Shown here: one piece after another, positions 1 to 37,869 of the stretch | Layout of the letters: each line of letters starts with the position of its first letter | Position numbering within the stretch: position 1 is the first letter of the stretch | Source of the DNA: a virus | Virus record (IMG/VR): IMGVR_UViG_3300046810_000071 | Coordinates: 1 to 37,869 of that record | Strand: one strand, 5' to 3' | Length of the DNA stretch: 37,869 bases | Notes under the pieces: model-generated | Told to the model about the DNA's origin: nothing | Seen by the model: the letters and a program-made list of their open reading frames with translations, nothing else | Database searches by the model: none | Made by a program: the position numbers and the translations under genes

Positions 1-70
1 ACACCAGGCGCTTCCCGTCGCGAACCTGGCCGTAGTAGCGTCCGTCTGCGATTCGCACCGTGATGTTCAT
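1..70 (-). CDS. Unknown phage protein, 5' end only
   Basis: The first 23 codons of a minus-strand gene run off the left edge. The ATG at 70 follows a good Shine-Dalgarno (GGGGAGCGGAC then ATG). The visible N-terminus begins MNITVRIADGRYYGQVRDGK, which suggests a small beta-rich protein; no family is recognised. Upstream it has the same promoter, operator and leader cassette as the gene at 12569-13822, so it is probably the first gene of an operon continuing beyond the window. Existence is well supported by start, ribosome site and promoter; function is unknown. Confidence 0.7.
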   Translation of the reverse strand, partial: MNITVRIADGRYYGQVRDGKRLV

Positions 71-75
71 GTCCG

Positions 76-110
76 CTCCCCTTGTCGCTGTCGTTGTGCT
101 TACGAGTGGA
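76..110 (-). repeat. Duplicated 5' leader (copy 1)
   Basis: The leader between the promoter and the ATG at 70 is nearly the same as 13829-13864: on the minus strand CTCGTAAGCACAACGACAGC followed by GACAAGGGGAG. A weaker third version (GTAAGCACCGCGACGAAAGG) precedes the nuclease gene start at 11759. Conservation through to the Shine-Dalgarno suggests a translational enhancer or a recent duplication. Confidence 0.7.
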
Positions 111-140
111 ACTCTATGCGCATCCGCACGCCCAGCGCAA
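111..140 (-). promoter_or_regulatory. Promoter P1, sigma70-like
   Basis: Minus-strand -35 box TTGCGC at 140-135 and -10 box TAGAGT at 116-111 are separated by 18 bp. The same arrangement occurs at 13892-13863 (TTGTGC, 18 bp, TAACGT), also followed by TCYACTCGT. The dispersed operator at 144-162 abuts the -35 box. Conservation in two places supports the call; the start site is not known. Confidence 0.6.
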
Positions 141-143
141 CCA

Positions 144-162
144 CCTACTGAAAAGAGTATGT
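144..162 (+). promoter_or_regulatory. Dispersed operator, site 1
   Basis: CCTACTGAAAAGAGTATGT, one of eleven copies of consensus ACCTACTGAAAWGAGTAGGT. It lies three bases upstream of the -35 box of P1, where a bound protein could block or assist RNA polymerase. Confidence 0.8.
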
Positions 163-391
163 GTGCGAGACTTCGGCGCGTATATGCATGGCCGTTACAC
201 CTTTATTTACGCAAAGTAGCGGCCGGCATAACCCAGGGTGATAACCCCAGGTCATACCGGCCGAGCCCCGACACGGTGAGGGAAGCAGGGGGGCGAAGAA
301 ACGCAGTTATCGGGAGAGCGAAGCCCCTGCGCGCCGCCTATCTGAGGCGAACCACCCTGCACCCTTCACCGTGCCGGAGCACGTACTCATT
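163..391. other. Noncoding stretch with an inverted repeat
   Basis: There is no convincing gene between the dCMP deaminase stop at 392 and the operator at 144-162. An imperfect inverted repeat, GGCATAACCCAGGG at 225-238 against CCCCAGGTCATACC at 245-258, could form a hairpin downstream of the deaminase gene or act as a protein site. It lacks a clear T-run for a standard terminator. A plus-strand reading frame across this region has no ribosome site and looks spurious. Confidence 0.5.
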
Positions 392-399
392 TCAGTAGG
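383..399 (-). promoter_or_regulatory. Dispersed operator, site 2
   Basis: On the minus strand CCTACTGAAATGAGTAC. The site overlaps the end of the dCMP deaminase gene: its TAC TGA supplies the last codon (Tyr) and stop. It is followed by the 230 bp noncoding stretch. Confidence 0.75.
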
Positions 400-781
400 C
401 CACAACCACCCGCTTGATGCCCGCCGCAGTGATCAGGGTCGAGCACGCCGGGCAAGGCTTGCGGGTTACGTACAGCGTCGACCCTGGTAGCTCCGCCGGG
501 TCCGCATGCTCAATCGCGTTGCGCTCAGCGTGAGTTGCGGCGCAGTTGGCGTAATCGCTGTCCCGTGCACAGGCATCCACGTCCAGCCTTCCCCGGGGGC
601 AGTTACCGGCGGTAGCACACCCCGGGATCCCGGGTAGCAGACCGTTGTAGCCGACGCTGCGTACCCGGTTCCGGTCGTTCACGAGCACTGCCCCAACCTG
701 GGCCCTTGTGCAGTCAGCGCGAGTGGCGACCACAGCGGCTAGTGCGAGCCCCCACTCATCCCAGCTAGGACGCTCGCTCAC
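392..781 (-). CDS. dCMP deaminase family protein
   Basis: A 129-residue zinc-dependent deoxycytidylate deaminase, which would convert dCMP to dUMP, the substrate of the ThyX encoded just upstream. Visible features are the catalytic HAE motif (His84-Ala-Glu86) and the PCxxC zinc motif (Cys110, Cys113), plus extra cysteines at about 55-71 typical of this family. The GTG start at 781 overlaps the stop of the thioredoxin gene (GTGA), indicating translational coupling. The gene closes a nucleotide-metabolism run (ThyX, CxxC peptide, thioredoxin, deaminase). Length and motif spacing fit the family; substrate dCMP rather than another cytidine is inferred from context. Confidence 0.88.
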   Translation of the reverse strand: MSERPSWDEWGLALAAVVATRADCTRAQVGAVLVNDRNRVRSVGYNGLLPGIPGCATAGNCPRGRLDVDACARDSDYANCAATHAERNAIEHADPAELPGSTLYVTRKPCPACSTLITAAGIKRVVVAY

Positions 782-1014
782 GCACCCACCAGGGCCCGTA
801 TCTGCGCCTCAGTGGCCCCGCCCCGATGCTCGCGGATCACCTGGCCGTACTCGTCGTATACGCGGATCGTGGGAACCGCCCGGATGTCGAGCGCGCGACT
901 ATCGCCAGTCTCTACGTCGACGTACTCGCCAGCCTCCCCGGTCACGCGCTGAAAGTGCGGGTAAGTCTTCTTACAGGGGGCACACCAGGACGCCCCAAAG
1001 AACACCGGCTTCAC
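778..1014 (-). CDS. Thioredoxin-like protein
   Basis: A 78-residue minimal thioredoxin or glutaredoxin. The active site is Trp10-Cys11-Ala-Pro-Cys14, and a cis-proline loop (AVPTI, Pro48) follows at the expected place. It probably works as a disulfide reductant in the cytoplasm, for example for ribonucleotide reduction or a phage enzyme. The GTG start at 1014 overlaps the stop of the upstream 27-residue peptide gene, with GAGGA as ribosome site. It is shorter than host thioredoxins (about 105 residues), as is common for phage versions. Confidence 0.85.
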   Translation of the reverse strand: MKPVFFGASWCAPCKKTYPHFQRVTGEAGEYVDVETGDSRALDIRAVPTIRVYDEYGQVIREHRGGATEAQIRALVGA

Positions 1015-1094
1015 TCGTCATCCTCGCTGTCGTTGATGCATCGCCCGCCACCGCAGTACAGGCAATCGTCGTCGTCTTCAATCCAGCCGATCAC
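1011..1094 (-). CDS. 27-residue acidic CxxC peptide
   Basis: A tiny open frame lies exactly between ThyX and thioredoxin, joined to both by GTGA overlaps: its GTG at 1094 overlaps the ThyX stop and its TGA at 1013-1011 overlaps the thioredoxin GTG. The peptide reads [20 protein letters not shown] followed by NDSEDDE. It has three cysteines (CLYC and GRC) and eleven acidic residues, suggesting a zinc-binding or redox microprotein. The function is unknown. The main evidence that it is expressed is its double coupling to neighbours; it has no independent promoter. Confidence 0.6.
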
Positions 1095-1792
1095 TTGTCG
1101 GCACTCCCGTACGGCGTAGCCGGAACATCCTGGAACGAATTCGGGGCAAGGATCCGCAGGTAGTCGAGCGTCAGCCCCGCATACTCGCGAATCTCAGCGT
1201 CAGCGGCCACGTGCCAGCGCTTCCCGAGGACGTCCCGCCATGCCCGCAGGTTGCCGGTAACCACCATGTCGACCGGGGCGGCATTCGGCAGCACGCTTCG
1301 CGCAGCTTCCCTTGCCTGCTTGCGCTTGAGGCCACGGGCGGTGAGATCCTCGACGAGGAACTCATAGCGCTTGAGCGCATCGGCGTACGCGTTGGCAATG
1401 GCCGTTTCAGCCGGTGTGCCCACGGCCGCAGGCGGAATGACAGGCTCAGTGTCGGCGTAGTTCACGTACCGCTGAGACACGACCGAGAAACTCAGGTGCC
1501 GGTGCCGGGAAAGCTCAGCGAGCAGCGCCCGGGACACGCCCCGTACCAGGAAGCTCACGGAGGCATGCTCAAGCACGCTGTAGTGCCCCTGGGCGAGGAT
1601 GTTGGCCATGTATCCGGCGTTCTCCGCCGTGGCCGGATTGGGGCGAGCGAAGCTCTTGTAACAGAGCCGACCGGCCGACTCCCCCAGCGCATCCGAGTCG
1701 CGAACTTCCTGGTCTCCGATCGCGTCGTATCCGTAAGCGTCGAGCATCACGTGTTCGCGCATGATGGTGTGCGCCAGTACATCAATCCGCAT
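1091..1792 (-). CDS. thyX: Flavin-dependent thymidylate synthase ThyX
   Basis: A 233-residue FAD-dependent thymidylate synthase, making dTMP from dUMP with methylenetetrahydrofolate and NADPH. The signature RHRx7S is present (Arg96-His97-Arg98 to Ser106, then QRY). The start is the ATG at 1792 because GGAGAGAGCCC immediately precedes it; a longer frame to 1975 has no ribosome site. The Shine-Dalgarno is formed partly by the end of dispersed operator site 3, so binding there could affect transcription or initiation. It is the first gene of the run with the CxxC peptide, thioredoxin and dCMP deaminase, a dUMP-to-dTMP pathway. Confidence 0.93.
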
Positions 1793-1801
1793 GGGCTCTC
1801 T

Positions 1802-1820
1802 CCTACTGAAATGAGTACGT
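1802..1820 (+). promoter_or_regulatory. Dispersed operator, site 3
   Basis: CCTACTGAAATGAGTACGT, nine bases before the ThyX ATG. On the coding strand its AGTAGG end runs into GGAGAG, the ThyX ribosome site. Confidence 0.8.
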
Positions 1821-1823
1821 CGG

Positions 1824-2018
1824 CTAGACGTAGGTTTCGCCAGCCAGGAAGCTAGCGAGTTGCAGAACGTCGAACGGCTCGGCGTTCCATTCGTTCTCGT
1901 CATCGTCGAGCAGCTTGCGGGCAACCTTCCAAGCGTCCACACGGTCGGCCATTTCCTCGGCCTTTCGCTGGGCAACGCCCGTCAGCGTCGGTGGCTTGAA
2001 TGCGGGCTCAGCGGCCAC
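1824..2018 (-). CDS. Small hypothetical protein (64 aa)
   Basis: Mostly helical, charged 64-residue protein with no recognised domain. The GTG start at 2018 overlaps the upstream gene's end by 11 bases, typical of coupled phage genes. It lies between the 57-residue gene and thyX in the same orientation. No cysteine motif, signal peptide or membrane segment is seen. Supported by position and tight packing only. Confidence 0.6.
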
Positions 2019-2181
2019 AGTTACCCCCCAGGGTGCGAAGCAGCGGAACGGCCTCGGCGTGCGGGCGGATCACGCTGCTGATGACGTCGCCGTTGGCATT
2101 CGCGGTGACGAATTCGATGCGGCCGGTACCGGCAGGCTGAGTGGTGACGGTGTGGCCCGAGCGAAGGGTGAAGGTGCGCAT
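2008..2181 (-). CDS. Small hypothetical protein (57 aa)
   Basis: Begins MRTFTLRSGHTVTTQPAGTG and is probably a small beta-rich fold of unknown role. The ATG at 2181 is chosen because GGGGAGACACCAA precedes it; the longer frame to 2259 would run back through the early-promoter motif. That motif (2223-2239) lies about 42 nt upstream of the start, so the gene may begin a short transcript running through the 64-residue gene to thyX. Confidence 0.65.
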   Translation of the reverse strand: MRTFTLRSGHTVTTQPAGTGRIEFVTANANGDVISSVIRPHAEAVPLLRTLGGNCGR

Positions 2182-2222
2182 TTGGTGTCTCCCCGGCGTT
2201 GCGTTGGCTTCTGTCGGTGCTG

Positions 2223-2239
2223 GATCGCAAGGGTTTCCC
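2223..2239 (-). promoter_or_regulatory. Early-promoter motif, copy 1
   Basis: Minus strand GGGAAACCCTTGCGATC, one of seven copies, all in the same orientation. It sits just after the HNH gene stop and about 42 nt before the ATG at 2181. Confidence 0.65.
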
Positions 2240-2240
2240 G

Positions 2241-2939
2241 CTAGAAGGTTGCGGCCCACTCAGCGAGGCTCTTAGCGCCCTTGCTCAGGTTGCAGGGTGC
2301 GCAGGCAGGCAACAGGTTGTGCGCTGCGTCAGCCCCACCGCGAGAGATCGCAACCACGTGGTCTAGGTGCTCGGCCGGGTCTCCGCAGTAGGCGCAGGTT
2401 CCGCCGTAGGCAGCGAAGATCTCAGTACGGCTGTAGGGCGCATGGGGCACCCGTGCTTTGTGCGCGCGCCTCGCTGCGCTTGCCCTGTGCCGGACGTCTC
2501 GTGCATTCCGCGCGTAGCAGGCAGCACAGAGATTTTGCAGGTAGCGGCAACCTTGGCGACTCCCGCCGCACGCAGAACACGGGCGCAACCGGTGCCGCTC
2601 CCTTGCCGCTGCTCGTTCCACTTTCAGTGCCTGCGCATCAGCCTCGCGCTGCGCTATCCGTTCCAGTCGGCGGCGCTCACGGCTCTCGATCCACTCCGCA
2701 TGGCAGCGAGCGCAGTGCATGTCTGCATGGGACCCATACGAGCCTGTCTTTCCGGCACGGCCGATGCATCCCAGGGTGGCGCAGTTCCAGAATCCCGACG
2801 TGTCATCTGCGGCGCGCTTGTCCATCGCGGCGACGTACTGTGCGGCGGAACACTGCATGCACAGTTGTTCCAGTGCCCCAGTAGCCGTAGTAACTAGCCC
2901 CACGTATTCAGTTGAACCGCAGGTGTCGCATGTCTTCAT
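2241..2939 (-). CDS. HNH endonuclease with N-terminal zinc fingers
   Basis: A 232-residue protein with several CxxC pairs in the first 145 residues (Cys4/7, 27/30, 76/79, 121/124, 138/141), a basic helical stretch, and a C-terminal HNH nuclease: Cys182/Cys185, HLDH with His191 and His194, Asn208, Cys213/Cys216. The last 65 residues closely match those of the HNH gene at 8575-8997, so the two are paralogues. Free-standing HNH genes of this type are often homing endonucleases. The ATG at 2939 is preferred to a frame reaching 2993 because the early-promoter motif lies in that extension. No good Shine-Dalgarno precedes the ATG, so initiation may be near-leaderless. Confidence 0.85.
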   Translation of the reverse strand: MKTCDTCGSTEYVGLVTTATGALEQLCMQCSAAQYVAAMDKRAADDTSGFWNCATLGCIGRAGKTGSYGSHADMHCARCHAEWIESRERRRLERIAQREADAQALKVERAAARERHRLRPCSACGGSRQGCRYLQNLCAACYARNARDVRHRASAARRAHKARVPHAPYSRTEIFAAYGGTCAYCGDPAEHLDHVVAISRGGADAAHNLLPACAPCNLSKGAKSLAEWAATF

Positions 2940-2949
2940 GCCGGGTCTG

Positions 2950-2966
2950 GATAGCAAGGGTTTCCC
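2950..2966 (-). promoter_or_regulatory. Early-promoter motif, copy 2
   Basis: Minus strand GGGAAACCCTTGCTATC, ending 10 bases before the HNH ATG at 2939. With copy 1 it brackets the HNH gene, so the gene may have been inserted at, or duplicated with, this motif. Confidence 0.6.
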
Positions 2967-2977
2967 GGCACGCGAAA

Positions 2978-3005
2978 GGGCCCCCAGGAACATTCCCAGG
3001 GGCCC
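2978..3005 (-). terminator. Terminator after the sigma-like gene
   Basis: GGGCCCC/GGGGCCC hairpin with further pairing in the loop, followed on the minus strand by TTTC. It lies 20 bases past the stop of the sigma-like gene. Confidence 0.7.
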
Positions 3006-3024
3006 AACTCACCGCAGACGCAGG

Positions 3025-3849
3025 CTAGATCGCGTACGCCTCGCTGTAGAGGGTGGCAAAGCGCGCCTTGCCCTTGAAGCGGACAACCTTCACCCGGTCA
3101 CGCTGGATGCCGTAGTCAGCCGCGAGTTCATCGTCAAAGTCAATGCCGTACTCAGCAACCGGGTCGATTCCCGTCAGCGCCATGAGAACCGTCCGCTGTT
3201 GGTCGCCCATCTTGTTCAGCGTGTCGTGAACCTGCGTGGTGGTCTGCTTGCGGGCGGCCTGGTTGTAGTCGGCGGCCGTCAGCATGTCCTCGGGGATGCC
3301 GATGGTGCTGGCGATGTTCGCGCCGACCGTCGTGGGCTCGCTGTCGTCGCTGCCACCGGCCGGAGCATCCAAGTAGTCAAGCCCCTGGTACGAGAGCCGA
3401 GCGGCGTAGGCAAGTTCAGCGGACAGGGTGCGGAACTTCCCGCCCATCACGTCGGCATCCTGGACGATCTGCTCAGCGGCATACGCATCCCCCTTGGCGA
3501 TAGACACCGCCGCCTCAAAGCGCTGGGCCGTCGCCAGTGCAACCCCGGGGCGAGTCTCGACCTTACGGACGCTGGACATCACGCCGGTGATGGTGGTGTC
3601 TACGAACGTGAAGAACTGGGCCACGCTGTCCCCCTTGAAGTTGGGGAGGGCGGTCCAGATGGCAAGGCGACCTTCCTGGGCCAGATCCTCGGCGAGCGTG
3701 TGGTTGATACGTCCGCTGGTCGTCGCAGCGCGCTGGGCCAGGTAGACAACACGGTCGTCAAACTCAGCGAGGATGTGGGCAAGGGCCGATGCAGACTCGA
3801 TGTCGTTGCCCATGGCGGAACGGATCTGCTCGATGGTGACGTTGATCAT
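3025..3849 (-). CDS. RNA polymerase sigma-factor-like protein
   Basis: A 274-residue protein resembling sigma70-family factors. Residues 55-73 (DLAQEGRLAIWTALPNFKG) match the region 2 pattern D-L-x-Q-E-G-x-x-x-x-W-x-A-x-x-x-F. Residues 214-270 resemble region 4: GDQQRTVL, then an alpha-turn-alpha ending DYGIQRDRVKVVRFKGKARF. Such a protein would bind host core RNA polymerase and direct it to phage promoters; GGGAAACCCTTGCGATC is a candidate target. The ATG at 3849 has GGGAGGGAACCCC before it. A 296-base structured leader precedes it and a terminator follows, so it is probably its own unit. The spacer between the regions is acidic and unusual. The assignment rests on motif recognition only. 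Confidence 0.6.
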   Translation of the reverse strand: MINVTIEQIRSAMGNDIESASALAHILAEFDDRVVYLAQRAATTSGRINHTLAEDLAQEGRLAIWTALPNFKGDSVAQFFTFVDTTITGVMSSVRKVETRPGVALATAQRFEAAVSIAKGDAYAAEQIVQDADVMGGKFRTLSAELAYAARLSYQGLDYLDAPAGGSDDSEPTTVGANIASTIGIPEDMLTAADYNQAARKQTTTQVHDTLNKMGDQQRTVLMALTGIDPVAEYGIDFDDELAADYGIQRDRVKVVRFKGKARFATLYSEAYAI

Positions 3850-4115
3850 TTGGGGTTCCCTCCCGGTTTGCTGCGGCGATGGCTCAGAACTTAGGCGTGG
3901 CCGCTGGCATATGCAATCGACCCTTGCCCCCGTAGAGACCCACGGTGCCGGATCAAGGTTGTAGCTATTTCAAAGGCGTAACGGGGTCTCATCCCTAAGA
4001 TTGACAGGCGAGACCCTTTGGTAACGACGGGGTTACCGAGGATTTGCAGGTTCGAACACTGGTCACCCCGTCAGCTACCGTCCACCAAAAATTTCCTACG
4101 TGTGACCCACCCGAC
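3850..4115. other. Structured leader of the sigma-like gene
   Basis: Noncoding. It holds two hairpins, GGTCTC/GAGACC (3985-3990 with 4010-4015) and GGTAAC/GTTACC (4020-4025 with 4032-4037). Minus strand ACAACCTTGATCC near 3945-3957 is a degenerate relative of the early-promoter motif. No reading frame is convincing. The spacing of hairpins before an isolated regulator gene suggests attenuation or a protein-binding site. Confidence 0.45.
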
Positions 4116-4135
4116 ACCTACTCTTTTCAGTAGGT
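4116..4135 (-). promoter_or_regulatory. Dispersed operator, site 4
   Basis: Complete 7-bp inverted repeat, ACCTACT/AGTAGGT around GAAAAG on the minus strand. It lies 10 bases past the polymerase stop and at the head of the sigma gene leader. Confidence 0.85.
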
Positions 4136-4145
4136 GAACGCAGAG

Positions 4146-5999
4146 CTACACGTCGGCTCCGTAGAGTGAGCCCCAAGAGCGCTTACCAATCTCCGCCTCG
4201 GCCTCAATCGGCACGCCGAACAGATCGAACGTCATGCATCGCTCAATCTCGCGTGCGTAGTCCTCCGCCTCAGCGGCCGGAACACTCGCAAGTACTTCGT
4301 CATGGATCGGCAGGCGCATCGTGTCGAGTAGCCCGGCCTCTTCGATGTTGAGCAGCGATTGCCCGAGCACATCCCGCGCGGCACTCTGCACGGCGTAGTT
4401 GATGACGGCATACGTCCGGTGGCGATCCAGGGGCAGGCGCCGACCCGTGACCGACACGTGGACCATGCCTGTCTCGTACGCCTCGCGCTGCATGCGGTTA
4501 GACATGCGCTTGATCTCCGGGTAGGCCCGGTGGAAGGCGCCTAGCGCTGCCTCAAGCTCCGCCCGGGGTGCACCTGTCTGCCGCTCAAGCGCTGCCAGCC
4601 CTCCCCCGTACACGGTCCCGAATGCCATCTTCTTTGAGTTCTCGCGCTGATCCTTGGTGAAGTCAGGCCCGTAGACCATGGACGCCGTAAATGCGTGTAG
4701 GTCGGCACCCTGGGCTATCGCCTGTTTCATGCGCTTGACGTCACCGATAGCAGCGAGCACGCGCAGTTCCACGGCCTTGAAGTCGGTCGACACCATGACG
4801 TGACCGGGCTCCGCGAGTAGTGCCCGGCGAATCATCTGATCACGACTAGGCAGCGTTTGCAGCGCAGGCCGCGTGATGGACATACGGCCCGTGCGCGCAC
4901 GCATTGAGTTGATGAAACAGTGCACCCGGCCGTCAGCGTCGACAGTCTCAAGGAACGTGTCAGCGTACGAGGATCGCCACTTACCGGCGCGCTTGCTCTT
5001 GAGGATCGCCTCAGCGAGCGGGTTAGGTGTGCGGGATCCCAGGGGCTCACCAGACGCAAAGTCCAGATCGGCGAGCCGGTGAAGCACTGCCTTATCGACC
5101 TTGACGTTTCCGCTGGCCGTGGTCTCGGTGAGGATCTCGCCCATACCGGCCAGTGCCTCGGCGATCTGCTTGGGTGCGTTCACGTTCGCCACCCCATACC
5201 GCGCGGCTACGCCCGTGAACTCCAGTTCATCGTGCATCAGTTGGGACTGAAGCTGCCGCGTGTAGTCGACATCGAGCACCAGGCCGCGCCGCTGCATGAT
5301 CGAGCAGATACGGGCTAGCTCGTGCTCGTACTGAACCAGCTTCGCGGACACGCTGAGCATTTCCAGCTCCGCGCGGAGCGCCGGTTCCAGTCGGGCAGTC
5401 AGGATGACGTCAAGGCCCGCGTACAGGTTGTAGGTGGGGTGATCGAGCGGGATACCGGCCCACCCGGTCTCCTTGGTCAGCTTGAGGGACCGGAACACCG
5501 CTGTCAGGTCCCCTTGGGTGTCCGGCGCGGACGGGTCCACGTACCAGGCACACAACGGCTTCAGTGCGGTGCCGCGCCCACCTTCCTGGGGCTGACGGGG
5601 ATCAATCAGGCCAGCGAGTAGACGCGTGTCGGTCGTGCGCGGGGCAAGGCTCTCGATACTCTCGCCTGCATGCCGGTCAAGTACACACCAGTCAAACGGC
5701 GCGTTGTGAATCAGGAAGTGCGGGCGGATCCGGCGGAATACCCAAGTCACTACCTCCTGGAACCACCCGGCGCGCTCCCAGTGGATAACCCACCCGGTCC
5801 GCGCGTCGCCGAACTGAACGGTGCGCAGACGGTAGGTGTCGCTGTAGATGTCGAGACCCGTTGTCTCGGTGTCCAGCGCGATCGGTCCGCGATTGTTCGC
5901 GTCGATAATCCAGCGCTTGAATTCGTTGAGATCCTCGCGGGTCTCCGGAACCTTCACGGTGACGTCTTGTCCAGCAACCTGGTACGGGTAGATGCGCAC
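4146..5999 (-). CDS. Family A DNA polymerase with 3'-5' exonuclease
   Basis: A 617-residue replicative polymerase of the DNA polymerase I type without the 5' nuclease domain. The DEDD exonuclease comes first: DTETTGLD at 43-50, HNAPFD at 98-103, YAGLD at 192-196. The polymerase follows: motif A DFKAVELR at 405-412, motif B RENSKKMAFGTVYG at 451-464, motif C HDE near 571. All key acidic residues are present. The start is taken as GTG at 5999 because GAGAGGGGCGCAC precedes it; the ATG at 6014 has no ribosome site. Dispersed operators flank the gene at 6026-6045 and 4116-4135. It works with the primase-helicase immediately upstream. Confidence 0.92.
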   Translation of the reverse strand: MRIYPYQVAGQDVTVKVPETREDLNEFKRWIIDANNRGPIALDTETTGLDIYSDTYRLRTVQFGDARTGWVIHWERAGWFQEVVTWVFRRIRPHFLIHNAPFDWCVLDRHAGESIESLAPRTTDTRLLAGLIDPRQPQEGGRGTALKPLCAWYVDPSAPDTQGDLTAVFRSLKLTKETGWAGIPLDHPTYNLYAGLDVILTARLEPALRAELEMLSVSAKLVQYEHELARICSIMQRRGLVLDVDYTRQLQSQLMHDELEFTGVAARYGVANVNAPKQIAEALAGMGEILTETTASGNVKVDKAVLHRLADLDFASGEPLGSRTPNPLAEAILKSKRAGKWRSSYADTFLETVDADGRVHCFINSMRARTGRMSITRPALQTLPSRDQMIRRALLAEPGHVMVSTDFKAVELRVLAAIGDVKRMKQAIAQGADLHAFTASMVYGPDFTKDQRENSKKMAFGTVYGGGLAALERQTGAPRAELEAALGAFHRAYPEIKRMSNRMQREAYETGMVHVSVTGRRLPLDRHRTYAVINYAVQSAARDVLGQSLLNIEEAGLLDTMRLPIHDEVLASVPAAEAEDYAREIERCMTFDLFGVPIEAEAEIGKRSWGSLYGADV

Positions 6000-6025
6000 G
6001 TGCGCCCCTCTCATGCGAACGGGCC

Positions 6026-6045
6026 ACCCACTCTTTTCAGTAGGC
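6026..6045 (-). promoter_or_regulatory. Dispersed operator, site 5
   Basis: Minus strand GCCTACTGAAAAGAGTGGGT, in the gap between primase-helicase and polymerase, 26 bases before the polymerase GTG. Confidence 0.75.
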
Positions 6046-6080
6046 GACCCGTTACCGGTATTTGCGCTTGCGCGCTTGTG

Positions 6081-8483
6081 TCAGTCCTGGGCGAAAATGC
6101 CCGGACCCGTTGGCTTCACTTCAGACCCAGCGACTCGAACGCCCACCAGGGCCATCCCCTTAGCGACGCGGACGCGCTGAATGCCCCGCTCTTCCATCGC
6201 GCTGTAAAACAGCTTCCGAGACCAAACCTCTTTGGACTGGAGCCCCTCCGCCTCGCACCATTCGCGGTAAGCGTTGTATGCGTCAGCGCCGTTGATCCGC
6301 GCACTGTCGTCCGCCTCAAGCACGCCCGGGAAGAAACCCGCCAGCGTGTCAGACGTGGCCTTGTACTCATCCGTGGCAGCGCTGATGTACTCCGGATCCT
6401 GCAAGCCGTTGGCGAACCAGGACACCGCCCCGCGAACACACCAGGCCGCAATGCCCTCGGCCTCGGCGAGTAGCTTCCGGTCTAGGTTGTGGTCTCGCTC
6501 GCTGGGGGCAAAAAACCGCTTGAACGGGATCATCTTGACGCGGCGCCAAAGGCCGTCATCCTGGCCGCGAAATTTCGGCTTGTGGTTGGTCGCCAGCATC
6601 AGAAGGAACGTCGGGCGGAACGTGAAGAATTCTTGGCGCAAGAACCGGGCCGCAATCTCGTCTTTACCCGTCACGCGCTTGAGGACAGCCTCAGACATGG
6701 GGCGCCCCGACTCTCCCTCAGACGCCATGACGAGACGCGAACCGCGCAGTGCTGCAAGGTCGTTGGGGATTCCGCCGCTGGCCTTATCCTCGAACGTCGC
6801 AAACGGGGTGGTGGTCGAGATCGTCCGGAACACGGCCGTCAGCGTGTCGGTAAGGACAGACTTGCCGTTCGCGCCCTTGCCCCACAGCACGCAGAAACAC
6901 TGTTCGTCCGTGTAGCCGCTGATTCCGTACCCGAGCATGCGTTGCATGTACGGAACCATCTCGGGCATGTCCGGGAAGATCTCGCCCATGAACGACTCCC
7001 AGCGGGGAGCCTTAGCGTCGGCCCGGTAGTTGATGTCCAGCGCGTACGTCATCATGTCCCGCTTGTCATGCGGGCGGAGCTTGCCGGTGCGGAGTTCCAC
7101 CGTGCCGTTCCGGAAGCTCAGCAGATCAGGGGCGGCATCAAACTTGGCCGCTTCCACGTAGACGCTCGGGACGGAGCGCAGTTCAGTCATCAGCGCGTCA
7201 ATGCGCGTCGTCATAAGGAACGGCTTGGCCTGGTCTAGCTTCCCGGCCAGCGTCAGTGCGGCGCCCATGCGGTGGATCTCCTGGCGTACCAGGGTGCCCG
7301 ACCCGTCACGCTGCCAGACACGGCCGTCCCACACATAGAACCCGAGCCCCGGGGCGAACTTGATACGGCCATCAGTCCACGCCACCAGGGCATGCGCGTT
7401 CATGGCGTCAGACTCGCCGTAGCGCTCGATAAGGCCAGCGATCACACGCGCAGCCTCGGCGCCCTGGTCACGGCTCACAACGTCGGCGCCGGTTGCCTCA
7501 CTGAGTTCCGCCGATACGGTGGCCGCTTCCGCCTCAGCGTGCATCTTGACCGGCGTAGCCGACTTGACAGCGCGGTGAAGTGTAGCGGCGAACCCGGCCG
7601 GGTCGCGCGCACGCCAGTCCGTGAGGTCATCCCCTGCGTTCGGAATGGCCAGCGTGTACACGTCGATACCGTGCTCGGCCAGACCCTCGGCGAGTCGACG
7701 ACTGAACGTCTGCCCCGCTGTGTCGTTGTCCCCGGCCACGATCACCTGAGTGCCGCGCAGACCCTCGGCCAGCTCGGCTATCAGTTCCGGAGAGGACGCC
7801 AGCGAAGCACCCCGGACAGCGACAGCGTCATAGCCGACAGCAGCAGCGGTGAGCCCGTCGCCCGGACCCTCCGTAACCAGGGTGACGCCGTATCCGGCCT
7901 CTCCCCTGAACACGCCGTAGGGCGCCCAGCGCTGTCCCTGGGGGTTGGAAAGCGAGATCCACCGGCCGGGACACTGCCCGGAGAGGTCACGTCCCTGCGC
8001 TCCGCGCGCTACACCATCGAATCCGTTCAGCGGCACCACCAGGCGCGGGAAGCGGGCGAACGATGACGGGATGAACGAGGGGCCGTCCGGCGAAGGGGCC
8101 GCGTAGTGCAGATCGAGCCGTTCGGCGGCATCCAGGGTGAGACCAAACCGAGCCTCGGCGTACGCGCCGTCATAGGTGGGCAGCGAGTCGAGCCACATGC
8201 GCAGGGTGGCAATCGCGCCGATGCTGACAAGCTGCGGACGTTCCTTGGGCACGGTTACGGCGTCACCTTCCACGTTGAACAGATCAGGCCAGCGGAGCCC
8301 AGCGGCCTTGACTACGTCGTCGTTCTTGCACATGGCCCGGCAAGCAAGCCGAACCTTGTGGTCATCCCCGATCCAGATACGCAGCGAGGGGCGAGTGTCG
8401 CCGTGCCCCGGGCAGCGAGCGAGGTAGCCATCGTGGGTTTCGCTGACGTCTTCAAACCGAGCGAGGATGTCTTGCACGTTCAT
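6081..8483 (-). CDS. Primase-helicase (D5-like, SF3 helicase)
   Basis: An 800-residue fusion of primase and helicase. Residues 20-55 form a zinc finger (Cys24, His27, Cys48, Cys52). A TOPRIM-like core follows at about 205-270 (LVTEGPGDGL, then VIVAGDNDTAG). A D5-type middle domain leads to the SF3 helicase, whose Walker A WGKGANGKS falls near residue 535. It would unwind the fork and make primers for the neighbouring polymerase. The ATG at 8483 follows GGAGGGGCGGAACAC. An early-promoter motif lies 37 nt upstream of the start, so transcription of the replication genes may begin here. Length is usual for actinophage versions. Confidence 0.9.
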   Translation of the reverse strand: MNVQDILARFEDVSETHDGYLARCPGHGDTRPSLRIWIGDDHKVRLACRAMCKNDDVVKAAGLRWPDLFNVEGDAVTVPKERPQLVSIGAIATLRMWLDSLPTYDGAYAEARFGLTLDAAERLDLHYAAPSPDGPSFIPSSFARFPRLVVPLNGFDGVARGAQGRDLSGQCPGRWISLSNPQGQRWAPYGVFRGEAGYGVTLVTEGPGDGLTAAAVGYDAVAVRGASLASSPELIAELAEGLRGTQVIVAGDNDTAGQTFSRRLAEGLAEHGIDVYTLAIPNAGDDLTDWRARDPAGFAATLHRAVKSATPVKMHAEAEAATVSAELSEATGADVVSRDQGAEAARVIAGLIERYGESDAMNAHALVAWTDGRIKFAPGLGFYVWDGRVWQRDGSGTLVRQEIHRMGAALTLAGKLDQAKPFLMTTRIDALMTELRSVPSVYVEAAKFDAAPDLLSFRNGTVELRTGKLRPHDKRDMMTYALDINYRADAKAPRWESFMGEIFPDMPEMVPYMQRMLGYGISGYTDEQCFCVLWGKGANGKSVLTDTLTAVFRTISTTTPFATFEDKASGGIPNDLAALRGSRLVMASEGESGRPMSEAVLKRVTGKDEIAARFLRQEFFTFRPTFLLMLATNHKPKFRGQDDGLWRRVKMIPFKRFFAPSERDHNLDRKLLAEAEGIAAWCVRGAVSWFANGLQDPEYISAATDEYKATSDTLAGFFPGVLEADDSARINGADAYNAYREWCEAEGLQSKEVWSRKLFYSAMEERGIQRVRVAKGMALVGVRVAGSEVKPTGPGIFAQD

Positions 8484-8519
8484 GTGTTCCGCCCCTCCGT
8501 GTCTCTACGTGGGGCACTA

Positions 8520-8536
8520 GAGCGCAAGGGTTTCCC
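8520..8536 (-). promoter_or_regulatory. Early-promoter motif, copy 3
   Basis: Minus strand GGGAAACCCTTGCGCTC, in the 91-base gap between the HNH gene and the primase-helicase, about 37 nt before the primase ATG. As at 2223-2239, the motif directly follows an HNH gene. Confidence 0.65.
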
Positions 8537-8574
8537 AGGAGTGGGGTAAGCCAATGTGACCTACCCCACAACCC

Positions 8575-8997
8575 CTAGAACGGAGGGGGCTCGGGCCCAA
8601 ACGTCTCGGACCACTCCGCCAGCGTCTTTGCCCCCTTGGACAAGTTGCACGGGGCGCACGCCGGAACCATGTTGGATTCGACGTCAGCGCCACCACGGCT
8701 CAGCGGCTCGACATGGTCAAGGTGAGTGGCCCAACTCCCGCAGTACGCACAGGCGTTGTGCCAGCGCTTGAAGATCTCCGTACGGGAGTAGGCGACGTGC
8801 TCAACCCCGTAGTCCTCGGCGCGCCGCTTGTGGGTCAGCGTGTGACGCTTGTCCGGGGGCAGGTTCGCGTAGTAGTTCCGGCGATGCTTCGCTGCGAGCT
8901 TCTTACGGCACGCCGTGCATGTGCTCGATGGCTTGTTCTTGGAATTCACAAACTCGGTAGCGGGTCTCTCCCGCCCGCATAGTCGGCACTCCTTCAT
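8575..8997 (-). CDS. HNH endonuclease (140 aa)
   Basis: N-terminal zinc finger (Cys4/7 and Cys27/30), basic middle, then an HNH nuclease with Cys83/86, His92 and His95, Asn109, Cys114/117. Residues from about 70 (YSRTEIF) to NLSKGAKTLAEW match the C-terminus of the HNH protein at 2241-2939. Likely a homing or nicking endonuclease. The ATG at 8997 overlaps the upstream stop (ATGA) and has GGAGG ten bases before it. An early-promoter motif follows the gene, as with its paralogue. Confidence 0.87.
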   Translation of the reverse strand: MKECRLCGRERPATEFVNSKNKPSSTCTACRKKLAAKHRRNYYANLPPDKRHTLTHKRRAEDYGVEHVAYSRTEIFKRWHNACAYCGSWATHLDHVEPLSRGGADVESNMVPACAPCNLSKGAKTLAEWSETFGPEPPPF

Positions 8998-9167
8998 AGC
9001 CAGCGAACCTCCGCCCCCCGGGTGATTGCCCCAGACAGCGCGTCGAGATAGCGCCCCCAGTCCGGTCGCTGTTGCACGTCAGCGCTGAGCCAGACAGCGT
9101 CACCAGGACCGAGCGCCCGAATATCCCCCAGTGCCGGACCGGCGTCGGGGCCTAGTCTCACGTTCAC
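8994..9167 (-). CDS. Small hypothetical protein (57 aa)
   Basis: Begins VNVRLGPDAGPALGDIRALG and contains a short GDAVW stretch; no domain is recognised. The start is probably GTG at 9167, with GAAAAGAG seven bases upstream; GTG at 9173 is an alternative. That ribosome site is part of operator site 6, so a protein bound there would sit at the start of the gene. The longer frame to 9296 would run through the terminator at 9202-9237 and is rejected. The stop overlaps the HNH start. Confidence 0.6.
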   Translation of the reverse strand: MNVRLGPDAGPALGDIRALGPGDAVWLSADVQQRPDWGRYLDALSGAITRGAEVRWL

Positions 9168-9169
9168 GC

Positions 9170-9189
9170 ACACACTCTTTTCAGTAGGT
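9170..9189 (-). promoter_or_regulatory. Dispersed operator, site 6
   Basis: Minus strand ACCTACTGAAAAGAGTGTGT, between the terminator at 9202-9237 and the 57-residue gene, overlapping that gene's start region. Confidence 0.75.
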
Positions 9190-9201
9190 TGGAAACAGAG
9201 A

Positions 9202-9237
9202 AAGGCCCGGCACTCCGCAGCGGGAATACCGGGCCTT
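9202..9237 (-). terminator. Rho-independent terminator
   Basis: Nine-bp stem AAGGCCCGG/CCGGGCCTT followed on the minus strand by TCTCTGTTTCC. It lies 11 bases past the stop of the gene at 9248-9517 and ends the run of small genes below the RDF. Confidence 0.8.
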
Positions 9238-9247
9238 ACTTGGTTGG

Positions 9248-9517
9248 TCAGACGGTGGCAGGCTCGACGAGTCGCACGTGTTCGGTCGACACCCACTCAG
9301 CGCGCATGGTCGACCGCTTGACGAAACCCGACTCCACGCCGGTCGGTTCCACGAGCAGCATGGGGCGCAGACGGCCGTCCACAAGCTTCGCTGTAGCCTC
9401 CCGGACTATCGCGTCAGTCATGCGCACCCGGTTGCCCTGACGCGCCGCGTAGGCCACCAGGTCACCGGCGTAGATCTCTTCACCTGCGTAGTCGGTAACA
9501 ACCCCGCGCTTGGCCAT
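9248..9517 (-). CDS. Hypothetical protein (89 aa), SH3-like
   Basis: Begins MAKRGVVTDYAGEEIYAGDL and alternates short hydrophobic and polar stretches like a small beta-barrel. No enzyme motif. The ATG at 9517 overlaps the upstream stop (TAATG), with GAGGGGAAGGCG as ribosome site, so it is coupled to the 103-residue gene, which has a similar look. The terminator follows directly. Function unknown. Confidence 0.7.
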   Translation of the reverse strand: MAKRGVVTDYAGEEIYAGDLVAYAARQGNRVRMTDAIVREATAKLVDGRLRPMLLVEPTGVESGFVKRSTMRAEWVSTEHVRLVEPATV

Positions 9518-9828
9518 TACGCCTTCCCCTCGGTCTCGTCAGCGATACGCAGCACGTTTGCGGCCACAGCGGCAATGCGCACCTGATCACGCGTGTTCAG
9601 CGAGGCATACGACCGGCCGTACAGGGTGACAGCCAGGGTTCCGGCGACCCGGTCAAGGCGCGGGACGATGCGCGTGAGATACGCCGTAGGCACCAGCGTT
9701 ACGTGACCGTCAGCCTTACGAACAAGCCAGCGGGGCGCACCCGGGGACTGATGCGGGCCTGACAGGATCTCAGCGGGCATGGCCATTCCGCGATACTTGA
9801 CCTTGTCGCCGGTCTTGAACTCCGCCAT
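9517..9828 (-). CDS. Hypothetical protein (103 aa), KOW/SH3-like start
   Basis: Begins MAEFKTGDKVKYRGMAMPAE, where GDKVKYRG resembles the first strand of a KOW or SH3-like barrel. The ATG at 9828 has GGAGAGAAC before it; the longer frame to 9873 is less likely. It is coupled to the following 89-residue gene. It may bind nucleic acid or protein, but nothing specific is shown. Confidence 0.7.
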   Translation of the reverse strand: MAEFKTGDKVKYRGMAMPAEILSGPHQSPGAPRWLVRKADGHVTLVPTAYLTRIVPRLDRVAGTLAVTLYGRSYASLNTRDQVRIAAVAANVLRIADETEGKA

Positions 9829-9872
9829 GTTCTCTCTCCTCGGATCGCATTCGGGACGGAAGATGTACGCCA

Positions 9873-10058
9873 CTAGGAAAACTCCGGATCACCCGACGGC
9901 TCAGGGTCGTTCTGAAGTAGATGACGCCGGGCACGCTCGGTCAGAACGTGCGGACGGTAGAAGGGGTGGAAGGCCCACAGGGGCTGACTAACGAACGCGT
10001 CAGTTGCGTTAGCCAGCACCCGGGCCACATTCACCGTCTGAACATCATTCAGCGGCAT
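9873..10058 (-). CDS. Small hypothetical protein (61 aa)
   Basis: Begins MPLNDVQTVNVARVLANATD, with an aromatic stretch LWAFHPFYRPHVL in the middle. No family recognised. The ATG at 10058 is preceded by GGAGCGTTAACCCCC and lies 5 bases after the RDF stop, in the same transcript. Confidence 0.65.
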   Translation of the reverse strand: MPLNDVQTVNVARVLANATDAFVSQPLWAFHPFYRPHVLTERARRHLLQNDPEPSGDPEFS

Positions 10059-10063
10059 GGGGG

Positions 10064-10792
10064 TTAACGCTCCTCGGCGATTGCCTCGTTGTACGAACCG
10101 AGCACCACAACGTTGGGCCAGTAGTAGGACACCGGGCCGTGAACCTTGCTGATGTACTCGACGTGCTCAATCTCAAGTCGGCAAAGGGCCGGGCCGTCGA
10201 CCTGGTCAAGCGCGTTCTTGATTTCGTGGATCACCTCAGCGAGGGACCACGCGGTAGCAATCAGCTTGCCCTTACCGAGATCCTCACCGGCGCCAGCGAG
10301 CGTGAACTCGATATTGATGCTCGGCTTAGGTCCACGGTTCTTGGAGGCGAGTGCCTTACGCTCCTTGAGGGTCGCCGGGCAACCACACGGCTCCCCCTTG
10401 TCGTCCGGCAGTAGCGAATACTCGCCGTCGCACTCGTGCATGGGGCCACCAGGCCCACCCCACTGAACCAACTTGTCTTCAACGGCCTTACTGCCATTGA
10501 TGACAACCTCAATGCTGTTCGTCTCCGTCAGCACGTGCCACGGCATGGCCTTAGCCGGGTCGAATTCCTCAGACTTACCGCCGAACAGCTCGGCGATTCC
10601 GTCCGTGATCTGCTCATCCTCGGCAACAACCCGCCAATTCGGGAGGCTGATTCCCTTCATACGCTTAGGGTTGCGCTCATCGGGAACCTGCATGCCGGTA
10701 CGGAACTGGAAAGCGGCACGCTCATACGTCGTGGTCTGTACCCGCTGAACCGGCTTAGCGTCGGGGTCGGTGTCAAAGATGCGAAGGGCCAT
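10064..10792 (-). CDS. Recombination directionality factor, phiC31 gp3-like
   Basis: A 242-residue protein that I assign to the gp3-like RDF family, which binds a serine integrase and switches it from integration to excision. Visible features are the MALRIFDTDP opening, the FQFRTGMQ segment, and a central cysteine cluster (Cys121, Cys136, Cys138) in CDGEY...PCGCP, followed by KPSINIEFTLAG. Size matches phiC31 gp3 (about 244 residues). The matching serine integrase is at 34639-36066. The ATG at 10792 follows GGGAGTATCCGC. A GC-rich structured leader and an early-promoter motif precede it. Recognition is from memory of the family; an alternative is a single-strand DNA binding accessory protein. 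Confidence 0.68.
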   Translation of the reverse strand: MALRIFDTDPDAKPVQRVQTTTYERAAFQFRTGMQVPDERNPKRMKGISLPNWRVVAEDEQITDGIAELFGGKSEEFDPAKAMPWHVLTETNSIEVVINGSKAVEDKLVQWGGPGGPMHECDGEYSLLPDDKGEPCGCPATLKERKALASKNRGPKPSINIEFTLAGAGEDLGKGKLIATAWSLAEVIHEIKNALDQVDGPALCRLEIEHVEYISKVHGPVSYYWPNVVVLGSYNEAIAEER

Positions 10793-10904
10793 GCGGATAC
10801 TCCCGGGGTCTGTGATTAGCGCTGAGATAGGAGCGGGGCGGGGACGGGGATTTCTCGGCCCTTTGGCCGGTCCAGCCGTCCGCCGCCCCTCTCTGGTTTA
10901 GCTA
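10793..10904 (-). promoter_or_regulatory. GC-rich structured leader of the RDF gene
   Basis: A long inverted repeat pairs 10835-10847 with 10876-10889 and encloses a GGCC-CTTT-GGCC hairpin at 10857-10868. It lies between early-promoter motif copy 4 and the RDF ATG, with no T-run. It could tune expression of the RDF. Confidence 0.5.
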
Positions 10905-10919
10905 GATCGCAAGGGTTTC
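10905..10919 (-). promoter_or_regulatory. Early-promoter motif, copy 4
   Basis: Minus strand GAAACCCTTGCGATC, abutting the stop codon of the nuclease gene and 112 nt before the RDF ATG. The RDF may therefore have its own promoter. Confidence 0.6.
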
Positions 10920-11759
10920 TTAGCGGCTAGCGCGTCGCTGCGTACCCGTCACCAGGTCATCGCCAGCGGACCAAATCGGATCCCCAAGAACCGTCTTGCT
11001 CACGCGCCGGTCCCACTCGAACGTTTCCCGCAGGTGAAGGAACTGGGCGAACACGTCGGCCTTATCGATCCGCACCGGCTTGAACGCGCAGACGTCCGGG
11101 GTGATGTGCAGCACCACGGCGCCGTCAAAGTCGGGCATGGGCTCAGAGGTACCGTCAGGCGCAATGACCCGGTCAGCGTGCGCGTAGGCGCTCATCTGTA
11201 GGGCCACGTCCGGGTAGGTGTTCTTGCCCGTCTTCCAGTCAGCGACCACGAGCGCAGGCTCACCGGCCGGGTCCGGCTTGCCGTTCTCGTCGAGGCGAAT
11301 GCGCAGGATGCCGTCAAACGATCCGGCGTACGCGTGCGTGTCAGACCAGGCCACATCCTCGGCGCGGACTAGCTCGGGCTGGACAGCGTCAAGGAACTCG
11401 CTGAAGTGCCGCTTGTACGGGTCCATATCGCGGGACACGTAGCCGACTCGCTCGCCCCTGATCATGCGCTCGAACATGTCGTGCGCCTCAGAGCCGATGT
11501 CGGACCGCTCCTTGGTGTACCGGCGGGATGCTCCGCTCACGTACTGGACGGCAGCCGCGCGCCCTCCCCGGTCGAGCATCTGCTGTACGAAATCGATCGA
11601 GTCAACAGCGAGCTCGGCAGCCATCTTCGCGGCCCAGAACGTGAGGAACGGCTTAGGGAGCATGCCGACGATGCTGGTCACGCCGGGCAGCTTCACATCG
11701 GGGTTGTCGGTGTTGAAGTAGAAGCGGGGGCCCTTGCCCTCGGTCGTCTTGATAGCCAC
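10920..11759 (-). CDS. PD-(D/E)XK exonuclease (Cas4/RecB-like)
   Basis: A 279-residue nuclease of the RecB/Cas4 type. Key residues in order: GSEAHDMFE (His93), AGSFDGIL (Asp149), VADWKTGK (Asp174, Lys176), and QMSAYAH (Gln188, Tyr192). It probably degrades or resects DNA ends during phage replication or recombination. The GTG at 11759 is chosen because AAAGGGGCCACA precedes it; an in-frame ATG at 11804 lies inside the early-promoter region. The leader resembles those of the genes at 70 and 13822. A ~107 bp duplicated element lies just upstream. No four-cysteine iron-sulphur cluster of true Cas4 is seen. Confidence 0.83.
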   Translation of the reverse strand: MAIKTTEGKGPRFYFNTDNPDVKLPGVTSIVGMLPKPFLTFWAAKMAAELAVDSIDFVQQMLDRGGRAAAVQYVSGASRRYTKERSDIGSEAHDMFERMIRGERVGYVSRDMDPYKRHFSEFLDAVQPELVRAEDVAWSDTHAYAGSFDGILRIRLDENGKPDPAGEPALVVADWKTGKNTYPDVALQMSAYAHADRVIAPDGTSEPMPDFDGAVVLHITPDVCAFKPVRIDKADVFAQFLHLRETFEWDRRVSKTVLGDPIWSAGDDLVTGTQRRASR

Positions 11760-11796
11760 TGTGGCCCCTTTCGTCGCGGTGCTTACAGCGACTAGG

Positions 11797-11813
11797 GGGC
11801 GCAAGGGTTGCCC
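11797..11813 (-). promoter_or_regulatory. Early-promoter motif, copy 5
   Basis: Minus strand GGGCAACCCTTGCGCCC, the most divergent copy, about 38 nt before the nuclease GTG and directly downstream of the ~107 bp repeat. Confidence 0.6.
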
Positions 11814-11815
11814 GC

Positions 11816-11922
11816 ATGTATTTGTGTACCAGGTGCATGGGATCCCGGTATCCCTAAGAGATGCCTATAGAGATATGTGATTCGGGTACACCAAATACAC
11901 TTCTACACAAACCGCTGGTCAG
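11816..11922. repeat. Duplicated ~107 bp element, copy A
   Basis: Nearly the same as 34065-34171, with only a few differences. It is AT-rich for this genome. It carries inverted arms: GTATTTGTGTACC near the left end against GGGTACACCAAATAC at 11884-11898, with more TGTGTA/TACACA words to the right. The centre reads CCCTAAGAGATGCCTATAGA. No reading frame. In transcription order it lies directly upstream of an early-promoter motif. It may be an activator site, a replication-initiator site or an origin. Confidence 0.8.
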
Positions 11923-11994
11923 GGGCTTGCGCGCTGTTGCTTGGCGCTGACCCAACTACACGCGGCGCTGTGCGGCCGTCTGCGGGCATGGGAA

Positions 11995-12027
11995 AGCCCC
12001 ACCCGACCACTGGGGCCAGATGGGGCT
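11995..12027 (-). terminator. Terminator after the 63-residue gene
   Basis: Stem AGCCCCA/TGGGGCT, followed on the minus strand by TTTCCC. It lies 22 bases past the stop at 12049 and closes the operon before the duplicated element. Confidence 0.7.
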
Positions 12028-12048
12028 AAGAGGGGCTCAGGCGGGCGC

Positions 12049-12240
12049 TCAGGTGCCTTGTTGCTGCTTCAACTCCCATGCGCGGGTCTCGTGCTTGCAG
12101 CCGGAACAAGTCGGATCACCCGAACCGCCGACCGGGAACGTGGGGCGCTGTCCGCAGTAGGTGTCTCCGCCAGACTTGGGCGCCGCGTGCTTCCACCCAT
12201 CGTCGGCTGTCTCGAACAGCATCCAGGGACGATCCGTCAT
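12049..12240 (-). CDS. Small cysteine-containing protein (63 aa)
   Basis: Begins MTDRPWMLFETADDGWKHAA and has Cys residues at CGQRP and CSGCKHE, a possible small zinc site similar to many short phage and Streptomyces proteins. The ATG at 12240 overlaps the upstream stop (ATGA) with GGAGAGAGCCAGTC before it. Function unknown. Confidence 0.68.
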   Translation of the reverse strand: MTDRPWMLFETADDGWKHAAPKSGGDTYCGQRPTFPVGGSGDPTCSGCKHETRAWELKQQQGT

Positions 12241-12503
12241 GACTGGCTCTCTCCTAGCTTGTTGAGTTCATCTTTGAACGCTGACACCACGGACGGGGGC
12301 ACCACCCTGTAGGACATCCCCTTGAAGTCCTCCGGGGTTCCGTCGGCTAGGCGCCGGGCCGTAGCCTCCCGGTCCCCCTTCCAGCCGTGCATGGTCAGCA
12401 GCACCAACAGGTGTGCCGCCGCTGTCTCTGCGCTGTCCAACTCTCGCTGGCCAACGACAACCCCGCTTTGCAGGCTCACCACTCGCGCTTTGTACGCGTC
12501 CAC
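12237..12503 (-). CDS. Hypothetical protein (88 aa)
   Basis: Begins MDAYKARVVSLQSGVVVGQR (GTG start) and looks like a short mixed alpha-beta protein; no motif recognised. The GTG at 12503 follows AGGAGACTAGAGAC. It starts only 28 bases past the strong hairpin at 12531-12557, so it either relies on read-through from the gene above or on an unseen promoter. It is coupled to the 63-residue gene by ATGA. Confidence 0.68.
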   Translation of the reverse strand: MDAYKARVVSLQSGVVVGQRELDSAETAAAHLLVLLTMHGWKGDREATARRLADGTPEDFKGMSYRVVPPSVVSAFKDELNKLGESQS

Positions 12504-12530
12504 GTCTCTAGTCTCCTAGTCGTGCAGAAA

Positions 12531-12557
12531 GGGCCCCCAGTGGTCAACTGGGGGCCC
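12531..12557 (-). terminator. Strong Rho-independent terminator
   Basis: Perfect 11-bp stem GGGCCCCCAGT/ACTGGGGGCCC with a 5-base loop, followed by TTTCTGC on the minus strand. It lies 11 bases past the stop at 12569. Confidence 0.85.
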
Positions 12558-12568
12558 GTACGGGGTTC

Positions 12569-13822
12569 CTACAGTCCGGCCTTAAGGGTGGCCAGCTCGG
12601 CGATTACGGCGTCAATCTTGGCCTTGACGCTGTCGCGGGTCTCGGTGTCGTCGCTCTTCACCTTGGCCAGCGCCTTAGCCGCCCGCTCGATGTTGGTCTC
12701 GGCCTTAGTGAAGAACGCGCCGATCGTGTCAGCCGGGGTGGCCGCCTCGCTAGCACCCTCGCCCTCCGCTTCCGACTCGTCACCCTCCGTGTCTTCGTCC
12801 GCGCCGCGAGACTTCTCAAGCTCGTAACGGCTCATCAGCGGCACGCCGTAGTGCTCGGCTACAGCCTCAGAGACCGTCTGCCCCTTGGACTGTTCCGAGC
12901 CCGTGATCAGCTCGAACCGCGCCGCCTCGGTCTCGTTGCTGTCCAGCTCGGTGAGGTACTCCGCGCGGACCGTCGGCATGGCGTTTTGCACGCTCTTCTG
13001 AAGCTTGGCAACGTGCTTCTTGGCTTCGTCCTCGCTCAGGTCGCTGTCGGCAAGGAACAGCTTCCCGGCCTCGCGGTACATGTCCCCGCTCGCGTCCTTC
13101 GCCCCCTTGGACGTGGCCTTGATGTCGGGCACGCCCGTCTTGTCGGTCATCCGGACACGCATGCTCAGGAGGATGCGGGCGATGTCGGTTGCCATGTTCG
13201 AGAACTTGATGTGCGTGCGCACACCCTCCGCGAACAACTTGGCACCCTCGGTGACCAGCTCCGCCACACCCTCGGCCGTGTGGTAGTCCTCGGTCGAGAG
13301 CTTGACCACCTCCGCCTTGACCGGCTTGGGCTCCGGCTTCTCAGCGACCGTCGCAGCGGCCTTGAAGTCGGCGCGGAGATCCTTCTTAACGGCCGTCCAA
13401 GTCTTGTCCTCGTGCTTGCCGCGCGAGGGGAGCGAGCTGATGAGCTTCTCAGTCTCGGTGTTCAGCTCAGCCAGCCCCTCCGTGTTCTCCGCCTCGGCCA
13501 GGCTCGCCGCCCGCTCGATGTTCGCCGCGATCTGCTCAAGCGTTGCGCTGTTGTCAGTAGCTGCCATTTCGCTGTTCCCCTTGTTCGCGGCCCCCCGGGC
13601 GGTGGCCTTGAGGCGTGCCACAATACCGGCGGCGTCAACCTTGGTCAAGTCGGAATCGCCCATCTTGTCGGCCTCCTTTCTGATGACCAGGCACAGCGTG
13701 CACAGGGTCGCATCCGTGACATCCTCAGCGGGAACCGGGTGGGTCAGCTTGGGGCCGCAGATGGAAACGCCGGGCGTGGCGACGATGTGCGGGATCTTCT
13801 TTGCGTTGCGGCCGAACTCCAT
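12569..13822 (-). CDS. 417-aa protein with nested starts; repressor candidate
   Basis: No family was recognised. A short cysteine region near the N-terminus (CGPK, then CTLC) is followed by long helical, charged sequence and an acidic stretch (about residues 345-370). The segment QTVSEAVAEHYGVPLMSRYE could be helix-turn-helix-like. The ATG at 13822 has AAGGGGAGTCACC. Two further in-frame ATGs also have strong ribosome sites: 13663 (AAAGGAGG, 8-base spacing) and 13567 (AAGGGG, 9-base spacing), giving products of 364 and 332 residues. It has its own promoter P2 with an abutting operator, and a terminator. phiC31's repressor also makes nested, co-terminal products and binds dispersed operators; the parallel is suggestive, not proof. 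Confidence 0.7.
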   Translation of the reverse strand: MEFGRNAKKIPHIVATPGVSICGPKLTHPVPAEDVTDATLCTLCLVIRKEADKMGDSDLTKVDAAGIVARLKATARGAANKGNSEMAATDNSATLEQIAANIERAASLAEAENTEGLAELNTETEKLISSLPSRGKHEDKTWTAVKKDLRADFKAAATVAEKPEPKPVKAEVVKLSTEDYHTAEGVAELVTEGAKLFAEGVRTHIKFSNMATDIARILLSMRVRMTDKTGVPDIKATSKGAKDASGDMYREAGKLFLADSDLSEDEAKKHVAKLQKSVQNAMPTVRAEYLTELDSNETEAARFELITGSEQSKGQTVSEAVAEHYGVPLMSRYELEKSRGADEDTEGDESEAEGEGASEAATPADTIGAFFTKAETNIERAAKALAKVKSDDTETRDSVKAKIDAVIAELATLKAGL

Positions 13823-13828
13823 GGTGAC

Positions 13829-13864
13829 TCCCCTTGTCGCTGTTGTCGTGCTGACGAGTAGAAC
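13829..13864 (-). repeat. Duplicated 5' leader (copy 2)
   Basis: Minus strand GTTCTACTCGTCAGCACGAC followed by AACAGCGACAAGGGGAG, nearly matching the leader at 76-110. It runs from the -10 box to the Shine-Dalgarno. Confidence 0.7.
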
Positions 13865-13892
13865 GTTACGACGCGTCGAGGGGCTCGCACAA
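13863..13892 (-). promoter_or_regulatory. Promoter P2, sigma70-like
   Basis: Minus-strand -35 TTGTGC (13892-13887), 18 bp spacer, -10 TAACGT (13868-13863). Organisation matches P1 at 140-111. Operator site 7 lies just upstream of the -35 box. Confidence 0.6.
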
Positions 13893-13895
13893 CCC

Positions 13896-13915
13896 ACCTA
13901 CTGAAAAGAGTAGGC
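13896..13915 (+). promoter_or_regulatory. Dispersed operator, site 7
   Basis: ACCTACTGAAAAGAGTAGGC, three bases from the -35 box of P2. It and site 1 are the only copies with a recognisable sigma70 promoter next to them. Confidence 0.85.
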
Positions 13916-13930
13916 GCCCGGAACGCAGAA

Positions 13931-13970
13931 AACCCCCCTTGACCTGCGCAGATGCACAAGCCAAGAGGGG
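13931..13970 (-). terminator. Terminator after dNMP kinase
   Basis: Stem CCCCTCTTGG/TCAAGGGGGG with a long loop, then TTTTCTGC on the minus strand, just past the stop at 13980. Confidence 0.7.
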
Positions 13971-13979
13971 TGAAAATTT

Positions 13980-14528
13980 CTAACGAGAGGTCAGCGCATC
14001 GGCGCGCAAGTGGAGTTCGGCGAGGGATCCGCCGTTGTGGATCAGGGCATCGGCCCGGTAGTCGTCGAGCGCCGTTTCGCTGTCATGCGCTGACGCATCG
14101 CCAGGTAGGGGGCCTGCGTCCGGGCGGACGATGCGAACGATCCTGAACCCGGCGTCCCGCAGCGCCTCCGCCTCATTGGGGTACCGAACGTCGGACACGA
14201 CCACGGGTGACCAGATGCGGCCGATTGAGTGCATCGCTGCCCGTACCCAGAACCACGGGTCCAGTTCCCGCACGGTCTGCCCCGTGTGCTGCAACAGGCG
14301 CCGCACTTCCGGGTAGTGATCCTTGGCGTAGTCCCACCCGACGTCAGCGATAAGGGACTCAAGGCGCACTGTGATGCCGGGGCCCGTGGGCACGTACGGG
14401 TTCACGTCCAGTAGTGCCCGCTTGAGGGGGTCAGCGAATGCCACCCGGGTGTATCCGCTGTCGACAAGCCGGGCCGCAACGGTGTCTTTGCCGCTACGTG
14501 CCCGGCCAATGAGCGCAATATCCGCCAT
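13980..14528 (-). CDS. Deoxynucleoside monophosphate kinase
   Basis: A 182-residue P-loop kinase of the phage T4 gp1 type, phosphorylating dNMPs for replication. Walker A is GRARSGKDT at 8-16; VVVSDVRYPNEAEALRDAGF in the middle is the characteristic Asp-Val-Arg segment of this family. The ATG at 14528 has GGGGAGTTGGC before it; a frame to 14549 lacks one. An early-promoter motif lies about 40 nt upstream of the start and a terminator follows, so it may be a single-gene unit. It complements ThyX and dCMP deaminase in dTTP supply. Confidence 0.87.
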   Translation of the reverse strand: MADIALIGRARSGKDTVAARLVDSGYTRVAFADPLKRALLDVNPYVPTGPGITVRLESLIADVGWDYAKDHYPEVRRLLQHTGQTVRELDPWFWVRAAMHSIGRIWSPVVVSDVRYPNEAEALRDAGFRIVRIVRPDAGPLPGDASAHDSETALDDYRADALIHNGGSLAELHLRADALTSR

Positions 14529-14567
14529 GCCAACTCCCCACCTAGACAACCATCGTCACTAGGTGGG

Positions 14568-14583
14568 GACTGCAAGGGTTTCC
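14568..14583 (-). promoter_or_regulatory. Early-promoter motif, copy 6
   Basis: Minus strand GGAAACCCTTGCAGTC, overlapping the stop of the lysis gene at 14583 and about 40 nt before the dNMP kinase ATG. It marks the border between late lysis genes and early genes. Confidence 0.65.
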
Positions 14584-14771
14584 TACGCGCCGAGGAACAG
14601 ACGCACCACCTTTACGACGTCGTCCACGGGGAATCCCGGGAAGTAGCGGGACATCAGCGGAAGCGCCACCAGGACACCCGCCGCAATCTTCCGCCGGTTG
14701 CGCCAGACATACGCCCCAGCGTCTAGTGCCATCTGCTTTAGCGGACCGTTCATCGCGCTGTGGTCACCCAT
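14583..14771 (-). CDS. Small membrane protein, holin candidate (62 aa)
   Basis: Begins MGDHSAMNGPLKQMALDAGA; residues about 34-49 (KIAAGVLVALPLMSRYF) form one membrane segment, with charged flanks. Size, location just below the amidase and the neighbouring coiled-coil membrane protein suggest a holin or accessory lysis protein. The ATG at 14771 is chosen for GAGGAGCAGC upstream; the frame to 14849 has none. A second ATG at 14753 could give a dual-start product as in some holins. Confidence 0.65.
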   Translation of the reverse strand: MGDHSAMNGPLKQMALDAGAYVWRNRRKIAAGVLVALPLMSRYFPGFPVDDVVKVVRLFLGA

Positions 14772-14866
14772 GCTGCTCCTCACGCAGAGTAAAAATTTGG
14801 ATTTCGGCCGGCACAGGGTGAACCATGCGAAATGGGACACCCCGGACACCGGCCACTTACAGACTG

Positions 14867-15106
14867 CTACGCCCCCAGGGACTTAGCGATGGTGATTCCG
14901 GCGCTGACAATGGCGCCGACTGTTGCGGTAGGTACCGCATACTTCCAACGTTCCACGGAACGAATGCGAGTTTCGTGATCGTCGAGCGTGGTTTGTACCG
15001 CCGCATTCGACTGAACCAGCGAGCGCACGTCATCCCGTAGACCAACGATTTGGTCATAGATTTCGCGCGCGCTGATGTTGACTCCTAGCGGATCCTGCTC
15101 GGGCAT
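14867..15106 (-). CDS. Coiled-coil membrane protein, holin candidate (79 aa)
   Basis: Residues 10-52 are heptad-rich (REIYDQIVGLRDDVRSLVQS) and residues 56-77 (YAVPTATVGAIVSAGITIAK) form a C-terminal membrane segment. This layout resembles XhlA-type holins. It lies directly below the amidase and 95 bases above the 62-residue membrane protein. The ATG at 15106 has GGGGGACTGGC. Together the two probably release the amidase to the cell wall. Confidence 0.72.
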   Translation of the reverse strand: MPEQDPLGVNISAREIYDQIVGLRDDVRSLVQSNAAVQTTLDDHETRIRSVERWKYAVPTATVGAIVSAGITIAKSLGA

Positions 15107-15118
15107 GCCAGTCCCCCG

Positions 15119-15937
15119 TTATGCGACGACAGTGAACCCGTACTTCTTGCCCAGCGCCGTAAGCGAGGACTTGCCGGGGATGCCGTCAGCGTCCTTACCG
15201 CTGTAGCCGAGGCGCTTTTGCCAGCCCTTGTAAGCCGTGACCGTGACAGTGCCGTAAGCGCCGTCAGACGCGTAGGCAGACGCCAGTAGGCCAGCGGACC
15301 GGAGCGCAGCCTCAACGATCTTGGTGTCAGCCTCGTGCTTGCCCTTGCCCTGCGGGGCGGACGGGTCAGCCTTAGCCGCTGCAACGATGTTCTTTAGCGA
15401 CACCTTGCGGGCAGGCTCGACAGGCTTAGGGGCAGACCCACCGGCGAGAGCCTTAGCGCGCTTGAGGATCTCCGGAAGCTGGGCCACGATCTTGGAACCA
15501 GGGCAGGAAGTGTGACCACCCCACGCAGCGCCACCCATCGCGTGATAGCCCAGACCGGTCCCCGACGGGCCCGAGGCTAGCTGTAGCGGCACGCCATGAA
15601 CCTTGTGAGCCCACGCCAGCACTTCGGCGCAGCGGTCCATCTGGGCGGACGTCAGCGAGTCGCCGCCCTGACCCTCGTTCTCGACGCTGAGCCACGTCCG
15701 GTTACCGCCAGCCTGCGCCCACGCACGATCCTTGGTGTCAACCCACTGGTACAGCGCGCCAGCCTTGCCGGTACCGAAGTGCGAGGATGCCTGAGCCTTG
15801 CTGTTGCGGAACCATGAATCGGTGCCAGCGAGCGAGCCAGCCATGATGTGAATGACGACGCCGCGAACGGAGTCCTGACCCCCGGCCGTGAAGTTGGCGG
15901 GGATGGGGCGCCAGGTAGCGCCAGACATGCGAGACAT
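15119..15937 (-). CDS. Endolysin: amidase plus peptidoglycan-binding domain
   Basis: A 272-residue lysin. An N-terminal Amidase_2 domain (about 15-160) has zinc-ligand candidates His30 (VVIHIMAG) and the HTSCPGSK motif (His142, Cys145), cutting between muramic acid and L-alanine. A linker leads to a C-terminal peptidoglycan-binding_1-like domain (about 205-270: YGTVTVTAYKGWQKRLGY and ADGIPGKSSLTAL). No signal peptide, so a holin is needed. The ATG at 15937 with GAAAGGACACTC is preferred to the frame to 15979, which runs into the operator hairpin. Confidence 0.9.
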   Translation of the reverse strand: MSRMSGATWRPIPANFTAGGQDSVRGVVIHIMAGSLAGTDSWFRNSKAQASSHFGTGKAGALYQWVDTKDRAWAQAGGNRTWLSVENEGQGGDSLTSAQMDRCAEVLAWAHKVHGVPLQLASGPSGTGLGYHAMGGAAWGGHTSCPGSKIVAQLPEILKRAKALAGGSAPKPVEPARKVSLKNIVAAAKADPSAPQGKGKHEADTKIVEAALRSAGLLASAYASDGAYGTVTVTAYKGWQKRLGYSGKDADGIPGKSSLTALGKKYGFTVVA

Positions 15938-15957
15938 GAGTGTCCTTTCATGATGGA

Positions 15958-16002
15958 GCCCCGCCGGGCACCTACTCATTTCAGTAGGTCGCCCGACGGG
16001 GC
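15958..16002 (-). terminator. Composite hairpin enclosing operator site 8
   Basis: A 12-bp GC stem (15958-15969 with 15991-16002, one mismatch) is continued inward by the 7-bp operator palindrome, giving about 19 bp of near-continuous pairing around GAAATG. It lies between tail spike and endolysin. No T-run follows, so it may act as a weak terminator, an RNA processing site or an operator held in a cruciform. Confidence 0.65.
15970..15989 (-). promoter_or_regulatory. Dispersed operator, site 8
   Basis: Minus strand ACCTACTGAAATGAGTAGGT, a full-consensus copy, 33 bases before the endolysin ATG and nested in the composite hairpin. Confidence 0.85.
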
Positions 16003-16020
16003 CAGGAAGACGGGGGGTGC

Positions 16021-17640
16021 TTACGGCGCGTCTAGCGCAGACGACGTCCAGCCGGTACCAATGTCCGTGTTCGCCGTGGCATACGTGCCATTCCAGTCGT
16101 TGCCGTACCGGTAGTTAGTGCCCGTGGTCGTGGCGCACGAGAACGCGTACTGCGCTGCCGTGCCCCTCGGGTTAGTGGGCCGAACCTTGTTGCTGGATAC
16201 GACGACGGAGGCGCAGTTAGTCGAGACGCGAATGCCGTAGTAAGGGCCGGTACCGCCCGACTGTCGCGCACCCTGCACAAAGTTCTGCCGGATCTGAATA
16301 TCCGTAGAGTCGTTGATGAATACGCCATTGTTACCAGGGTCGCGAATCTGGTTATTCAGGATGTTCGAGTTATCGCTGAACCCGGCGGTGATGCCGTTCG
16401 TACCGGCGCCCCACACAACGTTTCCGTCAACGTTGACGTTGTTCAGGTTCGAGCAACTGATACCCGTAGCGGCCACGTTGGCAATCACGTTGTCAGCGAC
16501 CGTGACCCGGGACACCTGCACAAGCTGAATGCCATGTTGCGCGTTCGTGGTCGTGTCCATGGTGTTACCCACAATGGTCACGTTCAGGATGGTGCCGCTG
16601 GTCTCACCGCGCACGATGATCGCAGCGTCATAGCCGAGACCCTCGCGCATGGTGTTGCCCGTGACCGTGATGTTTCGCATCACCTGCGAAGCGTTCGTCT
16701 GCACACCGTTCGGATCCTTGGTGTCTTCCGTGTCAGTCAGGATGACCGACCGTAGGCGCACGCTGGAACCGCACTTGTTGAACGTGTTGCCGGTAACCGT
16801 GAGGTCTTCCCAGTTGTACGCGCTGACGCCGTACTGCGGGAGACCCTCAAACGTGTTGTCGCTGACTCGGATACGCCGGTGATACTTGGTGATCGTCGCA
16901 GCGTGAGAGCCAACTCCGCGCGGCCACGCGGTAGTTCCAGCGGTACCCGAGCCACCGAAGTAGCAGCCGGTTACCGCGATGTCCTCACACGGGGTGTGGT
17001 CGTAAGGGCCGAATCCGCCGAACTCCGCCGAGGACTTAGCTAGGTCAATCTGTAGCGCCTCGCTGAAATCCCGGCCACCCGGGTCTATGTAGCCAGCGAA
17101 CGTGACGTTACGCACGCGCCCATGCAGCGTCGAGTTGAACTCAATCCCGTGATACCCGGGCACGTCCCGAATCTCAAGGTCCGCCACGGTCAGGTTAGTT
17201 GCGTGCCCGAACGACATGCACATAGCCGAGCCCGTCATGCCCGGGGTTGTCCCCTGCATGTTCCACAGGCCACCCTCAATGGTGATGTTGCCGTTACCCG
17301 TGTACCCGCCGAAAGCCTGCCCGGCGTCGCCGTTCAGCAGCATGGTTCCGCCGTGGTTGCGCCGGAACTCCGCACCCTGCATGAGCGTGAGGCGAGTGTC
17401 CTGGTAGACCCGCAGCGTAGCGCCGAGCAGGTAGGTGCCCGGGGGCACAAGCACCCAAGCACCACCCATGTCCCGCGCATCATTTAGAGCAAGCTGGATT
17501 GCAGCATCCGAGTTAACGGCGCCGGACGAATCCGCGCCATAGTTCGTCACCATCAGCCACGAGCGCTGATTCATAGATTCCAGCCGACCGGCCGTAATGT
17601 CCATGCCGGGTAGCCACTCAGTGACTGGGGTTGCGACCAA
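16021..17640 (-). CDS. Tail spike, right-handed beta-helix (pectate-lyase fold)
   Basis: A 539-residue protein. After about 30 residues comes a pectate-lyase_3-type opening (TNYGADSSGAVNSDAAIQLA, then PPGTYLLG), and residues 120-500 are repeated short strands of the kind ITVEGN/VTVADNVIANV/VNVDGNVVWG, i.e. a parallel beta-helix. Probably a receptor-binding depolymerase that digests a cell-surface glycan. It follows the large tail protein gene, as tail-tip genes do. The start is TTG at 17640, with GGAG seven bases upstream. The substrate cannot be read from the sequence. Confidence 0.82.
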   Translation of the reverse strand: MVATPVTEWLPGMDITAGRLESMNQRSWLMVTNYGADSSGAVNSDAAIQLALNDARDMGGAWVLVPPGTYLLGATLRVYQDTRLTLMQGAEFRRNHGGTMLLNGDAGQAFGGYTGNGNITIEGGLWNMQGTTPGMTGSAMCMSFGHATNLTVADLEIRDVPGYHGIEFNSTLHGRVRNVTFAGYIDPGGRDFSEALQIDLAKSSAEFGGFGPYDHTPCEDIAVTGCYFGGSGTAGTTAWPRGVGSHAATITKYHRRIRVSDNTFEGLPQYGVSAYNWEDLTVTGNTFNKCGSSVRLRSVILTDTEDTKDPNGVQTNASQVMRNITVTGNTMREGLGYDAAIIVRGETSGTILNVTIVGNTMDTTTNAQHGIQLVQVSRVTVADNVIANVAATGISCSNLNNVNVDGNVVWGAGTNGITAGFSDNSNILNNQIRDPGNNGVFINDSTDIQIRQNFVQGARQSGGTGPYYGIRVSTNCASVVVSSNKVRPTNPRGTAAQYAFSCATTTGTNYRYGNDWNGTYATANTDIGTGWTSSALDAP

Positions 17641-17649
17641 TGGGGACTC

Positions 17650-20600
17650 CTAAAGTGAGGCGATAGCGGGGCGCGATAGCGATACCGGCTCACCGGCCGA
17701 ATGGCCCTTAGTGACGCCGTTCATCGCCCGCGTGACGCTGAATCGCTGAGCATTGTTGACCTGAAAATTGTCGAAACTCGCCGTCACCGGGAGCGTCTGC
17801 GTGGTCCCGTTACCCACCAGCGAACGGACGCCGACCGACCCAACTGCCGTCAGGTCAGTGTCAGTTGCGATGATCTGCCACGCGTCAGGCTCGGGTGTTC
17901 CTCGCTGCCAGCACTTAGCGCTGATAGTCGAGCCGATGACCGACAGACGCAGGGTGTAGTACGTGCCAACCACGTAGTTGGACAGCGTGGCCGTGGCCCC
18001 TAGCTGAACCTCCGCACCGTTGCGCTTCCGCAGCGTGAGCGTGATCGTCTGCCCGACGTGGGACACCTGCGCCCGCACCATGTACATGTGCGTGGTGTCC
18101 GTGTAACGCGCCATGACAAACGCGTAGTTGGGCGTGGTAACGGCCGTCTTATCAAGCGCCCAATCCGCCTGCACATCCACGTCAGCGCTCGGTGAAGGGA
18201 CGTACGTGTACCGCAGGACGTTCGCGCTGTTCATGACGTGCTGTCCGACCGAGCCATTAACGGCGTAGTCACCAGCGACACCACCCGTGGACGCCCATGC
18301 CTGCCCCGTGTCCGCCGTGCCCCAGCCACTAGCGACCGTGCGCGTGAGCGAGTCACTTACCGCGAGCCCGTCCGTGGTTACTGCCTTAGGCGCCCACACG
18401 TACACAGGCTGCGCCGGAGGGGTCGAGCCAATCCGGGGACGCACACGGCCACGGGAGGCAAGCGCGGGCGACGCTAGGACCGACTCAAGGTACGTCCACT
18501 GTCCGGCCGGTACCGGGTATCCCGTACCCAGACCACCGGTAGAGATGAACGTTCCGGCCGTGTTGTAGAAATGGATAGTCGGCTGTACGTCCGGCAGAGC
18601 CACCGGCGAGTAAACCCACATACCAACCCGCACGGACTTACCCGGGATGACAGTGCCCACCGCGCTGATAGTCCCGACTGCACCCACAACAGCAGACGTG
18701 CCATTCGGCGTGATCGCCAGCGAGGCAACCGCCCGAGGATGGACTACCGCAGTTGACCGAGCAATCGTGGAATTCTCGACGCTCCAACCGCTGATATCCG
18801 TTTCGAAGTACGGGTTAGCCGTGGTGACCAGGCCACCCACAGCGTCCACCCGCATGCGCTCGCCCGCCACATCAATATCAAACGGCGTTTCCTGCGGGGC
18901 TTCCGTCCACTTGGGGCCGACAGTCGTCTGTGTGATCAGCGTCGTGTCAGCGGTACCAGCGGCCTGCGCAACGATCGTTCCGTCCGTGTCAGCCTTAATG
19001 GTGTGCGTCGGGTTGTCTGCCTGCGCCACGTTCCAGGGACCGCCCGGCGAACAGTTCAGCGTGACTTCCCAGCGGTACGGCTCAAGCACTTCCGAGTAGC
19101 CCTCAACAATCAGGTCTACATCCTCGTGCGAAAGCCACGGCGGAAGATCCGTAAGCCGAATCAAGTCCCCCTCGCGCAAGCGCAGTACGCCCGGGATGAG
19201 CGACTCAGCGCCCGGCTTGTGAAGCATCAGCGTCACGGACGGATAGCGCGCCCCGTCATAAGTCCCCAGGTGCAGCAGCCAGTTGGCCATAGGCTCAGGC
19301 TGCGTGTCATCGCTGAGGCTCAGCGTCACCTCTTCGTCATAGAGACCGATGCCCAGGGGCGGAGCCTGTACCGACAGCGTGCCAGCGGGCAGGAACGCGC
19401 GCCCGGAGCTACCACCCTCGCGAGACACCGTGACGTCATTCCGCACCGCGCTGTCGTCGTCGACCGGGTCCAAGTCAGCCTGTAGGCCAGCCTCGTTGTA
19501 GGACAGCGTGAGCACGGGATCCTGCGTGTACATCGACGATCGGTCACGGAACACCAGGCCCGTGCGGTCGCGCGATTCGAGGAACATTCCGCCGTCTGCG
19601 TCGCTCGCAGCCTGTAGCAACTCCACCAGCTTGTCAGGCTTTTGCGGGCCTACGCGCGCGGGAGTCAGGCGACCGGGTATGCGCGATATGGGAACTTGCT
19701 CTTCCTGCCCGAGACGCAGCACACGAGTCCATGCAGTCTCGCCGGTGAACGCATCATCCGAACCGTCATACAGCGTGGACGCGGACACAGGGAGAACGGC
19801 GAGATGCCCGATACCCCAACCCTCGTGCACTGCCTGCCAGTTGGCCGTTACCGCGCTGAGTCGACCGGCCGTGCCCGAGTAGGTCTGGCCGACACCGCCA
19901 GCGTTACCGCCGACGTCTTGCCAGTCCAGACGCCAAGTCACCGTGCCAGCGTCCTCCTTGACCCAGAAACGCATACGCACCCACCCGTGGTAGATGTCAG
20001 CGCCAATGCTCACGCCCTGGTCAACGACCATGTTCGTTCCGCCGTCATAGCCGCGAACGATGGCTAGCTCATCCATCAGAATGAACGCCCAGCGACGCAC
20101 CGTGCCATTGGGCGACGAGAACGAAATGAACTCCGGGCCCGGCGTGACAACCGGCGGAGCCTTGTCGTCAGCGTTGTAGACGAACTCAACCTGCCATTCG
20201 CCACTCGCCATTGACGCCGGAATCGGGGCCGACAGCGTGGCACCGGCTTTGATCTTCGGTAGTGGATTCGACGACACCAGGTCGGACGCCGACGCCCACT
20301 CGACGTTTGCCATTGCCGCTGAGTCCACGCCGGGTATCGGCGAGTAGGCCCGCGTCGAGTTGCCCGCATCCTCCATCGGCCAGTAGGCCACGGGGTTGCC
20401 GGTAGGGATCCGCCGCCGCAGCGTCGAGTCAAGTGCCTTTAGCCCCTGGCCCATGCGCCGCAGAATGCCCGACGCTTCGAGCGGAACAAACACATCGGAC
20501 TCGTCGGGGGTCCACTTAGCAGGCCACGTCGAGACTTCCCCAACGAACCTGTCTTCCCGGTTCCGAACCTCAGCGCCACCGACCCGCGACCACGCCCGAC

Positions 20601-21453
20601 CCGCGCCGTCCGTGAAAGCCGTAGATCCCGCTGTAAGGCCCGTGAAGTCCGGGGAGGCAACCACGGTGCCATTGATGCCTGAGCGGACCTCGTAGCGGTA
20701 GCCGCGCCCCACCATGGGCACGCGCACAGGGCTGGACGCCAGATCAGTGCCGCCGATCCTCAGCGGGGCAGTGCTCACGTATGTGGACAGCGCCCCCGTC
20801 ATCCAATACTCGCCGCCCAGCGGCACCCACGGACCGGCGATCGAGTCAGCCGTGTAGAACTGGAAATAGCGCTTACCGGCCGTGGCGTCGAGTCGCATCG
20901 TCAGCCGTACAGCCGCGCGATCCTTAAGGACCGGTAGGTAGCGCTGGAAATACCAATGCGTGTTCAGCGTGCCGTCAATGGTGTGACTGAAAATCATCAG
21001 CCCCGAGCTAATGCGGAGCTGCCAAGAGCGCTGATCTCCCGCGCGGTCCCACTTCGAAATGATCGTCTGGTTCACCGGGCCGTACCAGTTGGCAGCAATC
21101 TCCGCCCGAATATCAATGTCCCCCGTGATATCCAGCGCCGCAGTGTCCGGCGTGCTGAATTCGTCACCGGCGACACCCTCAAGGTTGAGGTACGTCTCAT
21201 TGCCCGGGACCGAAACCCGGATAGGGGTGTTGCGGCCAATCTGCCCGTACAGCGGCGACATGGCATTGCGGGGCGAATACTGCCCCGACTTGTTGTTAAG
21301 CGTCAGCGACAGATGGGCGGGGTCCGTGGCCGATCCCTGGTCTCGTCGCCCGCGCGATATCTGCTTAGCGTCACGCACATAGACGTCACCGCTAATGTCA
21401 GACCACGCGCCGTTAAGCCTTAGCTCAGTACGAATATCCAGCGGAAAGGCCAC
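17650..21453 (-). CDS. Large minor tail protein (tail tip)
   Basis: A 1267-residue structural protein. The N-terminus resembles actinophage minor tail proteins (ELRLNGAWSDISGDVYVRDA; ISRGRRDQGSATDPAHLSLT; NNKSGQYSPRNAMSPLYGQI). Two concanavalin/LamG-like carbohydrate-binding regions are likely: about 95-260 and about 1040-1220 (TRYTDTTHMYMVRAQV). The middle resembles a baseplate hub. It probably joins the tail tube to the spike. The GTG at 21453 is chosen for spacing from GAGAGG; GTG at 21462 is an alternative lying too close to it. Confidence 0.8.
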   Translation of the reverse strand: MAFPLDIRTELRLNGAWSDISGDVYVRDAKQISRGRRDQGSATDPAHLSLTLNNKSGQYSPRNAMSPLYGQIGRNTPIRVSVPGNETYLNLEGVAGDEFSTPDTAALDITGDIDIRAEIAANWYGPVNQTIISKWDRAGDQRSWQLRISSGLMIFSHTIDGTLNTHWYFQRYLPVLKDRAAVRLTMRLDATAGKRYFQFYTADSIAGPWVPLGGEYWMTGALSTYVSTAPLRIGGTDLASSPVRVPMVGRGYRYEVRSGINGTVVASPDFTGLTAGSTAFTDGAGRAWSRVGGAEVRNREDRFVGEVSTWPAKWTPDESDVFVPLEASGILRRMGQGLKALDSTLRRRIPTGNPVAYWPMEDAGNSTRAYSPIPGVDSAAMANVEWASASDLVSSNPLPKIKAGATLSAPIPASMASGEWQVEFVYNADDKAPPVVTPGPEFISFSSPNGTVRRWAFILMDELAIVRGYDGGTNMVVDQGVSIGADIYHGWVRMRFWVKEDAGTVTWRLDWQDVGGNAGGVGQTYSGTAGRLSAVTANWQAVHEGWGIGHLAVLPVSASTLYDGSDDAFTGETAWTRVLRLGQEEQVPISRIPGRLTPARVGPQKPDKLVELLQAASDADGGMFLESRDRTGLVFRDRSSMYTQDPVLTLSYNEAGLQADLDPVDDDSAVRNDVTVSREGGSSGRAFLPAGTLSVQAPPLGIGLYDEEVTLSLSDDTQPEPMANWLLHLGTYDGARYPSVTLMLHKPGAESLIPGVLRLREGDLIRLTDLPPWLSHEDVDLIVEGYSEVLEPYRWEVTLNCSPGGPWNVAQADNPTHTIKADTDGTIVAQAAGTADTTLITQTTVGPKWTEAPQETPFDIDVAGERMRVDAVGGLVTTANPYFETDISGWSVENSTIARSTAVVHPRAVASLAITPNGTSAVVGAVGTISAVGTVIPGKSVRVGMWVYSPVALPDVQPTIHFYNTAGTFISTGGLGTGYPVPAGQWTYLESVLASPALASRGRVRPRIGSTPPAQPVYVWAPKAVTTDGLAVSDSLTRTVASGWGTADTGQAWASTGGVAGDYAVNGSVGQHVMNSANVLRYTYVPSPSADVDVQADWALDKTAVTTPNYAFVMARYTDTTHMYMVRAQVSHVGQTITLTLRKRNGAEVQLGATATLSNYVVGTYYTLRLSVIGSTISAKCWQRGTPEPDAWQIIATDTDLTAVGSVGVRSLVGNGTTQTLPVTASFDNFQVNNAQRFSVTRAMNGVTKGHSAGEPVSLSRPAIASL

Positions 21454-21471
21454 GGGCCCCACCCTCTCTGT

Positions 21472-23238
21472 TTAACCGAATGCAGTTTGGACGTTTCCAC
21501 GCCCCTGCGTCTTTACGATGCGACGGATTAGCCGCTTCATATCCTCATCAGCGCCGGTAACGTCAACCACCATGCGCTGATCCATACGCGTAGCCGACCG
21601 GAAGACACCGTGCGGGTTGACATCCATGGCCATACCGGGGAGATCGCCGGTAAGCCCCTGTAGCTGCGAGCGCAGACCCGGGGTTGCCTTGTCGATTCCC
21701 TTCATAAAGCCACCGATGACCATCTGACCGTTAGGGGTCAGGATCTTCTTATCCAGCGACTCCGGACCCTTCCAGCTAGTCAGCCTTGAAGTCAGGTCGC
21801 CTAGGGTGGACTTGACGTTTCCGATCATCGACGTGATGCCGCTGATGAATCCTCGGATCAGTTGCTTACCGGCGTTCAGCAGGACAGAGCCGATGTTCGA
21901 TAGCGCGTCGCGAGCCATCTGCGGAACCTGCTTGACCTTTGCCACCAGGTCGCGGATTTTCGCCTGCATGGCCAGGAGCATCTTCTGACCGGCTTCACCC
22001 ATCTTTTGCCACAGCATGGAAGCGAGCGGCCCGATAGCCTGAATGATTTTGCCGGGGAATTCAGTGAACATGCTGACGATAAAGTCCAGCGCCCCCGAAA
22101 GTGCCTGCTTCGCGTACTCGAAAGCCTGCGAGAAATCGCCCCGCAGTAGCGCCGCAACCATCTTCAGAGCGGGCACAATCACCGTAGTGATAAACCCCGC
22201 TAGCTGATTAGCCAAAATGCCGGCCAGTTCGCCCACCAGGGCAATAATCGGGGTGATGATCGGCACAAGTGCCTTCACGATCTCGCCGAATGCACCGAAC
22301 ATCGGGATAAGCGCCTGCAAAATCGGGGTCAGCGCCGGTAGAAGCGCCACGACAAGCTGCATAATCGGCGGAACAAGCGGCATTACCGCCTGAACTAGCG
22401 CTAGAAACGCGTCCACCAGGGCGCCGAGCACGGGGCCCAGTGCCTCAATGATCGGCCCGAGCGCCTGCCCCAGCATTTCAATGACCGGAGACAGCCCATC
22501 AAGCAGCTTGGCCAGGATCGGCCCGGCAACCTTAAGCATCTGGCCCATAAGCTGACCGAGCACGGGCAAAATCGTCTTGACCACGCCGCCCAGAGAGTCA
22601 AAGACTCCCCCGGCCTCGGCCATTCCGCTGGAAAGACCCTGGATAAACCCGCCGAGACCCGCGCCCAGGTCGCCGAGTAGGCCACCAATGGACTCAATCA
22701 GCGGTTGCATTTGCTTCATCGCAGGCACAACGCCGGATAGCAGGCCCTTAGCGAATTCGCCGAACCCGGCAACGAGGGGCTTAATCATCGGGCCGACCGT
22801 TTTGAAGATCTCGCCTAGCTGCGGGGCCAGCGAATCAAAGATTCCCTTGAGCTGTCCGGCTGCATCCTTGAGCGGAGCAACGATCGGCTTAGCGAGATCC
22901 TGCATGGTCGACGTCACGTGCTCCTTTAGGCCCGTGAACGCGTCCTGTACACCCTTGTTCTGCGCTGCGATCTTCACGCCGATACCGGCGAATGCCAGAC
23001 CCACACCCGCGAGCGCGCCCGCAGCACCGACAGCGCCCGCCGACATGATGCCGAACGCCTTAGCCCCGTTCACGCCCAGTGCCTTCACGGCCGTACCCGC
23101 GTGCTGAGCACCCGTGGAAACGCCGTTCTGGATTGCCGCGCCCATTCGCTGTGCCGTCTGAGCCGCTCGCCGAGCCCCCGCCGCCAGCGCCGAAGTGTCG
23201 ATACCGAGCCGCACTGTCATTGTTGCCAGTGTGGCCAT
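21472..23238 (-). CDS. Tail tape measure protein
   Basis: A 588-residue protein, alanine-rich and helical, with long hydrophobic runs (about 190-400, repeated LGPIIEALGPVLGALV-type segments). Such proteins set tail length and enter the host envelope. It directly follows the tail assembly chaperones, the expected place. The ATG at 23238 is preceded by AAAGGGGGTGTCC; the frame to 23274 lacks a site. The length is short for a tape measure, suggesting a tail shorter than 100 nm by the usual rule of about 0.15 nm per residue. Confidence 0.9.
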   Translation of the reverse strand: MATLATMTVRLGIDTSALAAGARRAAQTAQRMGAAIQNGVSTGAQHAGTAVKALGVNGAKAFGIMSAGAVGAAGALAGVGLAFAGIGVKIAAQNKGVQDAFTGLKEHVTSTMQDLAKPIVAPLKDAAGQLKGIFDSLAPQLGEIFKTVGPMIKPLVAGFGEFAKGLLSGVVPAMKQMQPLIESIGGLLGDLGAGLGGFIQGLSSGMAEAGGVFDSLGGVVKTILPVLGQLMGQMLKVAGPILAKLLDGLSPVIEMLGQALGPIIEALGPVLGALVDAFLALVQAVMPLVPPIMQLVVALLPALTPILQALIPMFGAFGEIVKALVPIITPIIALVGELAGILANQLAGFITTVIVPALKMVAALLRGDFSQAFEYAKQALSGALDFIVSMFTEFPGKIIQAIGPLASMLWQKMGEAGQKMLLAMQAKIRDLVAKVKQVPQMARDALSNIGSVLLNAGKQLIRGFISGITSMIGNVKSTLGDLTSRLTSWKGPESLDKKILTPNGQMVIGGFMKGIDKATPGLRSQLQGLTGDLPGMAMDVNPHGVFRSATRMDQRMVVDVTGADEDMKRLIRRIVKTQGRGNVQTAFG

Positions 23239-23251
23239 GGACACCCCCTTT

Positions 23252-23590
23252 CTATTCCTCCTGGCGAACGGCACCGCCCATCGCAGCGTTAGCCGCTAGG
23301 ACGTCCATCCACACATCCCTGACAGTCTTCTTGCGCTTGAACCAAGTCGGGATGAAATCGCCCGGCTTGAGTTTCTTCTTAGCGCCCTGCGAATTCGCAA
23401 CCGTCGCAGCGACAATGCCTGCGCTGATATCCCCGCGTAGGCGCGTATCGAGGGGACCGGTCAGCTTCTCGTATGCCATCCACTCAGCGAGTTCATAGCC
23501 CGATATACGCGTAAGCATTTCGGCCACGGTCATACCACCGAGGAAACCGGCCAGACGGAAATAGAATTGCCGTTCTGGCCGGTCCGCTAG
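23252..23590 (-). CDS. Tail assembly chaperone, frameshift extension (T part)
   Basis: This frame is reached by a -1 shift from the upstream chaperone gene. After G_GGA_AAC at 23596-23590 translation would continue LADRPERQFYFRLAGFLGGM and on to AVRQEE, adding 112 residues for a fused product of about 234. Free initiation is also possible at ATG 23533, but the 0-frame stop directly at the slippery site and the open -1 frame fit the lambda G-GT arrangement. The fusion would bind tape measure and tail tube proteins during assembly and is not part of the virion. Confidence 0.85.
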   Translation of the reverse strand, partial: LADRPERQFYFRLAGFLGGMTVAEMLTRISGYELAEWMAYEKLTGPLDTRLRGDISAGIVAATVANSQGAKKKLKPGDFIPTWFKRKKTVRDVWMDVLAANAAMGGAVRQEE

Positions 23591-23955
23591 TTTCCCGTCA
23601 GTTCCTCGACATCGCTAGCCGAGAGACCCGAAAGCCGGGTAGCGACATCAGCGACACGCGAAAGCGCATCCGCCGACTTCTCCCCTAGGCGCCGAACCTC
23701 AGCATCGCTACGGAACAGCCGCTTACCCTCTCCGTCGACCATGCAAGCGGCAGATAGCCGGGCCCGGTAGTTGTCCAGCGCCTTAGCCTTGTCGACGCCG
23801 TCCATACCGTCATTCATTAGCGAGGCTTCGAACTTGTCTCGGGCGGATCCGGTCATACCTCGAACCAGGACAGTGCCGCCCCACTCGGGAACCGGGACAT
23901 CCTCGGACTTGAGGTCATCGGCACCGAGAATCTGATCAGCGGAAAGGTAAGCCAT
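23587..23955 (-). CDS. Tail assembly chaperone (G part)
   Basis: A 122-residue chaperone between the major tail protein and tape measure genes. The mixed helical sequence begins MAYLSADQILGADDLKSEDV and ends at LTGN followed by TAG. The stop lies directly behind the slippery heptamer. Abundant short form and rare fused form are both expected. Confidence 0.87.
   Translation of the reverse strand: MAYLSADQILGADDLKSEDVPVPEWGGTVLVRGMTGSARDKFEASLMNDGMDGVDKAKALDNYRARLSAACMVDGEGKRLFRSDAEVRRLGEKSADALSRVADVATRLSGLSASDVEELTGN
23590..23596 (-). other. Programmed -1 frameshift site G_GGA_AAC
   Basis: Minus strand GGGAAAC in the correct phase (ACG GGA AAC TAG), a canonical X_XXY_YYZ heptamer. The -1 frame is open into the downstream chaperone frame. 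Confidence 0.88.
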
Positions 23956-23957
23956 TG

Positions 23958-24380
23958 TTAGACCCCTGCGGTAATGGTCGGCTTACCCGACACCTTGAAC
24001 GTGAGCTCGGCAGACAGCTTGTCGTCTACCGGCGCTTCCTGAGAGAACCCGGAGAGGATCGCGGCAAATGCCCACGATCCCAGCGTGCCGGGGAACAGCA
24101 TCTTGTAGTTGCGCGGCGTCGGGTCTTCGAAATCCGAAATCAGCGGGTCGTGAATCCGGGGGTCATAGTTGACCTCCACGGAAACCTCGCCGCCGTCCTT
24201 TAGGCCGCCGATGAACTCGCGCCACCCGTTCGGCGAATCATGCGCGGTAACGTCGTACGTCTCGCGCTCAACCTCCGGACCCTTAACGCTGGTCACGTTG
24301 GCGATAGCGACAAACCCCTCAGTGGGGGTAAGGCCGTCGCCCCGCTGTAGCTTGATGCCAAACGCATCTAGGCCAGCCAT
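23958..24380 (-). CDS. Major tail tube protein
   Basis: A 140-residue beta-rich protein typical of siphovirus tail tubes: IANVTSVKGPEVERETYDVT, then DGGEVSVEVNYDPR, then LTFKVSGKPTITAGV at the end. It sits between tail terminator and chaperones, as in most siphoviruses. The ATG at 24380 has AGGAAGGTGACCGT. Dispersed operator site 9 lies just upstream. The fourth codon is the rare CTA, consistent with use of the phage tRNA-Leu(UAG). Confidence 0.88.
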   Translation of the reverse strand: MAGLDAFGIKLQRGDGLTPTEGFVAIANVTSVKGPEVERETYDVTAHDSPNGWREFIGGLKDGGEVSVEVNYDPRIHDPLISDFEDPTPRNYKMLFPGTLGSWAFAAILSGFSQEAPVDDKLSAELTFKVSGKPTITAGV

Positions 24381-24405
24381 ACGGTCACCTTCCTATCTTG
24401 TTCGC

Positions 24406-24425
24406 ACCTACTGAAATGAGTAGGT
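24406..24425 (+). promoter_or_regulatory. Dispersed operator, site 9
   Basis: ACCTACTGAAATGAGTAGGT, full consensus, one base past the tail terminator stop and 25 bases before the major tail protein ATG, inside the late operon. Confidence 0.85.
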
Positions 24426-24426
24426 G

Positions 24427-24831
24427 TCAGGTTGTCTTGGTGAGCCACACCCGGTACTGAGCATTGACATGCCGAATGCGCGGGTCTGAGTCCTTCACGA
24501 ACTGGTGTTGGTCGTGCTTGATAGACACATCCTTGAAACCGGCCACGATCAGCGGCACACGGTCAAGGGCAGCGTCTACCGCAGCGAAGATGTCCGCAGC
24601 CTCAGCGTTGCCCGGATAGTCGGACCACACGTGAACAACAATCAGCGTGTCTAGTCCCTGGTGATCGTGCGCATCGTCGGCAGTCTCCGTGATCGAGCCA
24701 ATGGACACGTACGGCAACACCGCACCCTCAGGCACCTCGTCATAGACACCAGTGACTAGGGCGCTTAGCGCCGTCGAGCCTTTCAGCTTGGCGAACACCG
24801 CCGTCTGTAGGGGCCGTACAGCCGTAGCCAT
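24427..24831 (-). CDS. Tail terminator / completion protein
   Basis: A 134-residue protein of the DUF3168 type: LQTAVFAKLKGSTALSALVT, then LPYVSIGSIT, then VVHVWSDYPGNAEAADIFAA. These cap the tail tube and join it to the head. Position between the gp10-like protein and the tail tube gene fits. The ATG at 24831 (or GTG at 24834) overlaps the upstream stop. CTA leucine codons occur twice near residue 25. Confidence 0.8.
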   Translation of the reverse strand: MATAVRPLQTAVFAKLKGSTALSALVTGVYDEVPEGAVLPYVSIGSITETADDAHDHQGLDTLIVVHVWSDYPGNAEAADIFAAVDAALDRVPLIVAGFKDVSIKHDQHQFVKDSDPRIRHVNAQYRVWLTKTT

Positions 24832-25214
24832 CACTCGCCCCCAAGATGTCGGCGCAACTCAGCGCGATACTTCGGCACAACAGCGCCGCGAGCTGCCTCA
24901 AACGCCGGTACTAGGTACGGCTCTTCACGAATGGAAGACGTGCCCTTTTCGATGTATTCGGCGTACTCAAGCTCATCCGGGTTGTACACCCCGACGTAGG
25001 CCACACCCTGTTGCTCATACACGCGCTTATCGATCGCGTCGTGTAGCTGGCCGGTGCGCTGCGGTACACGACGCTTAGCGCCGTCCTGTACGTCCTCGGC
25101 CCAATCTCGCAGGATCTCCCCGCGCGATTCCTTCATGTTCCCGGGCAGCGCCAGGATGCGGGCAATTGCATGCCCCGTCCCCGTCACCCGAGCACTCACG
25201 CCGCCGCGTGCCAT
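24831..25214 (-). CDS. HK97 gp10-like head-tail connector protein
   Basis: A 127-residue protein with the HK97 gp10/SPP1 gp16.1 pattern: RDWAEDVQDGAKRRVPQRTG, then VGVYNPDELEYAEYIEKGTS, then PYLVPAFEAA. The G-x-L-x-x-A-I segment after PQRTG is typical. It acts at the head-tail junction or tail completion. The ATG at 25214 overlaps the previous stop (TAATG). Confidence 0.82.
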   Translation of the reverse strand: MARGGVSARVTGTGHAIARILALPGNMKESRGEILRDWAEDVQDGAKRRVPQRTGQLHDAIDKRVYEQQGVAYVGVYNPDELEYAEYIEKGTSSIREEPYLVPAFEAARGAVVPKYRAELRRHLGGE

Positions 25215-25540
25215 TAGCCCACCTGTAGGACGCCCACGGTGACCGAGGTAACCGCGCTGTACGTGATATCAGCGCGACCGGTCGACGGGTTGCGGTAGAC
25301 GCTGTCCAGCGGAATAACGCCGGTACCTGCGGCCGGGATAACTAGCGCGGTGTCAGCGATTGCCAGACCCTTGTAATTGCCCGGCGTAACGACAGTGACA
25401 GTGATCGAAGCACCGCCACCATTGCGAACCTCAAGAAGTAGGTTGCTGCCGATCGGTGCCTGATCGCCACCCGCAGACGCGGAAGCATAGGTAGGCGCGA
25501 GGCCGCTAACGGGAATGGGCTGAACGGCGATTAGTGCCAT
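25214..25540 (-). CDS. Hypothetical structural protein (108 aa)
   Basis: Begins MALIAVQPIPVSGLAPTYAS; almost wholly beta-rich with many Ser, Thr, Gly and Val residues (NGGGASITVTVVTPGNYKGL). Placed within the connector genes, it may be a head decoration or connector component; no family was recognised. The ATG at 25540 has AAGGATTACACCC; the frame to 25579 has no site. Confidence 0.72.
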   Translation of the reverse strand: MALIAVQPIPVSGLAPTYASASAGGDQAPIGSNLLLEVRNGGGASITVTVVTPGNYKGLAIADTALVIPAAGTGVIPLDSVYRNPSTGRADITYSAVTSVTVGVLQVG

Positions 25541-25551
25541 GGGTGTAATCC

Positions 25552-25884
25552 TTAGTGCTCGATTTGGTGCGCGTAGCAATCAGCGCGTAGATAGGTTCCG
25601 GGCACCGACGGCTCGAACACAGCGAGCACGTCGAATGTACGGCCAGGCACACGTAGCTCATCACCGCGCCGAACATCAGCGGCAGTATCCAGATAAACCA
25701 CATGCGTAAGTCTCGATTCGGATTGATCAGCGGCAACACGCTCGGTGGCCGTGGGTTGCGAGTAGCGGGCGCGAACCGTCGAGATCTTCGCCCACGCCTC
25801 GCTGTATCCGCCCATGCCGTCATCCGTGCGCGTGAACCGCCAGATGTTCGCCGACGAATTCAGCATGCGATTGATTCGGCTCAC
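25552..25884 (-). CDS. Head closure / head-tail adaptor protein
   Basis: A 110-residue protein resembling SPP1 gp16/HK97-type stoppers: IWRFTRTDDGMGGYSEAWAK, then VRARYSQPTATERV, then LRVPGRTFDVLAVFEPS. These proteins seal the portal after packaging. The GTG at 25884 overlaps the upstream stop (GTGA); the longer frame to 26079 is a shadow over the neighbouring gene. Confidence 0.78.
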   Translation of the reverse strand: MSRINRMLNSSANIWRFTRTDDGMGGYSEAWAKISTVRARYSQPTATERVAADQSESRLTHVVYLDTAADVRRGDELRVPGRTFDVLAVFEPSVPGTYLRADCYAHQIEH

Positions 25885-26459
25885 CGCAGCTTCACCATCC
25901 CGGCGCCATTGCCGAACCGTGCCGCTAGCTTGTTGGCCTGGTAGGTGGTCAGCGACATCACGCCAGACTCGGTGTCCGCGTAGGTAACCGAGTAGTCGCC
26001 GATACGCTCGCTCGACACCTGACGCGGGGCAGGATCGCCACCCCTGAACGCCAAGAGTGCCTGCGCTGCCATCCGGCACACCATGTCGACGATGTCAGCG
26101 GGAACCGGGTCAAGGCCATGCGTCATCGTCAGCGTCACCGCCGCAGGCTCGCATAGGCCCGTCCAGCCCTGAGAGCGCCACAGAGCGCCGTTCGTGAGCC
26201 GGTAGTCCGTGACTGCCACCCCATCGATCTCGACGTCTGACACGGCCGTTACGGGCTGTCCTGGTAGGAACAAGCGGGTAGCGGCCACACCTTCCAGCGT
26301 CACAGTGCTGATCACTTCGCTGATAGGGCAACCGGCGGCATCACGGACGATGGTGGATGCGACGTCAAGATAGGTGTTGACGACAGTCGTTTCTGACGGG
26401 TCCACGGTCACACCGCGCGCCGTCAGATCCGCGATCGTTGCAAGGGGAGCAAGAGCCAT
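25881..26459 (-). CDS. Head-tail connector (gp15-like adaptor)
   Basis: A 192-residue protein: ATIADLTARGVTVDPSETTV and VNTYLDVASTIVRDAAGCPI near the start, mixed beta in the middle, helical VDMVCRMAAQALLAFRGG late. This matches portal-ring adaptors such as SPP1 gp15/HK97 gp6. The ATG at 26459 has AAGGGGGTAACGGACG. It begins the connector block. Confidence 0.8.
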   Translation of the reverse strand: MALAPLATIADLTARGVTVDPSETTVVNTYLDVASTIVRDAAGCPISEVISTVTLEGVAATRLFLPGQPVTAVSDVEIDGVAVTDYRLTNGALWRSQGWTGLCEPAAVTLTMTHGLDPVPADIVDMVCRMAAQALLAFRGGDPAPRQVSSERIGDYSVTYADTESGVMSLTTYQANKLAARFGNGAGMVKLR

Positions 26460-26473
26460 CGTCCGTTACCCCC

Positions 26474-26668
26474 TTACTTGACGTCGGAAACGATTGCCTG
26501 AATAGCCGATGCAGCCTCAGCCTCAGTCGCGTACGTGGTTGGTAGGAAGTCCTGACCTCCGTCGAACACGACAGTTACTAGCCACTGGTTTGCAGAGATC
26601 GGGTACGGCTTGAGCGACTTTACGTAGGAGCCGTTCAGCATCAGGTTGTTATTGCATCGGAACCACAT
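26474..26668 (-). CDS. Small hypothetical protein (64 aa)
   Basis: Begins MWFRCNNNLMLNGSYVKSLK; a short beta-rich protein in the capsid region, possibly a minor head protein. The ATG at 26668 has AAGGAGTCCTGAGT and lies just past the previous stop. No family recognised. Confidence 0.68.
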   Translation of the reverse strand: MWFRCNNNLMLNGSYVKSLKPYPISANQWLVTVVFDGGQDFLPTTYATEAEAASAIQAIVSDVK

Positions 26669-26670
26669 AC

Positions 26671-26856
26671 TCAGGACTCCTTACGCGTGCGCGGGGCGCG
26701 CTTAGGCGCAGGCTCGGGCTTCGCCGCAACAACGGGGGTCCACTCACCAGAGTCGACCATCTTCTGTATGTACACGGCATCAAAGGCCACACCGACAGTC
26801 GTCACAAACTCGACGCCAGCAGGGCCAATGAACCGGCAAGTCTCACCGGGGTTCAC
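26671..26856 (-). CDS. Small hypothetical protein (61 aa)
   Basis: Begins VNPGETCRFIGPAGVEFVTT and ends in a basic, proline-rich tail (PEPAPKRAPRTRKES). The GTG at 26856 is preferred: AAAGGAGTTCTACCCG precedes it, and the longer frame to 26916 would run through the capsid hairpin. Possibly a head-associated protein. Function unknown. Confidence 0.68.
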   Translation of the reverse strand: MNPGETCRFIGPAGVEFVTTVGVAFDAVYIQKMVDSGEWTPVVAAKPEPAPKRAPRTRKES

Positions 26857-26883
26857 CGGGTAGAACTCCTTTGGTAGGGGCCA

Positions 26884-26910
26884 GGGGGAGAGACATAGCG
26901 CCTCTCCCCC
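26884..26910 (-). terminator. Hairpin after the major capsid gene
   Basis: Nine-bp perfect stem GGGGGAGAG/CTCTCCCCC with a 9-base loop, 16 bases past the capsid stop. It may reduce transcription of downstream genes or protect the capsid message. There is no T-run. Confidence 0.65.
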
Positions 26911-26925
26911 AGACATCAGCGCAGA

Positions 26926-27783
26926 TTAGGAAACGATGACGTCGGCCGCAGCAAGACCGGTCGGACGAACAACCTTCGAGCCGTACAGGTGAAGACCCTT
27001 GACGATGTCAGAGAAACCCTTCTCCTTACGCGCAGCCTCGGTCTTGTTGATCTGGTCGGCGAAGGTAACAGCACCGTCGTAACCGGCGATGATGAGCTTT
27101 CCGGCGCCCGCACCCGGACCGTCAGGAGCGTTGTTCGACTTGCGGATGGTGAAGCCAGCAGCCTCACCAACCTTGCCGTTAGAGCGAGTGACAGCGCCCG
27201 CAGCGTCACCCGAGGCAACAAAGCGGGAGTCCTTCAGGAGTAGGCCGTAGAACGCCGGAGTGACGACGACCCAGCGACCCTCTTCCTGCACGTTGGACTG
27301 GTCAAGCTTCACGCTGAGGTCAACGAGGACGTCATACGCCTTGTTGGCCGCAACGCTGACAGTCTGCTCGGCGATCAGGTTGCCCGCAGAAACACCAGCA
27401 GCCATGAGACCGGCAACGTACAGGTCGGTCGTGTCACGGAGCTTGTAAGCAGCCTTGCGGGCCTGCTCGGTCAGCAGCGCACCGCCGTTCTGAGACTGGC
27501 GCTTCTCGACGTCGTCGACCTCAAACGCGAAGTACTTGGACTGGTCAATCGTCAGCGTGATCTGAGCATCAGTCAGTGCCTCAACCGTGATGTCGGTGTG
27601 CGGCGTGTAGTTACCGATGGTCGGGTCAGCCAGGCTCGTGATACGGACCGTGTCACCAGCGCTGGAAATCGAACCCTCGTAATTGCGGTTCACAACCCCC
27701 GGCGCCGCGTAAACGGTTGCCTTCTCAAGGGCTACGAGTAGCTCAGCGGACCAGATGTCGGGCTGAAAGAGAGTGATAGCCAT
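26926..27783 (-). CDS. Major capsid protein
   Basis: A 285-residue protein with a P22-coat/HK97-like pattern: MAITLFQPDIWSAELLVALE, ISSAGDTVRITSLADPTIGN, ALTDAQITLTIDQSKYFAFE followed by VDDVEKRQ, and a C-terminal KVGEAAGFTIRKSNN. No protease signal is obvious. Scaffold precedes and a strong hairpin follows. The ATG at 27783 has AAAGGATTGACGC. Confidence 0.9.
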   Translation of the reverse strand: MAITLFQPDIWSAELLVALEKATVYAAPGVVNRNYEGSISSAGDTVRITSLADPTIGNYTPHTDITVEALTDAQITLTIDQSKYFAFEVDDVEKRQSQNGGALLTEQARKAAYKLRDTTDLYVAGLMAAGVSAGNLIAEQTVSVAANKAYDVLVDLSVKLDQSNVQEEGRWVVVTPAFYGLLLKDSRFVASGDAAGAVTRSNGKVGEAAGFTIRKSNNAPDGPGAGAGKLIIAGYDGAVTFADQINKTEAARKEKGFSDIVKGLHLYGSKVVRPTGLAAADVIVS

Positions 27784-27812
27784 GCGTCAATCCTTTGCGT
27801 GTAGGTGCGTTC

Positions 27813-28457
27813 TCAGCTGATGCCGAGAATGCTGTTTAGACGTCCATCCGCCTTAGCCTTGACAATCTGTGCAGGGGTCATCCCGCGCAGGTCGTCACTT
27901 GTGAGCTGAGAGGGGCCAGCAGCCTTGCGCGCCGCACCACCATCACCGGTTCCCTGAAACCTCTTAGCCTTTGAGGCAGCGAGGTGAGGCTTACGGGTTA
28001 GAACTTCCTGGATTGCGTCCGCGATCTCGTCGGCGTCAACGTCGCCGTTTTCGTCAACCTCAAAGGCGGTGAGATCCAGGTTCAGAAGAGCGTCGGAAAC
28101 GTCAGCGAACTTGCCAGCGGCAGCCGCCTTAATCTCCGAACGCAGAATGCGAGCATTGGCCTTAGCCATCGCCTCGCTCGCCGCCTGAGACTTAACAGCC
28201 TCAAGGTCGGGGGTTTCATCAGTGGACGCAGGCGCCGCAGACTCAGCTAGCTTGCGCTCAAGCTCTCGCCGCTGGTCACGCTCCGTCTTCCACTTAGCCT
28301 TCATCGAATCGAGAGCACGCTTACCGGCATCCCCAAGAGCGTCGGCGCCCTCCGGAGTGGCGTCGGTGTCTGCGGTGTCGGTGGTCGTGGTCTCGTCAAC
28401 CGTGGCCGTGTCGTCAGCGTGGCTGTCGTCCGTGGTCACGTCGTTGTTTTCGGGCAT
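27813..28457 (-). CDS. Capsid scaffolding protein
   Basis: A 214-residue protein. The first 45 residues are Asp/Thr-rich and acidic, residues 50-110 are coiled-coil with many Lys, Arg and Glu, and the C-terminus is basic (KPHLAASKAKRFQG), a usual coat-binding tail. It directly precedes the capsid gene. The ATG at 28457 has GGAGGAGCTTTAGC. Confidence 0.85.
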   Translation of the reverse strand: MPENNDVTTDDSHADDTATVDETTTTDTADTDATPEGADALGDAGKRALDSMKAKWKTERDQRRELERKLAESAAPASTDETPDLEAVKSQAASEAMAKANARILRSEIKAAAAGKFADVSDALLNLDLTAFEVDENGDVDADEIADAIQEVLTRKPHLAASKAKRFQGTGDGGAARKAAGPSQLTSDDLRGMTPAQIVKAKADGRLNSILGIS

Positions 28458-28503
28458 GCTAAAGCTCCTCCATTGCGGGGGTTAGTTGTCCGGGCCTTGC
28501 GCC

Positions 28504-29463
28504 TCAGACGATGTAGCCGTGTTTCTTCAACAACCGAATCTGTAGATCGTGGTCGTTCTCGGCTAGCTTCATGATTTCCTCGGGCATAAGCCGAGGCGTG
28601 CGGGAAATCTCGTAACGCTTCCCGGGTACCTTTTCGAAATCCCGTAGGCGCCTGCCAGCGATACCGCGTCGAGTCGTACCCTCGGTCGTGGCCTGAACCT
28701 TGTGACCGTACGCCGTAGCCGTGCCCATCCCCCGGCGCGCGTTGACCACCTGGCCTATGTCGGCGCCATTGGCGATTGCTTCCGCCCCAGCTTCGCCGAA
28801 CGTCGAGATCCGCTCCGCCGTCGACATCTCAGCGAACATCGCCTCAGGCGACGCAGGCTTAGGCCGGTGAAACTTGGTCACCGGCTCCATCGTGCAATCA
28901 CAGCGCGGGTGCCGCTGAAAGGCTTCACTGATGCCGTACTCAACCCCCGCCAGGAGGATGCAGCGCGAACACGCCGGAGACTCAACAACGCGAATGTAGG
29001 ACGTAACAGCCGGGCGGGCGATCATCCCCGTAAGGTCCGCCTGACGGCCGATGTCGGCAATCTGCGTACGCACCAAGAGATCCAAGAACGCCTGCCCGGA
29101 CGCAAGCGCGTAGACCAGCGACATGCCGCGAGTCAGCGCATTCACGGCCGTCCACGCCGGGTACATCAACAGGTTCGGTAGCGGGCGACCGTCAGCGGCA
29201 ATACCGGCGAACATCTCAGGGACGATGCTCCCCTCGCTGTCGATGTCGCCGAGGATCTGGGCTAGGAACGGGTCGGCCGCTTGCGCTGCCTCGTACTGCC
29301 CGTCTGCGATCAACTCAGCGACTACCGGCACCATCCGGGCCCACGAGTCAACAATGTTGTTCTCGTCGACCCGGGACCAGAAACGCGCCGTGAGGCGAGC
29401 CACTCGACTAGCCAGCGCGCCCCGTACAACCTGATGGGCAACGGCTAGTTGAGTGGCAGCCAT
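28504..29463 (-). CDS. MuF-like minor capsid protein
   Basis: A 319-residue head morphogenesis protein. The conserved MuF-type zinc pattern is present: ESPACSRCILLAGVEYG (Cys165, Cys168) then RHPRCDC (His185, Cys188, Cys190). It follows the portal gene as expected. The ATG at 29463 overlaps the portal stop (TGATG); GTG at 29466 is an alternative. The start lies within operator site 10, and no good ribosome site is seen apart from coupling to portal translation. The C-terminus (RRGIAGRRLRDFEKVPGKRY) is basic. Confidence 0.85.
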   Translation of the reverse strand: MAATQLAVAHQVVRGALASRVARLTARFWSRVDENNIVDSWARMVPVVAELIADGQYEAAQAADPFLAQILGDIDSEGSIVPEMFAGIAADGRPLPNLLMYPAWTAVNALTRGMSLVYALASGQAFLDLLVRTQIADIGRQADLTGMIARPAVTSYIRVVESPACSRCILLAGVEYGISEAFQRHPRCDCTMEPVTKFHRPKPASPEAMFAEMSTAERISTFGEAGAEAIANGADIGQVVNARRGMGTATAYGHKVQATTEGTTRRGIAGRRLRDFEKVPGKRYEISRTPRLMPEEIMKLAENDHDLQIRLLKKHGYIV

Positions 29464-30911
29464 CACGTACTCATTTCAGTAGGTGCCTGCGGGGCGTGCG
29501 TCATCAGCGCAGTAGCTGCCGCGATGGGATCTAGCTGCGCCTCCCGCTCCCGCATCTTGAGCATGTCGACGATTTCGGTAGGCGTAAGGCCGTACTTAAG
29601 CGCGATCCACTCGAAGGGGAATCCGATCTGCTTGAGCTTGAGTAGCGCATCGGCTAGCTGCGAGTGCGATCGTGATTCGGCGTCGGCCCAGAGAACGCGG
29701 CCACCAGCGATAGCGTCCGCCTTAGCGTCGTTGCCCTGCGCAAGCGCAACCAGGCGGAACATTTCGCGTAGTGCCTGCCCAAACCAAATCTGCTTTTCCT
29801 CGACCCGCTTAACCAGGCCGGTTTCGGCAGCTAGCAGAGCGTCGCCGCTAATGTTCGTCATCTTGCCGGAAAGGTAGTGCTGAGGCGTACGCGTCTGCGC
29901 GGCAATGTGGCCTACGGCAACCTCAATAATGTTGCTGTACGCCTCAAGGTTCGCGGCTGTCCACTCGGTAACCTTCACGTCGTCACCGGTGAAGAACATC
30001 ACTCGGTCAACGGCAAAGCGTTCAAGGTCGACCGGACGCGAACCGACGATCTGCCCGTTCTCGCCCAGGATCGGAACTTCCGGAACCTCAGCGCCGAGGA
30101 CGATTCGCTGCGGGAACGACGCGTAATCGCTGGCCGTGAACAATTGCGCCCACAACAGGTTTACCGCATCCTGCATAGCAACCACGCCGGAGACATCCGA
30201 TATGGGATCCTCGGCGAGCATGGGCCGGTTGGGTAGCTCGATCATCGGCACAAGGCCCATGGGGTTTTCCTGCGGATTGGCGTCATCGCCCGTGTCGCGC
30301 AGGTCCCAAACCTTCAGCTCGTCGTCAACCTCCCGCATCTGCGGCGTCTTGCCAGTCAGCGCACCGAGGGTTGTCTGAGTGAACTTCCAGACCTCATCCG
30401 GGAGATACAGGGTCGCGTGCGTCTCACCCCCGTCCTCCCACATCTTCAGTGCCGCGCGCCTACGCCTACGTGAACCAGGCTCATAAGCGATGATGCAATG
30501 CGCGGCATCCTCGAAGGTGACTTCCGGCGTGTCGTCATCGTCCGGGTTACCCCAAACAACGACGAAGCTACGGCCCGAATTCACCGCTCCGAGGAAGCCA
30601 AGCTGCGAGTCAGCGTCCAGTGCGTTGCGCTGCCAGATACGCCACGACTCGTCATCCGCCTCAGTGGAACCAGCGGGCTGGATACCGTTTACCGTCAGTC
30701 GCTCAACCGGCGAGTCTGACGTCACCTGTACCCAGTTGTCAGAGAAGTTCTTGTATCGGTCACCGTGGAACTTGCGGAACTGCTCAGACGCGAACGTTAG
30801 CTTCTGCTCGCCCCGGTAGTAGTCCTTGTTTCGCTGAATGGTCGGGCGCCGGTTCATTAGCTCGGCTTCCAGCGCGCCGACCAGCGATAGAGCCTGCTCA
30901 AGGGTGGCCAC
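29463..30911 (-). CDS. Portal protein (SPP1 gp6 family)
   Basis: A 482-residue portal: RNKDYYRGEQKLTFASEQFR near the start, FSDNWVQVTSDSPVERLTV, a helical stem region, and IAAQTRTPQHYLSGKMTNIS toward the C-terminus, all typical of Phage_prot_Gp6. It forms the 12-fold ring through which DNA is packaged. The GTG at 30911 has GGAGGATAT. The last six residues, PTEMST, are encoded by operator site 10. Confidence 0.9.
   Translation of the reverse strand: MATLEQALSLVGALEAELMNRRPTIQRNKDYYRGEQKLTFASEQFRKFHGDRYKNFSDNWVQVTSDSPVERLTVNGIQPAGSTEADDESWRIWQRNALDADSQLGFLGAVNSGRSFVVVWGNPDDDDTPEVTFEDAAHCIIAYEPGSRRRRRAALKMWEDGGETHATLYLPDEVWKFTQTTLGALTGKTPQMREVDDELKVWDLRDTGDDANPQENPMGLVPMIELPNRPMLAEDPISDVSGVVAMQDAVNLLWAQLFTASDYASFPQRIVLGAEVPEVPILGENGQIVGSRPVDLERFAVDRVMFFTGDDVKVTEWTAANLEAYSNIIEVAVGHIAAQTRTPQHYLSGKMTNISGDALLAAETGLVKRVEEKQIWFGQALREMFRLVALAQGNDAKADAIAGGRVLWADAESRSHSQLADALLKLKQIGFPFEWIALKYGLTPTEIVDMLKMREREAQLDPIAAATALMTHAPQAPTEMST
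29465..29484 (-). promoter_or_regulatory. Dispersed operator, site 10
   Basis: Minus strand ACCTACTGAAATGAGTACGT. It lies wholly within the portal gene's end and is translated there as PTEMST, so coding and binding constraints coincide. Confidence 0.8.
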
Positions 30912-30934
30912 ATATCCTCCAATGCGGCCACGCC

Positions 30935-32557
30935 TTAGGCAGCCATATACAACGGTTTCTTTTTCAGGAGACCCGAGGCGACGGCATCCGAACGCGCTTC
31001 GTGCGCGAGGACACTCACAACCGCTAGGTCAATCTTTCGGCGGTGCTCAGGCTTAGTGAGCACATAGCGATCCGACGGCCGGGCAGCCATACGCGCGTTG
31101 AACATGTGGCGCTCAGTCTGCTTACAGCCGTCATGCGTAAAGTTGGAATCCTTCTTGATGACGTCCGTCTTAAGACGCTCCGCCGCAGCGTGCATCTGAA
31201 CCGGTCGGCGCGTGTGCCAGCGAATAATGCGACGCTCGCCGTACCGCTCCGCCCACTGGTCAACCTCTGTTTCCCAATACGGCGGATCGCAGTACATGAG
31301 CTTGACGTCATACTTGGCGAACAGCTCGCTAACCGCTGCGTCGACTTCCAGACGCGGAACCTGTCCTCCCCACTCCGCCGGATCCCATACCGTTAGACGG
31401 TTACTGGGGCCGTACGAAGGGGTGAACTGGAAACCTTCCAGGGTCTCAGCGCGAATGCCCGTCCAGTCGTCAGAGTCCGAACCATCGAACCCGAGAACGA
31501 TCGGGATTTTCATCAGCTTGTACGTGGATGGCTTAGGTAGCTCGCGGTCACTCGCGCGCGAGAGCCAGTGGGATGCCTCGATCCAAGAGCCGTGACCGGC
31601 GACCACCCGGTTACCGAAGAACCGTTCAGCCTGCCCGGGGTCGGTCTCTAGTAGCTCTGCCGCCTCGGCTTCAATGGCGTCTAGGTCAATGTGTTCACAA
31701 CCGGCGTAAACAGCGCGATGGATCTTCCGGCGCTCCGCCTTGTTGCGGTAGCTCAGCGTCGGTGGAGCCTGCGGGAAGAACTTGTAGACATCCTCCGCCT
31801 TACCCTCGTACGTGCGCTGAGCCGTCGAGACTTCATCCGGCGCCCATGCGTTCGTGGTTTCCAGCGATCGGCCGGACATACCGGCGAGACCACGACGCAT
31901 GGTTTCGGCGACCTTAATCATCTTGTTCGTCGCTGAATACGTGCCGGTCTCATCCTGAATGGCGAACGTGATGGGGTTACCGAGGCGCGATTGCGCGGAC
32001 GATGTGACCACATCTATTCGGCCCTCTTCGCCGACCTTGACGAACCCCTCGCGGACATTCATCACAGCGCCAAGGGAGCCATGCCGGATCATCGCCTTAA
32101 GCGGCCGGTAGACGTTCGCAACCTGGTCTTCCGAAGTAGCCAATAGCTGAATCAGCGGAGTTGGCTGCGGAAGCGCCATGGGCTCACCAGGGGCGTAGTC
32201 ATACCGCCAGCCACACGGACACCCATGCTCGACACAGCGGTAATACTCGCCACCCTCAGCGAACCCGGCGAACACCGTAGGTCCGGCAGCTTCCGCCAGC
32301 ACAATGGACGCAGCGAACGGGCCCTTACCGCTCTTCTGCGGCATGACCACCTGACCACGCCGGTAGATGTACGCGGCGGAGCGCTGACCCAATTCGGCGG
32401 TAGGCCGGACCGTGTAGAAGTTGGCCGCTACCTCAACCTGCCAGTCCAGTAGCTCGAACGGCTCACCTTGGCGGAATCCATCGGGGATAACGGCGTGCTG
32501 CTGAATCCATTCCAGCGTCACGAGCATGACCCGCTCAGGGTCCACCAGGTTAACCAC
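30935..32557 (-). CDS. terL: Terminase large subunit
   Basis: A 540-residue packaging motor. ATPase: Walker A-like MPQKSGKG at 72-79, Walker B with catalytic Glu QDET at 201-204. RNase H-like nuclease: GFDGSDSDD (Asp358), YCDPPYWETEV near 425, and a C-terminal HRRKIDLAVVSVLAHEA. An unusual Cys/His group (Cys108, His111, Cys113, Cys115) sits between Walker A and B and may bind zinc. The GTG at 32557 overlaps the TerS end by 8 bases, with AAGGTG upstream. Confidence 0.92.
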   Translation of the reverse strand: MVNLVDPERVMLVTLEWIQQHAVIPDGFRQGEPFELLDWQVEVAANFYTVRPTAELGQRSAAYIYRRGQVVMPQKSGKGPFAASIVLAEAAGPTVFAGFAEGGEYYRCVEHGCPCGWRYDYAPGEPMALPQPTPLIQLLATSEDQVANVYRPLKAMIRHGSLGAVMNVREGFVKVGEEGRIDVVTSSAQSRLGNPITFAIQDETGTYSATNKMIKVAETMRRGLAGMSGRSLETTNAWAPDEVSTAQRTYEGKAEDVYKFFPQAPPTLSYRNKAERRKIHRAVYAGCEHIDLDAIEAEAAELLETDPGQAERFFGNRVVAGHGSWIEASHWLSRASDRELPKPSTYKLMKIPIVLGFDGSDSDDWTGIRAETLEGFQFTPSYGPSNRLTVWDPAEWGGQVPRLEVDAAVSELFAKYDVKLMYCDPPYWETEVDQWAERYGERRIIRWHTRRPVQMHAAAERLKTDVIKKDSNFTHDGCKQTERHMFNARMAARPSDRYVLTKPEHRRKIDLAVVSVLAHEARSDAVASGLLKKKPLYMAA

Positions 32558-33008
32558 GGGACACCTTCAACCGGTCAGCGATTGAGGTGATACCAGCAAC
32601 CGGGGCAGCGTCATCCCCAGCGTCAAGCGCGCCGGAACCAACCACCCACTTGTTACGCAGCATCCCGTTAGCGGTGAGGCCCAGCGACTCGCCGTGCATC
32701 TTCACCTGAGACCAGATCAGCGAGGACGACTTAGGAAGCTCCGCGCGGGCGAGTAGGCGCACGTATGCGGCAACCTCAAACTCAAGCCCCATCACTTCCC
32801 ACTGGGCAGCCTGCGGCGTCTCCCACAGACGCTCCCAAACCTCATACTCACGGTCGCTGGGATCAATCAGGGGAAAGGCCGGTAGTGCACCCTCGCGACC
32901 CTCAGCGGGAAGGGTGACCCAGTCAGCGCGGTCGGGCTTTGCCTTGTGGCTCCGGTCCTTACTCGTCGGCACGGGGCCGGAATGCGGACGTGCTCCACCT
33001 CTTGCCAC
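32550..33008 (-). CDS. terS: Terminase small subunit
   Basis: A 152-residue protein with a basic N-terminus (RGGARPHSGPVPTSKDRSHK) and a helical core (YEVWERLWETPQAAQWEVMG). It would recognise the packaging site and load TerL. The GTG at 33008 has GGGGGGTGACTCAGC. The iteron array at 33129-33228 lies 120 bases upstream and is a candidate binding site. Confidence 0.85.
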   Translation of the reverse strand: MARGGARPHSGPVPTSKDRSHKAKPDRADWVTLPAEGREGALPAFPLIDPSDREYEVWERLWETPQAAQWEVMGLEFEVAAYVRLLARAELPKSSSLIWSQVKMHGESLGLTANGMLRNKWVVGSGALDAGDDAAPVAGITSIADRLKVSRG

Positions 33009-33128
33009 GCTGAGTCACCCCCCGTCACTTTTGGTAGTTGATCAAGGTTTTTGAACCGGGCGGATTTCTTAGCGCCCTCCCCCGCGTTCGCCGTCCCCAT
33101 GGTCAAATTAACCCATCCCCACCCAAAA

Positions 33129-33228
33129 CGGACATTGAGGACACTAGGTCAATTCGGACATTGAAGACATGAACCAAATCGGACATTGAGGACAACAAAG
33201 ACTTCAACCAAAACGGACATCAAAGACA
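33129..33228 (+). repeat. Iteron array CGGACATTGARGACA, four copies
   Basis: Copies at 33129-33143, 33155-33169, 33180-33194 and 33214-33228 (the last degenerate, CGGACATCAAAGACA). Start-to-start spacing is 26, 25 and 34. It fills the gap between the HNH gene and TerS, so a terminase-binding (cosB/pac) role is likely. Confidence 0.8.
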
Positions 33229-33600
33229 TCAAGCATCACGATCGTTCCAACCACCAGGCTGCTCGCGTGCAGTGATGCGAGAGTGATGCGCCTTAGTCAT
33301 CGACTGTAGGTTCGCCCAGTCATGGCCACGTGGACCAAGGGGGCCGAGCCCATCAACATGGTTCACCTCAGTAGCCACGGGTCGCAGCATGGGAGACAGC
33401 ACAATGCACTCAGCGCACTCGCAGTAGGGATTGGCTCTCAGATAGGCCAGCCTGGTACGTCGCCATGCACTGTCATAGGGGTTACGCCTAGACGCACGCC
33501 TGAGCACCTGGGCACGCTCCTGACAGCCCTTACAGCGCCCACCCTCGGTCAGCTCAGGGCAACCAGGTGTGGAGCAAACACTCATAGCGCGTCTCGCCAT
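33229..33600 (-). CDS. Packaging-associated HNH endonuclease (123 aa)
   Basis: Zinc cysteines at the N-terminus (CSTPGC, CKGC) and an HNH core: YCECAEC, VNHVDGLGP, WANLQSMTKAHHSRIT. HNH proteins next to TerS assist cos cleavage in many phages, such as HK97 gp74. Unlike the other two HNH genes here, this one belongs to the packaging module. The ATG at 33600 has GGAGCATGCC; the GGAG is formed by the end of operator site 11. Confidence 0.87.
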   Translation of the reverse strand: MARRAMSVCSTPGCPELTEGGRCKGCQERAQVLRRASRRNPYDSAWRRTRLAYLRANPYCECAECIVLSPMLRPVATEVNHVDGLGPLGPRGHDWANLQSMTKAHHSRITAREQPGGWNDRDA

Positions 33601-33607
33601 GGCATGC

Positions 33608-33627
33608 TCCTACTCTTTTCAGTATGT
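33608..33627 (-). promoter_or_regulatory. Dispersed operator, site 11
   Basis: Minus strand ACATACTGAAAAGAGTAGGA. It touches the 3' end of the tRNA-Leu gene and supplies the Shine-Dalgarno of the HNH gene. Confidence 0.78.
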
Positions 33628-33707
33628 GCCCGCTGAGGGATTCGAACCCCCACGCCTTACGGCAACGCGTTCTAAGCGCGTCGTGTCTCCCATTCCACCA
33701 AGCAGGC
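33627..33707 (-). tRNA. tRNA-Leu (UAG)
   Basis: Minus strand, 81 nt, type II with a long variable arm. Acceptor GCCTGCT/AGCGGGC pairs fully; anticodon stem ACGCG/CGCGT encloses CTTAGAA, so the anticodon is UAG, reading CUA. Variable arm stem GCC/GGC; T loop TTCGAAT. Discriminator A; CCA is not encoded. CUA is rare in Streptomyces, and several late genes here use CTA (for example codon 4 of the tail tube gene). Confidence 0.9.
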
Positions 33708-33815
33708 TTGAGGGCTACTCGCAGCGCACTTCACTGGTGACTAGCCAGTTAGTTTGAGCCGGTTTCACCCAGGGTGCGTATCGTCGACCGGTCAAGGTCT
33801 ATTGTCGGCACCTAG

Positions 33816-33888
33816 CTGGTACGGCAGGAATCGAACCTGCGCACGTTGGGTCGCGAACCCCTGCTCTACCTGTCTGAGCTACGTACCA
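33816..33888 (-). tRNA. tRNA or degenerate tRNA, anticodon unclear (CGC?)
   Basis: Minus strand, 73 nt. The acceptor TGGTACG/CGTACCA, D arm GCTC/GAGC and T arm GCAGG/CCTGC with loop TTCGATT are sound. The anticodon arm is one base short: GGGG-TTCGCGA-CCC leaves only 3-4 pairs. Read conventionally the anticodon would be CGC (Ala), but the irregular stem makes identity uncertain. Confidence 0.62.
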
Positions 33889-34016
33889 AGGATTGCCCCA
33901 GTGCTCAACCATGGGAGAGAGTCATGGGAGCGACCGGGGCAAGTCGAGAGGGGTTAGTCCGCAGACCGCCGTTACGTTGGTTGTGTATGCGCGGGAACTA
34001 ACCCCTACCTATATAG

Positions 34017-34033
34017 GATCGCAAGGGTTTCCC
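34017..34033 (-). promoter_or_regulatory. Early-promoter motif, copy 7
   Basis: Minus strand GGGAAACCCTTGCGATC, identical to copy 1, 129 nt above the first tRNA and the only copy above the late region. Confidence 0.65.
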
Positions 34034-34064
34034 GGTGGTACAGCGCGAGGGGCGGCACGGCCGG

Positions 34065-34171
34065 ATGTATTTGTGTACCAGGTGCATTGAGTTCCGGTAT
34101 CCCTAAGAGATGTCTATAGAGATATGTGATTCGGGTACACCAAATACACTTCTACACAAACCCCTGGTCAG
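34065..34171. repeat. Duplicated ~107 bp element, copy B
   Basis: Matches 11816-11922 almost throughout, in the same orientation; weaker similarity continues to about 34192. It contains TGTATTTGTGTACC, the central CTATAGAGATATGTGATTCG and GGTACACCAAATACACTTCT. Like copy A it lies upstream of an early-promoter motif. Confidence 0.8.
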
Positions 34172-34232
34172 AGCCTCGGTCGCTGTTCTTGGATCTTGAG
34201 GCAGCTACACGCCCCCGGGCCGCTGAAACACG

Positions 34233-34286
34233 AAGGGCTCCGAGTTATCCACAGGCGTTACCATCCTGTGATATCTCGGAGCCCTT
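34233..34286 (-). terminator. Terminator after integrase operon
   Basis: Twelve-bp perfect stem AAGGGCTCCGAG/CTCGGAGCCCTT with inner pairing, past the stop at 34313. The loop carries TTATCCACAG, a DnaA-box match on the plus strand. Confidence 0.82.
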
Positions 34287-34312
34287 AGCGTTACTGCCTA
34301 GCGTGACCTAGG

Positions 34313-34642
34313 TCACTCGTTCAGGTACTTCATCGTGCGCACTGCCTGTTTCAACCCGTCCAGCCCGCCGAGCACTTCCACAGCGTCCGCGCAGCGATCA
34401 CAGATGCCGTGCCCCGCGATCGGGCCCGAGCAGAGTGCACAGCGATCCTTGCGCATGCCCGCGCGGTATGCCCGCATGGCCTCGGCTTTGTCCTCGGCGG
34501 GAATGTTCTTGCGCCGGGCCTTGCTCGCTGCTGCCTTGCACGCCTTGCAGTGGTAGCCGTAGCCGTTCGGAGTGTGGGGGTCCAGCGGGAACGCGTCCAT
34601 CGGCTTATCGGCCTTGCAGCCCCAGCATGTTCGGTTGCTCAC
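34313..34642 (-). CDS. Zinc-finger protein coupled to integrase (109 aa)
   Basis: Two zinc sites: CWGCKADKPMDAFPLD...CKAC at 6-35, like the finger before many HNH/endonuclease VII domains, and CALCSGPIAGHGICDRC at about 68-84. No HNH core is present. The GTG at 34642 overlaps the integrase stop (GTGA), with GGAGG upstream, so it is made with integrase. It may bind DNA at integration or be a truncated endonuclease. Confidence 0.75.
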   Translation of the reverse strand: MSNRTCWGCKADKPMDAFPLDPHTPNGYGYHCKACKAAASKARRKNIPAEDKAEAMRAYRAGMRKDRCALCSGPIAGHGICDRCADAVEVLGGLDGLKQAVRTMKYLNE

Positions 34643-36066
34643 CGTACTGCCTCCAATTCGGTCAGCCCGTCAATGAGCGCCTGATCATCCCCGCCAATCG
34701 CCCATGTGATGTCGAGACGATCCGCCGTACCCCTGGGCAGCAGCACCACGTGCAATCCCACGTCGTTCAGCAGCGCGGTTCTGCCTGCCCTGTCTGCGGC
34801 CTTCCACGCCTCCCCCAGCGTCCTCCCAGTGGGCTCTAGCACTTCCCGTACGTTTGGGTCATGCGCGGCCTTTAGAGCGGCGTACGCGGCCTCAAGGTCT
34901 GCGGCGTGCTTCTCAAGGCTTGCCAGCATGAGCGGTCCGGCCGATGCCATCTTTGATGTGAGCCGCTCCGCTTGCTCCTGAGCCTCGATCATCTGGTCTG
35001 ACAGGTCGTTGCCACCCTCGAACCTGACCACGTACTCAGCGAACCCGCCCCAGCGCGCCAGGAACTCCGTTTCCACCCGTTCGTCAAGGATGCTCGCTGT
35101 GATCGTCGAGCACCCCTTTTTGCAGCGGTAGCGGTTCACCCCTTGGCGACTTTTTCCGCCGTTCAGGTTGAACGTGCATTTGCTGCACGAGCCCAGTCCA
35201 CCGGATACCAGGGGCGTTGCTTGGCGCGGGGCGCGCTCTTTACCAATGGCCAGCGCATTGAGCCGCTCACGGATGTGCTTTGCCTCAGCGGCATTGATGG
35301 TGGGCTCCACGAATTGCACGGGGGTAATCCCGTCGGCGTCGAGAACTAGTTCGCCCTTGGTGCTGAAATGCCCGCGCAGAATGCCATTGGTAAGCATGCG
35401 GCGCCATTGGCGCTCACCTATGCCGACAATGCGCGCTGAGCTAGCCACAGTGCCCGTCGACAGCAGATCCTCAATGCCGCTCCGCAGGCTGTCATGGTTT
35501 GCGCCCCACTTGAGATAGGCAGCGCCGTCCTTGCGCTCGATCTCGAATCCGTGAGGGGCGGAGCCGGAAACCCATCGGCCTTGCGCGCGTCGGGTGGCTT
35601 GGCCTTCCGTGATGCGGGCAGCGATCATCTCGCGTTCCCACGCTGCGAGGGTGGCCAGGATCGTTGCGACCATGCGACCGTGGGATGTGCCGGTGTTCAG
35701 TTGGTTGTCGGTCGTGGCAAGCGTGACGTTGTGCCCCTCCGCCCACGCCACCAGGCGCAGGAACTCGCTGACGCTGCGTGCGTAGCGATCTTGCTTCCAC
35801 GCGATGACCACGGATGGGCGGGCGGCCATCAGCTCGCGCATGCCCTTACGATCCTCAAGAGGCTTCGCGCCGGATACGCCTGCATCCACGTACTCGACTA
35901 CGGGGGAGTCCCGGTAGTCACTCTGGGCGATCCATGCGCGTGCTGCGGCGCGCTGTGTGTCGACTGAGGCTGATTCGAGGGTCTCGCGGCTGAGGCGAAT
36001 GTAAACAGCCACGTGACCAGTCTGGCCCGTGGCTACGGCGATTGCGCTTTTCAGGTTGCTGCTCAT
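34639..36066 (-). CDS. int: Large serine integrase
   Basis: A 475-residue site-specific recombinase. Catalytic domain 18-165: YIRLSRE with nucleophile Ser26, DTQR, WKQDRYARS (Arg94, Arg97). A recombinase domain follows, then the zinc ribbon with Cys294, Cys297, Cys315, Cys319, and a coiled-coil at about 360-410, the part that contacts the RDF. Size is close to R4 Sre (469). The ATG at 36066 has only a close GAGG, so initiation may be weak. A candidate attP lies just upstream, and the RDF is at 10064-10792. Confidence 0.93.
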   Translation of the reverse strand: MSSNLKSAIAVATGQTGHVAVYIRLSRETLESASVDTQRAAARAWIAQSDYRDSPVVEYVDAGVSGAKPLEDRKGMRELMAARPSVVIAWKQDRYARSVSEFLRLVAWAEGHNVTLATTDNQLNTGTSHGRMVATILATLAAWEREMIAARITEGQATRRAQGRWVSGSAPHGFEIERKDGAAYLKWGANHDSLRSGIEDLLSTGTVASSARIVGIGERQWRRMLTNGILRGHFSTKGELVLDADGITPVQFVEPTINAAEAKHIRERLNALAIGKERAPRQATPLVSGGLGSCSKCTFNLNGGKSRQGVNRYRCKKGCSTITASILDERVETEFLARWGGFAEYVVRFEGGNDLSDQMIEAQEQAERLTSKMASAGPLMLASLEKHAADLEAAYAALKAAHDPNVREVLEPTGRTLGEAWKAADRAGRTALLNDVGLHVVLLPRGTADRLDITWAIGGDDQALIDGLTELEAVR

Positions 36067-36068
36067 GC

Positions 36069-36110
36069 CTCAAGGGTAGTCGCTTTCCCACGAACCTGTC
36101 ACCCCTTGAG
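36069..36110. other. Candidate attP
   Basis: Inverted repeat CTCAAGGG (36069-36076) and CCCTTGAG (36103-36110) flank 26 bases with further partial symmetry (13 of 22 positions per arm). Size and position directly 5' of a serine integrase gene fit phiC31-type attP sites. The central dinucleotide cannot be named. Confidence 0.45.
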
Positions 36111-36123
36111 CACCCCCGGGCTC

Positions 36124-36381
36124 TCAGCGGTTGTAGTACGCCGCATCCCAGGGTGACGGTTCCGGCTTGAACGCCTGCCAGTCTGCGGGCGCGGGTACCA
36201 GGTCCTTGCCCCATGCAACCCGGCATTTGTACAGCCATGCTTCCGCCCCTTGGCGGGTGTTCCATTCCAGGGGCAGGAAGTTGCCGTTCCCGTCCGGCAG
36301 GGTGCAGTAGCCGTACCAGTGGAGATCCAGGATCCCCCACCGGCGCTGATCAGGTGTCGTCGTCACTACGTATCGCCTCAT
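36124..36381 (-). CDS. Small hypothetical protein (85 aa)
   Basis: Begins MRRYVVTTTPDQRRWGILDL; rich in Trp and Tyr (WGILDLHWYGYC, EAWLYKCRVAWG), probably a small compact fold. The ATG at 36381 is preferred to a frame to 36444 that crosses the terminator at 36414-36456; the ribosome site is weak (GGGAGA at 17 bases). Last gene before the candidate attP. Confidence 0.62.
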   Translation of the reverse strand: MRRYVVTTTPDQRRWGILDLHWYGYCTLPDGNGNFLPLEWNTRQGAEAWLYKCRVAWGKDLVPAPADWQAFKPEPSPWDAAYYNR

Positions 36382-36413
36382 GGGGCTAATGGTAGAGATC
36401 TCCCACGGCGCAG

Positions 36414-36456
36414 AACAGCCCCACAGCGACCCAACCCGGGCCATTGCGGGGCTGTT
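36414..36456 (-). terminator. Terminator after the secreted protein gene
   Basis: Nine-bp stem AACAGCCCC/GGGGCTGTT, just past the stop at 36460. The minus strand continues CTGCGCC, without a long T-run. Confidence 0.65.
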
Positions 36457-36459
36457 TGA

Positions 36460-37224
36460 TTAGACGTTCGCCGAGGCTTCGGCCGTGGCGTCGTCAATGG
36501 TTTCGGTCACCGTGTCGGCGACATCTTCGGGGGCGGTGACTTCCGCTGTGGCGGTGCTGACTTCATCTGTCACGGGGTCGGTGGCAGTGACGGTAATGGT
36601 GGTGGGGGTTTCCTCGGTCGCCTCAGTTGGGTCCTGGACGACGATGCGCACCCAAACGGTGTCATCAATGGCCGGGGCAGTGCGGAATCCGATACTGAGG
36701 AACCCGTGGGGCTCGTTCTGCAACTTGGCCTTGATTACGAGATTTCCGTGCTTGTCAATGTGCACGTCAATGGTGGTGCCCGGAGCCTTGTGCTTGTCGG
36801 CGTCGGACACGATGGGCAGCGCCCAATCAGGGATCTTGTCCAGCCCGGGGACGACTTTCTCAAGCCCCTTGCGGAGCATGGACTTTGCATGCTTCGCCGT
36901 CTTGCGGTGCTTGCCCTTGTGGGGCGTCTTGGACGGCTCGGCGGACGGGGTGACTGAGGGGGCCTCAGATGGGCTCTCAGACGTCTTGGGGGCCGGGGAC
37001 GGGGAATCGGGGCGGAGAGTGCCGGTCGGGCTCTCTATGGGGCTCTCAGCGCGTTGGGTGGGCGCGTCGGCCGGTTCGGGGACAGCGGGGGTTGCCGCGT
37101 CGGGGGTGGAACGGGGTTGGGGCTCCGTGCGCGCTGTGTGCTCCGGGGACGAGAAAGCAACGGCGGACATAAGGGTGAACGCCCCTGCGGTGACTACAGC
37201 GGGTACGGCAAGGCGGCGGAACAT
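36460..37224 (-). CDS. Secreted Pro/Ser/Thr-rich protein
   Basis: A 254-residue exported protein. Residues 1-30 form a signal peptide (MFRRLAVPAVVTAGAFTLMS, then AVAFSS). Residues 31-105 are Pro/Ser/Thr/Glu-rich low complexity with SPSPAP and PSEAPS stretches, followed by a Lys/His-rich segment (HKGKHRKTAKHAKS). Residues 140-215 look beta-rich (TTIDVHIDKHGNLVIKAKL), and the end is acidic and Thr-rich. No enzyme motif. Lying beside integrase and with its own terminator, it may be expressed in the lysogen and act at the cell surface. The ATG at 37224 is chosen; GTG at 37239 is an alternative. Confidence 0.75.
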   Translation of the reverse strand: MFRRLAVPAVVTAGAFTLMSAVAFSSPEHTARTEPQPRSTPDAATPAVPEPADAPTQRAESPIESPTGTLRPDSPSPAPKTSESPSEAPSVTPSAEPSKTPHKGKHRKTAKHAKSMLRKGLEKVVPGLDKIPDWALPIVSDADKHKAPGTTIDVHIDKHGNLVIKAKLQNEPHGFLSIGFRTAPAIDDTVWVRIVVQDPTEATEETPTTITVTATDPVTDEVSTATAEVTAPEDVADTVTETIDDATAEASANV

Positions 37225-37289
37225 GGTGGTGGCCCCCACGTAAGCGGAATGTCAGACTCCGAGATCTTTGCACGACGTTCACATGCCGT

Positions 37290-37712
37290 CTACATCGGGT
37301 GGTGCCCCTTGCGGCGGGGCTCTACGTGGCTCAGGCCGGTGAGCGGCACAACCGGCCCACTCCCCCAGGGGTTCAGCTCGAACAGCCCCTCGGCCGTCCA
37401 CAGCATCGCCGGGGTGTAGCGGCCGGTCGCCGTTGACCGACTCCACTCTGAGACTCCCAGTAGGCGCCGGGACAGCACTCCACGGGCGCTGAGTCTGAAG
37501 GTGCGGTAGGGCACTCGGGCGTTCATCCGGATGACCTCAGCGGCAGCACCACCATGGGCCTTGATGAGGGTCCGGAGGTCTGACCAGCTGTCTATGTAGT
37601 CGACGGAGGACAGCTCTTCTAGTTGCGGACAGGACCGGTATTCAGGGCGCCCGTCCATGGTGGGTACGGGCACCGTGACCGTGATTTCCACTGCGTACGG
37701 TGCGATTGGCAT
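37290..37712 (-). CDS. Hypothetical protein (140 aa)
   Basis: Begins MPIAPYAVEITVTVPVPTMD; mixed alpha-beta with a central SWSDLRTLIKAHGGAAAEVI segment. No family recognised. The ATG at 37712 has AGGAGAATTGGGGC. It lies above the secreted protein gene with a 50-base gap after its stop. Confidence 0.68.
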   Translation of the reverse strand: MPIAPYAVEITVTVPVPTMDGRPEYRSCPQLEELSSVDYIDSWSDLRTLIKAHGGAAAEVIRMNARVPYRTFRLSARGVLSRRLLGVSEWSRSTATGRYTPAMLWTAEGLFELNPWGSGPVVPLTGLSHVEPRRKGHHPM

Positions 37713-37869
37713 GCCCCAATTCTCCTAACCGGAGCGGCCCCTTCCATCAGTCGTGGGGATTGTGTGGAGAGCTTTAACTCTCAACCGTTGGGCCTACAAC
37801 CGTGGGGCGCCTCATCCCCCAGGGTGACCCAGACCACACCAACTCGGGCATTGACCCCGTAACCAAAGA
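37713..37869. other. Noncoding right end
   Basis: No gene is seen. A small palindrome GAGAG-CTTTAA-CTCTC lies near 37768-37783. This may be the leader of the 140-residue gene; no convincing promoter can be assigned. Confidence 0.4.

Follow-up and report, generated by a model that had tools for sequence, protein, structure and literature searches.

Why should a phage carry the same short inverted repeat at eleven places scattered through its early and late genes? The question is raised by a window of 37,869 nucleotides (positions 1-37,869 of IMG/VR record IMGVR_UViG_3300046810_000071), which belongs to a Streptomyces-type phage related to phiC31. Repressor sites of the phiC31 type are known as conserved inverted repeats (CIRs), and the literature passages available to us offer no explanation of why so many of them lie away from promoters. 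A preliminary description of the window proposed that a lysogenic repressor silences the genome at many points, a reading that the comparisons below support in part.

A dispersed repeat and its candidate repressor

All eleven copies of the repeat, with arms ACCTACT and AGTAGGT around the centre GAAAWG, were recovered with 0 to 2 mismatches each, where 0 copies were expected and 100 dinucleotide shuffles of the window gave none. A relaxed scan allowing any centre and up to three arm mismatches returned the same sites and nothing extra. The positions first described all proved real, three starts being 1 to 2 bases off:

143..162, plus strand, operator copy, W = A, between the dCMP deaminase and gp22-like genes across the contig ends; same 22-mer at G002 29774
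381..400, minus strand, operator copy, W = T, overlapping the dCMP-deaminase stop (3' end); same 20-mer at G006 12239
1801..1820, plus strand, operator copy, W = T, immediately upstream of thyX
4116..4135, minus strand, operator copy, W = A, pol|sigma junction
6026..6045, minus strand, operator copy, W = A, at the tip of an extended hairpin in the primase|pol junction
9170..9189, minus strand, operator copy, W = A, 4|5 junction
13896..13915, plus strand, operator copy, W = A, 52|c junction, upstream of repressor c
15970..15989, minus strand, operator copy, W = T, at the tip of a long predicted hairpin upstream of endolysin
24406..24425, plus strand, operator copy, W = T, structural module, in a 46-bp intergenic gap
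29465..29484, minus strand, operator copy, W = T, within the last codons (3' end) of ORF 29463-30911
33608..33627, minus strand, operator copy, W = A, after tRNA-Leu (1-2 bases overlap with its end), before an HNH gene

The claim that copies always sit at gene junctions holds broadly, but those at 381, 29465 and 33608 run into a stop, a gene's last codons and a tRNA end, and the gp5 homologue probably begins at a GTG inside the right arm of the operator at 9170; no gene was called at operator 143, close to the contig end. Both orientations occur as described, four plus and seven minus. The genes considered lie on the minus strand, which puts 4 of the 11 sites against transcription and 7 along it, and no orientation bias is claimed. 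The split of W into six A and five T was likewise confirmed. That the two classes mark two affinities stays unproven. Between the window and contig G002, 8 of 10 orthologous sites matched by hand have the same W, but the sites at 6026 and 33608 differ, and usage depends on lineage (T at 12 of 12 in G034, A at 8 of 10 in G006). Calling the TACTGAAA half almost invariant is right as a description, but mismatches in the right arm do not significantly exceed those in the left, whether in the window (9 versus 4, P = 0.27), in the seven contigs of the GAAAWG class, window included (31 versus 19, P = 0.12), or among distinct sites of that class (21 versus 16, P = 0.51), and the idea of unequal arms with a strong left half was therefore dropped.

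Two further genes bear on how the sites may be used:

12572..13897, minus strand, repressor c homologue (PF25746) by profile match; likely start Met26 at about 13822
34642..36066, minus strand, serine integrase (Resolvase domain) by domain match

The integrase gene marks a temperate phage; a prophage scan of genome contigs gave 34 candidates, with no relative among them. For the repressor, PF25746 is the only Pfam match over its cut-off (E = 1e-53, 183 bits against a cut-off of 27), but identity to phiC31 c is only about 30%. Among 18 site-bearing records selected for the search, 15 encode the same family, and the three misses are fragments of 8-17 kb. Systems of the phiC31 c/CIR type make several repressor isoforms, and an internal Met is visible in the window protein at a place comparable to a putative isoform start of that type. 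An AlphaFold model is mainly helical (mean pLDDT 73, pTM 0.41, 13 sequences). Foldseek with this model gave a best E of 0.78 against the PDB and three matches below 0.001 against viral models, all Streptomyces phage proteins, one of them named immunity repressor; VIA-align returned no Z of at least 8, a result that speaks for neither a novel nor a known fold. A PDB sequence search with phiC31 c gave two matches (E = 0.31 and 0.76), and these are not DNA-binding proteins.

Fixed junctions and variable centres in relatives

The expectation that sites would recur at matching junctions in relatives was borne out for early borders in a set of 35 genomes or contigs that counts the window, with testable genomes as denominators. 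Operators lie at 52|c in 32 of 33, at 4|5 in 27 of 29, at 9a|11 in 27 of 31 and at 11|12 in 30 of 30, and at neither 5|7 (0/20) nor 7|9a (0/20). These counts keep Dubu, whose motif failed and which has three sites; it accounts for the one miss at 52|c and for one of the four at 9a|11. Between the window and phiC31, all five occupied junctions of 11 testable are common to both (P = 0.0022).

What varies is the middle of the site. Relatives mostly have a 22-bp frame in common, with differing and sometimes asymmetric centres, as judged with seed motifs picked by hand from repeated words. All 11 window centres are GAAAWG, and phiC31 sites have the same arms around CACGTG; no motif derived here for a cultured phage (phiC31, phiBT1, TG1 and 10 more) has GAAAWG as its centre. 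Operator distance follows repressor distance modestly (r = 0.57), and this holds given primase (partial r = 0.32, P = 0.001) or pol (partial r = 0.28, P = 0.0005), with 6 of the 35 genomes left out: Dubu for its failed motif, and G001, G006, G010, G011 and G036, which are without an anchor protein. Exonuclease distance predicts operator distance equally well (r = 0.58; partial 0.24 given repressor). Similar CACGTG operators also occur alongside repressors that are 76-79% different, so the link between centre and repressor is a loose one.

Possible roadblocks, promoters and hairpins

If these were classical operators, every site would overlap a promoter occluded by the repressor. One site does lie upstream of c, and phiC31 and six more of the phages tested each have one operator, at 9a|11, that is 38-47 bp away from a copy of a putative promoter-like motif. 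In the window, that motif is found as follows:

2227..2239, minus strand, promoter-like motif GGGAAACCCTTGC, exact, by motif scan
2954..2966, minus strand, promoter-like motif, exact, by motif scan
8524..8536, minus strand, promoter-like motif, exact, 7|9a junction
10909..10921, minus strand, promoter-like motif, 2 mismatches, exo|3 junction
11801..11813, minus strand, promoter-like motif, 1 mismatch, upstream of exo
14572..14584, minus strand, promoter-like motif, 1 mismatch, upstream of dNMP kinase (52)
34021..34033, minus strand, promoter-like motif, exact, downstream of integrase, before the tRNAs

However, none of these seven copies lies within 100 bp of an operator, and in nine other genomes only 0-1 of 7-14 copies do, about the random expectation; the test covers this one motif, would miss promoters of another type, and used an incomplete operator list for G029. 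Several sites moreover fall in the late structural block. Promoter occlusion at every site is unlikely, and the placing of promoter-like motifs mostly at borders without operators tentatively favours roadblocks to elongation.

A second possibility is that the repeat acts chiefly at the RNA level, as the stem-loop of intergenic terminators or of processing hairpins. Long stem-loops occur at 6026 and 15970 of the 11 window sites, with weaker ones at 4116 and 143:

6018..6053, minus strand, hairpin around the 22-bp operator frame, all 7 flank pairs formed, from folding and flank covariation
15957..16003, minus strand, predicted hairpin around the endolysin operator, -41.8 kcal/mol for the folded stretch, one bulge, from folding

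The first is widely conserved, and the second is found in the window and G002 only. At the primase|polymerase (9a|11) border the operator sits at the tip of an RNA hairpin; the stem flanking it covaries, and 95.5% of the flank pairs are formed. A covarying flanking stem also frames an apical operator at the capsid|gp37 (MCP|gp37) border and is seen at many 12|thyX borders, with a small excess of flank pairing at 11|12 and dCD|22. One analysis of this covariation covered 28 genomes with at least 8 sites; one 9a|11 comparison used 22 of 27 sequences, after manual removal of the identical or near-identical G014, G021, G023, G025 and G035. Among the 12 terminators deposited for Shaeky and Shady, two, the pol|sigma terminator of each phage, include an operator and finish with a T-tail.

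Against this, flank pairing is no better than with dealt-out flanks at 52|c, 4|5, termL|portal and upstream of endolysin, and the other 10 deposited terminators have no operator inside; those at Shaeky dNMP kinase|c, Shaeky 4|5 and Shady 4|5 end shortly before one. Departures from arm pairing in the GAAAWG class mostly break the pair (24 of 36, with 11 one-sided G-U changes and one compensated double change), and sites occur in both orientations. By hand count, that class has the sense orientation at 5 of 5 long-stem junctions versus 4 of 8 others, which is not significant. The hairpin test on the window alone gave P = 0.20, not significant, and a T-tail terminator scan flagged neither window hairpin and found terminators no commoner than in shuffles; terminators without U tails have reportedly been seen in a phiC31 study. 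A primarily RNA role for the repeat is on balance quite improbable. That these dispersed palindromes serve partition (parS-like), packaging or recombination through another phage protein can hardly be correct, even counting in its favour the phiC31 centre TCACGTGA, which resembles bacterial parS, given that the window centre lacks CACGTG, that the sites lie where transcription units meet, one of them at the repressor gene, and that operator change follows repressor change.

We consider it very probable, from the sites, the repressor homology, the conserved positions and the covarying stems as read in the sequence, that the repeats are operators of a phiC31-type immunity system, a c-family repressor network of mostly border roadblocks with a lineage-specific centre and, at some borders, a hairpin apex. 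During lysogeny, the c-family protein encoded by ORF 12572-13897 would bind each 20-22 bp site, autoregulate its own gene through the site at 13896 and stop transcription at conserved transcription-unit borders in early and late regions, mostly by blocking passing RNA polymerase and less by covering promoters. The constant outer arms would be the half-sites, and the centre (GAAAWG in the window, CACGTG in phiC31) the lineage-specific part, which likely sets immunity specificity. In lytic growth, the hairpins at the primase|pol and endolysin borders would probably act as terminators or mRNA-processing elements.

More tentatively, we suggest that some operators may be dual-coded, serving the repressor as DNA during lysogeny and capping a conserved RNA hairpin when transcribed in lytic growth, and that immunity groups may diverge by exchange of the centre, including changes between palindromic and asymmetric forms, while arms and genomic positions stay fixed. 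A literature search by titles and abstract openings, outside subscription papers, showed no work on centre exchange or operator-hairpin composites, so hairpins built on these repeats may already have been described in the 1995 phiC31 terminator paper. The comparison yields testable rules (fixed junctions, variable centres, plain operators versus operators inside hairpins), and operator-repressor pairs of possibly different specificity could find use in actinomycete genetics.

Comparison with known systems

The repressor-stoperator system of R4 is similar by description only, as that of a Streptomyces phage with multi-site repression (PMC10276819). The stoperators of Cluster A mycobacteriophage L5, named in the preliminary description, are a functional analogue only: numerous repressor sites, varying with the repressor, are scattered over early and late regions, and 18-30 such sites are reported for phiC31 and L5 genomes (PMC4557955). 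However, the L5-clade stoperator is described as a 13-bp asymmetric, monomer-bound site mostly oriented with transcription (PMC6550527, PMC9283540), whereas the window has inverted-repeat arms, mixed orientation and a PF25746 repressor.

Closer are the Streptomyces phages Rowa, Shaeky, Shady, Sebastisaurus, RemusLoopin and Nesbitt, whose repressors were found by tblastn with the window c and which carry 12-26 sites on one 22-bp frame; their centres, several non-palindromic, differ from that of the window. Streptomyces phage TG1 has the same junctions and repressor family as the window and retains the CACGTG centre of phiC31 within altered arms (AAGGCACT...AGTGYCTT). The phiC31 parallel first drawn from the repeat itself is strengthened by the c-type repressor gene in the window. 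Our scan found 16 sites in phiC31 and 16 in phiBT1, and both phages resemble the window in their PF25746 repressor, in best copies with identical ACCTACT/AGTAGGT arms and in the borders occupied, even though head-tail proteins are unmatched except for a weak large-terminase and a partial endolysin match. Their centre, CACGTG, is palindromic where GAAAWG is asymmetric, and is a trait of the phiC31/phiBT1 subtype rather than of the whole repressor family.

Operator sites and the junctions they occupy

The preliminary description claimed an eleven-copy dispersed operator, and scanning the window for ACCTACT-GAAAWG-AGTAGGT (W, A or T) bore out the copy number: 11 were found with at most 2 mismatches, compared with none in 100 shuffles, and a second scan allowing any centre and up to 3 arm mismatches recovered the same sites. 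The orientations and A/T split described for them were correct; the coordinates held to within 2 bases, and not all were exact.

Early genes of this 37,869-base IMG/VR virus record match phiC31, phiBT1 and TG1 in amino acid identity (primase, 68-70%; DNA polymerase, 58-64%; exonuclease, 61-62%; dCMP deaminase, 70-74%; ThyX, 68-69%, phiC31 and TG1 only). Among head-tail and packaging genes, the large terminase was the sole match to these phages, and a weak one (~23%). A serine integrase together with a PF25746 repressor indicates a temperate phage. Because phiC31-like gene order runs across window ends 1 and 37869, the contig may represent an almost complete genome in permuted form.

Window features (genes used in the analysis are all on the minus strand)
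392-781, dCMP deaminase
9171-9173, likely GTG start codon of the gp5 homologue, within an operator right arm
12572-13897, repressor gene c, homologous to phiC31 c
13658-13816, c residues 28-80, Cys/His-containing stretch
37290-37712, gp22-like gene

Given the position of this GTG, repressor occupancy or an arm mutation would impinge on the gp5-homologue start.

Whether the sites recur at the same junctions in relatives had been named as a check, and they do, at 52/c, 4/5, 9a/11 and 11/12 among others (table). Against phiC31, TG1 or the related contig G034, five of five window sites coincided out of 11 junctions (P 0.0022 in every case). The remaining eight comparisons gave uncorrected P values of 0.004 to 0.14, Nesbitt being weakest. 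The near relative G002 retains the regions of 10 window sites and, by hand matching, has a counterpart for every one of them; the region of site 9170 is missing there, and that site was matched in another relative, G006.

Operator occupancy and hairpin pairing by junction (conserved genes as anchors, testable genomes only; relatedness among the genomes makes the counts non-independent; wide intervals such as 12/thyX and dCD/22 are easier to hit, and 5/7 is very short; 52, dNMP kinase; 9a, primase; 11, polymerase; 12, sigma; dCD, dCMP deaminase; MCP, capsid)
Junction; genomes with site; folding gain, kcal/mol; frame-adjacent pairs formed (expected)
52/c; 32/33; see text; 0.46 (0.45)
c/exo; 5/33
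exo/3; 4/32
3/4; 1/29
4/5; 27/29; see text; 0.49 (0.49)
5/7; 0/20
7/9a; 0/20
9a/11; 27/31; -10.5 (27/27 negative, 25 below -6); 0.95 (0.54)
11/12; 30/30; see text; 0.52 (0.42)
12/thyX; 20/21; -7.3 (12/20 below -6); 0.76 (0.48)
thyX/dCD; 3/22
dCD/22; 19/19; –; 0.54 (0.44)
MCP/gp37; –; -15.9 (11/11 below -6); 0.99 (0.68)

A second repeated window motif, GGGAAACCCTTGC, has seven copies with at most 2 mismatches (four exact), all on the coding strand and at junctions where phiC31 carries the repeated motif GGTTGCCGACTCCCTTAC; it is probably the early promoter. None of the seven lies within 100 bp of an operator, and in the other nine genomes tested only 0 or 1 of 7-14 copies does, the one being at 9a/11 in seven genomes. 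Operators thus lie mostly between promoter-like motifs rather than on them, as roadblocks predict.

Hairpins around a subset of operators

When flanks were exchanged among the sites of one genome and folding stability was compared, extra stability round the sites was found (P < 0.05) in 11 of 18 genomes (phiC31 and TG1, P 0.0002; phiBT1, 0.001; G002, 0.003). The window as a whole had no significant extra stability in this test (P 0.20); its sites 6026 and 15970 stood out, and 143 more weakly. Across 412 sites in 28 genomes, the gains tabulated for 9a/11, MCP/gp37 and 12/thyX compare with only -1.3 to +1.0 at 11/12, termL/portal, 4/5 and 52/c. Upstream of endolysin, a gain was seen in the window and G002 only (-19.3 and -16.9; mean of 15, -1.9).

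At 9a/11, flank pairs were 95.5% formed over 22 distinct sequences, all seven pairs had double changes, and neither any of 500 shuffles nor any slid structure came near this pairing. What is conserved among sites with differing flank bases is the pairing itself, the pattern of an RNA hairpin. The excess of frame-adjacent pairs (next to the 22-bp operator unit) was smaller at dCD/22 and 11/12 and absent at 52/c, 4/5, termL/portal and upstream of endolysin. In the window, G002, G006 and G034, no such hairpin surrounds the thyX site. Of 12 terminators deposited for Shaeky and Shady, all depositors' predictions, the pol/sigma feature of each phage contains an operator and ends in a T-tail. No operator falls inside any of the other ten, of which three end within about 13 bases of one (Shaeky dNMP kinase/c and 4/5, Shady 4/5).

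Most likely, the c homologue would bind the operators in lysogens, autoregulate c and stop elongation at transcription-unit borders, while the hairpin added at some borders would act in lytic growth, probably in termination or mRNA processing.

Repressor and operator centres

Across 29 genomes, operator distance correlated with repressor distance (r 0.57) and with polymerase (0.53), primase (0.51) and exonuclease (0.58) distances. The repressor partial correlation was 0.32 given primase (P 0.001), 0.28 given polymerase (P 0.0005) and 0.23 given exonuclease (P 0.01), the reverse partials being 0.01, 0.11 and 0.24. These correlations lend modest support to operator-repressor coupling; exonuclease, a near neighbour of c, predicts operator distance as well as the repressor does.

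The PF25746 profile matched 15 of 18 chosen records. In an 18-row repressor tree, the window's centre class forms one clade (three rows, support 92/89), sister to GAAATC (100/99), and CACGTG occurs in both large clades. The Cys/His stretch (H..C..CxxC), at the N terminus of c, is present in most relatives and absent from L214; it may form a zinc domain in a longer c isoform.

Scanning IMG/VR for the arms, whatever the centre between them, returned at least 118 stretches, many of the AT-rich single matches probably being chance; among the matches listed, GC-rich contigs carrying at least two copies had centres CACGTG, CAATTG, GAAAWG, AACNTT, GAAATC and AGCGTC. Repressor-based searches found 21 cultured phage records (13 phages) and added the relatives G034 (GAAATG, ten copies; GAAATC, two), G035 (CACGTG), G036 (CACCTAGGAAAAGTGTCAGGTG, five identical copies) and G037 (ACCTACG arms). 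Of these 13, ten further phages entered the operator comparison. Distinct centres or arms occur in Rowa, Nesbitt, Shaeky, Shady, Sebastisaurus and RemusLoopin; the centre is CACGTG in Shawty, Lilbooboo and Samora, and motif derivation gave no consensus for Dubu. A 22-bp frame with CACC/GGTG-like ends fits most relatives, TG1 and the phiBT1 group being exceptions at the ends.

IMGVR_UViG_3300047447_000088 has seven 21-mer sites resembling ACCTACTCACGAAGAGTAGGT (at most 3 mismatches; 4083, 6914, 8178, 15158, 20974, 34447 and 39663), their asymmetric centre one base longer than that of the 20-mer, alongside four 20-mer CACGTG sites. IMGVR_UViG_3300046492_000076 carries a second palindrome, ACCTACGN6CGTAGGT, at 12554, 23721 and 27536, two copies lying 31-32 bp from a main CAATTG operator; similar to the main operator of G037, it is perhaps a site for another repressor. 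The nine perfect-arm sites of IMGVR_UViG_3300029951_000076 have AACGTT (five), AACTTT (three) and AACCTT (one), so the centre can vary inside one genome.

In the literature listings and passages searched, we found no description of such a centre-exchange series across the repressor family or of junction-specific, covarying hairpins round operators. The immunity system of the window phage is phiC31-type. phiC31 and phiBT1 each carry 16 copies resembling ACCTACT-CACGTG-AGTAGGT, and TG1 has 15 with changed arms; the arms of phiC31 and the window are identical, whereas the central six bases differ, those of the window not being self-complementary.

Follow-up and report, generated by a model that had tools for sequence, protein, structure and literature searches.

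The DNA analyzed here, referred to below as the window, comprises the 37,869 nucleotides of an IMG/VR virus record and corresponds, judging from its gene matches, to a phiC31-like Streptomyces phage with most of its genes on the − strand. Both ends of the record (positions 1 and 37869) lie inside the early region, which makes the record a circular permutation of the phiC31 arrangement, and some early genes may be missing at the junction of these ends. Two nearly identical intergenic elements occupy distant places on this map. Copy A (11816-11922) is situated upstream of the gp1 exonuclease gene (10920..11804, − strand), the first gene downstream of it, while copy B (34065-34171) separates the integrase block from the tRNA genes. 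The latter encode tRNA-Leu (tag, 33626-33707) and tRNA-Ala (cgc, 33815-33888), both on the − strand and downstream of copy B, and tRNA genes follow copy B also in phiC31, Rowa, TG1 and others. The protein proposed below as initiator is a gp9a-like primase-helicase of 800 aa (6081..8483, − strand) that contains Toprim, D5_N and DUF5906 domains and a C-terminal winged helix of the Pox_D5 type. The wing hairpin of this domain (codons 769-785; 6129..6179, − strand) holds residues R772 (6168-6170) and M777 (6153-6155).

The first-pass annotation had described a duplicated noncoding element of about 107 bp, and this description is borne out by our analyses. The two copies share 101 of 107 positions in an ungapped alignment, neither overlaps a plausible gene, and the genes flanking them lie on the − strand. 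Similarity reaches 152 nt at 86–88% (E = 2.3e-49), so that the full duplicated extents, both assigned to the − strand, are 11812..11963 for copy A, whose architecture and place recur in relatives, and 34061..34212 for copy B, with a phiC31 counterpart at ∼40.4 kb. A sequence search of the whole record yielded no third copy. The inverted arms reported earlier as GTATTTGTGTACC and GGTACACCAAATAC are real, yet they are better described as iterons. In copy A, the promoter-side array (11817..11837, + strand) consists of TGTA at 11817 and 11825 and TGCA at 11834, and the opposite array (11887..11907, − strand) of TACA at 11887, 11896 and 11904, which reads TGTA on the − strand. Copy B repeats this layout, with TGTA at 34066 and 34074 and TGCA at 34083 (34066..34086, + strand) facing TACA at 34136, 34145 and 34153 (34136..34156, − strand). 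There are thus three iterons per arm in the window, spaced 8 and then 9 bp apart toward the core in each arm of both copies, and in copy A the arms mirror each other around a core of 49 bp (11838..11886, without strand). This core, a candidate melting region, holds CTATAG and CTTAGGG blocks and includes the conserved CTATAGnnnnTCTTAGGG block on the sense strand. The cores of the window are 50–55% AT and rank within the top 2.4% (copy A) and the top 0.5% (copy B) of the window in AT content; in 47 relatives the core averages 53.6% AT versus 36.8% for their records. GC skew gives no pointer to an origin.

Both copies were also said to lie upstream of an early-promoter motif, and a AACCCTTGCG-type motif indeed accompanies each of them, abutting copy A and standing ∼30 bp from copy B, the copies being upstream when read along the − strand genes. 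Beside copy A the motif reads GGCAACCCTTGCGCC on the − strand (11799..11814; motif family D4/D8, phiC31 counterpart D3/D6), and downstream of copy B it reads GGGAAACCCTTGCGATCC on the same strand (34018..34035). In the window as in phiC31, the elements are flanked by the early-promoter-like motif on the gene side and by a terminator-like hairpin on the other. The wider family of this motif, GATCGCAAGGGTTTCCC (AACCCTTGCGATC on the gene strand), occurs in the window at 2212-2240, 2939-2967, 8509-8537, 10894-10922, 14562-14583 and 34006-34034, and has as phiC31 counterpart the GGGTTGCCGACTCCCTTAC family; only two of the window copies adjoin the duplicated elements.

The locus upstream of the exonuclease gene was compared among ∼30 IMG/VR loci together with phiC31 and Rowa, and then among ∼100 distinct loci. 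Most of them contain, at the same place, an AT-richer core bracketed by short repeats in two inverted arms, an architecture common to phages of Streptomyces, Arthrobacter, Curtobacterium and Microbacterium, with differing iteron letters. The iteron sequence is common to a genome and varies between genomes (TGTA, TGACG, TGCA, GTGTC, GGGAC), the repeats observed across loci including TGTAGAAG, GTGACGAA, ATGACG, GAGTGTCG, TGCAG and TGGGACGG, among others. Among the loci examined, a recognizable element upstream of the exonuclease gene was not found in G011, L226, L228 and others. When each genome was queried with its own copy A, one outstanding match appeared downstream of the integrase gene (window 112, next best 16; phiC31 62.5, next best 17.5; Rowa 59.8, phiBT1 67.9, Lilbooboo 77.5, TG1 77, AbbeyMikolon 64.6, Attoomi 55, Yang 58 and Honk 84), as was also the case in most long IMG/VR records. 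A second copy was not found in a few fragments, such records being mostly shorter or partial. Elements measure ∼90–107 bp, nearly all relatives of sufficient length for a judgement have two copies, and the iteron type of copy B is that of copy A within each genome. The phiC31 pair was recovered as well by a de novo repeat search, as a 120-nt repeat with 76% identity. A strict repeat scan, which misses the imperfect arrays of the window, found both copies in G001, G003, G006, G018, L266 and L272; shuffled sequence gave hardly any hits, and in G011 the scan detected one other cluster at ∼0.9 kb. In two phages, of Arthrobacter and Microbacterium, copy B appears inverted relative to copy A (Yang, ∼17947; Honk, ∼22873).

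The recent duplication proposed earlier for this element is wrong, as both copies are present in phiC31 and in most relatives. Nor is the element missing or freely diverged in close relatives, since its architecture is kept and the iteron letters change with gp9a. A distant blastn search of the element against phages returned Rowa alone (E 0.5); this nearly blank result is due to the divergence of the iterons, so that the kinship of the elements is visible only by position and architecture. Judging from these sequence comparisons, the pair is of ancient date and keeps its positions throughout the phage group.

In the alignment of gp9a C-termini, phages with TGTA arms display one wing sequence and phages with TGACG arms another. 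We describe this linkage through a scan of 1803 alignment columns from gp9a, the exonuclease, the RDF and the polymerase in 68 phages, with iteron labels assigned by a DNA-only rule and columns ranked by their partial correlation with label identity, controlled for the overall distances of all four proteins. The top four columns all fell in the gp9a C-terminus, namely R772 (partial r 0.77), M777 (0.71), K708 (0.41) and V771 (0.39), values that should be read as descriptive since the sequences are related and the motif classes were defined once the data had been seen, the partial Mantel statistic falling short of a full phylogenetic model. Hand-checked labels led to the same top columns. Residue 772 is R in all 25 phages with TGT/TGC-type iterons and K in 39 of the 43 with TGA-type iterons, while residue 777 agrees with the iteron class in 67 of 68 phages and even with its finer divisions, M occurring with TGTA, Q with GTGTC, N with TGCA and I or V with TGAC. 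On the tree of the other sequences the iteron class changes ∼10 times, versus a shuffled mean of 20.7. Exceptions to the code are L253 (R772 and I777 with GTGTC), SpecialK (TGACG with R772 and N777) and IAmGroot, L266 and L272 (K772/Q777 with TGAC). Four phages outside the scan, Heather, RemusLoopin, Snek and CallinAllBarbz, fit the code, with the reservation that the first two resemble L243, already in the set, and that the Heather iteron was seen before its C-terminus was read. Taken at the sequence level, the iteron repeats changing in step with two gp9a residues suggest how this protein might recognize its origin. The Dubu-like phages (Dubu itself, L268, L258, L260 and L263) have an unusual wing residue at position 772 (D, N or P), and no iteron element of the common type could be recognized upstream of their exonuclease genes; their iteron may be of another kind.

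A model of the last 141 residues of gp9a, computed with rows from the window and IMG/VR, has a mean pLDDT of 79 that rises to ∼90 over the winged helix. In this model R772 and M777 map to the two strands that form the wing hairpin. Among known structures the domain came closest to RFX domains (Z 9.2–9.5), after which ranked 1ka8, the origin-binding domain of phage P4 (Z 8.3, rmsd 2.5, 74 residues aligned), and the winged helix of ASFV C962R. With Foldseek by itself, the modelled domain had no match at E < 0.001 and, given these weak E-values, the fold match counts as supportive, not decisive. By sequence, the best PDB match to gp9a was 7ola (with 7om0), titled 'DNA primase'. The RFX wing contacts the DNA major groove (PMC2533330), which fits the wing position of the covarying gp9a residues. 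RFX proteins are eukaryotic transcription factors, and their likeness to the gp9a domain concerns only the fold and possibly the binding mode.

Taken together, these data make it most likely that copies A and B are phage replication origins whose iterons are presumably bound by gp9a and which are organized like those of PICI/SaPI elements and of P4. Among the three options offered by the first-pass annotation, that of an origin is the one favored by the architecture, the conservation and the covariation with the DNA-binding domain of gp9a, while no evidence was found for that of a recombination site. According to the mechanism we propose, the C-terminal winged helix of gp9a, a D5-type protein, would bind the inward-facing iteron arrays, reading part of the iteron via its wing, and one helicase assembly would load on each array. 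Melting of the AT-richer core enclosed by the arrays would follow, and gp9a would unwind the DNA and prime it for the family-A DNA polymerase of the phage, both copies presumably firing. As one of the putative origins lies upstream of gp1, the first early gene, and the other downstream of the integrase gene, the pair brackets the early region. A further-reaching proposal, which we regard as plausible but still tentative, is that of a paired-origin replicon, with both origins read by the wing of the primase-helicase, two wing positions largely setting the iteron, and ∼10 joint switches of specificity by origin and initiator, in which either the two origins would allow copying of the early region from both sides or one of them would act as a crr-like obligatory partner site.

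The origins of PICIs consist of two iteron sets flanking an AT-rich region (PMC6092414), and the PICI/SaPI origin is recognized by the C-terminal domain of its initiator, a D5-family helicase (PMC6092414, PMC7581432). Copies A and B resemble PICI origins in their organization into two arrays and an AT-rich core, and SaPI Rep, Cch2 (PMC7581432) and P4 alpha show the same organization as gp9a at the protein level. A cognate D5-family initiator with a C-terminus matching the iterons is indicated here by covariation and fold. In contrast, the PICI/SaPI location of the origin immediately 3′ of the initiator gene applies to neither copy, gp9a being encoded elsewhere. Unlike those elements, the phages considered here are complete temperate phages of Actinobacteria with two copies per genome and a putative initiator that includes a Toprim primase domain. 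As for P4 alpha, the likeness resides in domain content and fold, gp9a combining primase, helicase and a predicted origin-binding winged helix in one protein. Replication of P4 needs two separated cis sites, ori and crr; likewise, two separated sites with the same iterons occur in the window and in most of its long relatives. In contrast to the P4 sites, copies A and B are almost the same in sequence and enclose the early region, and both iteron sequences and layout differ from those of P4.

Origin function and control of the adjoining early promoters may coexist. Binding of an initiator to the iterons would not in itself prove an origin, since the arrays could be operators by which the initiator is autoregulated. 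It has to be considered accordingly whether the arrays are nothing but operators through which gp9a or another early protein controls the two adjoining early promoters, with no replication start. Initiators often autoregulate, and both copies, in phiC31 as in the window, have a terminator-like hairpin on one side and an early-promoter-like motif on the other, which would suit such a role; we nevertheless deem it unlikely, given that the promoter motif mostly occurs without an adjoining element in either phage, that the protein tracked by the iterons, a primase-helicase, has an origin-binding domain like that of P4, and that the layout is the one described for PICI origins. Far less probable still is that the immunity repressor c has its operators in these elements. 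The repressor gene does lie near copy A, and the repressor of phiC31 is active at numerous operators close to early promoters; against this, a separate family of palindromes fits the role, with CCTACTCACGTGAGTAGG at >10 sites in phiC31 and CCTACTGAAAWGAGTAGG at ∼10 sites in the window, and its half-site is the same in both phages though their iterons differ. Moreover, repressor columns do not follow the iteron type: in 56 of the taxa scanned above the best repressor column reached 0.21 and the whole distance −0.05, versus 1.00 for the best gp9a column.

The complementarity of the arms, present twice in most genomes, could alternatively reflect a hairpin in RNA or single-stranded DNA, that is, a structured RNA or a structure-dependent site. 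A search of Rfam yielded no family match beyond tRNA. Across 47 elements with two iterons per arm, the left arm matches the right one at 97% of the iteron positions versus 70% of the spacer positions, and since arm pairing is kept more at iterons than at spacers, protein sites are favored over a hairpin; the repeats within each arm and their link to a DNA-binding wing point in the same direction and leave this explanation very improbable. Similarly slight is the probability that the elements are attachment or resolution sites for recombination between the two copies. Copy B lies downstream of the integrase gene and the copies form direct repeats in the window; nonetheless, the attP of phiBT1 is annotated upstream of int while its copy B lies downstream, and the inverted copy B of Yang and Honk would change the outcome of recombination. 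As candidates for the attP of a serine integrase, a site of ∼50 bp usually located by the int start, the elements were rejected, for they measure ∼90–107 bp and are duplicated, with one copy far from int and the other beyond its 3′ end.

Interpreted as replication origins, the two copies would represent the PICI/P4 origin type in complete temperate phages, with two conserved copies and a visible specificity code, which appears to be new. phiC31, from which a widely used integrase derives, is among the best-known phages of Streptomyces; in the literature searched, where subscription papers were thinly covered, we found no description of its replication origin. If this interpretation is true, two origins can be placed in phiC31 and its relatives, and the PICI/P4 origin type extends to temperate phages of Actinobacteria. 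It would also provide a natural series of initiators and origins for a direct test of the recognition code of self-loading helicases, and would explain how an intergenic sequence can be near-identical within a genome yet different between genomes.

The conserved inverted repeats (CIR) of phiC31, which are repressor operators, are likewise short inverted repeats near early promoters of the same phages. The CIR-like family occupies separate sites and differs from copies A and B in sequence, size and number. As CIR, the copies themselves were discarded, the CCTACT-type palindrome being absent from them and their arms being TGTA or TGACG iterons. In the window, this family is represented by near-palindromes of the form CCTACT-centre-AGTAGG, ACCTACTGAAAWGAGTAGGT, found at gene boundaries in both orientations (139-162, 375-403, 1797-1820, 4106-4135, 6016-6045 and 9160-9189, with further sites at 13892-13915, 15960-15989, 24402-24425, 29455-29484 and 33598-33627). 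Their half-site is that of the phiC31 CCTACTCACGTGAGTAGG family, while the centre differs, and this family is likely the repressor operator set in both phiC31 and the window. A further group of four degenerate direct repeats of ∼24 nt around CGGACATTGAGGACA, spaced 25–34 bp apart, was observed at 33120-33228, between the gene for the small terminase subunit and the HNH gene region, where a packaging site is possible.
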